Assembly (NCBI RefSeq): GCF_024323335.1
Contig: NC_066579.1
Location: 236,147,475 to 236,211,474, forward strand
Direction: 5' to 3'
DNA from: Lathyrus oleraceus
Lineage: Eukaryota > Streptophyta > Magnoliopsida > Fabales > Fabaceae
DNA length: 64,000 nt
Shown here piece by piece: positions 1 through 64,000 of this stretch. The position numbers were made by a program, and so were the translations under genes. The notes beneath the pieces were generated by a model. The model did not search any database. It was given only the letters and a program-made list of their open reading frames with translations, and had not been told where the DNA came from. The first letter of the stretch is position 1. The number at the start of each line of letters is the position of its first letter.

Positions 1-1
1 C

Positions 2-1308
2 AATCTTCTTCTCCGGTGGACCTCACCGGATTGGTCCACCTTCAACCATCACCAAAATAAAAAAAGGAAGATGGGTGAGTTGTTCAACGTCATGCAAGGG
101 TTCGCCTTGGGGCAGAAAGCAATCTTCGAGAGGTTGGAGAGGATTGAAAACTGGCTGAGAATGGGGGAAATACAGGGAAATGCTCCGTTGTCTGGAGTGA
201 AGAAGATTTCTGGTAATGGTCAGCGCGAGAAGGAGGGTGAATCAAGTGAGGTGTATGCCCGAAGGGAACACGGTGGGGATCGTCACCACCCGTATGTTGC
301 TATAGTGACTATTCCTGCTGGTGATCAATCTGTACAACAGCAACAACAGCCGCCTCAACAGAGAGCACAGAAAGCTGGGTGCCAAGTGAGAAAAGGGAAG
401 ACAGATCGTCAGTTTGACAAGCCACCCGTGACTTATGCCTTTCTATTTAGGAGGTTGAAGGATCTTGGATTGGTACAGCCAAGGATGTTGGTTCCGGTAG
501 GACTAGGTCAGAGGCCTGCAGATTATGATGAGAACGTCAGGTGCGAGTTCCATTCTGGGGCACCCGGACATCACATTGAGGGTTGTACAGCTTTTAAGCA
601 TGTCATCCAAGATTTGGTGGATTCTAAAGCCATCAATTTCGCACCGACGCCGAATGTTAATGTTGACCCCGTGCCAATGCATGATCCTATGGGGGTGAAC
701 GTGATGTCAAAGTACAAGAGAAAAATGGAGGAGACGAATGCGGATCAGTTAAGAACTCCAATGTCTGTGGTCCAGAGACATCTGATGAAGAGTGGAGTTT
801 TCCCTGGTTGTGATAATTGTTGTGCGGCTGTCGCTATAAATGGGTGTGCAATGATGAGGGAAACGGTTCAGAGAATGGTGGAGGTGGAAATGGATGGTGA
901 ACCATGTGAAACACCATGTCAGGCGTTTGAAACCGTCAAGGTGGAGAATGCCACTTTTGCTAAAAAAGAAGATAAAAGGCCATCCATTTCTTCTTACAAA
1001 CAGGCCATGGAAGTGGTGAAGAATGGAAAAGCCCAAGGCTGGGGAAGAATGGTAGACATTGCGGTGAAAGCAGATAGGTTTGGGGTTGGCTATCAATCAG
1101 GCCAGGGCTTGTCTGGACAAAACAGAGGACGTCGTCAACCGTTCACGTTCATCGGTGCTGGAATGCTAGATCCAGATCGCGTCTGTGCGGTGGGTGAAGA
1201 GATCGACAGTGACTGCGAGCTTGACTCGTGGATAAAATCGTGCGTACCAGGGATGGAGGTCCAGAACTGGAAGGCCTAAAAGATCATCACTGTCACTCTA
1301 CGTGAAGA
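2..1308 (+). pseudogene. Element A gag-pro remnant with two internal deletions
   Basis: Fragment of the Gag-Pro polyprotein. The frame is open from the left edge; the first ATG is at 71. Residues counted from there: 1-32 match the N-terminal Gag helix, then the sequence jumps to the C-terminal end of the Gag core (MGEIQ, like LLKMGRIQ in B). A Gln-rich stretch follows, then a CCHC-like knuckle with C158, H161, H167 and C172. A second jump near residue 272 removes the protease core, so no DTG motif is present. The remaining tail (SISSYKQAMEVVKNGKAQGW and a DCELDSW block) matches the end of pro in B. A stop at 1277-1279 precedes the normal end at the splice donor (1309). Because both deletions keep the frame, a shortened Gag-like product was once possible. 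The function of bases 2-70 is unknown. Confidence 0.75.
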
Positions 1309-1580
1309 GTAATATTTCTGTTTTTCAATTTTGTTTGCATGAAAGCCATATGTTTTGCACGAAACGTAATGGTCCATTGTAAGGGCCACCTCATGTGTTT
1401 CATTTTGCAACATTTTGCATCATTAATAAATGGATGTTTTTTGTAGTAAAAGCGGTGTTCCCTGTTTTTCATTTATTTTTGCAGTTTAAAAAAATAAAAA
1501 TGGCAATGTTTGTTTTCATTTTCCTTTTAATTTTCTTCATTCCGGTTCTAAAAGCAATGCATGAATCAACATTCATGCAG
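1309..1580 (+). other. Element A pro/RT intron
   Basis: Predicted 272-bp intron from GTAATAT to ATGCAG. It is chosen because elements A, B and C share a GTAAT donor overlapping the Gag-Pro stop and an ATGCAG acceptor, and joining them keeps the frame into the conserved acidic linker (DFDN.IY.AEE) ahead of RT. It contains AATAAA at 1425-1430. Introns at this place are known for Ogre elements; the exact boundaries here are my inference. Confidence 0.7.
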
Positions 1581-2521
1581 ATGCGATCATCCTCCGGATC
1601 TCAGTGATAACAATCCTGTTACACCCTCATATGACTTCGACAATACGATCTATCATGCCGAAGAAGAGGCGAAGAAGATTGTGAACTGCCGGAGGAATTA
1701 GCCAGGTTGTTGAATCCAGAGGAGAAGGTGATTCGACCGCATGAGGAACGAGTTGAGCTTGTTAACCTGTGTACCGAGGAGGTCAGAAAGGAAGTAAAGG
1801 TTGGGGCCGCTTTGGGGATGAGTGTCAAGAGCCGAAGAAGGATGGAATGGTGAGGATGTGTGTGGACTTCCGGGATTTGAACAGAGCTAGCCCGAAGGAT
1901 AATTTCCCATTACCTCACATCGATGTGTTGGTAGATAATACAGCTCAATTCTCGGTGTTTTCCTTCATGGATGTATTTTTGGGCTATAATCAAATCAAAA
2001 TGTCGCCAGATGATATGGAGAAAACAACGTTCATCACACCATGGGGCACCTTTTGTTATAAGGTGATGCCATTCGGTCTCAAGAATGCCAGTGCCACGAA
2101 TCAGAGAGCTATGGTGACTTTGTTTCATGATATGATTCATCATGAAATCGAATGATATGTTGATGACATGATAGCAAAGTCCCAAACAGAAGAGGGGAAT
2201 CTGACAGATCTGGCCAAGTTGTTTGACCGGTTGAGACAACTCAGACTGAGGTTGAATCCGAATAAGTGCACTTTCGGAGTGCGGTCCGGTAAGTGGCTGG
2301 GGCTTATTATGAGCGAAAGAGGAATCGAGGTTGATCCGGCTAAAAAAAAAAAAAAAAAAAGCAATACAAGAAATGCCTGAACCGAGAACAGAAAAAGAGG
2401 TTCGTGGTTTCTTAGGTAGATTGAACTGCATCTCACGGTTCATATCTCATCTAACAGCCACGTGTGAACCCATATTAAAAAAAAAAGAGATCAAACGGTC
2501 AGGTGGAATGATGATTTCCAG
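1581..2521 (+). pseudogene. Element A reverse transcriptase, broken
   Basis: RT remnant. The linker after the intron aligns with B, but the N-terminal RT part is missing: sequence jumps from the KVGAALG region (about 1795-1815) straight to PKKDGMVRMCVDFRDLNRAS. The first catalytic motif (FMDVFLGYNQI) and the YVDD box (2156-2167) survive. A TGA at 2153-2155 sits directly before YVDD where B has Cys. An 18-base A run at 2342-2359 breaks the frame after IEVDPAK, and a second A run near 2477 replaces the segment after CEPI. It cannot make active enzyme. Confidence 0.85.
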
Positions 2522-3237
2522 GAGGCATTTGAAAAAATAAAAGAATATTTGCAGGAGCCTCCGATTCTATTGCCTCCCATGGAGGGACGACCATTAATTT
2601 TGTACTTGACAGCCCTCGAGGGGTCTATGAGGTGTGTACTGGGGCAGCATGACGAGTCTGGTCGAAAAGAGCATGCAAATTACTACCTTAGCAAAAAGTT
2701 TACCGACTGTGAAACAAGATATTCACTGCTCAAGAAAACTTGCTGTGCTTTGGCATAGGCTGCTCGCCGACTGAGACAGTATATGCTGGTTCATACCACT
2801 TTGTTGATTCCCAAGATGGATCCGATCAAGTATATATTTGAGAAGCCAACATTGACCGGACGGGTTGCGAGATGGCAAATGATTTTGACTGAATACGATA
2901 TTCAGTATACTTCTCAAAAAGCAATCAAGGGGAGTGTATTGTCTGATTACCTCGCCCAACAACCCACTGAGGATTATCAACCGATGAAGTTTGAGTTCCC
3001 TGATGAGGACATCATGTTTCTCAGATTGAAAGATTGTGAGGAACCAATCCCGGAGGAGGGGCCTGACCCTGAATCCGAACGGATTCTGATGTTTGATGGG
3101 GCCGTTAACGTGGATGGTAGTGGAGTTGGAGGTGTTTTGGTTATGCCGAAAGGATCCCACATTCCTTTTGCTGCTCGGCTAACATTTGAATGCACCAACA
3201 GCGTGGCTGAATACGAAGCTTGTATCCTGGGTATCGA
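2522..3237 (+). pseudogene. Element A RNase H region, truncated
   Basis: Begins with the ancestral RT-linked RNase H region (EPPILLPPMEGRPL, then YYLSKKFTDCETRYSLLKKTCCALA) and continues to RVARWQMILTEYDIQYTSQK. A TAG at 2756-2758 replaces a Trp codon present in B. The second RNase H then starts: the first catalytic Asp (MFDGAVN) and the Glu (AEYEACILG) are present. The domain stops at about 3232, where about 1.1 kb relative to B has been deleted, including the rest of RNase H and most of integrase. The join falls at a short shared GGG/GGTATCGAAC stretch, which suggests microhomology. Confidence 0.82.
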
Positions 3238-3687
3238 ACCTCGGTGCGTACATCTACTAGGGCAATGCCTTTCTCGCTGGTGTATAAGATGGAAGTTGTG
3301 CTGCCAGTTGAGGTCTAGATCCCGTCATTGAGAGTCCCGATGGATGTAATTGGAAGAGACTGAGTGGATAAGGACTCGGTATGAAGAGTTGAGCATGATT
3401 GAGGGAAAGAGGCTGGCAACCATTCGTCATGGGCAGTTGTACCAACAGCGAATGAAGCGTGCTTTGACCGAGAGGTACGACCTCGTGTGTATCATGTGGG
3501 AGATATGGTGTTGAAAAGGATCCTTCCTCCTCAGAACGATCGTCGGGGCAAGTGGACACCCAATTATGAAGGTCCATACGTGGTCGAGAAGGTTTTCTCT
3601 GGTGGAGCCTTGTTGTTGACGACCATGGATGGCGAGGATTCTCCGTCCCATGTGAATGCGGACGCAGTTAAAAAATACTTCATATAA
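3238..3687 (+). pseudogene. Element A integrase C-terminal remnant
   Basis: Only the last part of integrase remains, in more than one frame. It holds the end of the catalytic core region (LVYKMEVVLPVEV), the helical linker (GKRLATIRHGQLYQQRMKRA) and, from 3487, the C-terminal SH3-like domain with GDMVLKRILPP and GKWTPNYEGPYVV. The HHCC zinc finger and the DDE residues are gone. The stop at 3685-3687 is at the same place as in B, C and E. Confidence 0.85.
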
Positions 3688-4756
3688 GAGACCCGCTGGA
3701 CGAAAAGAATAAAATAGTCCAGGCAAAAAAGGGCATCCCGGCGAACCAAGAGAAAAAGAAAAAGGTTCGGGCAAAAATTAGGGATAAAAAGAAAAAAACT
3801 GTACACCCGGCAAGTCGAAAACCCCACGAGGGCGGCTTGGGCAAAAAAGGGTATCCAGGTGGACTGAAAACCCGAAAGGGCGGTCCAGGAAAAAGAGGGA
3901 ATGAAACGAACAACTGCGTTTGGCATGATCGTTCGTGCTTTGGATATGACATGGATAATTCCCGACAGAGATCGGTCGGAAGCGTCTTGTTCAGAAGGCA
4001 GAAAGCACGGAGAGTCTTGAGGACATATCTGGTGTAACCGAGTTGGAACTCGATGAGATCACGGGTTCACATTGCCATTAGGATAGATTTTCCTTTTGTG
4101 CGCAATTACCTCATTTCAGGGATTGCTTCCTGTGCTTCTCAGTTACGAGCCACCTTTTTCAACCAATAAAATGCATATTCAGTCAAATAATTTTGTTTTT
4201 GTTTTCATTACCGCTTTGATTGCGAAAACATCCGTTTATTTTGATAAAGAATCTTTGCATTTTGAGACATAGGGGTCCCTTCCAATGCATGTTCATAAGA
4301 TTGAAAACCGGAAATCTTATTCCGGAAGGTTGAGTGACCTAGGTGTTGAAATTTTGGCACGCCTGGGGCACGTTTTTATCTAACGATCTTTTTTGCAGGT
4401 GTTGTTAGATATTTTCACTCACTTGCAGGTTGTGATGTGAAGCGTTTTGACAAGAGATCCCCGCAGAGTACAATCAGGGACGAGGGATAGAAGAACGGTG
4501 AAAAGACGACGAAAGAATGGCGACGATCCTAGAAGGTAATCAAGAAGACTCTTCAAAGTCTGAGGATTAGAGGGTTGGCCCGGATCTGAGGAGATCGATT
4601 GTCTCGAAATAGAGAAAAGTCGAGAATACAAGGCGATGAATCAGGAGAGACCAGATGAGTCTGAGAGCCCTCAAAAGTGGAAAGTTGACGTTGTGGTTGG
4701 ATGGTGAATGCCAGGGTTCGACGAGTCGACAGGTGTTCCATGTCAATTTCGTACCT
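3688..4756 (+). other. Element A 3' UTR, first part with hairpin series
   Basis: Non-coding. Right after integrase come four hairpins, each followed by an A-rich spacer, often GGCAAAAA: CTGGAC/GTCCAG (3696-3701 with 3717-3722), CGAACC/GGTTCG (3742-3747 with 3764-3769), CAAG/CTTG (3811-3814 with 3836-3839) and TGGAC/GTCCA (3860-3864 with 3883-3887). The last encloses CCC-GAAA-GGG, a GNRA-type tetraloop. B, C and E carry equivalents. After about 3910 I see only AT-rich text shared with B, such as the CCATTAGGATAG region near 4073. No gene is present. Confidence 0.7.
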
Positions 4757-5770
4757 CCCCAGCAGGGTTGAGAGTGTTATCTCCCCAGCGGGTTCGAGAT
4801 CGGTGTTTCCTCAGCAGCCAGGCTTGAGGTTGGTCATTTCCCCTAGCAGGGTTGAGAGTGTTATCTCCCCAGCGGATTCGAGATCAGTGTTTCCTCAGCA
4901 GCCAGGCCTGAAGTTTGCTGTAATCCCCAGCAGGGTTGAGAGTGTTATTTCCCCAGCAAGTCTGAAGGTCACTGTTTCCCCAACGAAGGTTTGCGTTGGT
5001 AGTTTTTCCCCAGCGAAGTCCCCAAGCAGATCAGGTTCGGTGGAGATCGTCCCCAGTGAGGATTATCATTTCCCCAGCAGCAGTGCTATTCCCCAGCAGG
5101 GTGGAGATTGGAGTGATATTGAGTTCCTCAGCAGAGTGGCTCGTGCAGCCCCCGGAGGGGGATATCTTTTATGCATTCATCATTTAGAGAAGCATAGCAT
5201 ATTGCATCATTAATTGCGTAGCATTTCCATGGTTATGGAGCATTACGCTGTAAAACTCATACATCCGCATTGCAAGCATTAGCCCCAAGCCGTGGTTACC
5301 ATTCAAGGATTGGTTTAGCTGGTTGGTGAAGATGTTATTCCGAGGAGTTTAGCATCGCGACGTTGGGTCATCTGGTTCGATTTCAGAATCTGTTTCTCCA
5401 ACATGGTCGAGAGGTTGGTGTGTCCCCAACAAGTGACTCCCTAGTTGAGTGGGTTTCTCTGCCGTTTCGAGAATGACAGATCAGCAAGCATCCCCAACAG
5501 TGCTACTCCCCACAGAGTTGGGAGATCGAATCGGGAATTGTGTGCCCAGCAAAGTGATCATTTGCTTTCCCAGCAGGAGTTTTCCTCCCCTTGCATCTTG
5601 TAGGCTTGGACCATTTCCCCAGCAGAGGTGGATCATTGTTCAACATCTGTATGGTACATTTGCAGCGGTTGCTCTTGACAGCATTCAGAATTGACAATCC
5701 CCAGAGAGGTTTATTTCCTCACCCGTTCGTGAAAGGAAAGCCTGATTCTCCCCAGTTTAGTCCCTGGCAA
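4757..5770 (+). repeat. Element A CCCCAGC-rich 3' UTR repeats
   Basis: Irregular short tandem repeats built on CCCCAGCAGGGTTGAGAGTG and variants, dense at 4757-5170 and thinner at 5400-5770. Similar CCCCAG-rich text is present in the 3' UTRs of B (25060-25490), C and E. Hypervariable tandem repeats in 3' UTRs are a known property of legume Tat/Ogre elements. The short open frames here are by-products. Confidence 0.7.
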
Positions 5771-5900
5771 ATGTCTGCCTTGTTTTGACATATATAGATG
5801 TCATCCTTACGATACCGGTGAGTGTCGTGTTGATCCCCGTGTGGGTCCTTTCTTTTGGTGTCAGTAGACATCATCTCTCAGTGGTCGATAAGAATCGAGT

Positions 5901-7470
5901 TTCTTCCCATTCATCCGTTGATGTCTGGTCGTGGTTTCTTTCTTCCCATTCATCCGTTGATGTCTGGTAGTGGTTTCTCTCTTCCCATTCATCCGTTGAT
6001 GTCTGGTCGTGGTTCCTTCTATTCCCATTCATCTGTTGATGTCTGGTCATGGTTTCTCTCTTCCCATTCATCCGTTGATGTCTGGTCGTGGTTTCTCTCT
6101 TCCCATTCATCCGTTGATGTCTGGTCGTGGTTTCTCTCTTCCCATTCATCCGTTGATGTCTGGTCGTGGTTTCTCTCTTCCCATTCATCGAGAGATGTCT
6201 GGTCGTGGTTTCTCTCTTCCCATTCATCCGTTGATGTCTGGTCGTGGTTTCTTTCTTCCCATTCATCTGTTGATGTCTGGTCGTGGTTTCTTTCTTCCCA
6301 TTCATCTGTTGATGTCTGGTCGTGGTTTCTTTCTTCCCATTCATCCGTTGATGTCTGGTCGTGGTTTCTTTCTTCCCATTCATCCGTTGATGTCTGGTCG
6401 TGGTTTCTCTCTTCCCATTCATCCGTTGATGTCTGGTCATGGTTTCTCTCTTCCCATTCATCGGTAGATGTCTGGTCGTGGTTTCTCTCTTCCCATTCAT
6501 CCGTTGATGTCTGGTCGTGGTTTCTCTCTTCTCATTCATCGAGAGATGTCTGGTCGTGGTTTCTTTCTTTCCATTCATCCGTTGATGTCTGGTCGTGGTT
6601 TCTCTCTTCCCATTCATCCGTTGATGTCTGGTCGTGGTTTCTCTCTTCCCATTCATCCGTTGATGTCTGGTCGTGGTTTCTCTCTTCCCATTCATCGAGA
6701 GATGTCTGGTCGTGGTTTCTCTCTTCCCATTCATCCGTTGATGTCTGGTCGTGGTTTCTTTCTTCCCATTCATCTGTTGATGTCTGGTCGTGGTTTCTTT
6801 CTTCCCATTCATCCGTTGATGTCTGGTCGTGGTTTCTTTCTTCCCATTCATCCGTTGATGTCTGGTCGTGGTTTCTCTCTTCCCATTCATCCGTTGATGT
6901 CTGGTCATGGTTTCTCTCTTCCCATTCATCGGTAGATGTCTGGTCGTGGTTTCTCTCTTCCCATTCATCCGTTGATGTCTGGTCGTGGTTTCTCTCTTCT
7001 CATTCATCGAGAGATGTCTGGTCGTGGTTTCTTTCTTTCCATTCATCCGTTGATGTCTGGTCGTGGTTTCTCTCTTCCCATTCATCCGTTGATGTCTGGT
7101 CGTGGTTTCTTTCTTCCCATTCATCCGTTGATGTCTGGTCGTGGTTTCTTTCTTCCCATTCATCCAGAGATGTCTGGTCGTGGTTTCTTTCTTCCCATTC
7201 ATCGAGAGATGTCTGGTCGTGGTTTCTTTCTTCCCATTCATCCGTTGATGTCTGGTCGTGGTTTCTTTCTTCTCATTCATCCGTTGAATATCTGGTCGTG
7301 GTTTCTTTCTTCCCATTCATCGAGAGATGTTTGGTCGTGGTTTCTTTCTTCCCATTCATCCGTTGATGTCTGGTCGTGGTTTCTCTCTGCCCATTCATCG
7401 GTAGATGTCTGGTCGTGGCTTCTCTCTTCCCATTCATTGGTAGATGTCTGGTCGTGGTTTCCTCGCTTTC
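5901..7470 (+). repeat. 39-bp tandem array, about 40 copies
   Basis: About 40 head-to-tail copies of a 39-bp unit containing CATCCGTTGATGTCTGGTCG. The period is a multiple of three and the unit lacks stops, so long frames exist on both strands; the plus frame reads SSHSSVDVWSWFL per unit. Monomer variants (CATCCGTTG, CATCGAGAG, CATCGGTAG, CATCTGTTG) recur in the same order at 468 bp (6459 and 6927) and 507 bp (6186 and 6693), so a block of 12 to 13 monomers was duplicated. It lies in A's 3' UTR just before the 3' LTR. I regard it as a 3' UTR minisatellite, not a gene. Confidence 0.92.
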
Positions 7471-7596
7471 CTTGGTTCGTCACCTGCAGAGTGCAAATTT
7501 TACGGTTCTTTTGGTATTCAATCCCTGTTTACCTTGACAGTATGATAGCCGTTGCTTTCATCCGTTCAGGTTCTAAGTTGATTGAACAGGGGCAGC
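7471..7596 (+). other. Element A pre-LTR segment and polypurine tract
   Basis: Unique 3' UTR end with the purine-rich GAACAGGGGCAGC at 7584-7596, the likely plus-strand primer. It abuts the LTR start TGTAGCACCTC. B has GAATAGGGGCAGC in the same place, and the preceding about 100 bases also align. Confidence 0.75.
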
Positions 7597-8581
7597 TGTA
7601 GCACCTCAAATTTGCACCCCCCATTCATGCATTCATTTCATTTTTTAGGTCATTAACATTACATATTGCATTGCATCTTGGCAGTCAGCACTAGCATCAA
7701 GAGAATTCCTCAGTGCAAAAGAGCAAGTATTTCCTTGATATGAAGGCCACGTGATTATTCTAAAGAGCTTATATGAGCCAAGGTTCATTTTGAAGCAACT
7801 TTGCCAAGTGGTAGAGGTCCAAAGTCATCAGTGTATTCCCAGGTCATCTGAGGCCCATACAAGTCAACTGAAAGTCAACTAAGGGCTTTGAGTTGGGGAA
7901 GTGAGTGGAAGCATCTCATTCATGTTCATACAAGGCCTATTCATCATTACAAACATATACCTTGAAGATTTTGAAGTCAAATCAAAAGTTTCCAAAAATG
8001 GAAAGTGACCTGTAATTTCAAGTTTCCAAAAATGGCAAGTTTTTGGACCACATTCAACTTAACTTTCCAACATCAAAGAAGCTTCAAATGAATTTTTGGT
8101 CAACATGAAAGTTGAATATCTTTCTCTCCCCTTTTCAAAAAGTCAAAGATCATGATCATCTGATGAATGGTTGAGAAGTTATGGTCCAATGATTGCAAAG
8201 TGTACATGGAGGTTCAACATGCCATAACTTTTGATCCAAGACTCCAATTTGAGTCACTCTTTTTGCAAAATGCTTCTTGTGACCAATATTTTCCAAATCC
8301 ATCATTGCATTGCATGAAATAATATCACATGATCATTTGGCCATGCATGAACATTTTGGAGGGAAATTGCCTAATTCAAATTTGGTGCATCATACATACA
8401 AAATTCCAAGCCAATTATGCTCATGAGCTGATTTTAAGTGGATATGAATCATAATATGGCACTGTTCACGTGCATTTTTGCCATGCAAGGGTGAATTTGC
8501 CAAATTGGTCATACACCTCTTTTCTCATTAAGTTTCCATTAGCCAAGCTTAATTTGGATTAGCATGGTAATTAACACAACA

Positions 8582-8588
8582 TATAAAA
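8582..8588 (+). promoter_or_regulatory. TATA box in element A LTR
   Basis: TATAAAA about 985 bp into the LTR, after AT-rich U3 sequence. Comparable boxes occur in B's LTR (27011) and C's LTR (42318). Transcription would start some 30 bases downstream; this is inferred from position only. Confidence 0.5.
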
Positions 8589-9313
8589 GCTTAATTCTAA
8601 CTGTTTTGCACAGATTACACATTCTAGATCTAGAAATTCCATTTCCCTCCAAAAACTCTCTCAAATCAAACTTGAATTTTCTTCACATAACTCATTAATT
8701 TTACTGCATAATCGTGTTCATTGAGCATCATTGAGTATGAATCGAGCATTGGATTGAAGAATTTGGCCAAGATTCGTGCACATCCAAAGCTTGAAGATGA
8801 AGATGGTGTTCTGAAATTTATCAAGATCTAAACCATCTCAGCTGATATTTCGTGCATAAAGCTTCACCACGAGGTTGATAGAAGAGATCTGGAGCATTTG
8901 AGGCCTTGGACACACTGTTTCATCACACTGCATAACAGGTTGGTGAAAATTCGAATCTCATTATTTGCCAATTCATTGCCATGATCTTGTAGTGCGTGCT
9001 CCACTGACGATTCTGATATGAATATTATTGATTTTGGCTGGATATTGAGTGAGTTATGATGAATTAAAGTTTGTATGCTAAATTTGTTCTTGCTCGATCC
9101 ATGAGATATATGATGATTTAGAGTGAATTAGGCATGGATTTGGAATGTACATTAGATAAGCTTTGGATTGGTATAATTTTCATGTGTTTCTGGAAAATTT
9201 TGATGAATGTTGCCGTGAAACCGCCGGAGAAGACGGTGGAAAACACCTCCCTCCGCCGTCTGCAATTAATGGCTTATGGTTTACTGTTCACGCGCTAGCA
9301 ACCTCTGTATCCT

Positions 9314-9650
9314 GAGTTCGAGTCAGTGCGCTAACATTTTATTTTCCATTTATTTCATTTCCCTTGCCAAACGGTGCGTTTTGAGCTAGCGCACTTGCCA
9401 CCTTGAGAACCACGGTTCGATCCTGGCCTGGTTTATTTCCTTTATATTCCATTTGTTTTCTGATTAAGCGCTTCTTGTGACTTGCCTTGCCATGGTTCGA
9501 TTCCTGCTGGTGTCATTTTGGATTATTTCATTTGTTTTGTGAAGTGCTCTTTTGACTGTACATGCCTTGGTTCGATTCCAACGCGTATCATTTTCCAATT
9601 TGATTTTCGTGCTTAAGCGCCTATGACCTTGATGACCTGGGTTCAACTCC
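9314..9650 (+). repeat. Five tRNA B-box-like modules in element A LTR
   Basis: Diverged 70-100 bp modules, each with a T-arm-like motif at 9314, 9414, 9494, 9569 and 9640. The copies at 9494 and 9569 match GGTTCGATTCC exactly, which fits the Pol III B-box consensus. Most modules also carry AGCGC, AGTGC or CTAGCGC about 30-45 bases upstream. No complete tRNA cloverleaf is visible. Confidence 0.5.
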
Positions 9651-11690
9651 TGGCTTTTGCATTGTGCCAATTCCAATTCACATTCCATTTTCCATATGAT
9701 TTTCATTATTTCCTATTTTTTGTTCATCAAATTACAAAAACCATAAAAAATAGAAAACTTGTCCAAATTGAATGCAACTTTTTTCCACATGATTGTTGTG
9801 ATGTCTATTATTTTTTTGATGCCATTTGCCTAATTTTATTGTGGCTGGATTTTTAAATGTGCTTGAGTGTTTGAACATGATACAAATTTGACATGTTGTG
9901 CTAATTGATTTATGAAATTCTCATTGTTTGTCCAGTTAACTTGAGATTTAACATGCTTATTCATAACATGTTGTAGGATTTTTGAGCTTTTGTTTGGCAT
10001 TTTTAGCACATTCCATCTCTGTTTTAGACACATGAATACATGGTGTGACAATTTGTGTCACACATTTGGATGATGCTTTTGTTCATTTTTATTGACATGC
10101 CATTCGATCTCTTCTGGTCCTAAATTTTGACATGGGCATGTGTTTAACATGTTGATATCACATAAAAAAATTTATGATCATTGGATTCATTTCTGTTTTA
10201 ATATGGAATTTCTCTTCTTGATGTCCAATTTTGATCACCTTTGCTTGCTCTTGCCTTATCTTGCTCACTTGAAGCCTTTGCCTTATGATTTGAGTTTGAT
10301 CCTTTTTAGGACATGTTCTCATTTGATTAAATATGCTTCATGTGGAATATCAACTTCTGTTTTGACTTTTTGCTTTTCCTTTGACCCTAGTCTTTGCACT
10401 AGTGGTTTGTACTCACCTTTTGAGCTTTGTATTTAAGGTTCAAGCAATTAGCTCTAGTGGTTGATGTGACCTCATTACTTGGGATACAGGTTTGCTTTGT
10501 CCACTAACCTTTGTTGTGTTGTAGGTCCCTTGGTGATGAACTCACTTGAGTTGTTTACACATAGGACTTGTATTGTGTACATATTGAGGAACCACTGTTG
10601 ATTGTCTGTTTGGTTTTCTGAATGTAAATATTTACTGTTTGGCTTTTGTACAGGTACATTAGTCGCTTTTAGCTCATAGCCTGAGCTTTGCTTTGCTTGT
10701 GGTTGGTTTACCACATAGGTAATCACTCTCTAACTCCATGTAGTCTGGAAGCCCTGTCGTTTCTTTTGGCAGGCATTTGGCTGAAGTCCTCCTTAAGAGG
10801 CAATGACTGTGATTGTTTACTTTTGTGCTAAAGACCTCCTTGTCGAGGCATGTTACTTAAGTCCTCCTAAGTGAAGAGGCAATTGGCAGATAAAAGGGAT
10901 TAGCAATCAATCCCCTACTAATCGTTTGAGTCATTCATTATGCTCGCACTACGTGTTGATGCTCTTGAACCTAACCCAAGATCCTTGTATATAGAGTCAG
11001 TCAAGTGGAGTAGGGTCCCTCATTTTGGATCCCCACGTTTCCATTGATTCAAGCCCACCCAGGCCAGGGTTAAGAGCTATGAGGTCTTATCCTCATTACC
11101 TTTCATCTGCTCACTCTGATGGTCAATGTCAGCGGTTAAGAGCTCCTCAGCACACCCCTGCAGTGTTGGCTTGTTTGTCGAGGTTGATATGACCCCTTGA
11201 CTAAAGCCCAGCCTTGTATGAGCCGCTTGTTTGCATATAGAGTGTGTTGCTTGATTGCTTGTTTGCTTATCTGTGAAGCTTTCATATGTTTGCTTTTCAT
11301 GCATGTTTGTTTGTTTGAGGAGTCAGATGTAAGACCATCGATTCGCTATCTGTTTCCTGTTTTGTTTGTGGAGTTGGATGTAAGACCATTGGTTGGCTTT
11401 CTGTTTCCAATTTTGTTGTTCTCTTTTCAGACTTGCTTATTGTATCCCAAAGGTTTGCTAGACTTCGTATAGTCTCTCGTTTGCATGTCAATTAAGGTAG
11501 CACGGTTCCTCCGTCTAGGACTTTCTTTCTTGCGTGAGCATTCCTAAAACACAAACAAACTCTATCTTCTTTTAAGGACACGTTGACTCCTTCTACTACA
11601 GGTGAGTAAGTCTCCAAAGGTCGAGCATCCGGTAGATTGCGTAGTAATGTCGGTCATCTAAAAAACACAAAACAAACAGAAATAGCTTAG

Positions 11691-12216
11691 CCGAACTACG
11701 GCAACTCTGATTCTCATGTTCAGATGAGATACGTAGGCACGAGACGCGATGTCTTGCCGAGTTTGACTGACGACTAACAATTAATCCTTGCTGGTTTTCG
11801 CCCTCGTTGCGATTCTTTTCTCTCGCCCCCGTTGCGATCGAGACCTTCCTTTTCTCTTGCCCTCGTTGCAATCGAGACCCTTTTTTTCCTTTTCGTGTGT
11901 GTTTGGAGTTGGATGTAAGTCCATTTATTGGCATTCTGTTTCCTGTTTGCGTTTGTTTGTTTGGAGTCAGATGTAAGACCATTGATTGGCATTCTGTTTC
12001 CTGTTGTGTGTTTGCTTTGGCATCTCAGCGTCTATTTCAGCGTTCTGTTTCGGCGTGCGTTAGCCGAGCTACGAGTGCTCTGATTCTTACTCTGGTTAGA
12101 GAAGATACGTATGCATAGGATGCGATGTCCTAGCGAGCATGTTTCCCATTTCCCCGAACTACGTCGACTCTGATGTTTGTTTCTGACAAACTACGTAGGC
12201 CTAGGATGCGACATCC
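11691..12216 (+). promoter_or_regulatory. Three R/U5 structured-RNA motifs, element A
   Basis: Each copy has an outer stem CTACG/CGTAG (one CGTAT), an inner stem, then a downstream hairpin with a CGA loop. Inner stems are TCTCAT/ATGAGA (11712 with 11724), TCTTAC/GTTAGA with one mismatch (12085 with 12095), and GTTTGT/ACAAAC (12175 with 12186). The CGA hairpins are AGACG/TGTCT (11742), GGATG/TGTCC (12118) and GGATG/CATCC (12204). Stem bases change while pairing is kept. The function is unknown. Confidence 0.6.
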
Positions 12217-12523
12217 TGCCGAGTCCCCTTCTTCCGTCTTTCACTCGTGTTTTATTCCAGTTTTGTGTAGTTTTTGAGCAGTTTGTGAGCAACCTTATTC
12301 TATTCTTTTCGAGCGTGGATCCCGTCGAGTACGACGGACGTGAGGGGTGCTAATACCTTCCCCTTGCGTAACCGACTCCCGTACCTTGCAATCTCTGATC
12401 GTAAGACCATTCCTTTCCTTTCCAGGTTTACTTCAAGCATTTCCTTTCCCTCCTTTGGGATAAATAACGCACGGTGGCGGCTCTGTGTGCTTTTCCCGCC
12501 GGTTGTTTTTCGCGTATGCGACA

Positions 12524-14203
12524 GATACCATAGGGTTTGGGTTGCCGAGATCGTACTGTTATCCATGAAGAACCCAAAACCCGCAGGCATTTGCTGGGCG
12601 AGCCTGCAGCGAAGCTTCGCTAAACGAAGCAGCAGCGATCGCGACAGCAGTTGCTTTTCTGTTTGCTCTCATCCGTTTTGTGTTTGTCATGACATTGTTT
12701 TCTGCTGATTCCATCTTGTCTTCTCTAACCTGTTTGTTGAGTTTTTTGAGGGCTCACATGACTTTAGAAGAGATGGCTTGCTTGGTATTCCACTTTATTT
12801 GTGGGATACCATTTGGGAGATTTATTCTGATTGCCTTGCTGACTGGTTTCTTTGATGGTGCTAGCCTGAGAGATCTCTGGGTTTCTTATTTCTCTAATTG
12901 TTGTTGCTTCAGATCTTTATCCGTGTGGTAGATCTCTTGATCCCTTTATTTTTCCCGCATTTTTACCACTTTCTTAGTTGGAAGACCTCGATAGGAGGCA
13001 ATGTTTTTGTGTGTTTACTTTTGTGCCCAAAGACCTCCAAGAAGAGGCACCAGTGCTAAAGACCTCCATGAAGAGGCAATTGACGGATAAAAGGGACTAG
13101 TAGTCAATCCCCCGTTATTCAATGCGTCGTTCTTTAAGATTACACTACGTGTCGATGCTTCAGAACAAAAGCTCAAGATCTTTTGTCCGGCCGGTCAGTG
13201 GAGAGGGTTCCATCTTTCTGAACCCCCACGCCTTGTCATGAGCTTACCCTGTCCAGGGTTAAGAGCTATGAGGTCTTATCCTCATCACCCTTTTGATCTG
13301 CTCACCCTGACGTTCATTGTCAGTGGTTAAGAGCCCATTTGATTACCTTTCCATGGCTTGTTTGTCGAGGCTGATATGACCCCTCTTGACTAAAGCCCTA
13401 CCCATGTATGTTTGAGCCCCTTTGTCGGCGTGTTTACTTTATGCATGTTTGTTTTGTATGGTGTGATTGTCTCTCCATAGGATTGCTAGGCTTCGTATAG
13501 TCTCCCGTTTGCATGTCAAGTAAGGTAGTGCGGTTCCTTCGTCTAGGACTGCCTTTTTGCATGAGCATCCCTAAAACACAAACAACTCATTGATTTTTCT
13601 TCTCCTAAGAACACGTTTACTCCTTCTACTACAGGTGAGTAAGTCTCCAAAGGTCGAGCATCCGATAGATTGCGTAGTAACGTCGTTCGCCCAAAACACA
13701 ACCCTTAACCCGTAGTTAGCCGAACTATGTTTTGCTCTGATTCTCATTCCAGATGAGATACGTAGGCATAAGACGCGACGTCTTACCGAGCACACATCCC
13801 CCTAACCCATAGGTAGCCGAGCTACGAAGACTCTGATTCTCATATTCATATGAGATACGTATGCAGTGGATGCGACATCCGCACGAGTCATTTTCTTTTG
13901 ACCCGTCTCTTTTAATAAATGGTACATTAGATAAACCCACACCCTTTAGACAAGAACAACAAGAGTGGATTCCGTAGAGTACTACGGATGCGTAGGGGTG
14001 CTAATACCTTCCCTTCGCATAATCGACTCCCGAACCCAAGATTTGGTTGCGAGACATTGTCTTTTCCTTTCCTTTTCCCAGATTTACTTCGAGCATTTCC
14101 TTTCCCTCCTTTGGGATAAATAACGCACGGTGGCGACTCTTCTGTCTTCTCCTTCTTCGCCGGTTATTTTTTTCGCACTCCTGTTTTTTCGCAGGTTGCG
14201 ACA
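12524..14203 (+). mobile_element. Element B 5' LTR, right part
   Basis: Starts abruptly at GATACCATAGGG, which matches B's 3' LTR from 27364. Its first about 777 bp are missing because A is inserted there. It ends GTTGCGACA two bases before the PBS. It holds the hairpin ATGAGG/CCTCAT (13268-13285) and two structured motifs (13721-13783 and 13820-13880). Two stretches absent from the 3' LTR copy show that copy has lost sequence. A frame beginning MTLEEMACLVFHF (about 12760) is shared by both LTRs, as expected for LTR copies. Confidence 0.85.
13721..13880 (+). promoter_or_regulatory. Two R/U5 structured-RNA motifs, element B 5' LTR
   Basis: Copy 1: inner stem TCTCAT/ATGAGA (13742 with 13753) and hairpin AGACG-CGA-CGTCT (13771-13783); its outer stem start has decayed to CTATG. 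Copy 2: outer CTACG (13822), inner TCTCATAT/ATATGAGA (13838 with 13848) and hairpin GGATG-CGA-CATCC (13868-13880). The same two copies are in the 3' LTR at 28406-28464 and 28503-28561. Confidence 0.6.
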
Positions 14204-14205
14204 GC

Positions 14206-14223
14206 TGGCGACTCTGTTAGGGA
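14206..14223 (+). other. Element B primer-binding site
   Basis: TGGCGACTCTGTTAGGGA, two bases after the LTR end. It differs at two positions from the clean copy in E (TGGCGACTCTGCTGGGGA). A primer tRNA would pair here to start minus-strand synthesis; Ogre elements are reported to use tRNA-Arg, which I cannot test here. Confidence 0.8.
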
Positions 14224-15047
14224 AACCGGGTCTCCCTAAGCGAGTCCCTCCTAGATTTTATAGGTTTCTTGTTTGTTGGGTGTTTATTCTTTTGTACAGT
14301 TATTTATTTTTCAGCACTTGTGTACATATCATTGCTGTGTCTGTTGGCTCTGTTGGGTTGTTTGTTTGTGGGAGTGGGATGTTCTGTGTGAGATAGGCCC
14401 AATACACAGGCCTGAGTGCACTTAGGATTAGCGTGGTTTCACATACCCTCACGTTCCGTCTCGGTCCGATGTTGGAATATGAAAACACAATTCGGATGTG
14501 GATCTTTCTAGAGAATTTTGTGTTGTGGATCTCTTACAGTGCTAGAGCAATCTGGGAGAACTGTTAAGTCTGGATGACCTTTAGGATGACCTTTACCTTA
14601 CTTTCATGGGAACTTGGCTGAGACACTCCTCTTATAGTGGTAATTCCAAACCGGAAACGGTGGACGTATTATTACTATTCGGCCTGAGAGCCCGTGATAT
14701 CAATGTCTCTACCCTTTAGCCTCCGCATGTGAGCTGGGTGGGTTGTTTACAGGTGTGCAGGAACCCTTGACCTCATCATACCCTGATATCTTATACCTGG
14801 TACCTGATCATCATGGTTCTATTTCCTGGATCCGAACTTCTGGCGTTGGTTTTATTTTTGGACCTGGACTGCCGACTTTTGAGGACTTCTTCACAGAGAA
14901 CAGCCCGTGGTTCAGTATGTGGCCGGAGCCGGTCACATGTCCTTTGCATTGCATAACATCATCTGCATATTTGCATCCTACATCTCATGCTTATTCATTT
15001 GCAGGGTATCCCCTTTCTCGGTTTGGTTTGGCTGATATGTGCTTATT
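14224..15047 (+). other. Element B leader
   Basis: 824 bp between PBS and ORF1. It is not alignable by eye to the leader of C and E. It ends with TTTGCAGGG at about 15000, an acceptor-like tract before the ORF1 start. I see no gene; an open frame over part of it lacks any recognisable domain. Confidence 0.6.
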
Positions 15048-16789
15048 ATGGAGGCTCCCAGGAAGAGTAATGTGACCTATCATTTCTTCGATACTAAGAT
15101 CGGCCCATTGCGTCAGATAAAAGCTTTGATTACTCCTGACCATGTGGGTTTATTCCGGGACACTTATGGCAACATCTTGCCTATGGTTGAAGACTTGGAT
15201 GCTTCTCAGAGGAGTTTAATACATACTTGCTTGCAGTTTTATGATCATCAGTTGTGTTGCTTCACTTTTCAAGATTTCCAGTTGGCTCCTCTATTGGAAG
15301 AGTATGCTATGATCTTGGGTGTTCCTCTACAGCATTGTGTCCCTTTCAACTCCGATATACCTCCTCCAGAGCATAAGGATATTGCTAAGGCTCTTCATCT
15401 GGAAGTGTTTGTTGTAAAGGAAAATCTCTCTTCTAAGGGAGGCATATCTGGTTTCCATCTGGATTTTTTGGTAGACAAAGCCGAAGAGTGTGCCGCTCAA
15501 GGCAATTGGGAGGCTGTGTGTGCTCTGTTAGTGTTAAGTGTTTATGGTATTATGCTATTCGCCGATGAACCGAAGTTCGTGAGTATGAGTGCTATTCATA
15601 TCTTTCTGCTAAAGAACCCGGTTCCCACCCTTCTTGGTGATTTCTATTTTTCGGTGCACAATAATAATGAGAAGAGACGAGGGAGATTGGTCAGATGTTG
15701 CGCTCCATTGTTCCATAAGTGGCTCATGGGGCACTTTCCAAATGACAATGCTTTTCTGAATTCGCATCAAGCCAGGAATTGGGCTAGAAGGTTGGTTGTC
15801 TTGACTGCTAAAGACATCAGATGGTGTAATCAGAATACCAAAGGTGGCGATTTTGTGGTTAGCTGTGGGAAATACCCTAATGTACCATTGTTGGGTATGA
15901 AGGGTTATATCAACTATAACCCGATTCTTTTGAGAAGACAATTAGGGTATGCCTTGACTCACGCTCCTAAGGATCAAGATCTGGTGGAATCTTTCTACTT
16001 CCCAGTGCAAGATAATCTAGAATTGGTTAAGCAAGCTACTGGAGCTTGGAGGAATATTCAGACTAAAGGTGCTACTGTCTATGGAAGATGTAACAACATC
16101 TCTTCTTCCCAGTATGATAGTTGGTTGCGAGAAAGAGCTCAGATTACTCTTCTACCTTTCTCTATGGGAGAACCATTTGATCCGGTTATTGTTGAGTCTG
16201 TCAGTATGGTTGAGTACAACAGTTTGAAGCAAGAAAAGGGAAAAGCCGATAAGTTGAATGCGAAGCTGAGTGAAGGCCTCAGGAAAACTTTGTGCGATAA
16301 GAAAGAAGCTGAGAGAGAAGTTCAAAGATTGAATGAGCTGCAAAGACAAAGCAATGAGAGGATTGCTGAAGATGTTGTTTATATCCGTAAAGTCTGTTCA
16401 GGTGAGGATATACTGAAGAAAGCTTGCAAGGCTGCTAAGGAATAGTTAGGAAAAGCTGAATATAGGCTTATTGAGCTCCAGCAAAGGTGGGAAGAATTGT
16501 CTGATCGCCGGAGACAGGTTGAGATAGGAATCAGAGCAGAAAATGAACGGTTGAAGAGTAGGGAGAACGAGCAGCATGAAGCACTTCGATTGGCTGAACA
16601 AGAGATCGTCGAACTAAAGATTCAAGCAGGGGTCAAGAGAACAAAAAAACAAACAAGTATAGGAAATTGGAAGAAGCGGTCAAAACGAGGAATTTGTTGA
16701 TTCAAGGCCTTACAGAACACCCTAACGACCTGGTTATAAAGGCACTTCTTAAGGAAGTTCGAGAAGACTCGTTTGGGTTAGGTGTTTGA
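15048..16789 (+). pseudogene. Element B ORF1
   Basis: Extra ORF upstream of gag, typical of Ogre elements; I believe it belongs to a plant mobile domain-like (DUF7745-type) group, and its function is unknown. Residues 1-320 form a globular domain with PVPTLLGDFYFS, a CCAPLFHKW block and NYNPILLRRQLGYAL. The last about 200 residues are charged and probably coiled coil (KLNAKLSEGLRKTLCDKKEA). The start at MEAPRK (15048) is chosen because the domain follows at once. A single TAG at 16443-16445 interrupts the frame, and an A run near 16645 shifts it; the frame after the shift ends at TGA 16787-16789. C, D and E carry homologues; only E's is intact. Confidence 0.78.
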
Positions 16790-17154
16790 CTCCTTTTGTT
16801 TTTGTAGAGTTCACCATCAGGCTTGTTGATGGGTTCTCATTTCTTTGTTCATCGCTCCGCACAGCTTGTATTTTGACTATGACACCTTTCGAATGTTTCA
16901 TGCTCTTTGATTATTTCGGTATTGTTATTTGCACGTTCGATTGCGGTCGTACACATTGTTCTGGAAGGTCAAGCCGGAATTGAGAAGGGGGGCCTTAAAA
17001 TTGAATAAGCAGCACATCGCATACCATGCATATTAACCCTTGTTTGTTTTGCAGGTGTCACCACAGTGTCTAATGTTTGTTCCCTGTTTCAGGCATTATT
17101 GGTGCCAAGAGAGTCCACAGGTACCCGACAAAGGAAAATCGTCTTCAACTAGCG
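16790..17154 (+). other. Element B ORF1-gag spacer
   Basis: 365 bp of non-coding, T-rich sequence. It holds two acceptor-like pyrimidine tracts, TTGTTTTGCAG near 17045 and CCCTGTTTCAG near 17082. After the second, the frame into Gag is open and includes HRYPTKEN, related to HRYYTRVN before Gag in E and HRYSNRSN in D. Gag may therefore start upstream of the ATG I use. Confidence 0.5.
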
Positions 17155-19373
17155 ATGGACCAGGTACAAAAAGAGTTGGCTGATATGCGTGAAAGGATGG
17201 ATCAGTTCATGACATTGATGACTGGTATGGCAGAAGGCCAGGAAAAGCTGAGGGAATTGGTTGAGCAACCGAGGCCCGATCTAGAGGTGGAGATACCAAA
17301 TGCTGACGGAAACCCTGGTAACCCTGGGAACGCTGATAACCCTGTGAACACTGGTAACGCGGGTAACGCAAATGCTGATGGAAACCCGGGTAATGTTGGC
17401 AACACAGGGAATGTTGGAAATGGTATTGGCGGAAGGTACGATGTGAATCAAGGAATTCGGATTAACGGGCGCCCCGTTACTGAAGATTATCAGTATGATC
17501 AATTCTCTTTGCACGACGAAGCCCATGAGACCACTCGCCGTATGGATGAGCTTGCTGAGAAGCTCAAATCTTTGGAGTCTCAAAATTCCTTAGGTTTTGA
17601 TGTCACGAACTTGGTCTGGTTCAGGGAGTAAGGATTCCTCACAAGTTCAAACCCCCTACTTTTGAGAAATACAACGGGGCTTCTTTCCCACACACTCATC
17701 TCCAATCTTATTTGGGATGGTTGGGAGCTCACACGGAAGATGAAAAGTTGTGGATGTACTATTTTGAAGACAGTCTAACTGGAGCTTCTCGTGAATGGTA
17801 TTCTCATTTGTCTCGTACTACCATCAAGAGCTGGAAAGACTTGGCAGAGGCTTTTGTCAAGCAATATCAATACAACTTGGACATGGCTCCAAATCGGACC
17901 TTGTTGCAAGGAATGTTTCAGACTGCCAAGGAGACCTTTAGAGAATATGCTCAGCGTTGGAGACAAATTGTTGTGTCCATCCAACCCCCTATGTTTGAAA
18001 GGGAGATGGCGGACATGTTCATGAACACTCTTCAAGGCAATTATATTGAGAGATTGGCTGCTTGCCCGTCAATCAGCTTTGCAGAGATAGTAATTGCTGG
18101 AGAAAGAATCGAGAGTCTGTTGAAGATGGGCCGAATTCAAGACAATAGTGCTTCCAGCTTATCAGGTCCCAAGAAACCGTTTGCTGGTAACGGTCAGCGA
18201 AGAAGAGAAGGCGAGATAAGCGTTGTGTATGCCGACAGAGGCAGGGGCAGAGGACGCCTTAATTATTATCAAGATCAAGTGGCCGCAGTCACTATTCCAA
18301 CACCTGCTCCTCAACAGCAATAACAACCGCAGTATCATCCGCAACAGCAACCCAGGTACAACAATCAACAACAAGGAGGTAATCCGGGTCAGCAGAGACA
18401 CTATCAACAACATCCAAGGCAGACGGATCGGGTCATTGAGCCAATCCCAATGCCTTATTCTATGTTACTTCCCAGGCTGATTGACCTGCATCTGGTTACA
18501 TTAAGAACTCTGGCCCCACCAATCGATCCCAATAATTTGCCTAGGGGTTATGATGTCAACGCCAAATGTGCTTTTCACTCCAACGCACCTGGCCATACTA
18601 CAGACAATTGCAAGGCTTTCCAGCTAAAGGTACAAGATTTGAGAGATGCCCAGGCTATCAATTTTTCTCCGGTGCCAAATGTTATCCAAAACCCGATGCC
18701 AGCCCACGGCGGGCAGAGGATTAATGTTGTTGATAGTGGGGAAACTTTGAATTTGGTTTCTGATGTGACTAAAGTGAAGACTTCGCTATCAGTGGTCAAA
18801 AACCGACTCTTGAAAGGACAGATTTTCTCGGGCTGTGGGGAAGAGTGCAGAAATTGTCAAGCTGCCGAGAACGGATGTGATAGTTTGAGAAGGGGTATTC
18901 AAGAACTGATGGATGAAGGTTGTCTTCAGTTCGATCAGACCCGTCCAGTGAAGAATGATGTGTCGACAGTGACGATTTATTTCACTCCTGAAGAAATATA
19001 TGTTCTCGAGAGACCCGCTCCGACAACAATATATTCCCTAGAAAGTACAGAACCAGCAACGGTGAACATCGAAAGCCCATCACCAATTATAATTTACTCT
19101 GACAGCCCTCAACCGGCTTTGGTTATTCCGGTCACCATCACGATACTAGGACCTGTTCCGTATGAGAAAGACAGTGCTATCCTGTGGCACTATGGGGCTG
19201 ATATCTACTTCCAGGGGTGGAAAGTTGACGATGAAGACATTGACATTGGTAGCTCCACTGTAGACAATGTTGGAGGGGTTGGTGGCTTCACTCGCAGTGG
19301 ACGCCTATTTGCACCATCAACATTGCGCACGAATACTGAAGCTGAGGCAGCTGCCAAGGCTAAAGGAAAATAG
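17155..19373 (+). pseudogene. Element B gag
   Basis: Gag, the capsid/nucleocapsid precursor. An N-terminal helix (LADMRERMDQFMTLMTGM) is followed by a Gly/Asn-rich tandem stretch (about 17300-17430, GNPGN/GNVGN units), then the retrotransposon Gag core (about 17640-18130; WLGAHTEDEKLWMYYFEDSL). Arg/Gln-rich RNA-binding sequence follows, then a knuckle CAFHSNAPGHTTDNC near 18567, then an acidic linker to pro. Breaks: loss of one G near 17613 shifts the frame before the core; TAA at 18321-18323 is in the Gln-rich tract; TAG at 19371-19373 is where D has Gln. From 17640 to 20051 the reading frame is otherwise continuous. Confidence 0.85.
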
Positions 19374-20537
19374 GTAGCCACCGAAGAGGTTACTACTGAG
19401 GAAGCTCCTCCTAAGACCGCATTCGAGAAGGAAGTGGATGAGTTTATGAGGATTATCAAGAAAAGTGACTACAAGGTAGTCGACCAGCTAAATCAGACAC
19501 CCTCAAAGATCTCCATTCTCTCACTATTGATGTGCTCTGAGGCGCACAGAGCAGCCTTGTTGAAAGTACTGAATATGGCCTATGTTCCACCAGAGATAAC
19601 TGTTAACCAGCTGGAGTCGGTAGTTTCAAATGTAAACGCTAGCCATGGGCTAGGTTTCACCGACTATGACCTGACATCTGAGGGCAGGAATCACAACAAG
19701 GCTTTACATATCACAATGGAATGCAAAGGGATGGTGCTTTCCCATGTTTTGGTTGATACAGGCTCTTTTCTTAATGTTCTTCCAAAGAAAACCTTAATGA
19801 AGTTGGATTGCGATGGCATCATCCTGAAGCCAAGTAATTTAGTTGTGAGGGCTTTTGATGGCTCTAAGAGATCTGTCTTTGGCGAAGTTGAGTTGCTAGT
19901 TAAGATTGGACCGCAGGTGTTCAAGAGCACCTTTTATGTGATGGATATCCAGCCTGCCTATAGTTGTCTGCTAGGGCGGCCCTGGATTCATGCTGCCGGT
20001 GATGTTACTTCTACTCTCCAGCAGAAGCTCAAATATGAACTAGAAGGTTAGGTCGTCACTGTCTGTGGTGAAGAGGATACTTTTTTTTAGCCACCTGTCT
20101 ACATTTAAGTATGTGGAGATGGATGGCGAGATGCATGAGATGTTGTGTCAGGGCTTTGAAGCCGTAAACATCAGTGAGGTCGCGCCCGAAGCTGTCTTTT
20201 CACCTAAGTCCGAGAAGGTCGGGACTTCTATCTCTTCATATAAGCAAGTTGTTGAAGTGGTTAAAGCTAGTAATGCCCAAGGCTGGGGCAAATTTGTGGA
20301 GCCAATCATCAAAGAAGACAAGTTTGGATTGGGGTTTACTCCAGGGTCTCAGAAGAATGAAGCCGGTACTTTCTCCAGCGGGGGTTTGGTTTCTCCCCAC
20401 ATCGTCAATGTTGCAGATGAAGACAAGGCTGACAGCGACTGTGACTTAGATAGCTGGTTTCGCCCGTGTGTCCCGGGAGAAAAGCTCAACAATTGGTCGT
20501 CTGAAAAAGTCGTCCGGGTTACTCAACTGAAAGAGTA
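19374..20537 (+). pseudogene. Element B protease and Gag-Pro C-terminus
   Basis: Aspartic protease that would mature Gag and Pol. The active site D-T-G-S is at 19755-19766 (VLVDTGSFLNVLPK), followed by the conserved GEVELLVKIGPQ strand and SCLLGRPWIHAAGDV. The tail from 20113 (SSYKQVVEVVKASNAQGWG, then DSDCDLDSWFRP) is a conserved region of unknown role. Breaks: TAG at 20049-20051, and one extra T in the T run near 20090 that shifts the frame. The final TAA at 20536-20538 overlaps the splice donor, so unspliced RNA ends Gag-Pro here. Confidence 0.85.
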
Positions 20538-20813
20538 ATTTTTATTGTTTTCCTTTTATTACATGCATAATAAAGTCTTACCCTTTGCCCAAGGTGTAAT
20601 GACTCATCTGTAGGGCCATCCATTTAGTTACATTTCGCAATTATTTTCATCATCAATAAAGGACAGCTTTTGCAAACAATTTTGTGTTCTCTTTCTTTCA
20701 ATTATTTTTACTTTTACAGAAAAAAACAAAAAAAATGGCAATGTTCCTTTTTCGTTTTTCTTTCCAAAAAAAATCTCTCGTTCTAAGGTAAAGCATGATC
20801 CTCCATCATGCAG
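20535..20813 (+). other. Element B pro/RT intron
   Basis: 279 bp from GTAATTTT to CATGCAG. The donor lies inside the final GAG-TAA. Joining GA to the A at 20814 gives a Glu codon and continues into DDHPDL...YDFDNPIYQAEE, the linker before RT. AATAAA is at 20655-20660. A phase-2 junction is also found in A and C. An alternative acceptor, TTTTACAG near 20719, is less consistent with the other copies. Confidence 0.75.
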
Positions 20814-21960
20814 AGATGATCACCCGGATCTTACTGCTAACGACACTGCTATGGCCAAGTATGACTTCGACAATCCTATCTATCAAGCCGAAGAAGGGGT
20901 TGAGGAAGATTGTGAATTGCCTGAAGAGTTAGCCAGGTTGTTGAAATAGGAGGACCAAGCTATTACACCTTATCAGGAGGTGATTGAGACCGTCAACATT
21001 GGTACCGAAGGCGACAAGAAAGAGATCAAGATCGGGGCCAGTCTACAGGCCAAAGTGAAAGAACAGTTGATCAGTTTGCTTCGCGAGTACGTCGACATCT
21101 TTGCTTGGTCCTATCAAGATATGCCAGGTTTGGATACAGACATCGTTGTGCACAGGTTACCGTTGAATGAAGATATGCCGCCGGTGAAGCAGAAGTTACG
21201 TCGAACTCATCCTGACATGGCAATGAAAATCAAAGAAGAAGTTCAGAAACAGTGGGACGCAGGGTTTCTCGCTGTGGCCAGTTACCCACCATGGGTTGCG
21301 AATATCGTACCGGTACCCAAGAAGGATGGCAAAGTACGGATGTGCGTCGATTACAGAGATCTGAATAGAGCTAGTCCGAAAGACGACTTCCCATTACCTC
21401 ACATCGATGTTTTAGTTGATAACACAGCTTAGTTCTCCGTATATTCTTTCATGGATGGTTTCTCCAGTTATAATCAGATCAACATGGCACCGGAAGACAT
21501 GGAGAAAACGACATTCGTCACACCGTAGGGTACCTTCTGTTACAAGGTCATGCCTTTTGGGTTGAAGAACGCAGGGGCAACGTACCAACGGGCTATGGTA
21601 ACACTTTTTCATGATATGATTCACAAAGAGATCGAATGTTATGTGGATGATATGATTGCCATGTCCCGAACAGAAGAAGAACATCTGGACAATCTGCAGA
21701 AGTTGTTTGAACGTCTGAGAAAGTTCAAGTTAAGGCTGAATCCGAACAAGTGCACTTTTGGAGTGCGAACTGGTAAGCTGTTAGGTTTCATTGTAAGTGA
21801 AAGAGGGATAGAGGTAGATCCTGCGAAAGTAAAAGCTATTCAAGAAATGCCTGCACCTAAAACAGAAAGAGAGGTTCGTGGCTTCTTGGGCCAATTGAAC
21901 TACATTTCAAGGTTCATATCTAATCTTACAGCCACATGCGAGCCATTGTTCAAAATGCTG
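20814..21960 (+). pseudogene. Element B reverse transcriptase
   Basis: Complete-length RT copying element RNA into DNA. In order: acidic linker, LREYVDIFAWSYQDMPG, PVKQKLRRTHPDM, VPKKDGKVRMCVDYRDLNRA, FMDGFSSYNQI (first catalytic Asp), MPFGLKNAGATYQRAM, YVDD at 21640-21651 (catalytic Asp pair) and LGFIVSERGIEVD. The frame is uninterrupted by indels but has stops at 20947-20949, 21430-21432 and 21526-21528. Element A has Gln at the second and Trp at the third; the change at the first is unclear. Both catalytic sites are intact, so decay is by substitution only. Confidence 0.88.
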
Positions 21961-22888
21961 AGAAAAGAACAAGAGGTCAGGTGGAATGATGATTGTCAAA
22001 AAGCCTTTGAAAGAATAAAAAAGTATTTGTAGGAGCCCCCGATTCTAATGCCTCCAGTAGAGGGAAGACCATTGATCATGTACTTGACGGTGTTAGAAAG
22101 GTCAATGGGTTGTGTGCTCGGTCAGCATGACGAGTCAGGTCGAAAAGAGCATGCAATATACTACCTTAGCAAAAAGTTTACCGACTATGAACAAAGATAC
22201 TCACTGCTCAAGAAAACTTGTTGCGCTTTGGCATGGGCTGCTCGCCAATTAAGACAGTATATGTTGACTCACACGACTCTATTGATATCAAAGATGGATC
22301 CAGTCAAGTATATTTTTGAAAAGTCAGCGCTTACTGGAAGGGTTGCTAGGTGGCAGATGATACTCACAGAGTATGACATTCAATACACTTCACAAAAAGC
22401 CATCAAAGGAAGTGTCTTATCAGACTATCTTGCAGAGCAATCGATTGATGATTACCAACCTATGAGGTTCGACTTTCCCGATGAGGACATCATGTTTCTC
22501 AAATCGAAAGATTGTGAGGAACCACTCCCGGAGGAGGGGCCTGACCCTGAATCCAAATGGATTATGATGTTTGATGGGGCGGTCAATGTCAATGGTCGCG
22601 AAGTTGGTGCAGTGTTGATCATGCCGGAGGGGGTTCATATGCCATTTTGTGCCAGAATAACTTTTCCCTGCACCAACAATGAAGCCGAATACGAAGCTTG
22701 TATCCTAGGACTTGAGGAAGCCATCAACCTACGGATTAAAACCCTGGATGTATACGGGGATTCAACTTTGGTCATGAATCAAACCAACGGGAAATGGTAT
22801 ACACATCAGCCTCATTTGGCTCCTTACAGAGACTATACGTAAAGATTGTTGACTTTCTTTACGACGGTGAAGCTGCATTACGTTCCTC
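21961..22888 (+). pseudogene. Element B tandem RNase H domains
   Basis: First, the ancestral RNase H-like region that follows RT (EPPILMPPVEGRPL; YYLSKKFTDYEQRYSLLKKT; RVARWQMILTEYDIQYTSQK). Then a second RNase H with catalytic Asp in MMFDGAVN, Glu in EAEYEACILGLE and Asp in DVYGDSTLVMNQ. An additional, archaeal-type RNase H is a known mark of Tat-lineage elements. Stops: TAG at 22030-22032 where A has CAG, and TAA at 22840-22842. A TGA and one extra T near 22900-22910 move the last motif (FADALATL) into the integrase frame. Confidence 0.85.
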
Positions 22889-24289
22889 GTGAAGAAAACT
22901 GATTTTGCTGATGCTTTGGCTACCTTGTCTTCAATGATTAAGGTGTTATGTTGGAACTACGTACCCAGAATTGATGTATCTCGACTTGACATACCCGTCT
23001 ATGTGTTTGCTGCCGATGCAATATCTGATGATAAGATGTGGTATCATGACATCAAGCGTTTCCTGAAGGGTCAAGAGTACCCAGTTGGGGCATCTTCGAA
23101 CGATAAGAAGACATTGAGGAGGTTAGCCGGTAGCTTCTTTCTGAACTCAGATGATACTCTGTACAAGCGAAATTTTGACATGGTCTTGCTCAGATGTGTG
23201 GACAAGCAGGAAGCGAACATGTTAATGCAAGAAGTACATGAGGGATCTTTCGGTACCCATGCCGGAGGACATGTAATGGCTAAGAAGTTGTTAAGATCGG
23301 GGTATTATTGGTTAGCAATGGAGGATGACTGTTGCGCATACGCCCGAAAGTGTCACAAGTGCCAGGTTTACGCAGATAAAGTGCATATCCCTCCAAGCCC
23401 ATTGAATGTCATGTCGCCACCTTGGCCTTTTGCAATGTGGGGCATTGATATGATTGGCAAGATCGAGCCGACTGCTTCCAACGGCCATAGATTCATTTTG
23501 GTCGCTATTGATTACTTCACCAAGTGGGTGGAAGCAGCATCCTATGCGAATGTTACGAAGCAGGTGGTAGCCAGATTTCTGAAAAGAGATATCATCTGCA
23601 GATACGGAGTTCCCGAGCGGATCATTACTGATAATGGTTCGAATCTCAATAACAAAATGATGGCAGAGCTTTGCCGGGACTTCAAAATCGAGCATCACAA
23701 TTCTTCCCCTTACAGGCCAAAGATGAATGGCGTTGTTGAGGCAGCTAACAAGAATATTAAGAAGATTGTGCAAAAGATGGTGGTAACATACAAGGACTGG
23801 CATGAGATGTTACCGTTTGCATTACATGGGTATCGAACTTCAATTAGAACATCCACCGGGGCAACACCTTATCAGCTTGTATACGGCATGGAAGCAGTTC
23901 TTCTGGTTGAAGTCGAAATTCCTTCTTTGCGGGTCATGATGGATGTTAAGCTGGACGAAGCAGAATGGGTCCGTTCTCGATACAATCAGTTGAGCCTAGT
24001 TGAGGAAAAGAGACTAGCAGCCATATGCCATGGCCAACTATATCAGAGACGAATGAAGAGAGCATTTGATCAGAAGGTGCGCCCTCGGGAGTATCAAGTC
24101 GGTGAATTGGTACTCAAAAGAATTCTTCCTCCCAACACAAATCATAGGGGCAAATGGACACCGAACTATGAGGGTCCATACGTGGTTAAAAGGGTTTTCT
24201 CGGGCGGAGCTTTGATGCTAACAACCATGGATGGAGAAGACTTCCCATCCCCTGTCAACTCAGACGCAGTTAAAAAATACTTCGCATAA
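22889..24289 (+). CDS. Element B integrase (open frame)
   Basis: 466-codon open frame with the end of RNase H (FADALATLSSM) and the whole integrase, which would join element DNA to the host chromosome. Zinc-binding HHCC: EVHEGSFGTHAGGH and CHKCQVYADK. Catalytic D-D-E: MWGIDMIG, IITDNGSNLN and GVVEAANKN. C-terminal SH3-like domain: GELVLKRILPP and GKWTPNYEGPYVVKRVF. The stop at 24287-24289 matches the other copies. The ATG at 22889 is an artefact of the upstream frameshift; the natural protein was part of the polyprotein. It is the only integrase in the window without an internal break. Confidence 0.9.
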   Translation: MKKTDFADALATLSSMIKVLCWNYVPRIDVSRLDIPVYVFAADAISDDKMWYHDIKRFLKGQEYPVGASSNDKKTLRRLAGSFFLNSDDTLYKRNFDMVLLRCVDKQEANMLMQEVHEGSFGTHAGGHVMAKKLLRSGYYWLAMEDDCCAYARKCHKCQVYADKVHIPPSPLNVMSPPWPFAMWGIDMIGKIEPTASNGHRFILVAIDYFTKWVEAASYANVTKQVVARFLKRDIICRYGVPERIITDNGSNLNNKMMAELCRDFKIEHHNSSPYRPKMNGVVEAANKNIKKIVQKMVVTYKDWHEMLPFALHGYRTSIRTSTGATPYQLVYGMEAVLLVEVEIPSLRVMMDVKLDEAEWVRSRYNQLSLVEEKRLAAICHGQLYQRRMKRAFDQKVRPREYQVGELVLKRILPPNTNHRGKWTPNYEGPYVVKRVFSGGALMLTTMDGEDFPSPVNSDAVKKYFA

Positions 24290-25059
24290 TTGACCCGCTG
24301 GACAAAAGAAAAAGAGTCCAGGCAAAAAAGGGCATCCCGACGAACCAAAAAACAGAATAAAGAGGTTCGGGCAAAAATTAGGGATATAAAAAAAAATGTA
24401 CACCTGGTGAGTCGAAAACCCGAAAGGGCGACTCAAGAAAAAAAGGGTATCCCGGTGGATTGAAAACCCAAAAGGGCGGTCCACGCAAAAGAGGGAATAA
24501 GCGAATGACTGCGATCTGAGTTCATCCGTGTTATATCACCGTTTCATTCAATCCGGCAATCTTCAAAGGTTAAAGATCGACTAATCATCCACTTCAGAAA
24601 GCAAGATGAGCAGAGCGTCTTGGGGTCATACGAGCCATAGCAGAGTCGAAACTCAGTGGGACCCCGTATCCACATTGCCATTAGGATAGTTTCCTTTTGT
24701 TCAATTTATAGCGATCGGCGCTTTTCAGGGATCAGCTTCCTGATGTACTCGCCTATTCCTGGCACAAATTTTTTCAACCAATAAAAGTCGAATAATTCAG
24801 TTAAAAAGCCTCTTTATTTTTCATTTATCAGTTTGTTTGCAAAAGATGTCTGAATCTTTGACGAAACATATTGCATCTGAACATAATGGTGGCTTTTGCA
24901 GATGATTTGCACAGGAAAACATTTAAAATTGCTTTGAATGTGCTTAATCCCGGACGGTGAATTCAGACCGAGTAATTCCCCCGGGACATACGTGTGTGAT
25001 TGCAGGTCATAGGAACCGGATGCCAAGTCATGAATCCTCATCCCCAAGCGATTGACAAA
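24290..25059 (+). other. Element B 3' UTR, first part with hairpin series
   Basis: Four hairpins follow integrase as in A: CTGGAC/GTCCAG (24298 with 24316), CGAACC/GGTTCG (24341 with 24364), TGAGTCG/CGACTCA (24408 with 24429) and GTGGA/TCCAC (24455 with 24480). The third has a seven-pair stem where A has CAAG/CTTG, with the loop AAAACCCGAAAGGG kept. The remainder to 25059 shares the CCATTAGGATAG and CAACCAATAAAA text with A and contains no gene. Confidence 0.7.
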
Positions 25060-25500
25060 GTCTCTCCTCAGCAGAGCATGTCCCCCAGTAGAGTTGCACC
25101 TTGTATCCCTAGCAACAGCGGAGTAGTTGCATACCCAACAGACAAGAGGGTGGTGTTCCCAGTGTTCATCCCATTTCCCAACAGATTATTTTTAATAGAT
25201 TTGTTTTGATCCTCAGCCTGAGGATGATCAGCAAGTTCATATTCCCAGCAAAGGTCGATTCCTACGACATCTCCCCAGGAAGTGCTTTCCCCACAGACTC
25301 ACCTCACAGAGTCTCGTCAAGCAAAGTTCTCATGGTTGATACTCCCCCCAGCAAGGTCAACGTTTCAAAAAGCCAATTTATTTTTGGTGGCTCACCGGTC
25401 CCGGCAGACGGATCATTCCCCACAGAGCATTCAAGGATTGATACAGCGATCCGTTCCCTACCGGAGTTTGCTTCCCCAAGCAGATTTCTTTTTTTGCACC
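25060..25500 (+). repeat. Element B CCCCAGC-type 3' UTR repeats
   Basis: Loose, degenerate repeats around CCCCAGCAG/CCCCACAGA, similar in style to 4757-5170 in A but fewer and more diverged. No coding content is seen. Confidence 0.55.
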
Positions 25501-25602
25501 ATGCATAACATTTGCATTTGCATGCATATCAAGCATACACATAAGCTGATAAACAGGTTCTTCAAAGCAGACTGAAGAATTGCTTTACAACCAAAGTCAT
25601 GA

Positions 25603-26430
25603 GATTCAGCCAGAGGATCAAGTGTGTGTGATCCAGCACGAGGGTCATTTCGAAGATTAAGCCTGAAATCGTTTTCCAATGAGCCAGCCTAAGGTTCAAT
25701 TTGAAGATTCAGCCAGAGAGTCGCCTACAAGCGTTATTTCCCCAGCAAGCCAGTTAGAGGAGTAGATTGACAGCTCAACAGAAAATCAACCTACAAGAGG
25801 ATCCAGGCCGCGGATCGCAATTTACAAAAATCTAATTGAAGAGTCGTTACAACATGTTCTAGCCTGAAGAATATGTACGAAGCCCAAAAAGTGGAATATT
25901 CTCGAAGCTGCATATCTAACATGAAGATTGGGTGTAGATTTCGAAAGAGGGTCAACCAGCGCATGCCTCAGATGCGAGATCCTGATGATGGGAATTTATC
26001 ATCAAAACAATCCAGATCTAGCCAGAAGATCGGAGTCAGGTCTAGCCCGAAGACCGAGAATAGATTCAGCCAGAGAATCAAAGAGAATAGATTCAGCCAG
26101 AGAATCGGAACAAAGAAGGTCTAGCCAGAAGATCGAAGAAGATCTAGCCAGAAGGTCTAGCCAGAAGATCGAAAATAGATTCAGCCAGAGAATCAAAGAG
26201 AGTAGATTCAGCCAGAGAATCAAAGAGAGTAGATTCAGCCAGAGAATCGGAACAAAGAAGATCTAGCCAGAAGATCGAAGTAGATCTAGCCAGAAGATCG
26301 AAGTCAGGTCTAGCCCGAAGACCGATAATAGATTCAGCAAGAGAATCAAAGAGAATAGATTCAGCCAGAGAATCGAAACTCCGGATTAAGTCAGAAGACT
26401 GATTCAGATTCAGCCAGAGGATCGGAAGAA
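25603..26430 (+). repeat. Hairpin-forming minisatellite in element B 3' UTR
   Basis: More than 20 short units with a near-constant loop AGCC(A/C/T)GA between complementary five-base arms: GATTC-AGCCAGA-GAATC, GATCT-AGCCAGA-AGATC and GGTCT-AGCCCGA-AGACC. Dense at 26010-26430, with looser and wobble-paired units from 25603 (for example GATCC/GGATC near 25800 and GTTCT/AGAAT near 25855). Units are separated by short purine-rich spacers such as AAAGAGAATA. Arms differ between units but stay complementary within a unit. Confidence 0.8.
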
Positions 26431-26573
26431 AAATAAACAGCGCTGTGTATTACAACATTTTTGTGGTGTTCTTAGAGCGCAAATTTTTGGTCTGTCTTTG
26501 GTATTCAATCACAGCTCACCCTGTTGGTCTGATAAGCTGTTCGCTTTCATCCTGCTCGGGTTAGCTGATGATT

Positions 26574-26586
26574 GAATAGGGGCAGC
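26574..26586 (+). other. Element B polypurine tract
   Basis: GAATAGGGGCAGC directly before the 3' LTR start TGTAACACCCC. It matches A's tract with one change and would prime plus-strand DNA synthesis. Confidence 0.75.
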
Positions 26587-26845
26587 TGTAACACCCCAAA
26601 ATTTTCCCTCCTCATTCATGCATTCATCTTTAGGTCATTTAATATTTCATATTGCATTTCATCATGTCAATCAGAATCAGATCCAAGAAGCTTGAACATC
26701 ATCCAAGACACTTTGTGGGTTCTATCCGGGTGATCAGTCAACATAAGGGAAAGACTTGAGTTACTTCCAACAGGTTCAAATGGGGTCTATTCATCATTCA
26801 AAACGCCAATCTTGAAGGAGCAAAAATATGTTCCTGAGTTGTCAT

Positions 26846-26929
26846 GCTCGCTAGGCGAGCAACGTGGTTCGCCTAGCGAACCTTGAAATGTCATGCTCGC
26901 TAGGCGAGAAAATCCTTCGCTAGGCGAAG
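26846..26929 (+). repeat. Four palindromes in element B U3
   Basis: GCTCGC-TAG-GCGAGC (26846-26860), GGTTCGC-CTA-GCGAACC (26866-26882), CTCGC-TAG-GCGAG (26896-26908) and CTTCGC-TAG-GCGAAG (26915-26929). Arms vary while self-complementarity is kept. They lie 80-165 bp upstream of the TATA box, so DNA cruciforms or protein sites in U3 are possible as well as RNA hairpins. Confidence 0.65.
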
Positions 26930-27010
26930 CGCACGTGTTTTCAGCAAATAACAGAAATTCATGGGCCTGAGTTGCCCTCATTTGAGCCCACCAAGCCACG
27001 AAAATCAGGT

Positions 27011-27017
27011 TATAAAT
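27011..27017 (+). promoter_or_regulatory. TATA box in element B 3' LTR
   Basis: TATAAAT 424 bp into the LTR. The matching part of the 5' LTR is missing from this window, so it is the only copy visible. Promoter activity is inferred. Confidence 0.45.
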
Positions 27018-28884
27018 TCAGAACTTCATTGAGCCAAACCCGGATTCTATTCCTATTTACCCTGGCAGAAGAGAAAAGCTTACAGAATTCAGAGCAGCCT
27101 CCAGACAGCTCTGAAAAGTTCACTCTGACTCACACACTTTTTCACCTCCATCTCACACAAACCCTAACATTGCTTTGCAAACCCAGTCGTTCCATTCGAT
27201 TTTAATCGATCTCTCCAATCAGGTTTGCCCTTATTCCCATTACTCTATGCTTTCAATTTGAATTCTCTGAATGTATGAGGTATCATTAGGCTTTGCCCAC
27301 GGGTTTAGATATGCATGAATGTGTAAACAATACCTTGAATGTTTAATCGTTTCCTTGCTGATGGATACCATAGGGTTTAGGTTACCGAGATCGTACTGTT
27401 ATCCATGAAGAACCCAAAACCCGTAGGCATTCGCTAGCCGCTTCGCTGGGCGAGCCTGCAGCGAAGCAGCAGCGATCACGACAGCAGTTGCTTTTCTGTT
27501 TGCTCTCATCCATTTTGTGTTTGTCATGACATTGTTTTCTCCTGATTCCATCTTGTCTTCTCTAACCTGTTTGTTGAGTTTTTGTGAGGGCTTACATGAC
27601 TTTAGAAGAGATGGCTTGCTTGGTATTTCACTTTATTTGTGGGATACCATTTGGGAGATTTATTCTGATTGCCTTGCTGATTGGTTTCTTTGATGGTGCT
27701 AGCCTGAGAGATCTCCGAGTTTCTTATTTCTCTAATTGTTGTTGCTTCGGATCTTTATCCGTGTGGTAGATCTCTTGATCCCTTTTTTTTCCCGCATTTT
27801 TACCGCTTTCTTAGATGGAAGACCTCGATAGGAGGCAATGCTTTTGTGTGCCCAAAGCTCAGTGCGTCGTTCTTTAAGATCACACTACGTGTCGATGCTT
27901 CAGAACAAAAGCTCAAGATCTTTTGTACGGTCGGTCAGTGGAGAGGGTTCCATCTTTCTGAACCCCCACGCCTTGTCATGAGCTCACCCTGACATTCATT
28001 GTCAGTGGTTAAGATCCCATTCAATTACCTTTCCGTGGCTTGTTTGTCGAGGTTGATATGACCCCTCTTGACTAAAGCCCTACCCATGTATGTTTGAGCC
28101 CCTTTGTCGGCGTGTTTACTTTATGCATGTTTGTTTTGTATGGTGTGATTGTCTCCCCATAGGATTGCTAGGCTCGTATAGTCTCCCATTTGCATGTCAA
28201 GTAAGGTAGCGCGGTTCCTTCGTCTAGGACTGCCTTTTTGCATGAGCATCCCTAAAACACAAACAACTCATTGATTTTTCTTCTCCTAAGAACACATTTA
28301 CTCCTTCTACTACAGGCGAGTAAGTCTCCAAAGGTCGAGCACCCGGTAGATTGCGTAGTAACGTCGTTCGCCCAAAACACAACCCTCAACCCGTAGTTAG
28401 CCGAACTACGTTTTGCTATGATTCTCATTCCAGATGAGATACGTAGGCATAAGACGCGACGTCTTACCGAGCACACATCCCCCTAACCCATAGGTAGCGG
28501 AGCTACGAAGACTCTGATTCTCATATTCAAATGAGATACGTATGCAGTGGATGCGACATCCGCGCGAGTCATTTTCTTTTGACCCCTCTCTTTTAATAAA
28601 CGTTACATTAGATAAACCCACACCCTTTAGACAAGAACAACAAGAGTGGATCCCGTAGAGTACTACGGATGCGTAGGGGTGCTAATACCTTCCCTTCGTA
28701 TAATCGACTCCCGAACCCAAGATTTGGTTGCGAGACCTTGTATTTTCCTTTCCTTTTCCCAGGTTTACTTCGAGCGTTTCCTTTCCCTCCTTTGGGATAA
28801 ATAACGCACGATGGCGACTCTTCTGTCTTTTCCTTCTTCACCGGTTATTTTTTTCGCACTCCTATTTTTTCGCAGGTTGCGACA

Positions 28885-29186
28885 GGTGGTTCTTAACCGA
28901 GACTCCATGCTCGTGACTTGCAAAAAACCCTTGATTCATGGTTGATCCGTTCATGTATCCTTAATATCAATAGAACTTGGGTGTTGATAAGGTGTAAACC
29001 ATAATCCACCAAAATGGATGATTGATATTAAGGATGACATGATCCATCCCATGACCTTTGTTTGGTGTGCTTTGCTTGATCCTTAAGTGTGATTGTTGCA
29101 TTCATGCACCCATTTGCATCCATATCATCAAAATAATAAGAAAATTTTCAAGGAACTTAAAGAGGTCTATTTGCAAATTTTCAGAC
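28885..29186 (+). other. Element C leader, right part, with long hairpin
   Basis: Resumes at GGTGGTTCTTAACCGAG, which also occurs in E at 56765. It contains a long hairpin at 28951-29042: TCATGT then ATCCTTAATATCAAT, paired with ATTGATATTAAGGAT then ACATGA, with one bulged G. Inside are GGT-GTAA-ACC and ATCCA/TGGAT. The tract TTGCAAATTTTCAG just before ORF1 resembles a splice acceptor and is also present in E. Confidence 0.65.
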
Positions 29187-30638
29187 ATGGAAAGACAAAG
29201 AAGGAATACAAAGAAGTACAGTTTCAGAAAGCCCGACTTGAAAGAGTTAAGGAATTTGACATCCTATGTACTAGATCCCTTGGGTTTCAAGGCTTGTTTT
29301 GGGAAGCTTCTTTCTCTTCTGACTACTCAAGTGGACGAAGGATTGATGAGTGTATTGGTGCAATTTTATGATCCCTTGTACCGTTGCTTCACTTTTCCGG
29401 ATTTCCAGCTTTTGCCTACGCTTGAGGAGTATGCCTACCTTGTGGGTATACCTATTCTAGACCAGTTGTCGTTCAATGGCTTAGAGAGTGTTCCTACTTC
29501 TCAGGAGATAGCTGAGATGTTGCATATAGATGAATCTCTGGTTGGTGCACATATGACTACCAAAGGTGGAATTCAAGGTCTCCCTTCTGAGTTCCTCATT
29601 ACTCGAGCTACTATGTATGGGAAGGCCATGAGTGAGGACGCCTTTGAAGCCATATTTGTACTTCTCATCTATGGGCTAGTGTTATTCCCCAACATCGACA
29701 AGTTTGTAGACGTGAACGCTATCAGGATTTTCTCTACTCTTAATCCCGTTCCGACTCTGTTGGGTGACACTTACTTTTCTTTGCATATGAGGAATGCAAA
29801 GGGTGGTGGTGTCATTGTGTGTTGTTTGCCTCTGTTGTACAAGTGGTTTATTTCTCACTTGCCGCAGACGGTCGCCTTCAAGGAGAATAAAGGATGTCTA
29901 CGGTGGTCCACGAGACTCGTGTCTCTCACTAATGATGATATCTTTTGGTAAAACCGTGTGTATGATGGTGTGCAGATTATTGACTCTTGTGGTGAATTCT
30001 CCAATGTGCCTCTTTTTGGTACATGTGGTGGGATTAGCTACAACCCTATCTTGGCACGTCGTCAGCTTGGGTTCCCCCTAAAAGATAAACCCAATAACAT
30101 TCTATTAGAGGGTGTGTTCTTTCAGAAGGGTAAAGATCTGCAAGGCTTGAAAGGCAGGATGGCCCGCGCTTGGCGCAAGATCCATAGGAAAGGAAGGAAG
30201 GAGCTAGGTCCGAAGAATTATATTGCTTTGGAACCTTATACTTCTTGGGTTAGGAGGAGAGCTGCTGAATACCTCATGCCTTACGAGTATCCGAGACCTA
30301 CACCTTTGGTTCTGGTTGGGCCTTCAACCCTCCCTGACCAAGGAGTAGAGGAGTTGAGAGATGAAGACCGTTCACGTGCTTGGATCCGTGAACGAGAAGA
30401 GTTGCTTCAACAGATCAAGGAGAAGGATGCTTTGATAGAATTCCTCGAGCATCAGGTTATTGATGATCCTAGTGATACGTGGACTTCTCTACTTCCTCAG
30501 TCTTCCAGGTTTTGGAAGAGGAAGTACGATCGACTTGCCAAAGAGAAGGCAGATATGGAGGCAGCCTACGAGGAGGAAGTGAAGAGGCTTCGCGCATCTT
30601 ATCTTCCAGTCTCTCGAGCTTTAGATGATTGTTTCTAA
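29187..30638 (+). pseudogene. Element C ORF1
   Basis: ORF1, 484 codons including the final stop, with one nonsense codon (TAA 29949-29951, where E has Tyr) and no frameshift. The start at MERQRRNTKKYSF is chosen because E has the same start and because no homology to B extends further upstream. The globular domain holds YDPLYRCFTFPDFQLLPTLE, TTKGGIQGLPSEFL, NPVPTLLGDTYFS, PLLYKWF and NPILARRQLGFPL. The C-terminal 120 residues are highly charged and likely coiled coil (WIREREELLQQIKEKDALIE). Function unknown; related to the plant mobile domain-like proteins seen in Ogre ORF1. Confidence 0.82.
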
Positions 30639-30956
30639 GGATCCATAGGATGATCATTTTCCTTCTCTCTTGTATTATATTTGGTTACCAAAGTTGTACT
30701 TCTTTGATGTAAAAATATTTTCCAGATATTATGTTCCATATGAGATAAATGTTTAATATTTCCCAAAATTTGCAAATAAAACTCTAAAGTTCCTCTGATA
30801 TAAAAACAAATCATATGCACAAGCATTGCATGCATCATGTGCATAAGCATGTTTTGCTCTGGGCTTCTTGTCCTATGGGCTAACTCTGTGTTCTTCATTT
30901 ATTTTGAAGACAAGTTGACTCACCGGTACTACACCAGAGCCAACTCTTCAAAACTG
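30639..30956 (+). other. Element C ORF1-gag spacer
   Basis: 318 bp AT-rich spacer. It ends with TTCATTTATTTTGAAG (to 30910), then an open frame LTHRYYTRANSSKL leading into Gag. The same arrangement is in E. No gene. Confidence 0.5.
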
Positions 30957-33900
30957 ATGGATCATTTGGAACAAGAGAACCGCGAGCTGAAGGAAGAAGT
31001 AGCCAGATTGACTGCCCTGATGGAGTCATTCATTGCTGCCCAGAGCCAGTCTTCCCCAACACCTACAACTCCTCCCTAGAGGACGGTTATTTCTGAGATC
31101 GTGACTTCTACTGTGCCTGCTGCAACAGCCCACTTTGTGCCATCTACACCGGCCGGGTTCCCGTGGGGAATGCCCGCCAATTTCATGCCAGAGGGTTTCG
31201 CTCCTACTCTTGCTTCTTTGCTGGCATCTAGCCCGATCCTTTCAGTGCCACCTCCCGTTGTGCACACATTACCAAGAGTTGAAGATACCATCTACCATTC
31301 TGAACCATCTAAAGGTCCAAATGTTTATGAGAAGACGGATGATATGAAAGACCAATTCCTTGAGCTTCGCAAGGAACTGAAAACTCTGAGGGGGAAAGAC
31401 CTTTTTGGTAAAAGTGTCGTTGAGTTGTGCCTTGTACCCAACGTGAAAATCCCTATTAAATTCAAATTACCTGACTTTGAGAAGTATAAGGGAAACACAT
31501 GGCCTCTCAGCCATCTTGTGATGTATGCTCTCAAGATGTCGACGCAAGCTGACAATGACCAATTGCTCATCCACTATTTTCAGGACAGTCTGTCCGATGC
31601 CGTTCTCCGGTGGTAGATGGGTCTGGAAAGTTCAAACATCCTCTCTTTCAACGATATTGGCGAGGCCTTCGTCAAGCAGTATAAGTATAATGTGGATATG
31701 GCTCCTTATAGGGACCAGCTGAGGGCAATGTCCCAGAAAGAGAAAGAGACCTTCAAAGAATACGCCCAGAGGTGGCGCGAGTTGGCAGCTCAGATAGTAC
31801 CACCCCTTGAGGAGAAAGAGATGACTAAGATCTTTTTGAAGACCTTGAGTTCATTTTACTATGAGAAAATGATAGCCAGTGCTCCCTCAGACTTCACCGA
31901 GATGGTGAATATGGGAATGAGACTGGTAGAGGGGGTCCGTGAAGGACGTTTAACTAGAGATGAAGGCTCTTCAGCAAAGAGATATGGAAGCCTTGCAAAG
32001 AAGAAGGAGGGAGAGGCACATGCCGTGTATTCCCATATTAAGAGAAGACCCTCTGTGAAGAGGAAGATTTCCCGCCCCAATAACAACCAACATCAGGTGG
32101 CTCACATAGCACCTGTTTTCAGAGAAGCCCAACAATATCAACAACAACAATCTCAGCATTATCAGCAACAATAGCAGCGTCCATAACAACAGGCTTACCA
32201 GCCTCGAAAAAATATCAACAATACCAACACCAACTATGAGAGGAAGAGGGTCACCTTTGATCCAATTCCGATGACTTATGCTAAACTTTATCCATCTTTG
32301 ATTGATAGAAAGTTAATCACTCCACGAGACCCTCCTGCTGTACCTGCTAACCCCCAATGGTGGTACAAGCCTGAGCTTCATTGCGTATATCATTCCGGTG
32401 CTCCCGGACATGACGTGGAGAATTGTTATCCCTTGAAGACCAACGTGCAAGACATTGTGAGAAGTGGGATTTTGTTTTTCGAGGACGTAGGTCCGAATGT
32501 GAAGAAGAACCCATTGCCCGAGCATGGGAAATCTGTCAATATGGTCCAGGGCTGTCCTGGCAAGTATAAAGTCAAATACGTCAGTCATATCCGACAATCT
32601 CTGGTTGAGATGTATCGTCTGCTATGTGATTATAGCTATTATGAGCATGACCACGATAGATGTCGAGTCTGTTCTGTTAATCGGAGAGGTTGTCACCAGG
32701 TGCGCAAGGATGTTTAGGAAATGCTGGATGAGGGAGTCATTGAGATCCTTCAAAACAGAAATGTTGATGAAGATGCTGTCGAAGTCAATGTAATTTCTCC
32801 GGTATTTCGGATACCTGAGCCTGTTGTCATCAAGTATGATGGTACCAAGCAAAAGGTTTCTCTTGCTATGACTATTAAGCCGGCCGGTCCTATACCATAC
32901 TCTTCCGAGAAGGCAGTTCCCTATCGCTACAATGATGTAGCATTGGAAAATGGGAAAGAGGTACCCTTGCCCTCTTCGTCTGTTAATATTGCCGACGTCA
33001 GCGGCCTGACCCGCAGCGATCGTGTTTTTTCGGCTCCGTTGAAGCCGCAAGCTGACGCTCGAAGGAATGACAATGCTGATTATGCTGAAAGCCCGATGGG
33101 GAATACTGTGAATGCTTCGAATCCGACACTTGTTGCTAAATCTACCTCTACATTAAGAACTCCTGCTTCTGCTGGCCTGAGTGGCAACGCGAAAAAAGAC
33201 TGTGATGAGATGCTAAGGCTCATCAAGAGAAGTGAGTACAACGTGGTAGATCAGCTTCTACAAACGCCATCCAAAATCTCTGTTTTATTATTGCTGATGA
33301 ATTCAGAACCACACCGAGAAGCTCTACAGAAGGTGTTGGATGTGGCGTACATGGACCACGACGTCACGATAGAGCAATTTGATAGTATTGTTGCAAACAT
33401 CACCGCTTGTAACAATTTGAGTTTTTGTGATGCTGATCTCCCCGATGAGGGAAGAGACCACAACTTGGCATTACACATATCCATGAGCTGCAAGGAGGAT
33501 GCCATGTCCAATGTGCTGGTGGACACTCGGTCATCATTGAATGTATTGCCAAAGTCCACTCTTACGAAGTTATCATATTAGGGGCCTCCCATGAGGCAGA
33601 GTGGAGTAGTCGTGAAGGCTTTCGATGGGTCTCGCAAAACTGTGATTGGTGAGGTTGATCTCCCAGTTAAAATCGGACCAAGTGATTTCCAGATTACCTT
33701 CCAGGTTATAGACATTCACCCATCGTATAGCTGTCTCCTAGGCAGACCATGGATTCACGAGGCTGGCACCGTGACAGCCACCTTACACCAGAAATTGAAA
33801 TTTGTAAAGAATAAGAAGCTGGTAGTGGTAGGGGGAGAAAAGGCTCTCCTGGTTAGCCATTTGTATTCCTTCTCTTATATAGATGTTGAGGATGAAGTTG

Positions 33901-34252
33901 GAACTCCCTTCCAAGCTTTATCTATTGCTGAACCTATTAAGAAGGGAACTCTTTCATTTGCTTCCTATAAAGATGCAAAGTTGGCCATTGAGCATGGTGC
34001 AACTGCTGGTTTGGGACAAATGATTGAGTTGGAAGACAATAAATCCCGGGCTGGAATAGGCTATTCTTCTGGGGTCTTCAACAAACAAGGTTTGTTCAAA
34101 AGTGGAGGTTTCATCCACACGGGTCAAGATGAAGAGGCTGCAGCCATTCTGGAAGAAGACGAAGAGGATTCAGGAAATTTCATCATCCCTGGAGGGATCT
34201 GCAATAATTGGGTCGCTGTTGATATTCCGACAATTATCCATAAGTCAAAGTA
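30957..34252 (+). pseudogene. Element C gag-pro
   Basis: Gag-Pro in a single frame across 3.3 kb with no indel but six stops: 31077, 31614, 32172, 32184, 32715 and 33579. E has Gln at all but 31614 (Tyr). Order: N-terminal helix, Pro-rich stretch, Gag core (FKLPDFEKYKGNTWPLSHLV to MGMRLVEGVREG), basic/Gln-rich region, knuckle CVYHSGAPGHDVENC (near 32385), linker, protease, C-terminal tail. The protease active site reads DTR instead of DTG (CGG at 33528-33530), which by itself should inactivate it. The terminal TAA (34251-34253) overlaps the splice donor. Confidence 0.88.
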
Positions 34253-34511
34253 ATGTTCATTGTGTTAAAAAACCCTTCTCCCATGCCAAAAGGAGAAGTG
34301 ATGACATTGTTGGCGCATAAATACAATGATATTTTCATTCAATAAACTCATGTTAAATGTTTGTTTTTCCAATTATTTTCCCTTTTCGCTTTTGCATGAA
34401 ATTGGTGATCACATAAAACCCTAAATAAGAATAAAATCAATCTTTTCATCTGCATAATGATTTGCCTTGTTTGAATTCTAAAATCTTTTCATATCCAAAA
34501 CCATTATGCAG
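34250..34511 (+). other. Element C pro/RT intron
   Basis: 262 bp from GTAATGTT to TTATGCAG. Splicing joins AA to G at 34512, giving Lys and then LIKPIEHNDPTPSPNF, the RT linker. AATAAA at 34341-34346 lies inside. Same phase and same stop/donor overlap as in A and B. Confidence 0.78.
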
Positions 34512-35640
34512 GTTGATCAAACCCATTGAACATAATGATCCAACACCATCTCCCAACTTTGAATTCCCTGTATTTGAGGCAGAAGAAGATGATGTTGAAG
34601 AGATTCCTGATGAGATTACCCGTTTACTTGAGCATGAAGAGAAGATCATACAGCCGCATCTTGAGAATCTGGAAACAATCAACTTGGGGTCTGAAGATTG
34701 TGTGCGAGAAGTAAAGATTGGGGCACTCCTGGAAGAATCTGTTAAGAAGGGGTTGATTGAATTGCTACGAGAATATGCCGACGTCTTTGCCTGGTCATAT
34801 GAAGACATGCCTGGTCTAGATATAGATATTGTGCAACATTTCCTACCTTTGAAGCCTGAGTGCGTGCCTGTGAAGCAGAAGCTCAGAAGAACTCATCCCG
34901 ATATGGTAGTGAAGATCAAGGAAGAAGTTCAGAAGCAAATTGATGCGGGGTTTCTGGTGACTTCTACGTATCCTCAATGGGTGGCCAATATTGTGCCCGT
35001 GCCTAAGAAAGATGGAAAAGTCCGAATGTGTGTGGACTATAGAGACTTGAATAAAGCTAGTCAGAAAGATGATTTCCCTCTACCACATATTGATATGTTG
35101 GTAGACAATACATCTAAATTCAATGGCACCCGAGGATATGGAGAAGACAACATTCATCACACCTTGGGGAACATTCTGTTATCGAGTGATGCCCTTCGGT
35201 TTGAAGAACGCCAGAGCCACGTATCAACGAGCTATGAGTACCTTGTTTCATGATATGATGCATAAGGAGATCGAGGTATATGATTGCAAAGTCAAGAATG
35301 GAAGTTGAGCATGTAGAGCACTTGTTGAAGCTCTTTCAGCGTTTGAGGAAGTATAAGCTTCGTCCGAATCCCAACAAGTGTACATTTGGAGTCCGTTCCG
35401 GCAAGCTATTGGGCTTCATCGTTAGTGAAAGAGGTATTGAGGTTGGTCCTGCAAAGGTCAAAGCAATACAAGAGATGCCTGCACCCAAAACTGAGAAGCA
35501 AGTCCGAGGTTTTCTTGGCCGCTTGATTATATTTCCAGGTTCATATCCCACATGACTGCCACATGCGCACCAATATTCAAGCCCCTTCGGAAAGATCAGT
35601 CTCATGATTGGACCGAGGATTTCCAAAAGGCTTTTGACAA
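34512..35640 (+). pseudogene. Element C reverse transcriptase
   Basis: The first 200 residues are open and well conserved (LLREYADVFAWSYEDMPG; RRTHPDMVVKIKEEV; VPKKDGKVRMCVDYRDLNKA). A deletion of about 48 bp near 35121 then removes the FMDGFSGYNQI motif with the first catalytic Asp. A second, 11-bp deletion at about 35281 removes the YVDD core, probably between two ATG repeats. Loss of one A near 35525 causes another shift. All three catalytic Asp residues are therefore missing. The fingers/palm remainder (LGFIVSERGIEV) is readable in a new frame. Confidence 0.85.
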
Positions 35641-36560
35641 CATTAAAGAGTATTTGTCTGAACCTCCAATTCTGTCTCCACCTGTGGAAGGGAGACCATT
35701 GATTATGTATCTGACAGTTTTTGAAGACTCAATGGGTTGTGTCCTTGGTCAGCAAGATGAATCTGGGAAGAAAGAATATGCTATCTACTACTTGAGTAAG
35801 AAGTTCACTGATTGTGAGTCTCGATACTCAATGCTTGAGAAGACATGTTGTGCTTTGGTTTGGGCTGCTAAGCGCTTACGCCAATATATGTTGAATCATA
35901 CGAGTTGGTTGATATCCAAAATGGACCCAATCAAGTATATCTTTGAGAAGCCTGCTTTAACTGGGAGGATTGCCCGTTGGCAGATGTTGTATCTGAGTAT
36001 GATATTGAGTATCGGGCGTAGAAGGCCATTAAAGGTAGTATTTTGGCAGACCATTTGGCAATCAACCGATCGAGGATTATCAGTCAGTTCAGTATGACTT
36101 CCCGGATGAGGAGATTCTGTATTTGAAAATGAAAGATTGCGATGAGCCTACGCTCGATGAAGGGCCAGAACCTGGTTCCAGATGGAGTATGGTGTTTGAT
36201 GGCGCTGTAAATCAATATGGAAATGGTATTGGGGCAGTGATTATTACCCCTCAGGGCACACATTTTCCGTTTACAGCAAGGCTAACTTTCAAATGCACGA
36301 ATAATATGGATGAATATGAGGCCTGTATCATGGGATTGGAAGAATGTATTGATCTTAGGATCAAACATCTTGATGTGTATGGTGATTCGGCCCTCGTTGT
36401 TAATCAGATTAAGGGTGAGTGGGAAACGAATCAGTCTGACCTCATTCCATACAGAGATTACGCGAGGAGGATTTCGATGTTCTTTACTGAGGTCGACTTC
36501 CATCATATTCCTCGAGAAGAGAATCGGATGGCAGACGCTCTCGCTACACTTGCTTCGATG
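35641..36560 (+). pseudogene. Element C tandem RNase H domains
   Basis: Ancestral RNase H region (EPPILSPPVEGRPLIMYL; YYLSKKFTDCESRYSMLEKT) is open to about 35985, where the frame shifts. The second, Tat-type RNase H is then complete in one frame from about 36123: Asp in MVFDGAVN, Glu in MDEYEACIMGLE, Asp in DVYGDSALVVNQ and Asp in RMADALATL. The second domain's catalytic residues are all kept although the polyprotein frame is broken before it. Confidence 0.85.
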
Positions 36561-37907
36561 ATTGTGGTAAGACTTTGGAATGAAGTTCCCAATATCACTG
36601 TGATGCGCTTGGACAGACCAGCTCATGTATTTGCAGAGAAGGAGGTGCAAGATGATAAGCCGTGGTATTATGATATTAAGTGTTTCCTTCAGAGCCAGAT
36701 TTACCTGCCTGGGGCATCTGTGAAAGATAGGAGGACTTTGAGGAAATTGTCAGGCAGTTTCTACCTCAATGGCGATGTGCTTTACAAGAGAAATTTTGAT
36801 ATGGTGTTGCTCAGATGCGTGGATAGACACGAAGCAGACCTGTTGATGATTGAGGTCCATGAGGGTCATTTGGTACTCATTCCAATGGACATGCCATGGC
36901 TAGAAAGATGTTGAGAGTAGGCTACTATTGGCTGACAATGGAGTCTGACTGCTGCAAATACGTGAAGAAATGCCATTAGTGTCAGATTTATGCGGATAAG
37001 ATTCATATTCCTCCGACACTTCTGAATGTGATTTCATCACCATGGCCTTTTTCTATGTGGGGAATTGACATGATTGGCATGATAGAGCCAAAAGCGTCCA
37101 ACGGTCACAAATTCATTCTCGTAGCAATTGATTACTTTACCAAATGGGTTGAAGCGGCATCATATGCGAACGTGACCAGGCAGGTGGTCGTGAAATTTAT
37201 CAAGAATCAACTCATATGCCGGTATGGTGTGCCAGATAAGATCATTACTGATAATGGATCTAATTTGAACAACAAGATGATGAAAGAGCTGTGTAGCGAG
37301 TTCAAGATTGTGCATCATAATTCTTCTCCTTACATACCCAAGATGAATGGGGTCGTTGAAGCTACTAATAAGAATATCAAGAAGATTATCCAGAAGATGG
37401 TTGTTACGTATAAAGATTGGCATGAGATGCTGCCATTTGCTTTGCATGGATATCGTACGTCTGTCCGCACTTCAACAGGGGCGACCCCTTTTTCTCTTGT
37501 TTACAGCATGGAGGTTGTACTCCCAGTAGAGGTGGAGATCCCATCAATGAGAGTCTTGATGGAAGCCAAGTTGACTGATGCTGAATCGGTTCAGAGTCGT
37601 TATGACCAGCTGAATTTGATTGAAGAGAAGAGATTGAATGCCATGTGCCACGGTCAATTATATCAGCAAAGGATGAAGAAAGCCTTTGATAAGAAGGTCA
37701 AGCCTCGTGTGTTCCGAGAGGGTGACCTTGTGCTCAAGAAAGTCTTGTCTTTCGCGCCCGATTCCAGGGCAAGTGGACTCCAAACTATGAAGGTCCATAT
37801 GTTGTCAAGAGAGCCTTTTCAGGCGGTGCTTTGATACTTACAACTATGGATGGGGAGGATTTCACTCGTCCTGTGAATTCAGATGCAGTCAAGAAATACT
37901 TTGCCTA
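36561..37907 (+). pseudogene. Element C integrase
   Basis: The N-terminal part reads to EVHEG, where a frameshift near 36870-36880 disrupts the histidines of the HHCC finger. A TAG at 36977-36979 sits within the CH.C part. The catalytic core from 37028 is open, with Asp in WGIDMIG, Asp in ITDNGSNLN and Glu in GVVEATNKN. One G is missing near 37768, shifting the C-terminal SH3-like domain (GKWTPNYEGPYVV in another frame). The end of the gene is TAA at 37905-37907, aligned with the other copies. Confidence 0.85.
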
Positions 37908-39349
37908 AAGAAAAAAACAGAATAGCTCGCTAGGTTGAAAACCCGAAAGGGCGGCTTAGGCAAAAATGAGCCTCTCGGTGGATTGAAAACCCAAAAGGGC
38001 GATCCAGGCAAAAGTTAGAGACATAAAAAAATAATGGATATGTATCCCGCTAGATTGAGTACCTCACCCTGGGGAAATCTTAGCAAAAAATAGGGATTTG
38101 GCAAGTAACTGTATCCTGACAAGACTTTGTTCTAAAAACCGTCATCCGTCAGAGATTCTCGCTCAGTCATCATCAACCGAAGCTTCAAATACATCGGATT
38201 CAGAGTTGGTGGAGAAATGGTCATTATGTTCAATCTAGCCCTTTCCCAATATATATTACCAATTTCAAATTTGTAAAGATCCATGGAGTCTTGCCATTTG
38301 CAGACTACCATTCCATCAAATAAATTTTTAGCCTTTATCCAATTATTTGCACTCTTATTTGTTTCTATTCAACAAATGTTTTGCATGTTTTAATTGAGAA
38401 ATATCATTGTTTTTAAATAATTAAACTTTTCATAACTAGTTCTTAAACAAAGTGAACATTCACAATGATGAAAGGATACTGGGATGTCTTCAGCGCTCTC
38501 CCAAGGATGGTAGGATTCTCGACAGGGTAAGACATTTGTTCATATTCCTGGCATGTTTGTATCCTCTTCCTCCGGAGCCTTTTGTGGTTTCCTCTCCCGA
38601 GCAGAGTGTGTGTTAAAGATATGCAGCTCCCTTTCCTCCTCAGCAGATGTGATCTTGGGTGGGGATAATATTTGGTTGACCCTTGGAAGCTTCTGATTGA
38701 TGGTTGTATCCCCACGAAGATCCATCATCCCCTTTGATAATTTCCCCGACGGAGTGGCTTCCCCAGTAGAACTTATCTGTGCCATGATCCTGTTCCCGAT
38801 TGGATTGGTTGTTGTTCATTCCCCTGCAAAAGTCTTTGTTTCCTGGTACCCCTGATCCCCAGCGGATGGGATGTTCTCCACTAAGCTTGGCTTTCTCTCT
38901 TGAGATGTAGTACCAGATGTTTGTTCAAATAATCAGTGGACTTGTTTGCGTTAGATATGTCTGTTCTATCAGCATTCATCATACATAAACCATGCATATA
39001 TGCATATTCTTTTTTAACATTCAGATATTCATGTTGCATCCTTTGCCATATATCTTTGTTTGTTATCCCCGACTTGCTGGTAATATATTCCACCAAGCAG
39101 GTTGTTTGTATCTGATCTCTCCATGAAGAGTCATCCCCATAAGTAGAAAATGTTTATCCTTTCTTCCATATTCCCCACTGAGTTATGTCTTCGTGGATGA
39201 TGGTTGTTTCTGTTTCCTCCCAACACATATATTGGGATGGAATTCCCCATTGAGTTATATCCTCATGGGGACAAGTCTTGTTTCATCATGCCTCTCTGGT
39301 TTGATCCCAGATTGGCTTCTTGTGTCCGCTTCCCGCGCTTCCCCATAGT
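37908..39349 (+). other. Element C 3' UTR, first part with hairpin series
   Basis: Hairpins follow integrase: CTAGGTT paired with wobble to GGCTTAG around CCCGAAAGGG (37930-37959), TGGAT/ATCCA around CCC-AAAA-GGG (37979-38006), and CTAGAT with ATCTTAG (38070-38104). A GCAAAA-type spacer comes after each. Further on, from about 38560, is CCCC-rich sequence typical of Ogre 3' UTRs. Minus-strand frames here have no recognisable domain. Confidence 0.6.
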
Positions 39350-40785
39350 TTAGATGAATAGTTGCTCATTAACCAGTAATTATCCATCTTTTCCCCGACG
39401 GAGTCTGTGGCCTTCTACCCTCATATCGGTAGTTATAAGTCCCATTTCTTTGGTTTTCTACCCTCATACCGGTAGTTGTAAACCCTATTTTTGTCCCCTT
39501 GGCAGAGTTAGCCTTTTATTCATCCTAACCAATGACGGTTACTTTTCCGTGGTTTTCTACCCAGTATTTTGTAGATGTAATCCCCTCCTTGACGACTATC
39601 ATTATCCAATATTCGGTATTGATAGTCCTTCACCCTTTTTGAGTTTGTCTCTCGGATCATTGTCTTTGTCAATGTATCCCCGGCGAGTTATCTTCCATTT
39701 GTTGTTTATCGGTAATGATCGGTCATCATTTTATACCTAGTTTTTGGTATTCCCGATGTCCTTTCTATTCGGTCGATTTATCCTTTAATAACCCAGTAAC
39801 CGGTTGTGGATAATATTCCATGAGAGTATGTTATCTATGTTCTGACGGTAATAGATAATATATCTCATGCACTCTTCGGTCGAAGTCCTTGTTCTTCCCC
39901 AGTCGAGTAAGATTCGTACCCCTTTTTGCGGAGTCGAATGCCCATTTTGTTATCGAGTTTGCTTTTTAGCCCTCTTTTGGATGATGAGTTTCTTGGGAAT
40001 ATTCCCCAATTTATGCCCTGGTCGGTCACCTATTATATGCCCAGTAACCGGTATCCCTGGTGTTCCTTCCTCTCTGCTCCCTATTATGACTTTTGCCCCC
40101 GTGGAGTCAGATTTTCCTGAGTTGAAATATACCTTTTAGGTTTTCCTCAGATGATTCTGGATGTTTGATATCTCTCACCCTTATGCCGGTCTTAGATGTT
40201 CATTCTCCCCGAGCATGTTGTTCGCTCACCCTTATACCGGTGTTTTGATCACATGTCTCCTTGAGCTTATTACCCAGTAACCGGTAATACCTCATCCTGT
40301 TGCTTCCCCCAGAGGAATCCTGTTTGGATGTTCCCCAACGAGGTCCTTTAGTGGATTCTCCCATCTGAGTCCGGATTTTCATCCGGAGTATCCTTTGTGG
40401 ATAATTTCGCTGTATTGGCATATTCCCCAATACATGCGCCTTTGAGTCAGCTCAGGTCTCTCCATCGATTTATTCTTTTGGGATTCTTCTCCCCAAGTTC
40501 TAAGTCGTGACCTGCTCACGCAATTTACCTTTTTTCTATCCCTATAAGAGTCCCAGAGTCTCTATCCCATTGAGTGTGTTACTCATATGGATTGACAGTT
40601 TCTCCTGACTTCTTTTCTCTTTGTGGGCACATATTCCCCCCACGAAGTATTACCCTTTTGCATACATACATCCGCATCATGAGGTCTCGTAGGGACCAAA
40701 ATTCGTCTCTTTGTTATTATTTAAGCCCATTCTACCTCGTCGAGACGAAGATTTTAACCTTCATATCTCCGGCTAGAATGACCTT
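39350..40785 (+). repeat. Element C 3' UTR repeats with hairpin units
   Basis: Degenerate repeats containing TTCCCC and stem-loops whose arms differ: CTACC/GGTAG (39415 with 39428; 39458 with 39471), GACTATC/GATAGTC (39594 with 39621), ATACC/GGTAT (39733 with 39746) and TATTACC/GGTAATA (40268 with 40283). Loops are often CCTCATAYC or CAGTAACC. No gene is seen. Confidence 0.6.
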
Positions 40786-40798
40786 AAATAAGGGCATC
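40786..40798 (+). other. Element C polypurine tract
   Basis: AAATAAGGGCATC directly before the LTR start TGTAAGACCCC. Less purine-rich than in A and B but in the equivalent place. Confidence 0.6.
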
Positions 40799-42317
40799 TG
40801 TAAGACCCCAATTTTGGCCCTAAGATCCCTCATGGCATCATAACATTGCATTTGCAAAGCCTTAAGGATCATGAGCATCTGAGTTCCCTTTGCCTTTGGG
40901 TGGGACCTCTTGCGAGTGGTTTGAGATCACCAAGCATGCTTGAATTGTATATCATTGCTTTTCTCATTTTATTTATTAACCAAAAACACAAAAATATGTC
41001 ACTAACATCTTTTGTTTGCAGCTTGAGCAATCATAAGGTCTAGAAGCTTATAGGAGATCCTATGTGCAATGATAAGGCCAAGAGAAGATGAAAGCAAGCA
41101 TGGCAATGGTTCCCAAAGCTCTCATCCATAAAATATGCCTCCCTAGTATCTCAATTCATCATTTTGATCAAAGCAAGTCAAGGGGTTTGAGGTTTGTCTC
41201 CCAAGGAAACCCTAGTACATCTGATCATCAACAATGCCTTGCTCATGAAGCAACCTCAACCCATGGTAAAATACAATTAAGGGAAGTTCTTTAATAAATT
41301 ATTTCATGCATATTTGAACTTATTTGAGTGCCCTCAATCATCAATTCATCAAGATTTGAGGCATGGACTTGAGAAGTTGATCAGCCAATTCATCTGACTA
41401 TTTTGAAATGCACTAAGACCTAACTTTTGATGTGTTGGTCAAATGGATATGATACCAAGAGAAACAAATGTTATTAAGGACAATATGAACAACTTTCATG
41501 TTCATCAAAAATTGATTTGAGGCTTGGAAGATCATCATCCATTCCAAGACATTATAGGTCATTTTGACTGAAACCCTAATCTTAGGTCAACTTCCCAAGA
41601 ACAGAACTCATTCATTTTTTATGATTTTAAGGTGGAACCAAATTATTTGGAAAGCCTATTATGTCTACTTCAAATGTTATGTTGAGAAAAATTTCAAAAT
41701 CTCAAAAGAAATACATGTGATAATGCAAAACGTTATAGGTCATTTTGGACCAAAGTCATTGAAATGGAAAAAAGTCCAACTTCAAGTGCCCATAACTTCT
41801 TCATCAAAAATCCAAATGATGCAAAATTTAAGTCCAAATTGATTGTATTTAAAAGATATACAACGTTGATGTTGGAGGTTTTTCCATTTGGAGCTTGCAT
41901 CATCAAAACAGAAGGGCTTGAAGTTGGTTCATTTTGACAAAATTCTCAAAAGCATATTTTATGCATTGAACTTCATGGCCTGTTTTCATAAATTTCCACA
42001 CTCCAAATGAGTTTTTGTTCAACATAACTTTTGTTCCTTATGTCAAGACCTTTCCAACCATTACCCACATGCCTATGTTTGGATTTTTCAAAGGGGACTT
42101 TCGAAGACTTGAAGTTTCATGACCAATTATGCATTTCATGATAAATCTCCACGCACACGCCATTGCAACTCAGAGCGCACGTCCATTTCAATTTGGTATG
42201 ATATCAGCTTGCATTTGCACTTGATTTTGGGCCTCACATGCGCCTGTACAGGCCCATGCATGGAGGACCCAACTTCATGCACACACGAGTTCTTCACTTG
42301 CGTGCATCCATCTCAGC

Positions 42318-42325
42318 TATAAATA
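42318..42325 (+). promoter_or_regulatory. TATA box in element C LTR
   Basis: TATAAATA in the context CTCAGCTATAAATACATGCC, about 1.5 kb into the LTR. The GC-richer sequence upstream fits a plant core promoter. Activity not shown. Confidence 0.55.
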
Positions 42326-45300
42326 CATGCCTTGCCTCATTCAAATATCATCCTTGAATCAACCTGAAGCTCTGCAGAAATTATTCCAAGCCATACTTAA
42401 AGGAATTTTCACTTTCTTCTTAAAAATTCAGATATGAATTTCAACTACCTTGGTTGATTTCCAGACCTATAATTCCTTGACCTCATCTCCTCTCCATCTC
42501 CAGAGCAAGCTGCAAGCAAGAGTGTTGAAGGATCGTGCTCCATAGATCTGCATTTAGAAGGTTGATGTTCAAACTTTTTTCCATCGAAACTCCCTAATTA
42601 TTGCTTGTTCCTTGTGTCTCTATGCTTGGCTGAAGTCCTCTCAACAGAGGCAACTTGTTTGTGACCTTAATTTTGCAAATCCATGAAGTTCAGTATGAAC
42701 ACCATGATTTTCTCTCTCAGATTTCTCGCTCTATGAGGATCTAGAGGAGAAACCAATGGTACAGGGGTGATGTACATCACCCCAGCTTTCCAATAATATG
42801 AGGATCGTCCCTTTTGGTTAAGATTTTATGACCTGCAACTTTGGCCGGAAAATGCAAGCTCACCGGAGAAGACGGTGGCGCTGGCCACCGTCTCATTGCC
42901 AGATCAATCCTGAGCCGTTGGATGCATTTTCCACTTTATATCATAGCCTTTAGATCTATTGACTTTATTTAATTCCTTGTGTTTCTCATTGACCTGGGAC
43001 TATGGTGCACGCGCAGCTCATGACCATTAGATCCTCCACGTCAATTAATGAGGATCCATCCAACGCCTCTCCTTTTTTGCTATTTTCTTATTTCTGATTT
43101 TATTTTCTTTATTTCCTTTTATTTCAAAAATTCATATCTCTTTTATTATTGGTCCAAAAAATATGGGACCAATTGCATTATTTCTCTTTTTAATTCTAGT
43201 TTCTAAAAATGATTTTTTATATTTTTTATTTTATCATTTGATATTTTTTGTGAATTTTCTCTTTTTCTGGTTATTTTTAATTTATTTTAAATAGTTTTTG
43301 ATATCCAAAAAATACAAAAATATTTTCTCAACCTCTTTGAATGATGATAGATCTATGAAAAATATTCTCATCAATTTATTAATTGATTTGAGATTTTAGT
43401 TCAATTAGGTTATTTTTCTTCATTTTTAATTGATAAAAAATAGTTTCTGACTTTTAAAAATGCTGATTTTTTTGTCAAACTCTGTTTGACCTTGTTGAAC
43501 TTAGGATAATTCACTTGGACTTTTTAAAGTTGATTTGAAGTGAATTTGAAGTTTGACCTTTCTTTAATATTTTAATTCAAGTTTATTTTTAAATATTAAA
43601 AATGCCAAAAATATTTTGTTTATTTCTTGACTTCCAATCTTCATCTCATTTCTGATTTTTGTGGTTTGACCTTGATCTCCCCTATCTTTGGTCAACATTT
43701 ATGGATTGGTACATTCCTTATCATTTGATGCATTTTATTTTCTTCTTTTCCATTATCCATCTTCTTCTTTTTCTTCTTCTTCTTCTCCTTCTTTTCTATT
43801 TGATCAATGAGTTAAAGGTTGATAAGTTAGCATTGATTAGGGAGGTTTAATCTTCCTTGATTCAAATCTAATTCATCTTGATCAAATGATCAAGTGAATG
43901 ACTTTGCATTAAGGATAGATTGCTTCTTAAATCATGCAAAGGACTTAAACCAATACAAGATCATTCCTCTTCCTCTTTTTGGCATGGCAAGTTGCTGGAA
44001 CTTGGTTCACTAATCAAGACTTCTAACTTGTGTTGTTGCCTACATTATTATTGATCGGTCTCATATAGGTGTGACTTCTACATAAGTCCAATTACGATTG
44101 CTTAACATAGCGCTAAATTTGCCTTATGGCACACTAACTACTAACATTAACCATTAACAATTAACATTTACTTTTCGCCCCTTTACTTTTATGCAATTTA
44201 TTATTCTTGTACATATTATTCATTTGCTTTTTTTTCCTTTTGCTCACTTGAGAACATGTTTATGTTAATGCAATTTGCCTTTTGCTCACTTGAGCATATA
44301 TTTGTGTTTATATCATTGTGCTTGTGTTTTGTTTTGATTGTTGTGGACCAAATGCAAAGAAATGGACAAAATGGACTTAGACTTTAGGACTTTCCCTATG
44401 CAAATTTGGAGTCAAAGAGCAACTAGGCATTGGGCCTTTAGAGTGCTATAAAAGTCAAAGAGCAACTAGGCATTGGGCCTTTAGAATGCTATAAATATGG
44501 AAGAGAACTTTGAAAGGACCAATCTCTAAAACTCCTTCTTGTTCATTCTTGATTGTTTGATGGAACTTTTTAATGTGTGTGTTCTTGTGCTAGGGATTCC
44601 AACATTGAGTCTAAGTGAGAAACCATTGCCATGAGCTTCTAAGAGAGAGAGATCTAAGAGCCATTGAGGATCTTTCCAAGAGCTAAATTGATTGTTGATT
44701 GCTTGAGCTTACTATTATTTTGCTTGCACATTCCAAAGGATGGGAGCTACTTGGGTCATCAATATGATCTCAAGAGAGGAACTCCATTTGTGGTCTTGTT
44801 CTCTTATCCCTTATCTCTTGTATGATTAGGACTTTAGCCATTCTTCTTCTTCCCTCCACTCTAACCCAAGCCAAAACTTTTGTGCAAACATTTAACACTT
44901 CTTTTTCAAACATTAGAAACCTAAGCGTTATGCTTTTCATTTTCAAGCTTACTTTTCATAACACTTATTTTGAATTGATCTTCTAAGACAACTTTGACCA
45001 TATTTTGTACATACTTTTCATTGGTAAATATAACCCACTCATATGTCTTTTTGTGGTTTCAATGGCCACTTTCTTAAGCAAATTTTTCATAACCTTTAGC
45101 TATTAGGTTTGAGTTATCCTTGAGGTAGATGTAATACTCACCTATATCCTTAGTGATGGACAATGAGTCTTCCATGCTTATTATAGGGTTAACCCCTCAC
45201 TAGCATGTTGAAGCTATCCTCACATGGTGGATTTGTGGTTTTAGGTTGAGTTTTCTCCCTTGGATAACAAAAGACCTTAAGGCTTTTGGACCAATCAATT

Positions 45301-45334
45301 CACCAACTCATTTTTTTGAGATTTTTACCCCGAA

Positions 45335-45393
45335 CTACGAGGTTTTGATCCTAATCTTTTTTAAGATGGTACGTAGGCAATGGGTTTATCCAT
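45335..45393 (+). promoter_or_regulatory. R/U5 structured-RNA motif, element C LTR
   Basis: Outer stem CTACG/CGTAG (45335-45339 with 45372-45376). The inner stem CC...ATCTT with AAGAT-GG (50-51 and 54-58 with 63-69) has a two-base bulge. The downstream hairpin is ATGG-GTTTAT-CCAT (45380-45393). E has the same layout with different paired bases. Confidence 0.55.
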
Positions 45394-45734
45394 CCAAACA
45401 CAAAATGTAAATAACTTGTATATTCTCTTCTCATCTCTTTAATCATGTTTGCACAAATAAACTTTCACAAAATACCAACCTTACAACAAGTGTGAAAAGG
45501 GCTCCCTAGGAGTACCTAGGATGTTTTGGGTGCTTAAAACCTTCCCATTACATAACCAACCCCCTTACCCAGATCTCTGACATTTTTACTAGTTTTTGAT
45601 TTGATAAAACTTTTAGGTTTTTGTTTGCTTTCTAACCATTCCTTTGGATAAATAGAAGTGCGGTGGCGACTCGACTTGTATGGTTTACCTTGGATTTAAT
45701 CAATATCTCTAATGGTAACGAATACCCCACTACA

Positions 45735-45779
45735 GGTGGCAACTCTGTTTTTGTGTGTGTGTTTCTCCTAGATGCGACA
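45735..45779 (+). mobile_element. Element D 5' LTR stub (45 bp)
   Basis: GGTGGCAACTCTG at the start and CTAGATGCGACA at the end match the terminal region of the A and B LTRs (GGTGGCGGCTCTG...ATGCGACA in A). It sits between C's LTR end and a PBS. I read it as the inner end of D's 5' LTR, left after C inserted. The alternative is that the first bases are C's own PBS, but they lose similarity to a PBS after 13 bases. Confidence 0.6.
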
Positions 45780-45781
45780 AC

Positions 45782-45799
45782 TGGCAACTTTGCTAGGGA
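45782..45799 (+). other. Element D primer-binding site
   Basis: TGGCAACTTTGCTAGGGA, two bases after ATGCGACA, the same spacing as in B. Three differences from E's clean PBS, in line with D's age. Confidence 0.7.
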
Positions 45800-46460
45800 A
45801 TCCCTAAGCAAGTCAGTCCTAGCTCTTGTTTGTTTGCTTTTTCATTGGGTGTTGTTTGTCTATTGCTCTGTTTCTATTACTCTTTTTATTTGTTTGCATG
45901 CATTTTCATCTGGATGATTGGTTTTATCATTCTGTGTTGTTGTTTCTTTGGAGGGTGGGTGTTACATTGTGGTAAAAGACCCACTACCCAGGACAATGTA
46001 CACATAGGATTAGAGTGGATACTCATGTCAACTTTAGTGGCCCTTGACATGTATGAGAATGCATGAGATACCACACCCAGATGAGGTTTTCTTGAGAATG
46101 CTTTTATCCTTCACCCTTTGTGCATAAGACAAGGTGTTGTTTATTGAGGACTCACGACTCGGGTGGCCATTAGGAACATTTGTTTCTGTCCAAGACTAGA
46201 ACCTACCTATGAGTTGGGGTGGGGTTTACAAGAAAACAAGCTTTCATCATACCTGGTTTTCTCAGAATCAAAAATAACGTCGAACCTTTGATCCTGTTAC
46301 ATTTGACCCGGTTCTGTTGTCAGCACAACAGTTGCTCAGTTTTATGGAATACTTGATCCCATTGCATTCATAAGCATTTGTTGACCTTATTTTGACATGC
46401 ATGTTCTTTTATTTCTAGGTTTTCTAGTCTTTGAGTCTTGTTGTTAAGCCATCTTCGAAG
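45800..46460 (+). other. Element D leader
   Basis: Non-coding leader, distantly similar to B's leader. The phrase AATCCCTAAGCAAGTCAGTCCTAG follows the PBS, as CTCCCTAAGCGAGTCC does in B. No gene is seen. Confidence 0.55.
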
Positions 46461-48379
46461 ATGAACACTGTTAAGAAGGTCAACTACATATACAACATCA
46501 TCTACAAGTTCCCAAGCCCAGTTCTAGATGATCTTCTCAAGCTAGCTAAGAGGTTTTTCCCTAACAATCTTGATGTCTTCAGAAAAGGATTATGGAAGGA
46601 TTTTGGGTTACCTGGAAGCTTCTCTTAATGAATACCAGAGGGATGCCATTCATACTTTGCTACATGGTATGCCATTCATACTTTGCTACAGTTTTATGAT
46701 CGCACTCTGAGATATTTCATTTTCCTGGATTATCTGCTAGCACCTACTTTGGAATAGTACTCCAGTATCTTGGATATCCCTATATTGCATCAAGTACCTT
46801 TTCATGCTTACATGAAGAAACCTGATTCTACTCAGGTTGTTGCTGCTCTTTATTTGAGCGAATCTATTGTGAAGGCTAACTTTAAGAAGAAGGGAAGTGT
46901 CTATGGTTATCATTTTAGTTTTTTGTTGAAAGAAGTTGGTGGTATGGATGACAAGGAAGATTGGAAAGCTTTCAATGCTGTTCTAGCTTGTTGTATCTAT
47001 GGGATGGTGTTGTTTCTTAATAAAGTGAAGTTCATTGATGAGAATATTGTTGATATATTTATTCAAAGGAATCCTATGCCAACTCTCCTAGGAGATGTTT
47101 ATCATTCCATACATTCTAGGAGTTATAAAGGGAAAGATGGCGTCGTTCATTGTTATGCGCCACTGTTATACCATTGGTTTAGAAGTCATATCCATTACCA
47201 AGGTGCTTTTATGGATACCCAAGACACCTTGAAGTGGTCCCAAAGGCTGATGGGACTCACCTCTAAGGACATTAACTGGTACAAGCATAGTTTGAGTGAA
47301 CTGGAAAATAAAGAAGTGATCTTTATCTGTGGGAAGTTTCCCAATGTGCCTCTCATGGGGATGAGGGGTGGCATTAATTACAACCCAACTCTTTCTCGAA
47401 GACAATTAGGGTATACTTTGAAAGATGCCCCTGAGGATAGAGATGTGCAAGAATCCTTATTTTATGATGTACCTGATAGTACTTGATGGATGGAAAGAGC
47501 TGCCAAAGCATGGGGGAGCATTAATCTGAAAGGAGGGACATATTTTGGGAAGAAAGATTACGTAGTCTATTCACCTTATATTAAGTGGATTGAGGAGAGG
47601 AACAAATATTGTCACTAGCCTTTTGCTCTGGAGGCTCCTTTATATCCACAAGAGCCTGATTATCCAGATGTTGTACCTAAGGGATCATATGACCAGATTA
47701 AAGCTCAGAATCTCCTACTACTTGCAAAGAATGAAAGTTAGGGGTAAAGCTTCTTGTGGCCAGTCAAGGGAAAGCTCAATTGTCTCACAAGCTTAAGAAG
47801 GTTCAAAGAGAAATGAATGGGATTGTGAAAGTTAAGAAGAGATCGAGGTTTGAAGATGATCGAGGAAGCACATTTGTTTCTGTTGAAGTTCATAAGAAGG
47901 TCCTTGAAGAAGCTGAGGAGAAGATCAAGTGAAAGCGTCGAGCTTATGAATTTCTTAAAGCATCCATAGCCAAGATGGAGAAAAGATACAGAGCCAAGAT
48001 TGAAGAGTTAGAGAAGCGACTCTGAACTAAAGATGTCCAGTTTGAAGAGAACACTCATAGTCTAGGGGTGGAAACTCAACTCAAAGGAAGTAACTTTAAG
48101 TTGGGAAAATTTGTAGAAGAAGTTGCAAGTCTCAAGGTTCAGTTGGAAGGAAAAGATGATGATCAAATTCTGCTTCCAGAATGCAATGAGTTTGAGAAGT
48201 TCATTGAGCAATGTCAATACTTGGATGGCATGATCTTCTGAAAGGATATGGTTATTTAAGGTCTTGTTCTAAGGCGTGATCAAGAGGGAACAAGGAAGTT
48301 GTTCAAGGAGTCCAAGAGGTGGAGTTTGAAGTATTTCAAGAATGGAGGGACGTTGACCTATGTAGAGTGGGAAGATTAG
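46461..48379 (+). pseudogene. Element D ORF1, decayed
   Basis: ORF1 remnant, closer to B than to C/E. Start at MNTVKKVNYIYN. A frameshift near 46600 and a 26-bp tandem duplication (46643-46668 and 46669-46694) break the N-terminal part. The domain is readable from about 46770 to TGA 47484-47486, with NPMPTLLGDVYHS, YAPLLYHWF and NPTLSRRQLGYTL. Beyond it, up to TAG 48377-48379, the charged C-terminal region survives only as scattered pieces in several frames. Confidence 0.72.
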
Positions 48380-48689
48380 ATTTTGTCTTATATTTTTCAT
48401 GTGGTGATCACCATCAGGGTGATTGACGGTGTCTTTTTATTTTGTATTGTTGCCTTTGGTTAGTTATTTCTTTTGTGCGAATTGCTTGTATTACAATTTA
48501 TTTCGATTTAATGAGTATGATGGTCAGTTTATCAATGTTCACTATTTATATTCTTTTCTCTCACAATTTATTTCTATTTATATTTGAACATGTCATTGCA
48601 TACATTGCATGCATTCACACATTCATATCCCATGTATAACAGGTTTTTTGTCTGGTCTTCTTATCTTCATTCTACTTTTCTTAGCAGGG
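48380..48689 (+). other. Element D ORF1-gag spacer
   Basis: 310 bp, T-rich, ending CTTTTCTTAGCAGGG just before the ATG at 48690. The tract looks like a splice acceptor, in the same relative place as in B. No gene. Confidence 0.45.
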
Positions 48690-51371
48690 ATGGTAAATCC
48701 AACTTTCCACCGGTATTCCAATAGAAGCAACCAACATCACCAGATGGAGCAGATTCAGGCTGATCTTGCAGATATGAGAACTCAGGTAGGCACCAGAATG
48801 GCGCAATTTATGGAGGTTATCACCAACTTGGCTCGTGGTCAAGAGGACCCGAGGGCTCTTGTTGAGAGACCTCGAGTGGTTCAGAATGAGAATGAACATC
48901 CTGAGTTTATATTTTAAGATATTTATATGGGGAAACCTAGTCCCAATGCCACTATGAATTTCCCTTATCAACATGCCAATGGTTATCAGAATGTCATTCG
49001 TAACCAGGGTTTGCATGGCAACCAAGGCCTTTTTCCACAACCTCCACCATATAATCATGGACCACATCTCATTACTGAAGAGATGCCAGGACATCCAAAT
49101 GTGAGAGGGAATCCTCAAGTACAAGAATTGGAGATGGATCATAATGAAGACATGTACTCTATGCACAACAATGATTTGGGTTTTCCTGTTGAAGATAGGA
49201 AGTAACACATGCTGGAAAAGAGATTGAAAGTAGTAGAAGGCCAAGGAGTTTTGGGGATGAATGTTAATGACCTGGGGCTGGTAGCAGAAGTGGGAGTTCC
49301 ACCAAAATTCAAAGTTCCTATTCTTGACAAGTACAACGGAACAACTTGTCCTAAAACTCATGTGAAAGCTTACTACTATAAGATGTCTATGTATTCGAAA
49401 GATGAAAGGTTGTTGATGCATTTCTTCCAAGACAACTTATTGGGGCGTCCCTAGAGTGGTATATGCATTTGGAAAGATCCTATATCTGGAACTAAATTGA
49501 TTTGGTCGAGGAATTTATGAGGCGTTGTCAATACAACATCAACATGGCTCCTAATAGGACCCAGCTGCAAAGTCTGGACCCAGGGCCCAAATGAGTATTT
49601 CAAAGAGTACGCCCATAAATGGCATGAATTAGCTGCTCGGGTTCAACCTCCGATGATGGAAAGGGAACTCGTTGATATGTTCATGGGCACTCTGCAAGGT
49701 CCATATTATGATAGAATGGTGGGGAGTACCTCCGTTGGGTTTTCTGAATTAGTAATGTCGGGAGAAAGAATTGAAGTTGGTCTTAAGATGAGCAAAATCC
49801 AGTCTACTAATGCTGGTAGTTCTACAGGAAGAAGTGCTAAGAAACCGTTCGGTGGGTATCCCAAGAAGAAAGAGGGTGAATCTAGTGCTATGTATTCTCA
49901 AAGGGGTCAAGAAAGAACTCAACAATAACAACAAGTGAATGTTGTAACTATACCGGTTCCTGCAGCTCCTCAACCACAACAACCCCAGTATCAGCAGCAA
50001 CAGAATACTCCTCGGTGTAACTACAATCAGCAGAGATAACCCATACCTAAGAAGGTGTTTGATCCGATTCCTATGTTTTATTCTCAAGTGCTCCAGCATC
50101 TACTTCAACTCGAGTTGGTTAACCTGAGGAATATGCCAGCTCCTCCTAAGAGGCTTCTTATAAATTAAAATCCAAATGCTCGATGTGAATTTCATTCCGC
50201 TGGTATAGGTCATGATGTGGAAAATTGTTTGGCGCTTAAGTATGTAGTACACAATTTTTTGGATTCAAAGGCCATCCAGTTCACCCCAGATAATTGACCC
50301 AATGTTATCCAGAATCTGATGCCTGCTCATAATCAACCAGCTGTTAATGCTATTGAAAATGATGAAAGTTAGAATTTGATAATGGATATGAATTTGGTGA
50401 CTACCCCGTTGCCATTTGTTAAAGAGTATTTGTTTAAGAATGATGTTTATCCTGGTTGTTTTCCCGAATGCTGTAAATACAAGAATCAATCGGAAGGTTG
50501 TGATGATCTGAAAGCAGAAATTCAAAATTTGATTACTGAAGGTTTTCTACAGTTTGATAGAATTTTGAAAGATAAGAAGATTGAGGAGACAAATCTTATT
50601 GTGGTCTCTATCCCATATACTCTAATTAATATTCCAGCTCTAGCTAGACCAACTCCCTTGACTATTACTTTGCCTGGTCCAATTCCCTACTCCAATGAGA
50701 AGGTTGTACCGTGGCATTATGGTTCTGATGTTTACTATCATGGGGTAAAGCAAGAGGAGAAGCCTTCTGAAGAGAAGTCATTTGTGGATGACAGTTTGAA
50801 TGTTGATAATCTTGCTGGTATGTGTATAATTACAAGAAGTGGTTGGGTATTCCCTTCACCAAGTACTCAAGATAATGTTGATGCATTGGCGAAAGCTAAG
50901 GGTAAACAATTGATGGAAGATAACCAGGAACCTGTGCATATTAATGTTCCTGAGTGAGGTGTAGTGCCCAGTGCTTCCTCCTCCTAGGAAGTTGAAGAGT
51001 TGTTGAGGATAATCAGAAAGAGAGACTACAAAGTGGTGGTTCAATTATGTCAAACATCGTCCAAGATTTTGATTTTGTCTTTGCTATTATGTTCTGAGAC
51101 CCATATAAATGCTCCCATGAAGTTGTTGAGTTCTACTTTTGTTCCTTAGAACATTACTATTAATCAGTTAAAAGGGGTTGTGGCTAGCATATCAGAAGAT
51201 AATGGTATGGACTTCACAAATTTCAATCTCCTACCCGAAGGACGAAACCATAATAAAGATCTACACATTTCAATGGAATGTAAAGGTACTACTTTATCCT
51301 GTGTGCTGGTGGACACTGGTTCATCTCTGAATGTGCTACCCAAGTCAGCCTTGGTGAAGATAAATTATGCG
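48690..51371 (+). pseudogene. Element D gag and partial pro
   Basis: N-terminal helix (MEQIQADLADMRTQ), Gag core (about 49290-49760; VPILDKYNGTTCPKTHVKAY), Gln-rich region, knuckle CEFHSAGIGHDVENC (near 50185), linker ITRSGWVFPSPSTQDN and start of protease with DTGS at 51312-51323. Many stops (for example 48915, 49203, 49926 and 50376 upstream region) and a local frameshift pair between about 49445 and 49650; otherwise most of it stays in one frame. Protease is cut after VKINYAGG and everything downstream (intron, pol, 3' LTR) is missing. Confidence 0.8.
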
Positions 51372-51474
51372 GGTGGGGTTTTTTCCTACAAGTCATATTT
51401 AACTTCAAAAGGCCATATCTCTCAAACCATTTGGCCAAATTTGGTGGGGTTTTTTCCTACAAGTCATATTTAAC
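51372..51474 (+). repeat. Direct duplication at the D/E junction
   Basis: A 32-bp sequence starting GGTGGGGTTTTTTCC occurs at 51372-51403 and 51443-51474, 71 bp apart. The first copy directly abuts D's protease. The text between resembles Ogre LTR sequence. It marks the breakpoint between truncated D and truncated E LTR. Confidence 0.8.
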
Positions 51475-54400
51475 CTCCTCTTTCCAAAAATGTGACCTTC
51501 ATGCACCAAAACATTACCAATCAAAACGGCATTTTTGAACCTACTTGAATTAATTTTAAGTGTGGTGCAAAAGTGAAATTTTGATTTAACCACTTTTAAA
51601 CACTTTGGCCAATTGGAAATGTTCAGAAATGTCATTTTGGTCATGCTTGTAAGCCCAAATTCGTGCACCAGCCACTACACCTCCACATGTGAACCAAAAC
51701 CACCATTTAGCAAAAACTTACCATTAATCAAATTGTGTTTAGCTCTTACTAATGCAACCTTAAACATAAGTATTTAAGCACATTTTCTGCACAATTAAAC
51801 CACAGAATATTTCATTTTCTCTCAAATCACCATTTTCTCATTTTTGCATTTTCTAACCAAACTTCCAAAGAACTCGAGCAACCCTTTGTGGTTTCATCAC
51901 CTGACCATCATTGTGAGCCATTTCCAAGCATCAATCACCAACTGGAACAGCATTCTCGATTCTGATTTTCCAAGCTCCAACAATGGCAGATTCCGATTTG
52001 GACCTCTTCAAGCATCACTGAGCTAAATTGCTTCAAGTATCCATCATTCCAAACCACAAGGAGCACCTGTTTCAAGCCAAAGCACTCAAACATCACTGTT
52101 TTCACAAATTTCTTCAAGAACAAGTAAATATTCGAATCTCATATTTCATTAAACTTTGCCATGCTTTAGTTAGATCTTAGATTGCTGATTCCATTGAACT
52201 TTATATTGCATGAAATGGTTGAGTATTCACTGATTTCTATGGATTTAAAGTTTACTACATGAACATGTTCTTGCATGCTGCTCTCCTGTTAGGTCGATTT
52301 AGTTCAAATGCTTGCTGGATTTATGATGTATGTTGATTACTGATTCTATTGGTATGGCTAATTTCGAATTCTGGGCGATTTAATTTTTCATGATTGAATG
52401 AACAAGATGATGTTGGTACTGTATGCGCAAACCCTAAAATTTCCCAGAACCATTGAAATGCGTTTGGTTGCTGTCCCGTGTTTCTGCATGAGAAATTTCA
52501 ATGTGCTATTGCCATGTTCCTATTGCTGCTTGACACATCACCGGGTGCTACGCACCGTTTCATTTAAGTGAACCAACAATTACAAAAATGCCATCCACGG
52601 TTTATTTAATCCATTTAAAATCAATTCATTTCAATTTTTTATTTCATTTTGGTTCATCATCTTCTAAAATTCATAACATCATCACCTTTGATCCAAATTT
52701 CATGGAAATTTTTGCATTATGCTCTGCTTGATATCTAGTTTTTTATCATGATTTTTGCTGATTTTTTGGATGATCGAATTTTTAATGATGCTAGGGTTTG
52801 TGACATGCATGCATATTTTGTACATTTTGCCAAATCATTTATGAAATAGTGATGCATTATCCAATGGCCCTGAATTGTTTTGTGCTCAAACTAGACACAC
52901 TCATGGTGATTTTGATATAGAGTTTGTGAATTTATCTTATCTGGTCATTGAGTTATGAATTTTTGAATTAGGGTGTGACAATTTGTGTCACACCATTGAT
53001 ATGCAATTTCATGATTTTCTTTACCATGCCTCTTGACCTCCAATTGATGTGAATTTTTGCATGAACCTACTCTTGTATGTCTAGTTTATGTGTGAATTTT
53101 CTTGGAATTATTTGTGGCATTTTCTAATTGTTTGAGATTTTCTCCCCTGTTTGACCAAAATGTTGACTTTTGTGATACATGTTGCCATTTCCTTTGTGAA
53201 ATTCTCATACTTTATTAGATGAACTTGAAATTTGACATGTGATTAGTAGACATCCTAAGCTTTGTCATGGTGTTGATCCCATTCATTTATCATTTGTTAT
53301 CACTGACTTATGAATTTTTCAAGTTGATACATGTTTGGTTGACTTCTTTGAGCATGCTTAAAATTACTTTGACTTTCTGATTTTCATTGACTATCTTCCC
53401 ATGATCCAATTGAGCTGAAATTTGATATGCGTGTCATGTTATGGATTATGATTGATCATGAATTATGTGATGATTTTTGGAATTGATTATGATTGGTTTT
53501 GAGCTAAGTCTTGCTGTTGACCTCTATGAGCTTTCATTTGCCATGTTTTGACTTCTTTTGCTTATGAAATCATGATGATGAATGATATGAATGTGGGACC
53601 AATTGAGTTTGCTTCTTGATTGTTTAAACTTGATTTTGGTTGACTTTCATTTGCTGTTTTGACTTTCTCATCCTCTTTTGACCCTAGGCTTGTCCTAGTG
53701 GTCTCATTGCTTATGTTTGAGCTCATTGTTTCAGGTTAAGCAACAATTGCCTCAAAGAAATTTATACAACTTGGTTGAGCTTGATTTGTTTATCATGAGC
53801 TAACCTCTTTGTTTTGTAGGTGGCTTGACTCATATGATTTGAGTCTTGTGCTTTGCACATTCATCTGATTATGTTGACTGTTAATTCTATTCTCATTTTG
53901 CTTTGACTTTTGAACTGTGTACTGATTCTGTTTGACTATTTCAGGTACCATTAGTTGCTTAGTTCTTTGAACTTGCTTTGCTTTGCTTTATAGCAATTTG
54001 CATTGAGGTATAATCCCTTTTCTTCATGTAGTCTGGAAGACCTGGCCTGTTACTTGGCCAGGCAACTGTCTGAAGTCCTCCTTAAGAGGCAATGCTTGTG
54101 TGTGTTTACTTTTGTCCCAAGCAGGAAAAGTCCTTTTAATAAGGCAATTGGTAGATCAAAGAGATAAGCAATCTATCTCCTACTATTCTGTGAGTCTTCT
54201 CTTTGCTCCCATTACATGGTTGTAGCATTGAGATCCAAGCCCAAGATCTATAGAGTCTTATCTGTGGAGAGAGTTCCTACTTTCTGAACTCCCACACTTT
54301 CTGATATTCAATGCTCTCCCTGACCAGGGATAAGAGCAATGAGGCACACCCCTCATATCCTTTCATCTGCTTCACCTTTGCCCCTCAATGGCAAGGTTAA

Positions 54401-54619
54401 GAGCACCATTGAACCTATTCCAGTTGGCTTCAATGCCTGACCCTTTGAATGAGCCTCCTTGTTTGGTTATAGTGTGTGCTGATTGCTTTCATTGATTGAT
54501 CAATTGTTTCATATACACATGTTTGCTTGTATGCTCTATGCATTTATCATCATTTATTGCTCATCAATGCATAATCATCTCATTTGTCTTTGTGACATTA
54601 TCATTGTTGTTTACCCATT

Positions 54620-55140
54620 GAGGACAATTGTAAGACCATCCATTGGCCATTGCTCCTATGATATGGAAGTGAGTATAAGACCATCACCTTGGCCACTCAT
54701 CTTATCTTTGCTTGATGCATTTGATTGTATGTGAGGATGCAACTGTAAGTCCCTGCAAGTTGGCATTTGCTTTCCTATGATCACATGTTGTTTTGTTTGT
54801 TGTATGTGAGGATACAACTGTAAGTCCCTGTAAGTTGGCATTTGTATTCCTAGGACCATGCTGTGGAGGTTAGAGTAAGCCCAGACAGATTGGCATCTGA
54901 CATCCATGTTTTGTTTTTCTTTGTTTATGTGAGGATGCAATTGTAAGTCCCTGCAAGTTGGCATTTGCTTTCCTAGGATCATATGTTGGATATTGGTATA
55001 AGTCCAGACAGATTGGCATCCGGTATCCAAGTTTCTTTTTGTTTGAGGAGATTAGTGTAAGACCATTGAGTGGCCTCTGATATCCCGTTCTGTTTTAGGA
55101 GATTGGTATAAGCCCAATGATTGGCATCCGATATCCGCTT
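54620..55140 (+). repeat. TGTAAG...TTGGC modules in element E LTR
   Basis: About nine degenerate copies, 40-75 bp apart, with cores near 54629, 54671, 54745, 54817, 54873, 54940, 54996, 55058 and 55105. Two sequence types alternate: TGTAAGTCCCTGCAAGTTGGC and TAAGYCCAGACAGATTGGC. Four relatives occur in A's LTR. Confidence 0.65.
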
Positions 55141-55745
55141 TTGTTGACTTTCCTGTTTGTTTGTTATTATCGATTGCCCATTCCAAAGGACACACTTGAA
55201 TCATCCCCTATATGATTTCAAGAAGTGAACCTTCTAAGAAGTTTTACAATCCATCTCCATCCATTCATCCCCATTATGTCCTAAACCTTTTCACACTTTG
55301 ATCTCAAACTTGACATAGATATTGTGCAAACATCTTCATGTTTTTTTTCAAACTAAAAACCTGGACCCAAGTCCTTGACTTTTTCCAAACCCATTTCATA
55401 ACACTTCTTTTGAATCAATCTTAATCATACTTTGACTCCACTTTCATAATCACAATTAATTAACTTCACCCATTCACTTGTTTTGGCTTTGTCCATTGTT
55501 AATCTTTTCATGCATTAGCCATAGGTTTCAATTATCATTGTGGTTGATGTAAACCTCACCTTATCTTTAGTGAGTCGACAGTAAGACTTCCGTACTGAAA
55601 ACAGGGTTAACCCCTCTAGTACGTCGAAGCTATCCTCGCATGGTGGATGTTGGTCTTGGTCGAGTTTTCTCCCATTGATAATGAAGAGCCTCAGTGCTAT
55701 TGTTTAAAATTGAATCCACCAACTTTTGGAAATCTTTTAGCCGAA

Positions 55746-55804
55746 CTACGGCGTTTTGATCCTTACCTTTGATGGAAGGTACGTAGGCAACGGGTTCATC
55801 CGTT
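55746..55804 (+). promoter_or_regulatory. R/U5 structured-RNA motif, element E LTR
   Basis: Outer stem CTACG/CGTAG (55746-55750 with 55782-55786). Inner stem CCTT-CC with one bulged A, paired with GGAAGG (55761-55767 with 55774-55779). Downstream hairpin AACGG-GTTCAT-CCGTT (55789-55804). Compared with C, the downstream stem changes T-A to C-G. Confidence 0.6.
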
Positions 55805-56154
55805 CAAACCCAATAAAAATTGTATATTCTTTTCTCATCTTCCCAATCATGTTTGCACAATACTTATGTCATAACAAATAACAATCCTTATACAACAAGT
55901 GTGAAAAGGGCTCCCTAGGAGTACCTAGGACGTAGTGGGTGCCTAACACCTTCCCATTGCGTAATTTACCCCTTACCCAGACTCTCTGATCTTTTTATTA
56001 GTTTTCTACGTGTAAAACTTCTTAGGCTTTTGATCGCTTTTTAGCCAGTCCTTTGGATAAATAAAAGTGCGGTGGCGACTCGAAATTCATTGTATACCTT
56101 GCTTATGATTTAATCGATAGATCATATAGCGACGAATACACCGCTACAGAAAAG

Positions 56155-56172
56155 TGGCGACTCTGCTGGGGA
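56155..56172 (+). other. Element E primer-binding site
   Basis: TGGCGACTCTGCTGGGGA, the clean form of the site seen in B and D, six bases after the LTR end. Confidence 0.85.
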
Positions 56173-57162
56173 TTCACTGATCCCTGGTTGGTATTGCCTA
56201 CTTTTCACCCTTGTTGTGTTATATTGTTATTTGTTATATGACATATTTTTGTACAATTTGGGATCACTGTATTGATTGTAATGTGTGAATTGCTTGATAT
56301 ACAATTGCTGTTTGCTTTGGTGATCTGTGAGATGAGTTCTATACCCGAACTCGAGTGCACTCTAGGATAGGAGAATGGCATAGTCTTGTTGACTGGTGTG
56401 GAGTATTCCTTAGCCAGTTGACTTGCGAGCCCATTCACTTGGTGGAGGTCATGTTGAACTAATAATGTCACACAAGTTATTTGTGGTTAGGCATTATTCT
56501 TTCAATCATGTGCCGCAGAAGCCAAGGACCTTAGTTTACCAAACCCACCTTGGCCTATTTTTAGGACCGTAGTGCGGAGGTCGTTCAGATGTCAGTTCTG
56601 ATACGATTGTCACGCGATACTACACTCATAAGAGTTTCTCTTTAGAATATTCTTGGAATACGAGTATTCGTTCCTCCGATAATATTCAAAAGATGGAACG
56701 ATGATTATGGGAACCTCTGGTAGAACATGTCTGGCAGGTTTAAACCCTAGTACACTCCCTTTGGGTGGTTCTTAACCGAGACTCCATGCTCGTGACTCTC
56801 AGCAAACCCGTGATTCGTGGTTGAGTCGTTCAAACATTGTTAATATCAATGGAACCCGGATCAGGTGTAAAACCTAAATCCACCAAAGCGGCTGGTTGAT
56901 ATTAAGGATGTTCGAACCGGTTCATGTACCGTTAATATCAATGGAACTTGGGTGTCGATAAGGTGAAAACCTAAATCCACCAAAATGGATGATTGATATT
57001 AGGGATACAATGAGCTTTCCCACGACCTTTGTTTGGTGTGCTTTGCTTGATCCTTGAGTGTGTTTGTTGCATTCATGCATTCACGCATTCATCCGCATTC
57101 ATGTCATCAGAGAGAGAAAATTTTCAAGGAACTTAAAGGGTTTATTTGCAAAATTTTCAGAC
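56173..57162 (+). other. Element E leader
   Basis: 990 bp non-coding. It carries two versions of the leader hairpin found in C: TTAATATCAA paired with TTGATATTAA (about 56840-56910), and TTAATATCAAT paired with ATTGATATTA (about 56940-57000). The first uses GGTGTAAAACC as an inner element. ORF1 is preceded by GCAAAATTTTCAG, an acceptor-like tract. Confidence 0.6.
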
Positions 57163-58611
57163 ATGGAAAGACCAAAAAGGCATACAAAGAAGTACAGCTT
57201 CAAACAGCCCGATGTAAAAGAGTTAAGGAATCTGACATCATATGTATTAGATCCCTTGGGTTTCAAAGCTCGCTATGGGAAGCTTCTACCTCTGCTCACC
57301 ACTCAGGTTGACGAAGGGTTGATGAGTACCTTGGCTCAGTTCTACGATCCGTTGCATCATTGCTTCTTATTTCCGGACTTCCAGTTATTGCCGACTTTGG
57401 AAGAATACTCTCATCTCATTGGGATTCCGATTCTGGATCAAGTGCCGTTCAGTGGCCTAGAGAGTATTCCATCTGCTCGAGAGATTGCAAGTCTGTTGCA
57501 TATAGATGAAGATCTGATTAGAGCTAATCTGACTACCAAAGGCGGAATTCAAGGTTTTCCTTCTGAGTTCCTCATTGCTCAAGCTACCTTTTATGGGAAG
57601 GCCATGAGTGAGGATGCCTTTGAGGCTCTATTTGTGCTGCTCATCTATGGATTGGTGTTGTTTCCCAACTTCGACAAGTTTGTGGACATGAACGCTATTA
57701 GGATCTTCTCAGTTCTTAATCCCGTTCCGACTTTGTTGGGCGATGCCTATGTCTCTTTGCACCTGAGAAATATGAAGAATGGAGGAGTTATTGTCTGCTG
57801 TTTACCCCTGCTGTACAAGTGGTTTATTTCGCACTTGCCGCAGACAGTTGCTTTTAAGGAGAACAAGGGATGTCTACGGTGGTCTCAGAGACTCATGTCT
57901 CTCACCAATGATGATATCACCTGGTATGATCGCGTGTATGATACCGTTCAGATCATCGACTATTGTGGTGAATTCCCTAATGTGCCTCTTCTTGGCACAT
58001 GTGGTGGGATTACCTACAATCCTATTCTTGCACGTCGTCAGCTTGGGTTCCCCCTAAAGGATAAACCTAATAGCATTCTGTTAGAAGGTGTGTTCTTTCA
58101 GGAGGGTAAAGATCCCCAAGGCCTGAAAGCCAGATTTGTCCGCGCTTGGCGCAGTATTCACAAGAAGGGTAGGAACGAGTTGGGTCCAAAGAACTGCATT
58201 GCTTTGGAGCCATACACCTCTTGGGTCAGACAGAGAGCTGCCACTTACTTGATGTCATATGATCATCCGAGACCTACACCGTTGGATGTGGCTGGGCCTT
58301 CAACCCTCCCTACCCAACGTGTAGAGGAGTTGAGAGAAGAAGACCTTTCGCGTGCTTGGATCCGTGAAAGGGAGGAATTGTTGCAGCAGCTCAAGGAGAA
58401 GGACGCTATGATTGAGTTTCTCGAGCACCGAGTGATCGACGATTCGGACGACACTTGGACTTCTCTGCTTCCTCAGTCATCCAAATTCTGGAAGAGTAGG
58501 TATGATCGACTTGCTAAGGAGAAAGCTCATATGGAGGCTGCCTATGAGAGAGAGATCAAGAAGTTGTGCACTTCTCGTCTTCCAGCATCCCGAGCTTCTA
58601 GGGATCCATAG
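57163..58611 (+). CDS. Element E ORF1 protein, intact (482 aa)
   Basis: Intact extra ORF of an Ogre-type element. The ATG at 57163 (MERPKRHTKKYSF) is preferred over 57058 because C shares it and the upstream extension is leader sequence. Residues 1-330 form the globular domain (YDPLHHCFLFPDFQLLPTLE; TTKGGIQGFPSEFL; NPVPTLLGDAYVS; CCLPLLYKWFISHLP; NPILARRQLGFPL). Residues 390-482 are charged and probably coiled coil (WIREREELLQQLKEKDAMIE). I see no signal peptide, membrane span or enzyme motif. It resembles the plant mobile domain-like (DUF7745-type) group from memory; the role is unknown. It is the only unbroken ORF1 here. Confidence 0.88.
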   Translation: MERPKRHTKKYSFKQPDVKELRNLTSYVLDPLGFKARYGKLLPLLTTQVDEGLMSTLAQFYDPLHHCFLFPDFQLLPTLEEYSHLIGIPILDQVPFSGLESIPSAREIASLLHIDEDLIRANLTTKGGIQGFPSEFLIAQATFYGKAMSEDAFEALFVLLIYGLVLFPNFDKFVDMNAIRIFSVLNPVPTLLGDAYVSLHLRNMKNGGVIVCCLPLLYKWFISHLPQTVAFKENKGCLRWSQRLMSLTNDDITWYDRVYDTVQIIDYCGEFPNVPLLGTCGGITYNPILARRQLGFPLKDKPNSILLEGVFFQEGKDPQGLKARFVRAWRSIHKKGRNELGPKNCIALEPYTSWVRQRAATYLMSYDHPRPTPLDVAGPSTLPTQRVEELREEDLSRAWIREREELLQQLKEKDAMIEFLEHRVIDDSDDTWTSLLPQSSKFWKSRYDRLAKEKAHMEAAYEREIKKLCTSRLPASRASRDP

Positions 58612-58905
58612 GATATCATTTACCTTTTCTCTTTGTAATAATTAAAAATGTTGTATTTCTTTGTTTTGATATATTGAATGAAATATTTTCCATGAGCAAT
58701 TAAAATGTTTAAATATTCAAAATATTGCAAATAATACCCTAAGGGTTCCTTGAAAACAAAGCATTTGCACAAGCATTTCATGCATCATTCTTGCATAAAC
58801 AGGTACCCTTTGTTTCTGGTCTTCTTGTCCTAACCTCTGTTCTTCATTTATTTTGAAGACAAGCTGACTCACCGGTATTATACGAGAGTCAACTCTGCAA
58901 GAGTC
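58612..58905 (+). other. Element E ORF1-gag spacer
   Basis: 294 bp AT-rich spacer, alignable with 30639-30956 in C. It ends with TTCATTTATTTTGAAG and an open LTHRYYTRVNSARV stretch before the Gag ATG. Confidence 0.5.
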
Positions 58906-61900
58906 ATGGAGCAATTGGAACAAGAGAACAGAGAATTGAAGGAAGAGGTCGCCAGACTTGGCGCTTTGATGGAGCAACTCCTCGCTGCTCAGAATCAGCC
59001 TGCTCAACAGCCAGCAACTCCTGTTCAGAGGACGGTTATATCCGAAGTAGCTACTTCAACGGTGCCAGTCAGTGCTCATCATCCTAATGATATGCCTCCC
59101 GGTTTTCCTTGGGGGATGCCTCCAGGCTTTATGCCTGATCTGCCAGCTCCAACATTTGCTCAAATGCCGGCATCTAGCCCGGTCCCTGTTCCCGCTCCTC
59201 CTGTCGTGCATACCATGCCTAGGGTAGACGACACCATCTATCACTCTGAGGCATCTGAGGGCTCAGACGTTCATGAGAAGATGGATGCTATGAACGATCA
59301 ATTCCTCGAGCTGAGAAAGGAATTGAGGACCCTCCGTGGTAAAGACCTATTCGGCAAGTCTGCAGCCGAACTCTGCCTAGTTCCCGGTGTCAAGATACCG
59401 ATCAAATTCAAGGTCCCGGACTTTGAAAAATACAAGGGGAACACCTGTCCACTTGCTCACCTGGTCATGTACGCCAGGAAGATGTCAACACAGACTGATA
59501 ATGATCAACTTTTGATCCATTATTTCCAAGATAGTCTGTCTGGTGCCGCACTCAGATGGTACATGAGCCTGGACAGTGCCAACATCCGATCTTTCAATGA
59601 CCTTGGCGAAGCTTTCGTCAAGCAATATAAGTACAACGTCGATATGGCGCCTGACCGAGATCGACTCAGGTCCATGTCACAGAAAGATAAGGAATCGTTC
59701 AAGGAGTACGCCCAGAGATGGCGAGAGCTGGCAGCTCAAATCACTCCACCGCTTGAGGAGAAGGAAATGACCAAGATCTTTCTGAAGACTCTTGGCTCAT
59801 TTTATTATGAGCGGATGGTAGCCAGCGCTCCCTCTGATTTCACCGAGATGGTGAACATGGGGATGCGTCTCGAAGAAGGTGTCCGTGAAGGACGGTTGGC
59901 AAAGGATGATGGTTCTTCTTCTAAACGATATGGAGCGTTTAAGAGGAAAGAAGGCGAAGCACATGCCGTGCAATCTCAGCCTAAACATAGAAGACCCTCT
60001 GTTCAGAGGAAGCTTGCACGTCGTGCCGGTCATCAGCACCAGGTGGCTCATATAGCACCTGTATTCAAAGATAATGCTCAGCAATATCAACATCAACAGT
60101 ATCAGCATCAGCAGCAATATCAACAACCGCAGTACCAACAACAACAGCAACGTCCACAGCAACAGGCTTACCAGCCTCGTGGATGTACAACCAATCAAGC
60201 TAACATGAATTATGATAGGAAGAGGGTCAGCTTCGATCCAATTCCTATGACATATGCAGAGCTTTATCCTTCCTTGTTGGAAAGGAAATTGGTTTCCCCC
60301 AAGGATCCTCCTGCCATTCCTGCAAATCCACAATGGTGGTATAAGCCAGACCAGCATTGTGTCTACCATTCCGGTGCTCCGGGCCATAATGTGGAAAACT
60401 GCTTTCCATTGAAGAATAAGGTTCAAGACCTTATGAGAAGTGGAATCCTGAGTTTTGAGGACTCAAGCCCGAACGTCACCAAAAACCCATTGCCTGCGCA
60501 TGGGAAGTCTGTGAACATGATTCAGGAATGCCTTGGGAAGTACAAGGTTAGATATGTGAGCCATATCAGGCAGTCGTTGGTTGATTTACACCGGATGCTG
60601 TGTCAGTACAGCTATTTGGAGCATAACCACGACAAGTTCCGCGTCTGCTCAGTTAACCGCTTGGGTTGCGACCAGGTCCGCAGAGAGCTTCAGAAGATGT
60701 TGAATGAGGGTACCATTGAGATTCTGCAGAATCGCAATGTTGATGAAGTCGAACCTGAAGTGAATGTCATCTCACCAGTGTTCAAGCTGCCTGAGCCCGT
60801 TGTTATTCGTTACAATAGCAACAAGCCGAAGGTTTCCCCTTCTTTGGTCATTAAACCGGCAGGCCCTGTGCCTTACTCGTCTGATCGAGCTGTACCTTTC
60901 CGGTACAATCCTGTTGTTGTCCAGGATGGAGTCGAAGTGCCTTTGCCTTCCACTTCCGTGACCAATGTAGCTGATGTCAGTGGGTTAACCCGAAGTGGTC
61001 GTGTGTTTTCTGCGCCTGCCAAAGCCCCTGTTGCTTCTGAATCTGTTGAGCGTCCGGTTGGGATCGCCGTGAATGTTCAGAATCCGGCACTTGATGTTGC
61101 CAAACCCTCCTCCTCCGTACAAAGGACTTATGTTTCTTCAGTTGGCCCGAGTGGCATTGTTGATGAAGAATCTGATGAGATGCTGAGACTCATCAGAAAG
61201 AGTGAGTACAATATTGTAGACCAGCTTCTACACACACCATCCAAGATTTCTATTCTTTCTCTGCTGTTGAATTCAGAACCCCATAGGGAGTCTCTGCAGA
61301 AAGTCTTGGATCTGGCGTATGTTGATCATGACGTCACCCTTGAGCAGTTTGATAGTATCGTTGCAAACATTACCGCTTGCAACACTTTGAGCTTTTGTGA
61401 CGCTGATCTCCCTGAGGAGGGAAGAGACCACAACATGGCCTTACATATCTCTATGAACTGCAAATCTGATGCAATGTCCAATGTGCTGGTGGACACTGGA
61501 TCGTCCCTTAATGTATTGCCAAAAACCACACTCTCTCGACTGTCATATCAAGGTCCTCCTATGAGGCAGAGTGGGGTTGTTGTGAAAGCATTTGATGGGT
61601 CGCGCAAGACCGTGATTGGGGAAGTTGATCTCCCAATCAAGATAGGACCAAGTGATTTCCAGGTTACTTTTCAAGTAATGGATATCCACCCATCTTACAG
61701 CTGTCTCTTAGGCAGACCATGGATTCACGAGGCTGGCGCCGTGACATCCACCCTACACCAGAAGCTGAAGTTTGTCAAAAACAAGAAATTGGTTGTAGTA
61801 GGGGGAGAAAAGGCTCTCCTGGTTAGCCATCTGTCTTCTTTCTCGTACATTGACGCAGAGGATGAAGTTGGAACTCAATTCCAAGCTTTATCTATTGATG

Positions 61901-62231
61901 AACCAATCGAGAAGAAGTCTCCTTCATTCACTTCCTACCGTGATGCAAAGCTGGCCATTGAATGTGGTGCAGTTGCTGGATTAGGGAAAGTGCTTGAACT
62001 TGAAGACAACAGATCCCGGGCTGGCATTGGCTACTGTTCTGGGGCATGTAATGAGCAAGGTTTGTTCACAAGTGGAGGATTCATCCATGCTGATCAACCT
62101 GAAGAGGAGGAAGCTGCTGCTATCATTGAAGAAGATACAGAAGACGTGAACAATTTCATCATACCTACCTGGTGGTGTCTGCCACAATTGGGTCGCTGTG
62201 GATATTCCTACGGTCATTCATAAGTCAGCGT
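58906..62231 (+). CDS. Element E Gag-Pro (1105-codon frame)
   Basis: Near-intact Gag-Pro. Residues from ATG 58906: 1-30 coiled coil (LEQENRELKEEVARLGALME), 45-110 Pro/Met-rich, about 165-340 Gag core (VPDFEKYKGNTCPLAHLVMY to GMRLEEGVREGR), 391-425 Gln-rich, knuckle C485, H488, H494, C499, then linker, then protease with DTGS at D863 and SCLLGRPWIHEAGAV. The frame is uninterrupted until a tandem ACCTACCT (62163-62170), where C has one ACCT. This 4-bp duplication diverts the last 18 residues; the original frame would continue to TGA at 62231-62233, which overlaps the splice donor. Gag and protease catalytic parts should be unaffected. Confidence 0.9.
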
Positions 62232-62493
62232 GATTTGTTCACTTTGTTTAAAACCCTTCTCCCATGCCAAAAGGAGAAGTGATGACATTGTTGGCAGCAT
62301 TTAATACAATGATGTTTTCATTCAATTAATGCATTGTTAAACATTTGTTTTTCCATTTGTTTTCACTTTTTGCTTTTGCATGAAATCAGTGATCACAAAA
62401 AACCCTGAAAAACAAAAACAGCTTTTTCATCTGCATAAATGATTTGCTTGTTTAAAATTCAAAAGCTTTTCATTATCCAGAATCATTATGCAG
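62230..62493 (+). other. Element E pro/RT intron
   Basis: 264 bp from GTGATTTG to TTATGCAG, aligned to C's intron. The donor is GTGA rather than GTAA and overlaps TGA. The AATAAA of A, B and C reads AATTAA here (62334). One extra base after the acceptor puts the downstream linker out of frame. Confidence 0.65.
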
Positions 62494-62689
62494 GGATTTC
62501 TAAACCCATTGAACATAATGATCCAACGCCATCTCCCAATCTTGACTTCTTTGTATTTAAGGCAGAGGAAGATGATGTTGAAGGGGATTCCTGATGAGAT
62601 TACCCGCCTTTTTGAGCACCAAAGACGCTCATTCAGCTGTATCATGAGAATCAGCAAAACAGTCAAACTGGGGCATTGCAAATGCAATC
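62494..62689 (+). pseudogene. Element E pol start remnant
   Basis: Only the acidic linker after the intron, readable as PIEHNDPTPSPNLDF...AEEDDVEG and then, after one extra G, IPDEITRLFEH. It stops about where C reads HEEKIIQPHLENL. All RT, RNase H and most integrase coding sequence, about 2.9 kb compared with C, is absent. Confidence 0.8.
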
Positions 62690-62805
62690 AAAAAAAAAAA
62701 AAAAAAAAAAAAAAGGGTGAAAAAGATGAAAAATCAAAAAATCAGGAAAATTTTTTCAAATTTTTTCCAAAAGAAAAAAGAAAAATTATACCCTCAAGTC
62801 CCTAG
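62690..62805 (+). other. A-rich filler replacing pol in element E
   Basis: A run of 25 A at 62690-62714, then GGGTGAAAAAGATG and about 80 bp of A/T-rich sequence, ending CCCTCAAGTCCCTAG before the integrase remnant. It has no counterpart in C. Candidate explanations: filler DNA from end joining, or insertion of a polyadenylated fragment. Confidence 0.7.
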
Positions 62806-63144
62806 TTGACTGATGCTGAATGGATTCAGAGTCGTTACGACCAGTTGAATTTGATAGAAGAGAAGTGATTAACTGCCATGTGCCATGGTCAGTTATATCA
62901 GCAGAGAATGAAGAAAGCATTCGATAAGAAGGTCAAGCCTCGTGTGTTCAGAGAAGGTGACCTTGTGCTCAAGAAAGTTTTGACTTTCGCGCCCGATTCC
63001 AGGGGCAAGTGGACTCCAAACTACGAGGGTCCATATGTTGTTAAGAGAGCCTTTTCAGGCAGAGCTTTGATGCTTACAACAATGGATGGGGAGGATTTCA
63101 CTCGTCCTGTGAATTCAAATGCAGTCAAGAGATACTTTGCCTAG
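62806..63144 (+). pseudogene. Element E integrase C-terminal remnant
   Basis: Last about 110 codons of integrase, starting LTDAEWIQSRYDQLNLIEEK, with TGA at 62867-62869 then ICHGQ-like helix (MCHGQLYQQRMKKAFDKKV) and the SH3-like domain GDLVLKKVLTF and GKWTPNYEGPYVVKRAF. No catalytic residue is present. The stop at 63142-63144 matches the other elements. Confidence 0.87.
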
Positions 63145-64000
63145 AAAAAGTATATGCAAATGAAAAAACAGAATAGCTCGCTAAGTTGAAAACGCGAAAG
63201 GGCGGCTTAGGCAAAAATGAGCGTCTCGGTGGAGAATCCGCAAGGGTAATCCAGGCAAAAATTAGAGACTTGAAAAAAGAGAATATTTGCATCCCGCTAG
63301 ATTGAGTACCTCACTCTGGGGCAATCTAGGCAAAAATTAGGGATTTGGCAAGTAACTGCATCCTGACAAGACTTTCTGTTTTCAGTCGTCATTTCGTCAG
63401 AAGATTCTCGATTCATCGTCAACTGAAGCTTCGGATACATCGAGATTCAAATTGGTAGAGAAAGGATCATTATGTTCAATGCAGCCCTCTTCCAATATAT
63501 ATCACTGATTTCAAATTTGTACAGATCTATGGGGTCTTGCCATTTGCAGGCTACCATTCCATCAAGTCAATTTGAGCTTCTTATCCAGTTATTTGCACTC
63601 TTATTTGTTTCAATTCAACAAATGTTTTGCATGTTTTAAATTGATAAAATGTCATTGTTTTAAACAAATCAAATTTTTCAAAAAAATTTTGTTTTAAATA
63701 AAGTGAACATTCACAAGATGAAAGGATACTCAAGAATATCTCAGTGCTCTCCCGAGGGTGGCATGATTTCCGACAGGTAAGACATTTGTTCATATTCCTG
63801 GTTTGGTGGTATCTTCTTTCTTCAGATCTTTGTTGGGGTTGTTCCTCAAACAAAGTTGTTGGTGGGGTTGTTCCCCAGTATAGTCGCAAGCAGAGTGTTG
63901 TTGAAGACTTTGTTTTCTCCAGCAGCAGTTTTCCCCAACATGGGTGTTTTTCTTGTAGAAGTTTCGGTGGTTGATGGTTTGTCATCTTGGTGCCCCGTCA
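63145..64000 (+). other. Element E 3' UTR to window edge
   Basis: Hairpins after integrase: CTAAG/CTTAG (63181-63185 with 63206-63210); TGGA/TCCA enclosing ATCC-GCAA-GGGT, a GNRA-type loop (about 63230-63253); and an eight-pair CTAGATTG/CAATCTAG (63297-63304 with 63322-63329). A GCAAAAAT-type spacer comes after each. From 63350 the text parallels C's 3' UTR, and CCCCAG-type sequence begins near 63870. The 3' LTR is not reached. Confidence 0.65.

Follow-up and report, generated by a model that had tools for sequence, protein, structure and literature searches.

A conserved pseudoknotted RNA motif in the LTRs of Ogre-like retrotransposons of Lathyrus oleraceus

Motif copies and their host elements

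The window, i.e. the whole stretch of DNA analysed here, comprises 64,000 nt of the forward strand of Lathyrus oleraceus (assembly GCF_024323335.1, contig NC_066579.1, positions 236,147,475-236,211,474) and holds nine copies of a motif of about 70 nt. All nine lie on the + strand, one to three per LTR, and both LTRs of element B carry copies. The original prediction had placed three copies in A, two in each B LTR and one each in C and E, which both the sequence and the covariance model R1 confirm. With filters off, R1, whose training alignment includes these nine copies, scored them at 58.8-82.7 bits, followed by a next row at 13.1 bits (17 rows up to E 10). On the - strand of the window, TACGTANGC was not found. 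The copies, with the paired strands of helices P1 to P4 described below, are as follows.

11693..11763, +, A1, 80.7 bits; P1 11696-11700/11732-11736, P2 11703-11707/11759-11763, P3 11712-11729, P4 11740-11756
12066..12139, +, A2, 68.6 bits; P1 12069-12073/12108-12112 (GAG...CGTATGC variant), P2 12076-12080/12135-12139, P3 12085-12105, P4 12116-12132
12156..12225, +, A3, 82.7 bits; P1 12159-12163/12194-12198, P2 12166-12170/12221-12225, P3 12175-12191, P4 12202-12218
13722..13792, +, B1 of the 5' LTR, 82.7 bits; P1 13725-13729/13761-13765, P2 13733-13737/13788-13792, P3 13742-13758, P4 13769-13785
13819..13889, +, B2 of the 5' LTR, 77.6 bits; P1 13822-13826/13858-13862, P2 13829-13833/13885-13889, P3 13838-13855, P4 13866-13882
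28403..28473, +, B1 of the 3' LTR, 81.1 bits; P2 mismatch TGCTA/GAGCA
28500..28570, +, B2 of the 3' LTR, 78.0 bits
45332..45400, +, C, 58.8 bits; P1 45335-45339/45372-45376, P2 45341-45345/45396-45400, P3 45350-45369, P4 45380-45393
55743..55810, +, E, 60.2 bits; P1 55746-55750/55782-55786, P2 55752-55756/55806-55810, P3 55761-55779, P4 55790-55803

Downstream of the motif, each LTR has a further hairpin, and elements B, C and E have sites resembling a primer-binding site (PBS), located 317-414 nt 3' of the motif end.

12322..12337, +, hairpin CCGTCG-AGTA-CGACGG, LTR A
13972..13987, +, hairpin CCGTAG-AGTA-CTACGG, 5' LTR of B
28653..28668, +, hairpin CCGTAG-AGTA-CTACGG, 3' LTR of B
45505..45520, +, hairpin CCTAGG-AGTA-CCTAGG, LTR C
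55914..55929, +, hairpin CCTAGG-AGTA-CCTAGG, LTR E
14206..14216, +, PBS-like TGGCGACTCTG, element B, adjoining the end of the 5' LTR
45782..45792, +, PBS-like TGGCAACTTTG, element C
56155..56165, +, PBS-like TGGCGACTCTG, element E

In element B, an ORF with a DUF7745 domain at 15036 is followed by Retrotrans_gag at 17601; the element also encodes RT_RNaseH, then RVT_3 and, downstream, Integrase_H2C2 and rve, i.e. two RNase H domains and an integrase. An extra ORF before gag is what we take to mark Ogre rather than Retand. According to the relevant part of PMC6317226, both lineages have in common a second RNase H, located after RT-RNase H and before integrase. Element B, the host element tested here, is an Ogre-like member of the Tat clade of Ty3/gypsy, as seen from its second RNase H, its pre-gag ORF and the PBS-like site adjoining its 5' LTR. 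Distal TATA-like words occur at 8582 (A), 27011 (B) and 42318 (C), and LTR C has several TATA-like words. As first proposed, the motif probably lies where the LTR is transcribed; its placement in R/U5 is plausible.

Fold and covariation

The strands of the motif follow the order GAR, P1 (CTACG), 1-3 nt, P2 5' strand, UGAU, P3 hairpin, UA, P1' (CGTAG), GCA, P4 hairpin, NC and P2' strand. P2, in which the bases preceding TGAT pair with those that follow hairpin 2, forms a three-way junction with P3 and P4, while the 5 bp of P1 join the strand 5' of P2 to the strand between the hairpins, making the fold a pseudoknot. We regard this fold as near certain. The two-part motif first proposed, made up of an outer stem and a second hairpin, had overlooked P2 altogether: hairpin 2 is enclosed by P2, and what was called the 'outer stem' is P1, the helix of the pseudoknot.

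Several details of that description needed amendment. The outer stem CTACG/CGTAG is exact in five of the nine copies, but B1 of the 5' LTR has CTATG (a G-U pair), and the second strand reads CGTAT in A2 and in both B2 copies; GCA precedes the second hairpin except in A3, which has GCC. The inner stems are broadly as listed, apart from that of A2, which was missing, and B2 of the 3' LTR, which has lost pairs adjoining the loop of hairpin 1. The second hairpins are likewise broadly correct, with TGTCT in A1 and TGTCC in A2 (G-U). The closing stem P2 reads AACTC/GAGTT, TGCTC/GAGCA, GACTC/GAGTC or GTTT/AAAC and is intact in eight of the nine copies, the exception being B1 of the 3' LTR (TGCTA). 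The four LTR types A, B, C and E all carry the fold, and it is not confined to them: further stem types across the genome have it too.

Stems vary on both strands, whereas the bases of the junction are nearly constant. Among 85 distinct copies, UGAU is found in 83, UA in all 85 and the C before P2' in 84; the bases 5' of P1 are GAA in 65 and GAG in 20. The genome copies were taken from the top of the match listing for contig 1, obtained by patterns needing an intact CTACG, from which neighbours found by the model were exempt. To say that the motif is kept in every subfamily sampled would be circular, since the copies were found by the motif.

When these 85 copies were aligned blind to structure, the nine highest-ranking among 3003 column pairs were predicted pairs of P2, P3 and P4, and rank 11 was a P1 pair. 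The helix sums of P2, P3 and P4 were reached by none of 1000 tree nulls, that of P1 by 26; P1 by itself fell short of significance at the 1 % level on the tree of these copies. Only 2 of the 3003 pairs had E<0.05 under both nulls, and a separate covariation run gave three pairs with E<0.05 under one null, of which two also passed under the other. Covariation above the phylogenetic background, on which the original prediction had staked its case, is thereby found for P2, P3 and P4 with an R-scape-like script, not R-scape itself, and the covariation among copies bears out its view that the many double-sided changes reflect selection on RNA structure.

Standard pairs accounted for 92.6 % of 1924 pair cells, against 75.0 % when shuffled and 30-45 % with slid partners, in an alignment that had been fitted to a model holding P2-P4. 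G-U cells outnumbered A-C cells overall (116 vs 33), favouring sense RNA, and did so in P3 and P4 (110 vs 16), whereas P2 showed the opposite (4 vs 16). Without a given structure, RNAalifold yielded P2, P3 and P4 from 35 copies, a set whose choice required P2 words and which favours P2. These were 35 distinct copies from 40 rows, one being a duplicate and four having been rejected by a word filter demanding the C and set P2 words; the rejected copies (L102, L106:129, L109 and L119) were included in the 85-copy set, where the C was recounted. The folding energy of single sequences was ordinary (z -2.25 to +0.07, 10 copies); the structural case rests on covariation, not on energy.

Occurrence across the genome and in databases

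The motif occurs well over 200,000 times in the genome. A wider pattern, which additionally demanded TGAT and ACGTA, gave 216,635 matches vs 116 for the reversed control. CTACGN{6,30}CGTAG, being palindromic, is a weak test, with 110,153 matches per strand, compared with 62,029 for the reversed pattern. Variants of the pseudoknot closing pair 8-47 gave these raw genome matches (reversed-pattern control in brackets).

G-C: 216,635 (116)
A-U, double change: 28,362 (1,109)
U-A, double change: 19,139 (5,388)
A.C, single-sided: 7,270 (235)
G.U, single-sided: 7,560 (219)
U.C, single-sided: 550 (394)
G.A, single-sided: 826 (239)

Double changes thus exceed independence about 110-fold (A-U) and about 9,000-fold (U-A). 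Among the matches listed, the A-U places belong to several different P3 subtypes; the U-A places listed belong nearly to one subfamily and have a high control count, and this change may be one amplified event. Single changes in P1 show no strand preference genome-wide (7,560 G.U vs 7,270 A.C). Tandem, non-identical copies spaced 85-97 nt apart occur in 18 of 58 sources, most of which are short cuts and one of which (L126) repeats another (L114).

No Rfam family had a match in the window at gathering scores. At E<=10, positions 11600-12600 gave one weak, unrelated match, and nine loci searched at E<=5 gave three weak matches below gathering, with no ribozyme or xrRNA family among them. As originally supposed, no description of the motif was found among the papers listed, judged by title and abstract start, and a search for xrRNA with retrotransposon, plant and XRN4 returned no paper. 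The occurrences of TACGTAGGCA checked in published papers were primers. In viral contigs, a loose pattern gave 96 stretches, none with GAACTACG and one (L043) with GAGCTACG but without matching stems, which we attribute to chance.

Possible roles of the motif

We favour a reading in which this conserved pseudoknotted module of the sense transcript would act as RNA within the leader at the 5' end of the genomic transcript of Ogre-like elements, where it would be a recognition signal in cis, a few hundred bases 5' of the PBS; as a whole, we give this statement slightly less than an even chance. The most likely reader would be Gag or the reverse-transcription complex, with a part in packaging, dimerisation or initiation, and tandem copies would raise avidity. 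A role in packaging or reverse transcription is a tentative proposal and somewhat less secure than the statement as a whole. Packaging signals often lie between the LTR and gag, not inside the LTR, which counts against packaging. The Ty1 5' pseudoknot is a cis-acting RNA signal of an LTR retrotransposon, and the signals of BARE and Ty1 are located outside the LTR in known cases. The dimerisation and packaging signals of BARE, as far as described in the relevant part of PMC3735527, are likewise cis-acting signals of LTR retrotransposon RNA, but those of both BARE and Ty1 belong to another superfamily and have another fold. Sirevirus motifs resemble ours in being conserved non-coding repeats of a plant LTR retrotransposon lineage; in contrast, the passages of PMC2829016 that describe them liken these palindromes to transcriptional activators and contain no pseudoknotted RNA fold.

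The main rival, unlikely in our estimate, is a roadblock resembling exoribonuclease-resistant RNA (xrRNA), in which the fold would hold its 5' strand and stall 5'-3' exonucleases, protecting the downstream RNA (PBS, gag and pol) after decapping or silencing-directed cleavage, with the tandem copies as redundancy. The motif shares with flaviviral class 1 xrRNAs, as described in parts of PMC5760640 and PMC13161572, a compact three-way junction, PK1-type pairing of an upstream strand with the junction, here compensated genome-wide at 8-47, and often multiple non-identical elements; the conserved GAA or GAG 5' of P1 also fits. However, the motif belongs to an LTR retrotransposon, whereas the viral elements lie in 3' UTRs; the P1 of the motif has 5 bp vs two pairs in the viral case (PMC5760640), and Rfam gave no match. 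A second pseudoknot between the apical loop and downstream bases, described as needed for resistance in an xrRNA (PMC13161572), was not found for the P4 loop, to which the test was confined: the pairing run averaged 4.47 over 81 copies, compared with 4.70 for shuffled partners, and 300 of 300 shuffles were as high.

Very unlikely, in our view, is a self-cleaving ribozyme that would cut the transcript just 5' of P1, so that the processed RNA would begin a few hundred bases ahead of the PBS. It would account for the strongly conserved junction and the nearly invariant C at the candidate catalytic position between P4 and P2', and HDV-like ribozymes are described in other retroelements, e.g. R2 and L1Tc (PMC4035085). 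Yet the conservation of GAR reaches 5' of the supposed cleavage site, cutting in each LTR would be expected to sever the genomic RNA, and HDV, hammerhead and other ribozyme matches were absent from the Rfam searches. The HDV ribozyme is a nested pseudoknot with the same strand order as the motif (P1-P2-P3-P1'-P4-P2'), but its P1 has about 7 bp, starting at the cleavage site, and it is not known to have the UGAU and UA linkers; the tandem copies are a further difference. A hammerhead reading of CTCTGAT was rejected; the Rfam hammerhead models gave no hit. Plant LTR elements that carry hammerhead ribozymes, the retrozymes, also have a small conserved RNA fold in their LTRs, and CUGAU after the closing stem is a superficial likeness; in contrast to them, the motif has no Rfam hammerhead match and its host element B is coding.

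An element for translation or export, for which a long leader would need an IRES, shunt or export structure, is improbable, though less so than the ribozyme. The leader would be long if a distal TATA-like word were used, and viral IRESs include compact pseudoknots, but in element B more than 1 kb separates the motif from the first ORF (13889 to 15036), and nothing specific points to ribosomes. A DNA-level element, i.e. a transcription-factor site whose core is ACGT, or a cruciform, is marginally less probable still than the ribozyme. The palindrome TACGTA resembles bZIP A-boxes, and both the P1 single changes without strand preference and the excess of A-C cells in P2 agree with DNA; against this stand three separate helices plus a pseudoknot, constant linkers and the strong G-U excess in P3 and P4. 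That there is no function, with LTR-family kinship and alignment error mimicking covariation, is scarcely credible: the copies are related and few pairs are individually significant, but the tree nulls for P2, P3 and P4 and the genome-wide double changes argue otherwise.

LTR retrotransposons form much of many plant genomes, and little is known of their cis-acting RNA signals. The motif, backed by covariation across many stem types, near the PBS and without an Rfam match, offers a short, concrete RNA for testing packaging, decay resistance, self-cleavage and translation. It is tempting to speculate, doubtful as we hold this to be, that the more than 200,000 copies in Ogre retrotransposons represent a new RNA class, pseudoknotted and mechanically robust, with either an xrRNA-like or a catalytic action, and that it sets where the genomic RNA effectively begins at its 5' side, a few hundred bases ahead of the PBS; nothing of the kind is known to us from LTR retrotransposons. 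The covariance model can serve as a search key for Tat elements of other plants. Genome contigs gave three matches, of which L163 (16.2 bits, within an ORF) is taken as chance. The other two, L161 (45.1 bits, with a PBS-like site about 0.6 kb from the motif) and L162 (49.0 bits), are plant-like copies in bacterial assemblies and have new compensated stems.

Architecture of the fold

All nine motif copies proposed for the window were found, on the + strand, at 58.8-82.7 bits with the covariance model R1, whose training alignment includes these copies; the next best score was 13.1 bits (64-kb window, filters off). Folding of the window copies showed that the outer stem (P1) and two hairpins (P3 and P4) of the original prediction are an incomplete scheme, as the bases before TGAT form an extra helix (P2) with bases after the second hairpin. 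The regular strand order is GAR, P1 (5 nt), J1/2 (1-3 nt), P2 (5 nt), UGAU, the P3 hairpin, UA, P1' (5 nt), 3 nt, the P4 hairpin (in the window 17 or 14 nt long), a 2-nt spacer and P2'. The crossing of P1 with P2 turns the three-way junction into a pseudoknotted fold.

Among 85 distinct copies, the linkers are nearly fixed, i.e. exact TGAT in 83, TA in 85 and C 5' of P2' in 84, with GAA (65) or GAG (20) upstream of P1. These copies were the first places listed, from the start of contig 1, and were selected via the motif itself, so part of their conservation is a search effect. With two prokaryote-assembly matches, L161 and L162, included (n=87), and taking the best placement within the tail, four of four P2 core pairs form in 80 copies, three in six and two in one, while P1 has all five pairs in 71, the others reading CGTAT (15) or CATAG (1). 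All 15 CGTAT copies of the 85 start with GAG, and alignment columns 3 and 51 are coupled accordingly (GAA/GAG vs TACGTAG/TACGTAT: AG 65, GT 15, GG 5); the GAG start could rescue P1 pairing in CGTAT copies via a one-base shift. Folding energies were ordinary.

Covariation and the favoured RNA strand

P2 occurs chiefly as GCTC/GAGC (26 of 87), ACTC/GAGT (21), GTTT/AAAC (17) and GCCC/GGGC (9), with GTTC/GAAC, GCCT/AGGC, ACTT/AAGT and CCTT/AAGG found once each and the remaining rows being variants with a mismatch or wobble. RNAalifold recovered P2, P3 and P4 without a supplied structure from 35 copies, which had been chosen using P2 words. Pairing held in 92.6 % of the 1924 cells of the 85 distinct copies, against 75.0 % when shuffled and 30-45 % with slid partners, in an alignment fitted to the model. 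To escape that fit, the copies were realigned structure-blind and a FastTree tree was built; an APC-corrected G-test was then compared with two kinds of tree-based null, using our own R-scape-like script, not R-scape itself.

With 52 copies and 60 nulls per kind, E<0.05 was reached by three pairs with one of the nulls, two of which also passed with the other; with 85 copies and 300 nulls per kind, two pairs were significant under both, single-pair significance being limited by relatedness among copies. Of 3003 column pairs (85 copies), ranks 1-9 were P2, P3 or P4 pairs, rank 10 the 3-51 coupling and rank 11 a P1 pair. The predicted covariation above phylogenetic background holds for P2, P3 and P4, whose helix sums were reached by none of 1000 site-rate nulls; the P1 sum was reached by 26. 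The fold is under selection as RNA.

As P1 is nearly invariant, its closing pair was tested by counting across the whole genome.

Raw matches to P1 patterns by closing pair, both strands of the 3.795-Gb genome; the control is the reversed pattern
Closing pair; matches; control
G-C (pattern also demands A before CGTA); 216,635; 116
A-U; 28,362; 1,109
U-A; 19,139; 5,388
One-sided A.C; 7,270; 235
One-sided G.U; 7,560; 219
One-sided U.C; 550; 394
One-sided G.A; 826; 239

If the two sides changed independently, ~254 A-U and ~2 U-A matches would be expected, against the 28,362 and 19,139 counted; controls are high for U-A and U.C, and the listed matches contain chance ones. The A-U matches spread over several different P3 subtypes (among ~100 listed of 28,362), so this change probably arose more than once, and the U-A matches are nearly a single subfamily (among the matches listed) and may reflect one event.

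G-U cells outnumber A-C cells over all helices (116 vs 33), i.e. in P3 (22 vs 6) and P4 (88 vs 10), with the opposite in P2 (4 vs 16) and 2 vs 1 in P1, where the genome-wide one-sided changes are even (G.U 7,560, A.C 7,270). Sense RNA is therefore favoured, chiefly through P3 and P4.

Host element and probable position in the transcript

Element B, which we take to be Ogre instead of Retand, carries the motif in both LTRs. The five ORFs between them, scanned separately, contain in order DUF7745; Retrotrans_gag; no domain; RT_RNaseH and RVT_3; and Integrase_H2C2 and rve. Within Tat, an extra RNase H, lying after the RNase H and ahead of integrase, is the mark of Ogre and Retand (PMC6317226).

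TATA-like words lie 5' of the motif in A (8582), B (27011) and C (42318, 44447 and 44490), with only TATTTAA words as candidates in E, and a PBS-like TGGCGACTCTG or TGGCAACTTTG follows 317-414 nt downstream of the motif end in B, C and E; this arrangement suggests that the motif is probably within the transcript leader.

A splice-donor-like CAG/GTGAGTAAG was seen ~80 nt 5' of the first motif in LTR A and the B 5' LTR (window ~11600 and 13635), where the B 3' LTR has CAG/GCGAGTAAG. A seems to be inserted into the 5' LTR of B, since the LTR A end GCGACA directly abuts a B LTR fragment (window 12518-12530) forming a continuation of the 3' B LTR at 27364. A tandem array of 39-bp period (window 5901-7331 and beyond; 36 overlapping 300-nt registers spaced 39 nt) is possibly a repeat derived from a retrotransposon.

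Candidate role and related sequences

Motif copies stand in tandem, 85-97 nt apart, in 18 of 58 sources (one source duplicating another). Another conserved hairpin, which has AGTA as its loop and a stem that varies (CCGTCG/CGACGG, CCGTAG/CTACGG, CCGTTG/CAACAG, CCTAGG/CCTAGG), lies 3' of the motif in 39 of the 62 copies having at least 200 nt downstream (30 distinct hairpins; 25 of 37 sources). In the window it is located at:

12322-12337, AGTA-loop hairpin between motif and LTR end
13972-13987, the same
28653-28668, the same
45505-45520, the same
55914-55929, the same

The nearby PBS, the selection at RNA level and the frequent repetition favour, as a candidate role, a cis-acting genomic-RNA signal for packaging or reverse transcription. 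The strand order would also suit an HDV-like ribozyme, a type that occurs in other retroelements (PMC4035085), but P1 is short, conserved bases lie upstream of it and no Rfam model matched. The topology likewise fits a flaviviral xrRNA (PMC5760640, PMC13161572), but the second pseudoknot of such RNAs, looked for with the P4 loop in 81 copies, was not found. Searches of open-licence papers, judged by title and the beginning of the abstract, gave no description of the motif.

One scan gave three matches in prokaryote assemblies, of which L163 was rejected as chance. L161 is a scaffold of 4.2 kb, assigned to Solirubrobacter, that has no 120-aa ORF but contains plant-like LTR sequence: the motif is followed by a GGTGGCGACTC block and, ~0.6 kb after the motif, by a PBS-like TGGCGACTCC at 3515. 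L162 is a contig of a Bacilli MAG from roe-deer gut, with the motif near one end of the examined stretch and otherwise ORFs that look bacterial. Contamination or chimerism is probable; if both are plant DNA or chimeras, the fold would not be restricted to one species. Their P2 stems are both new.
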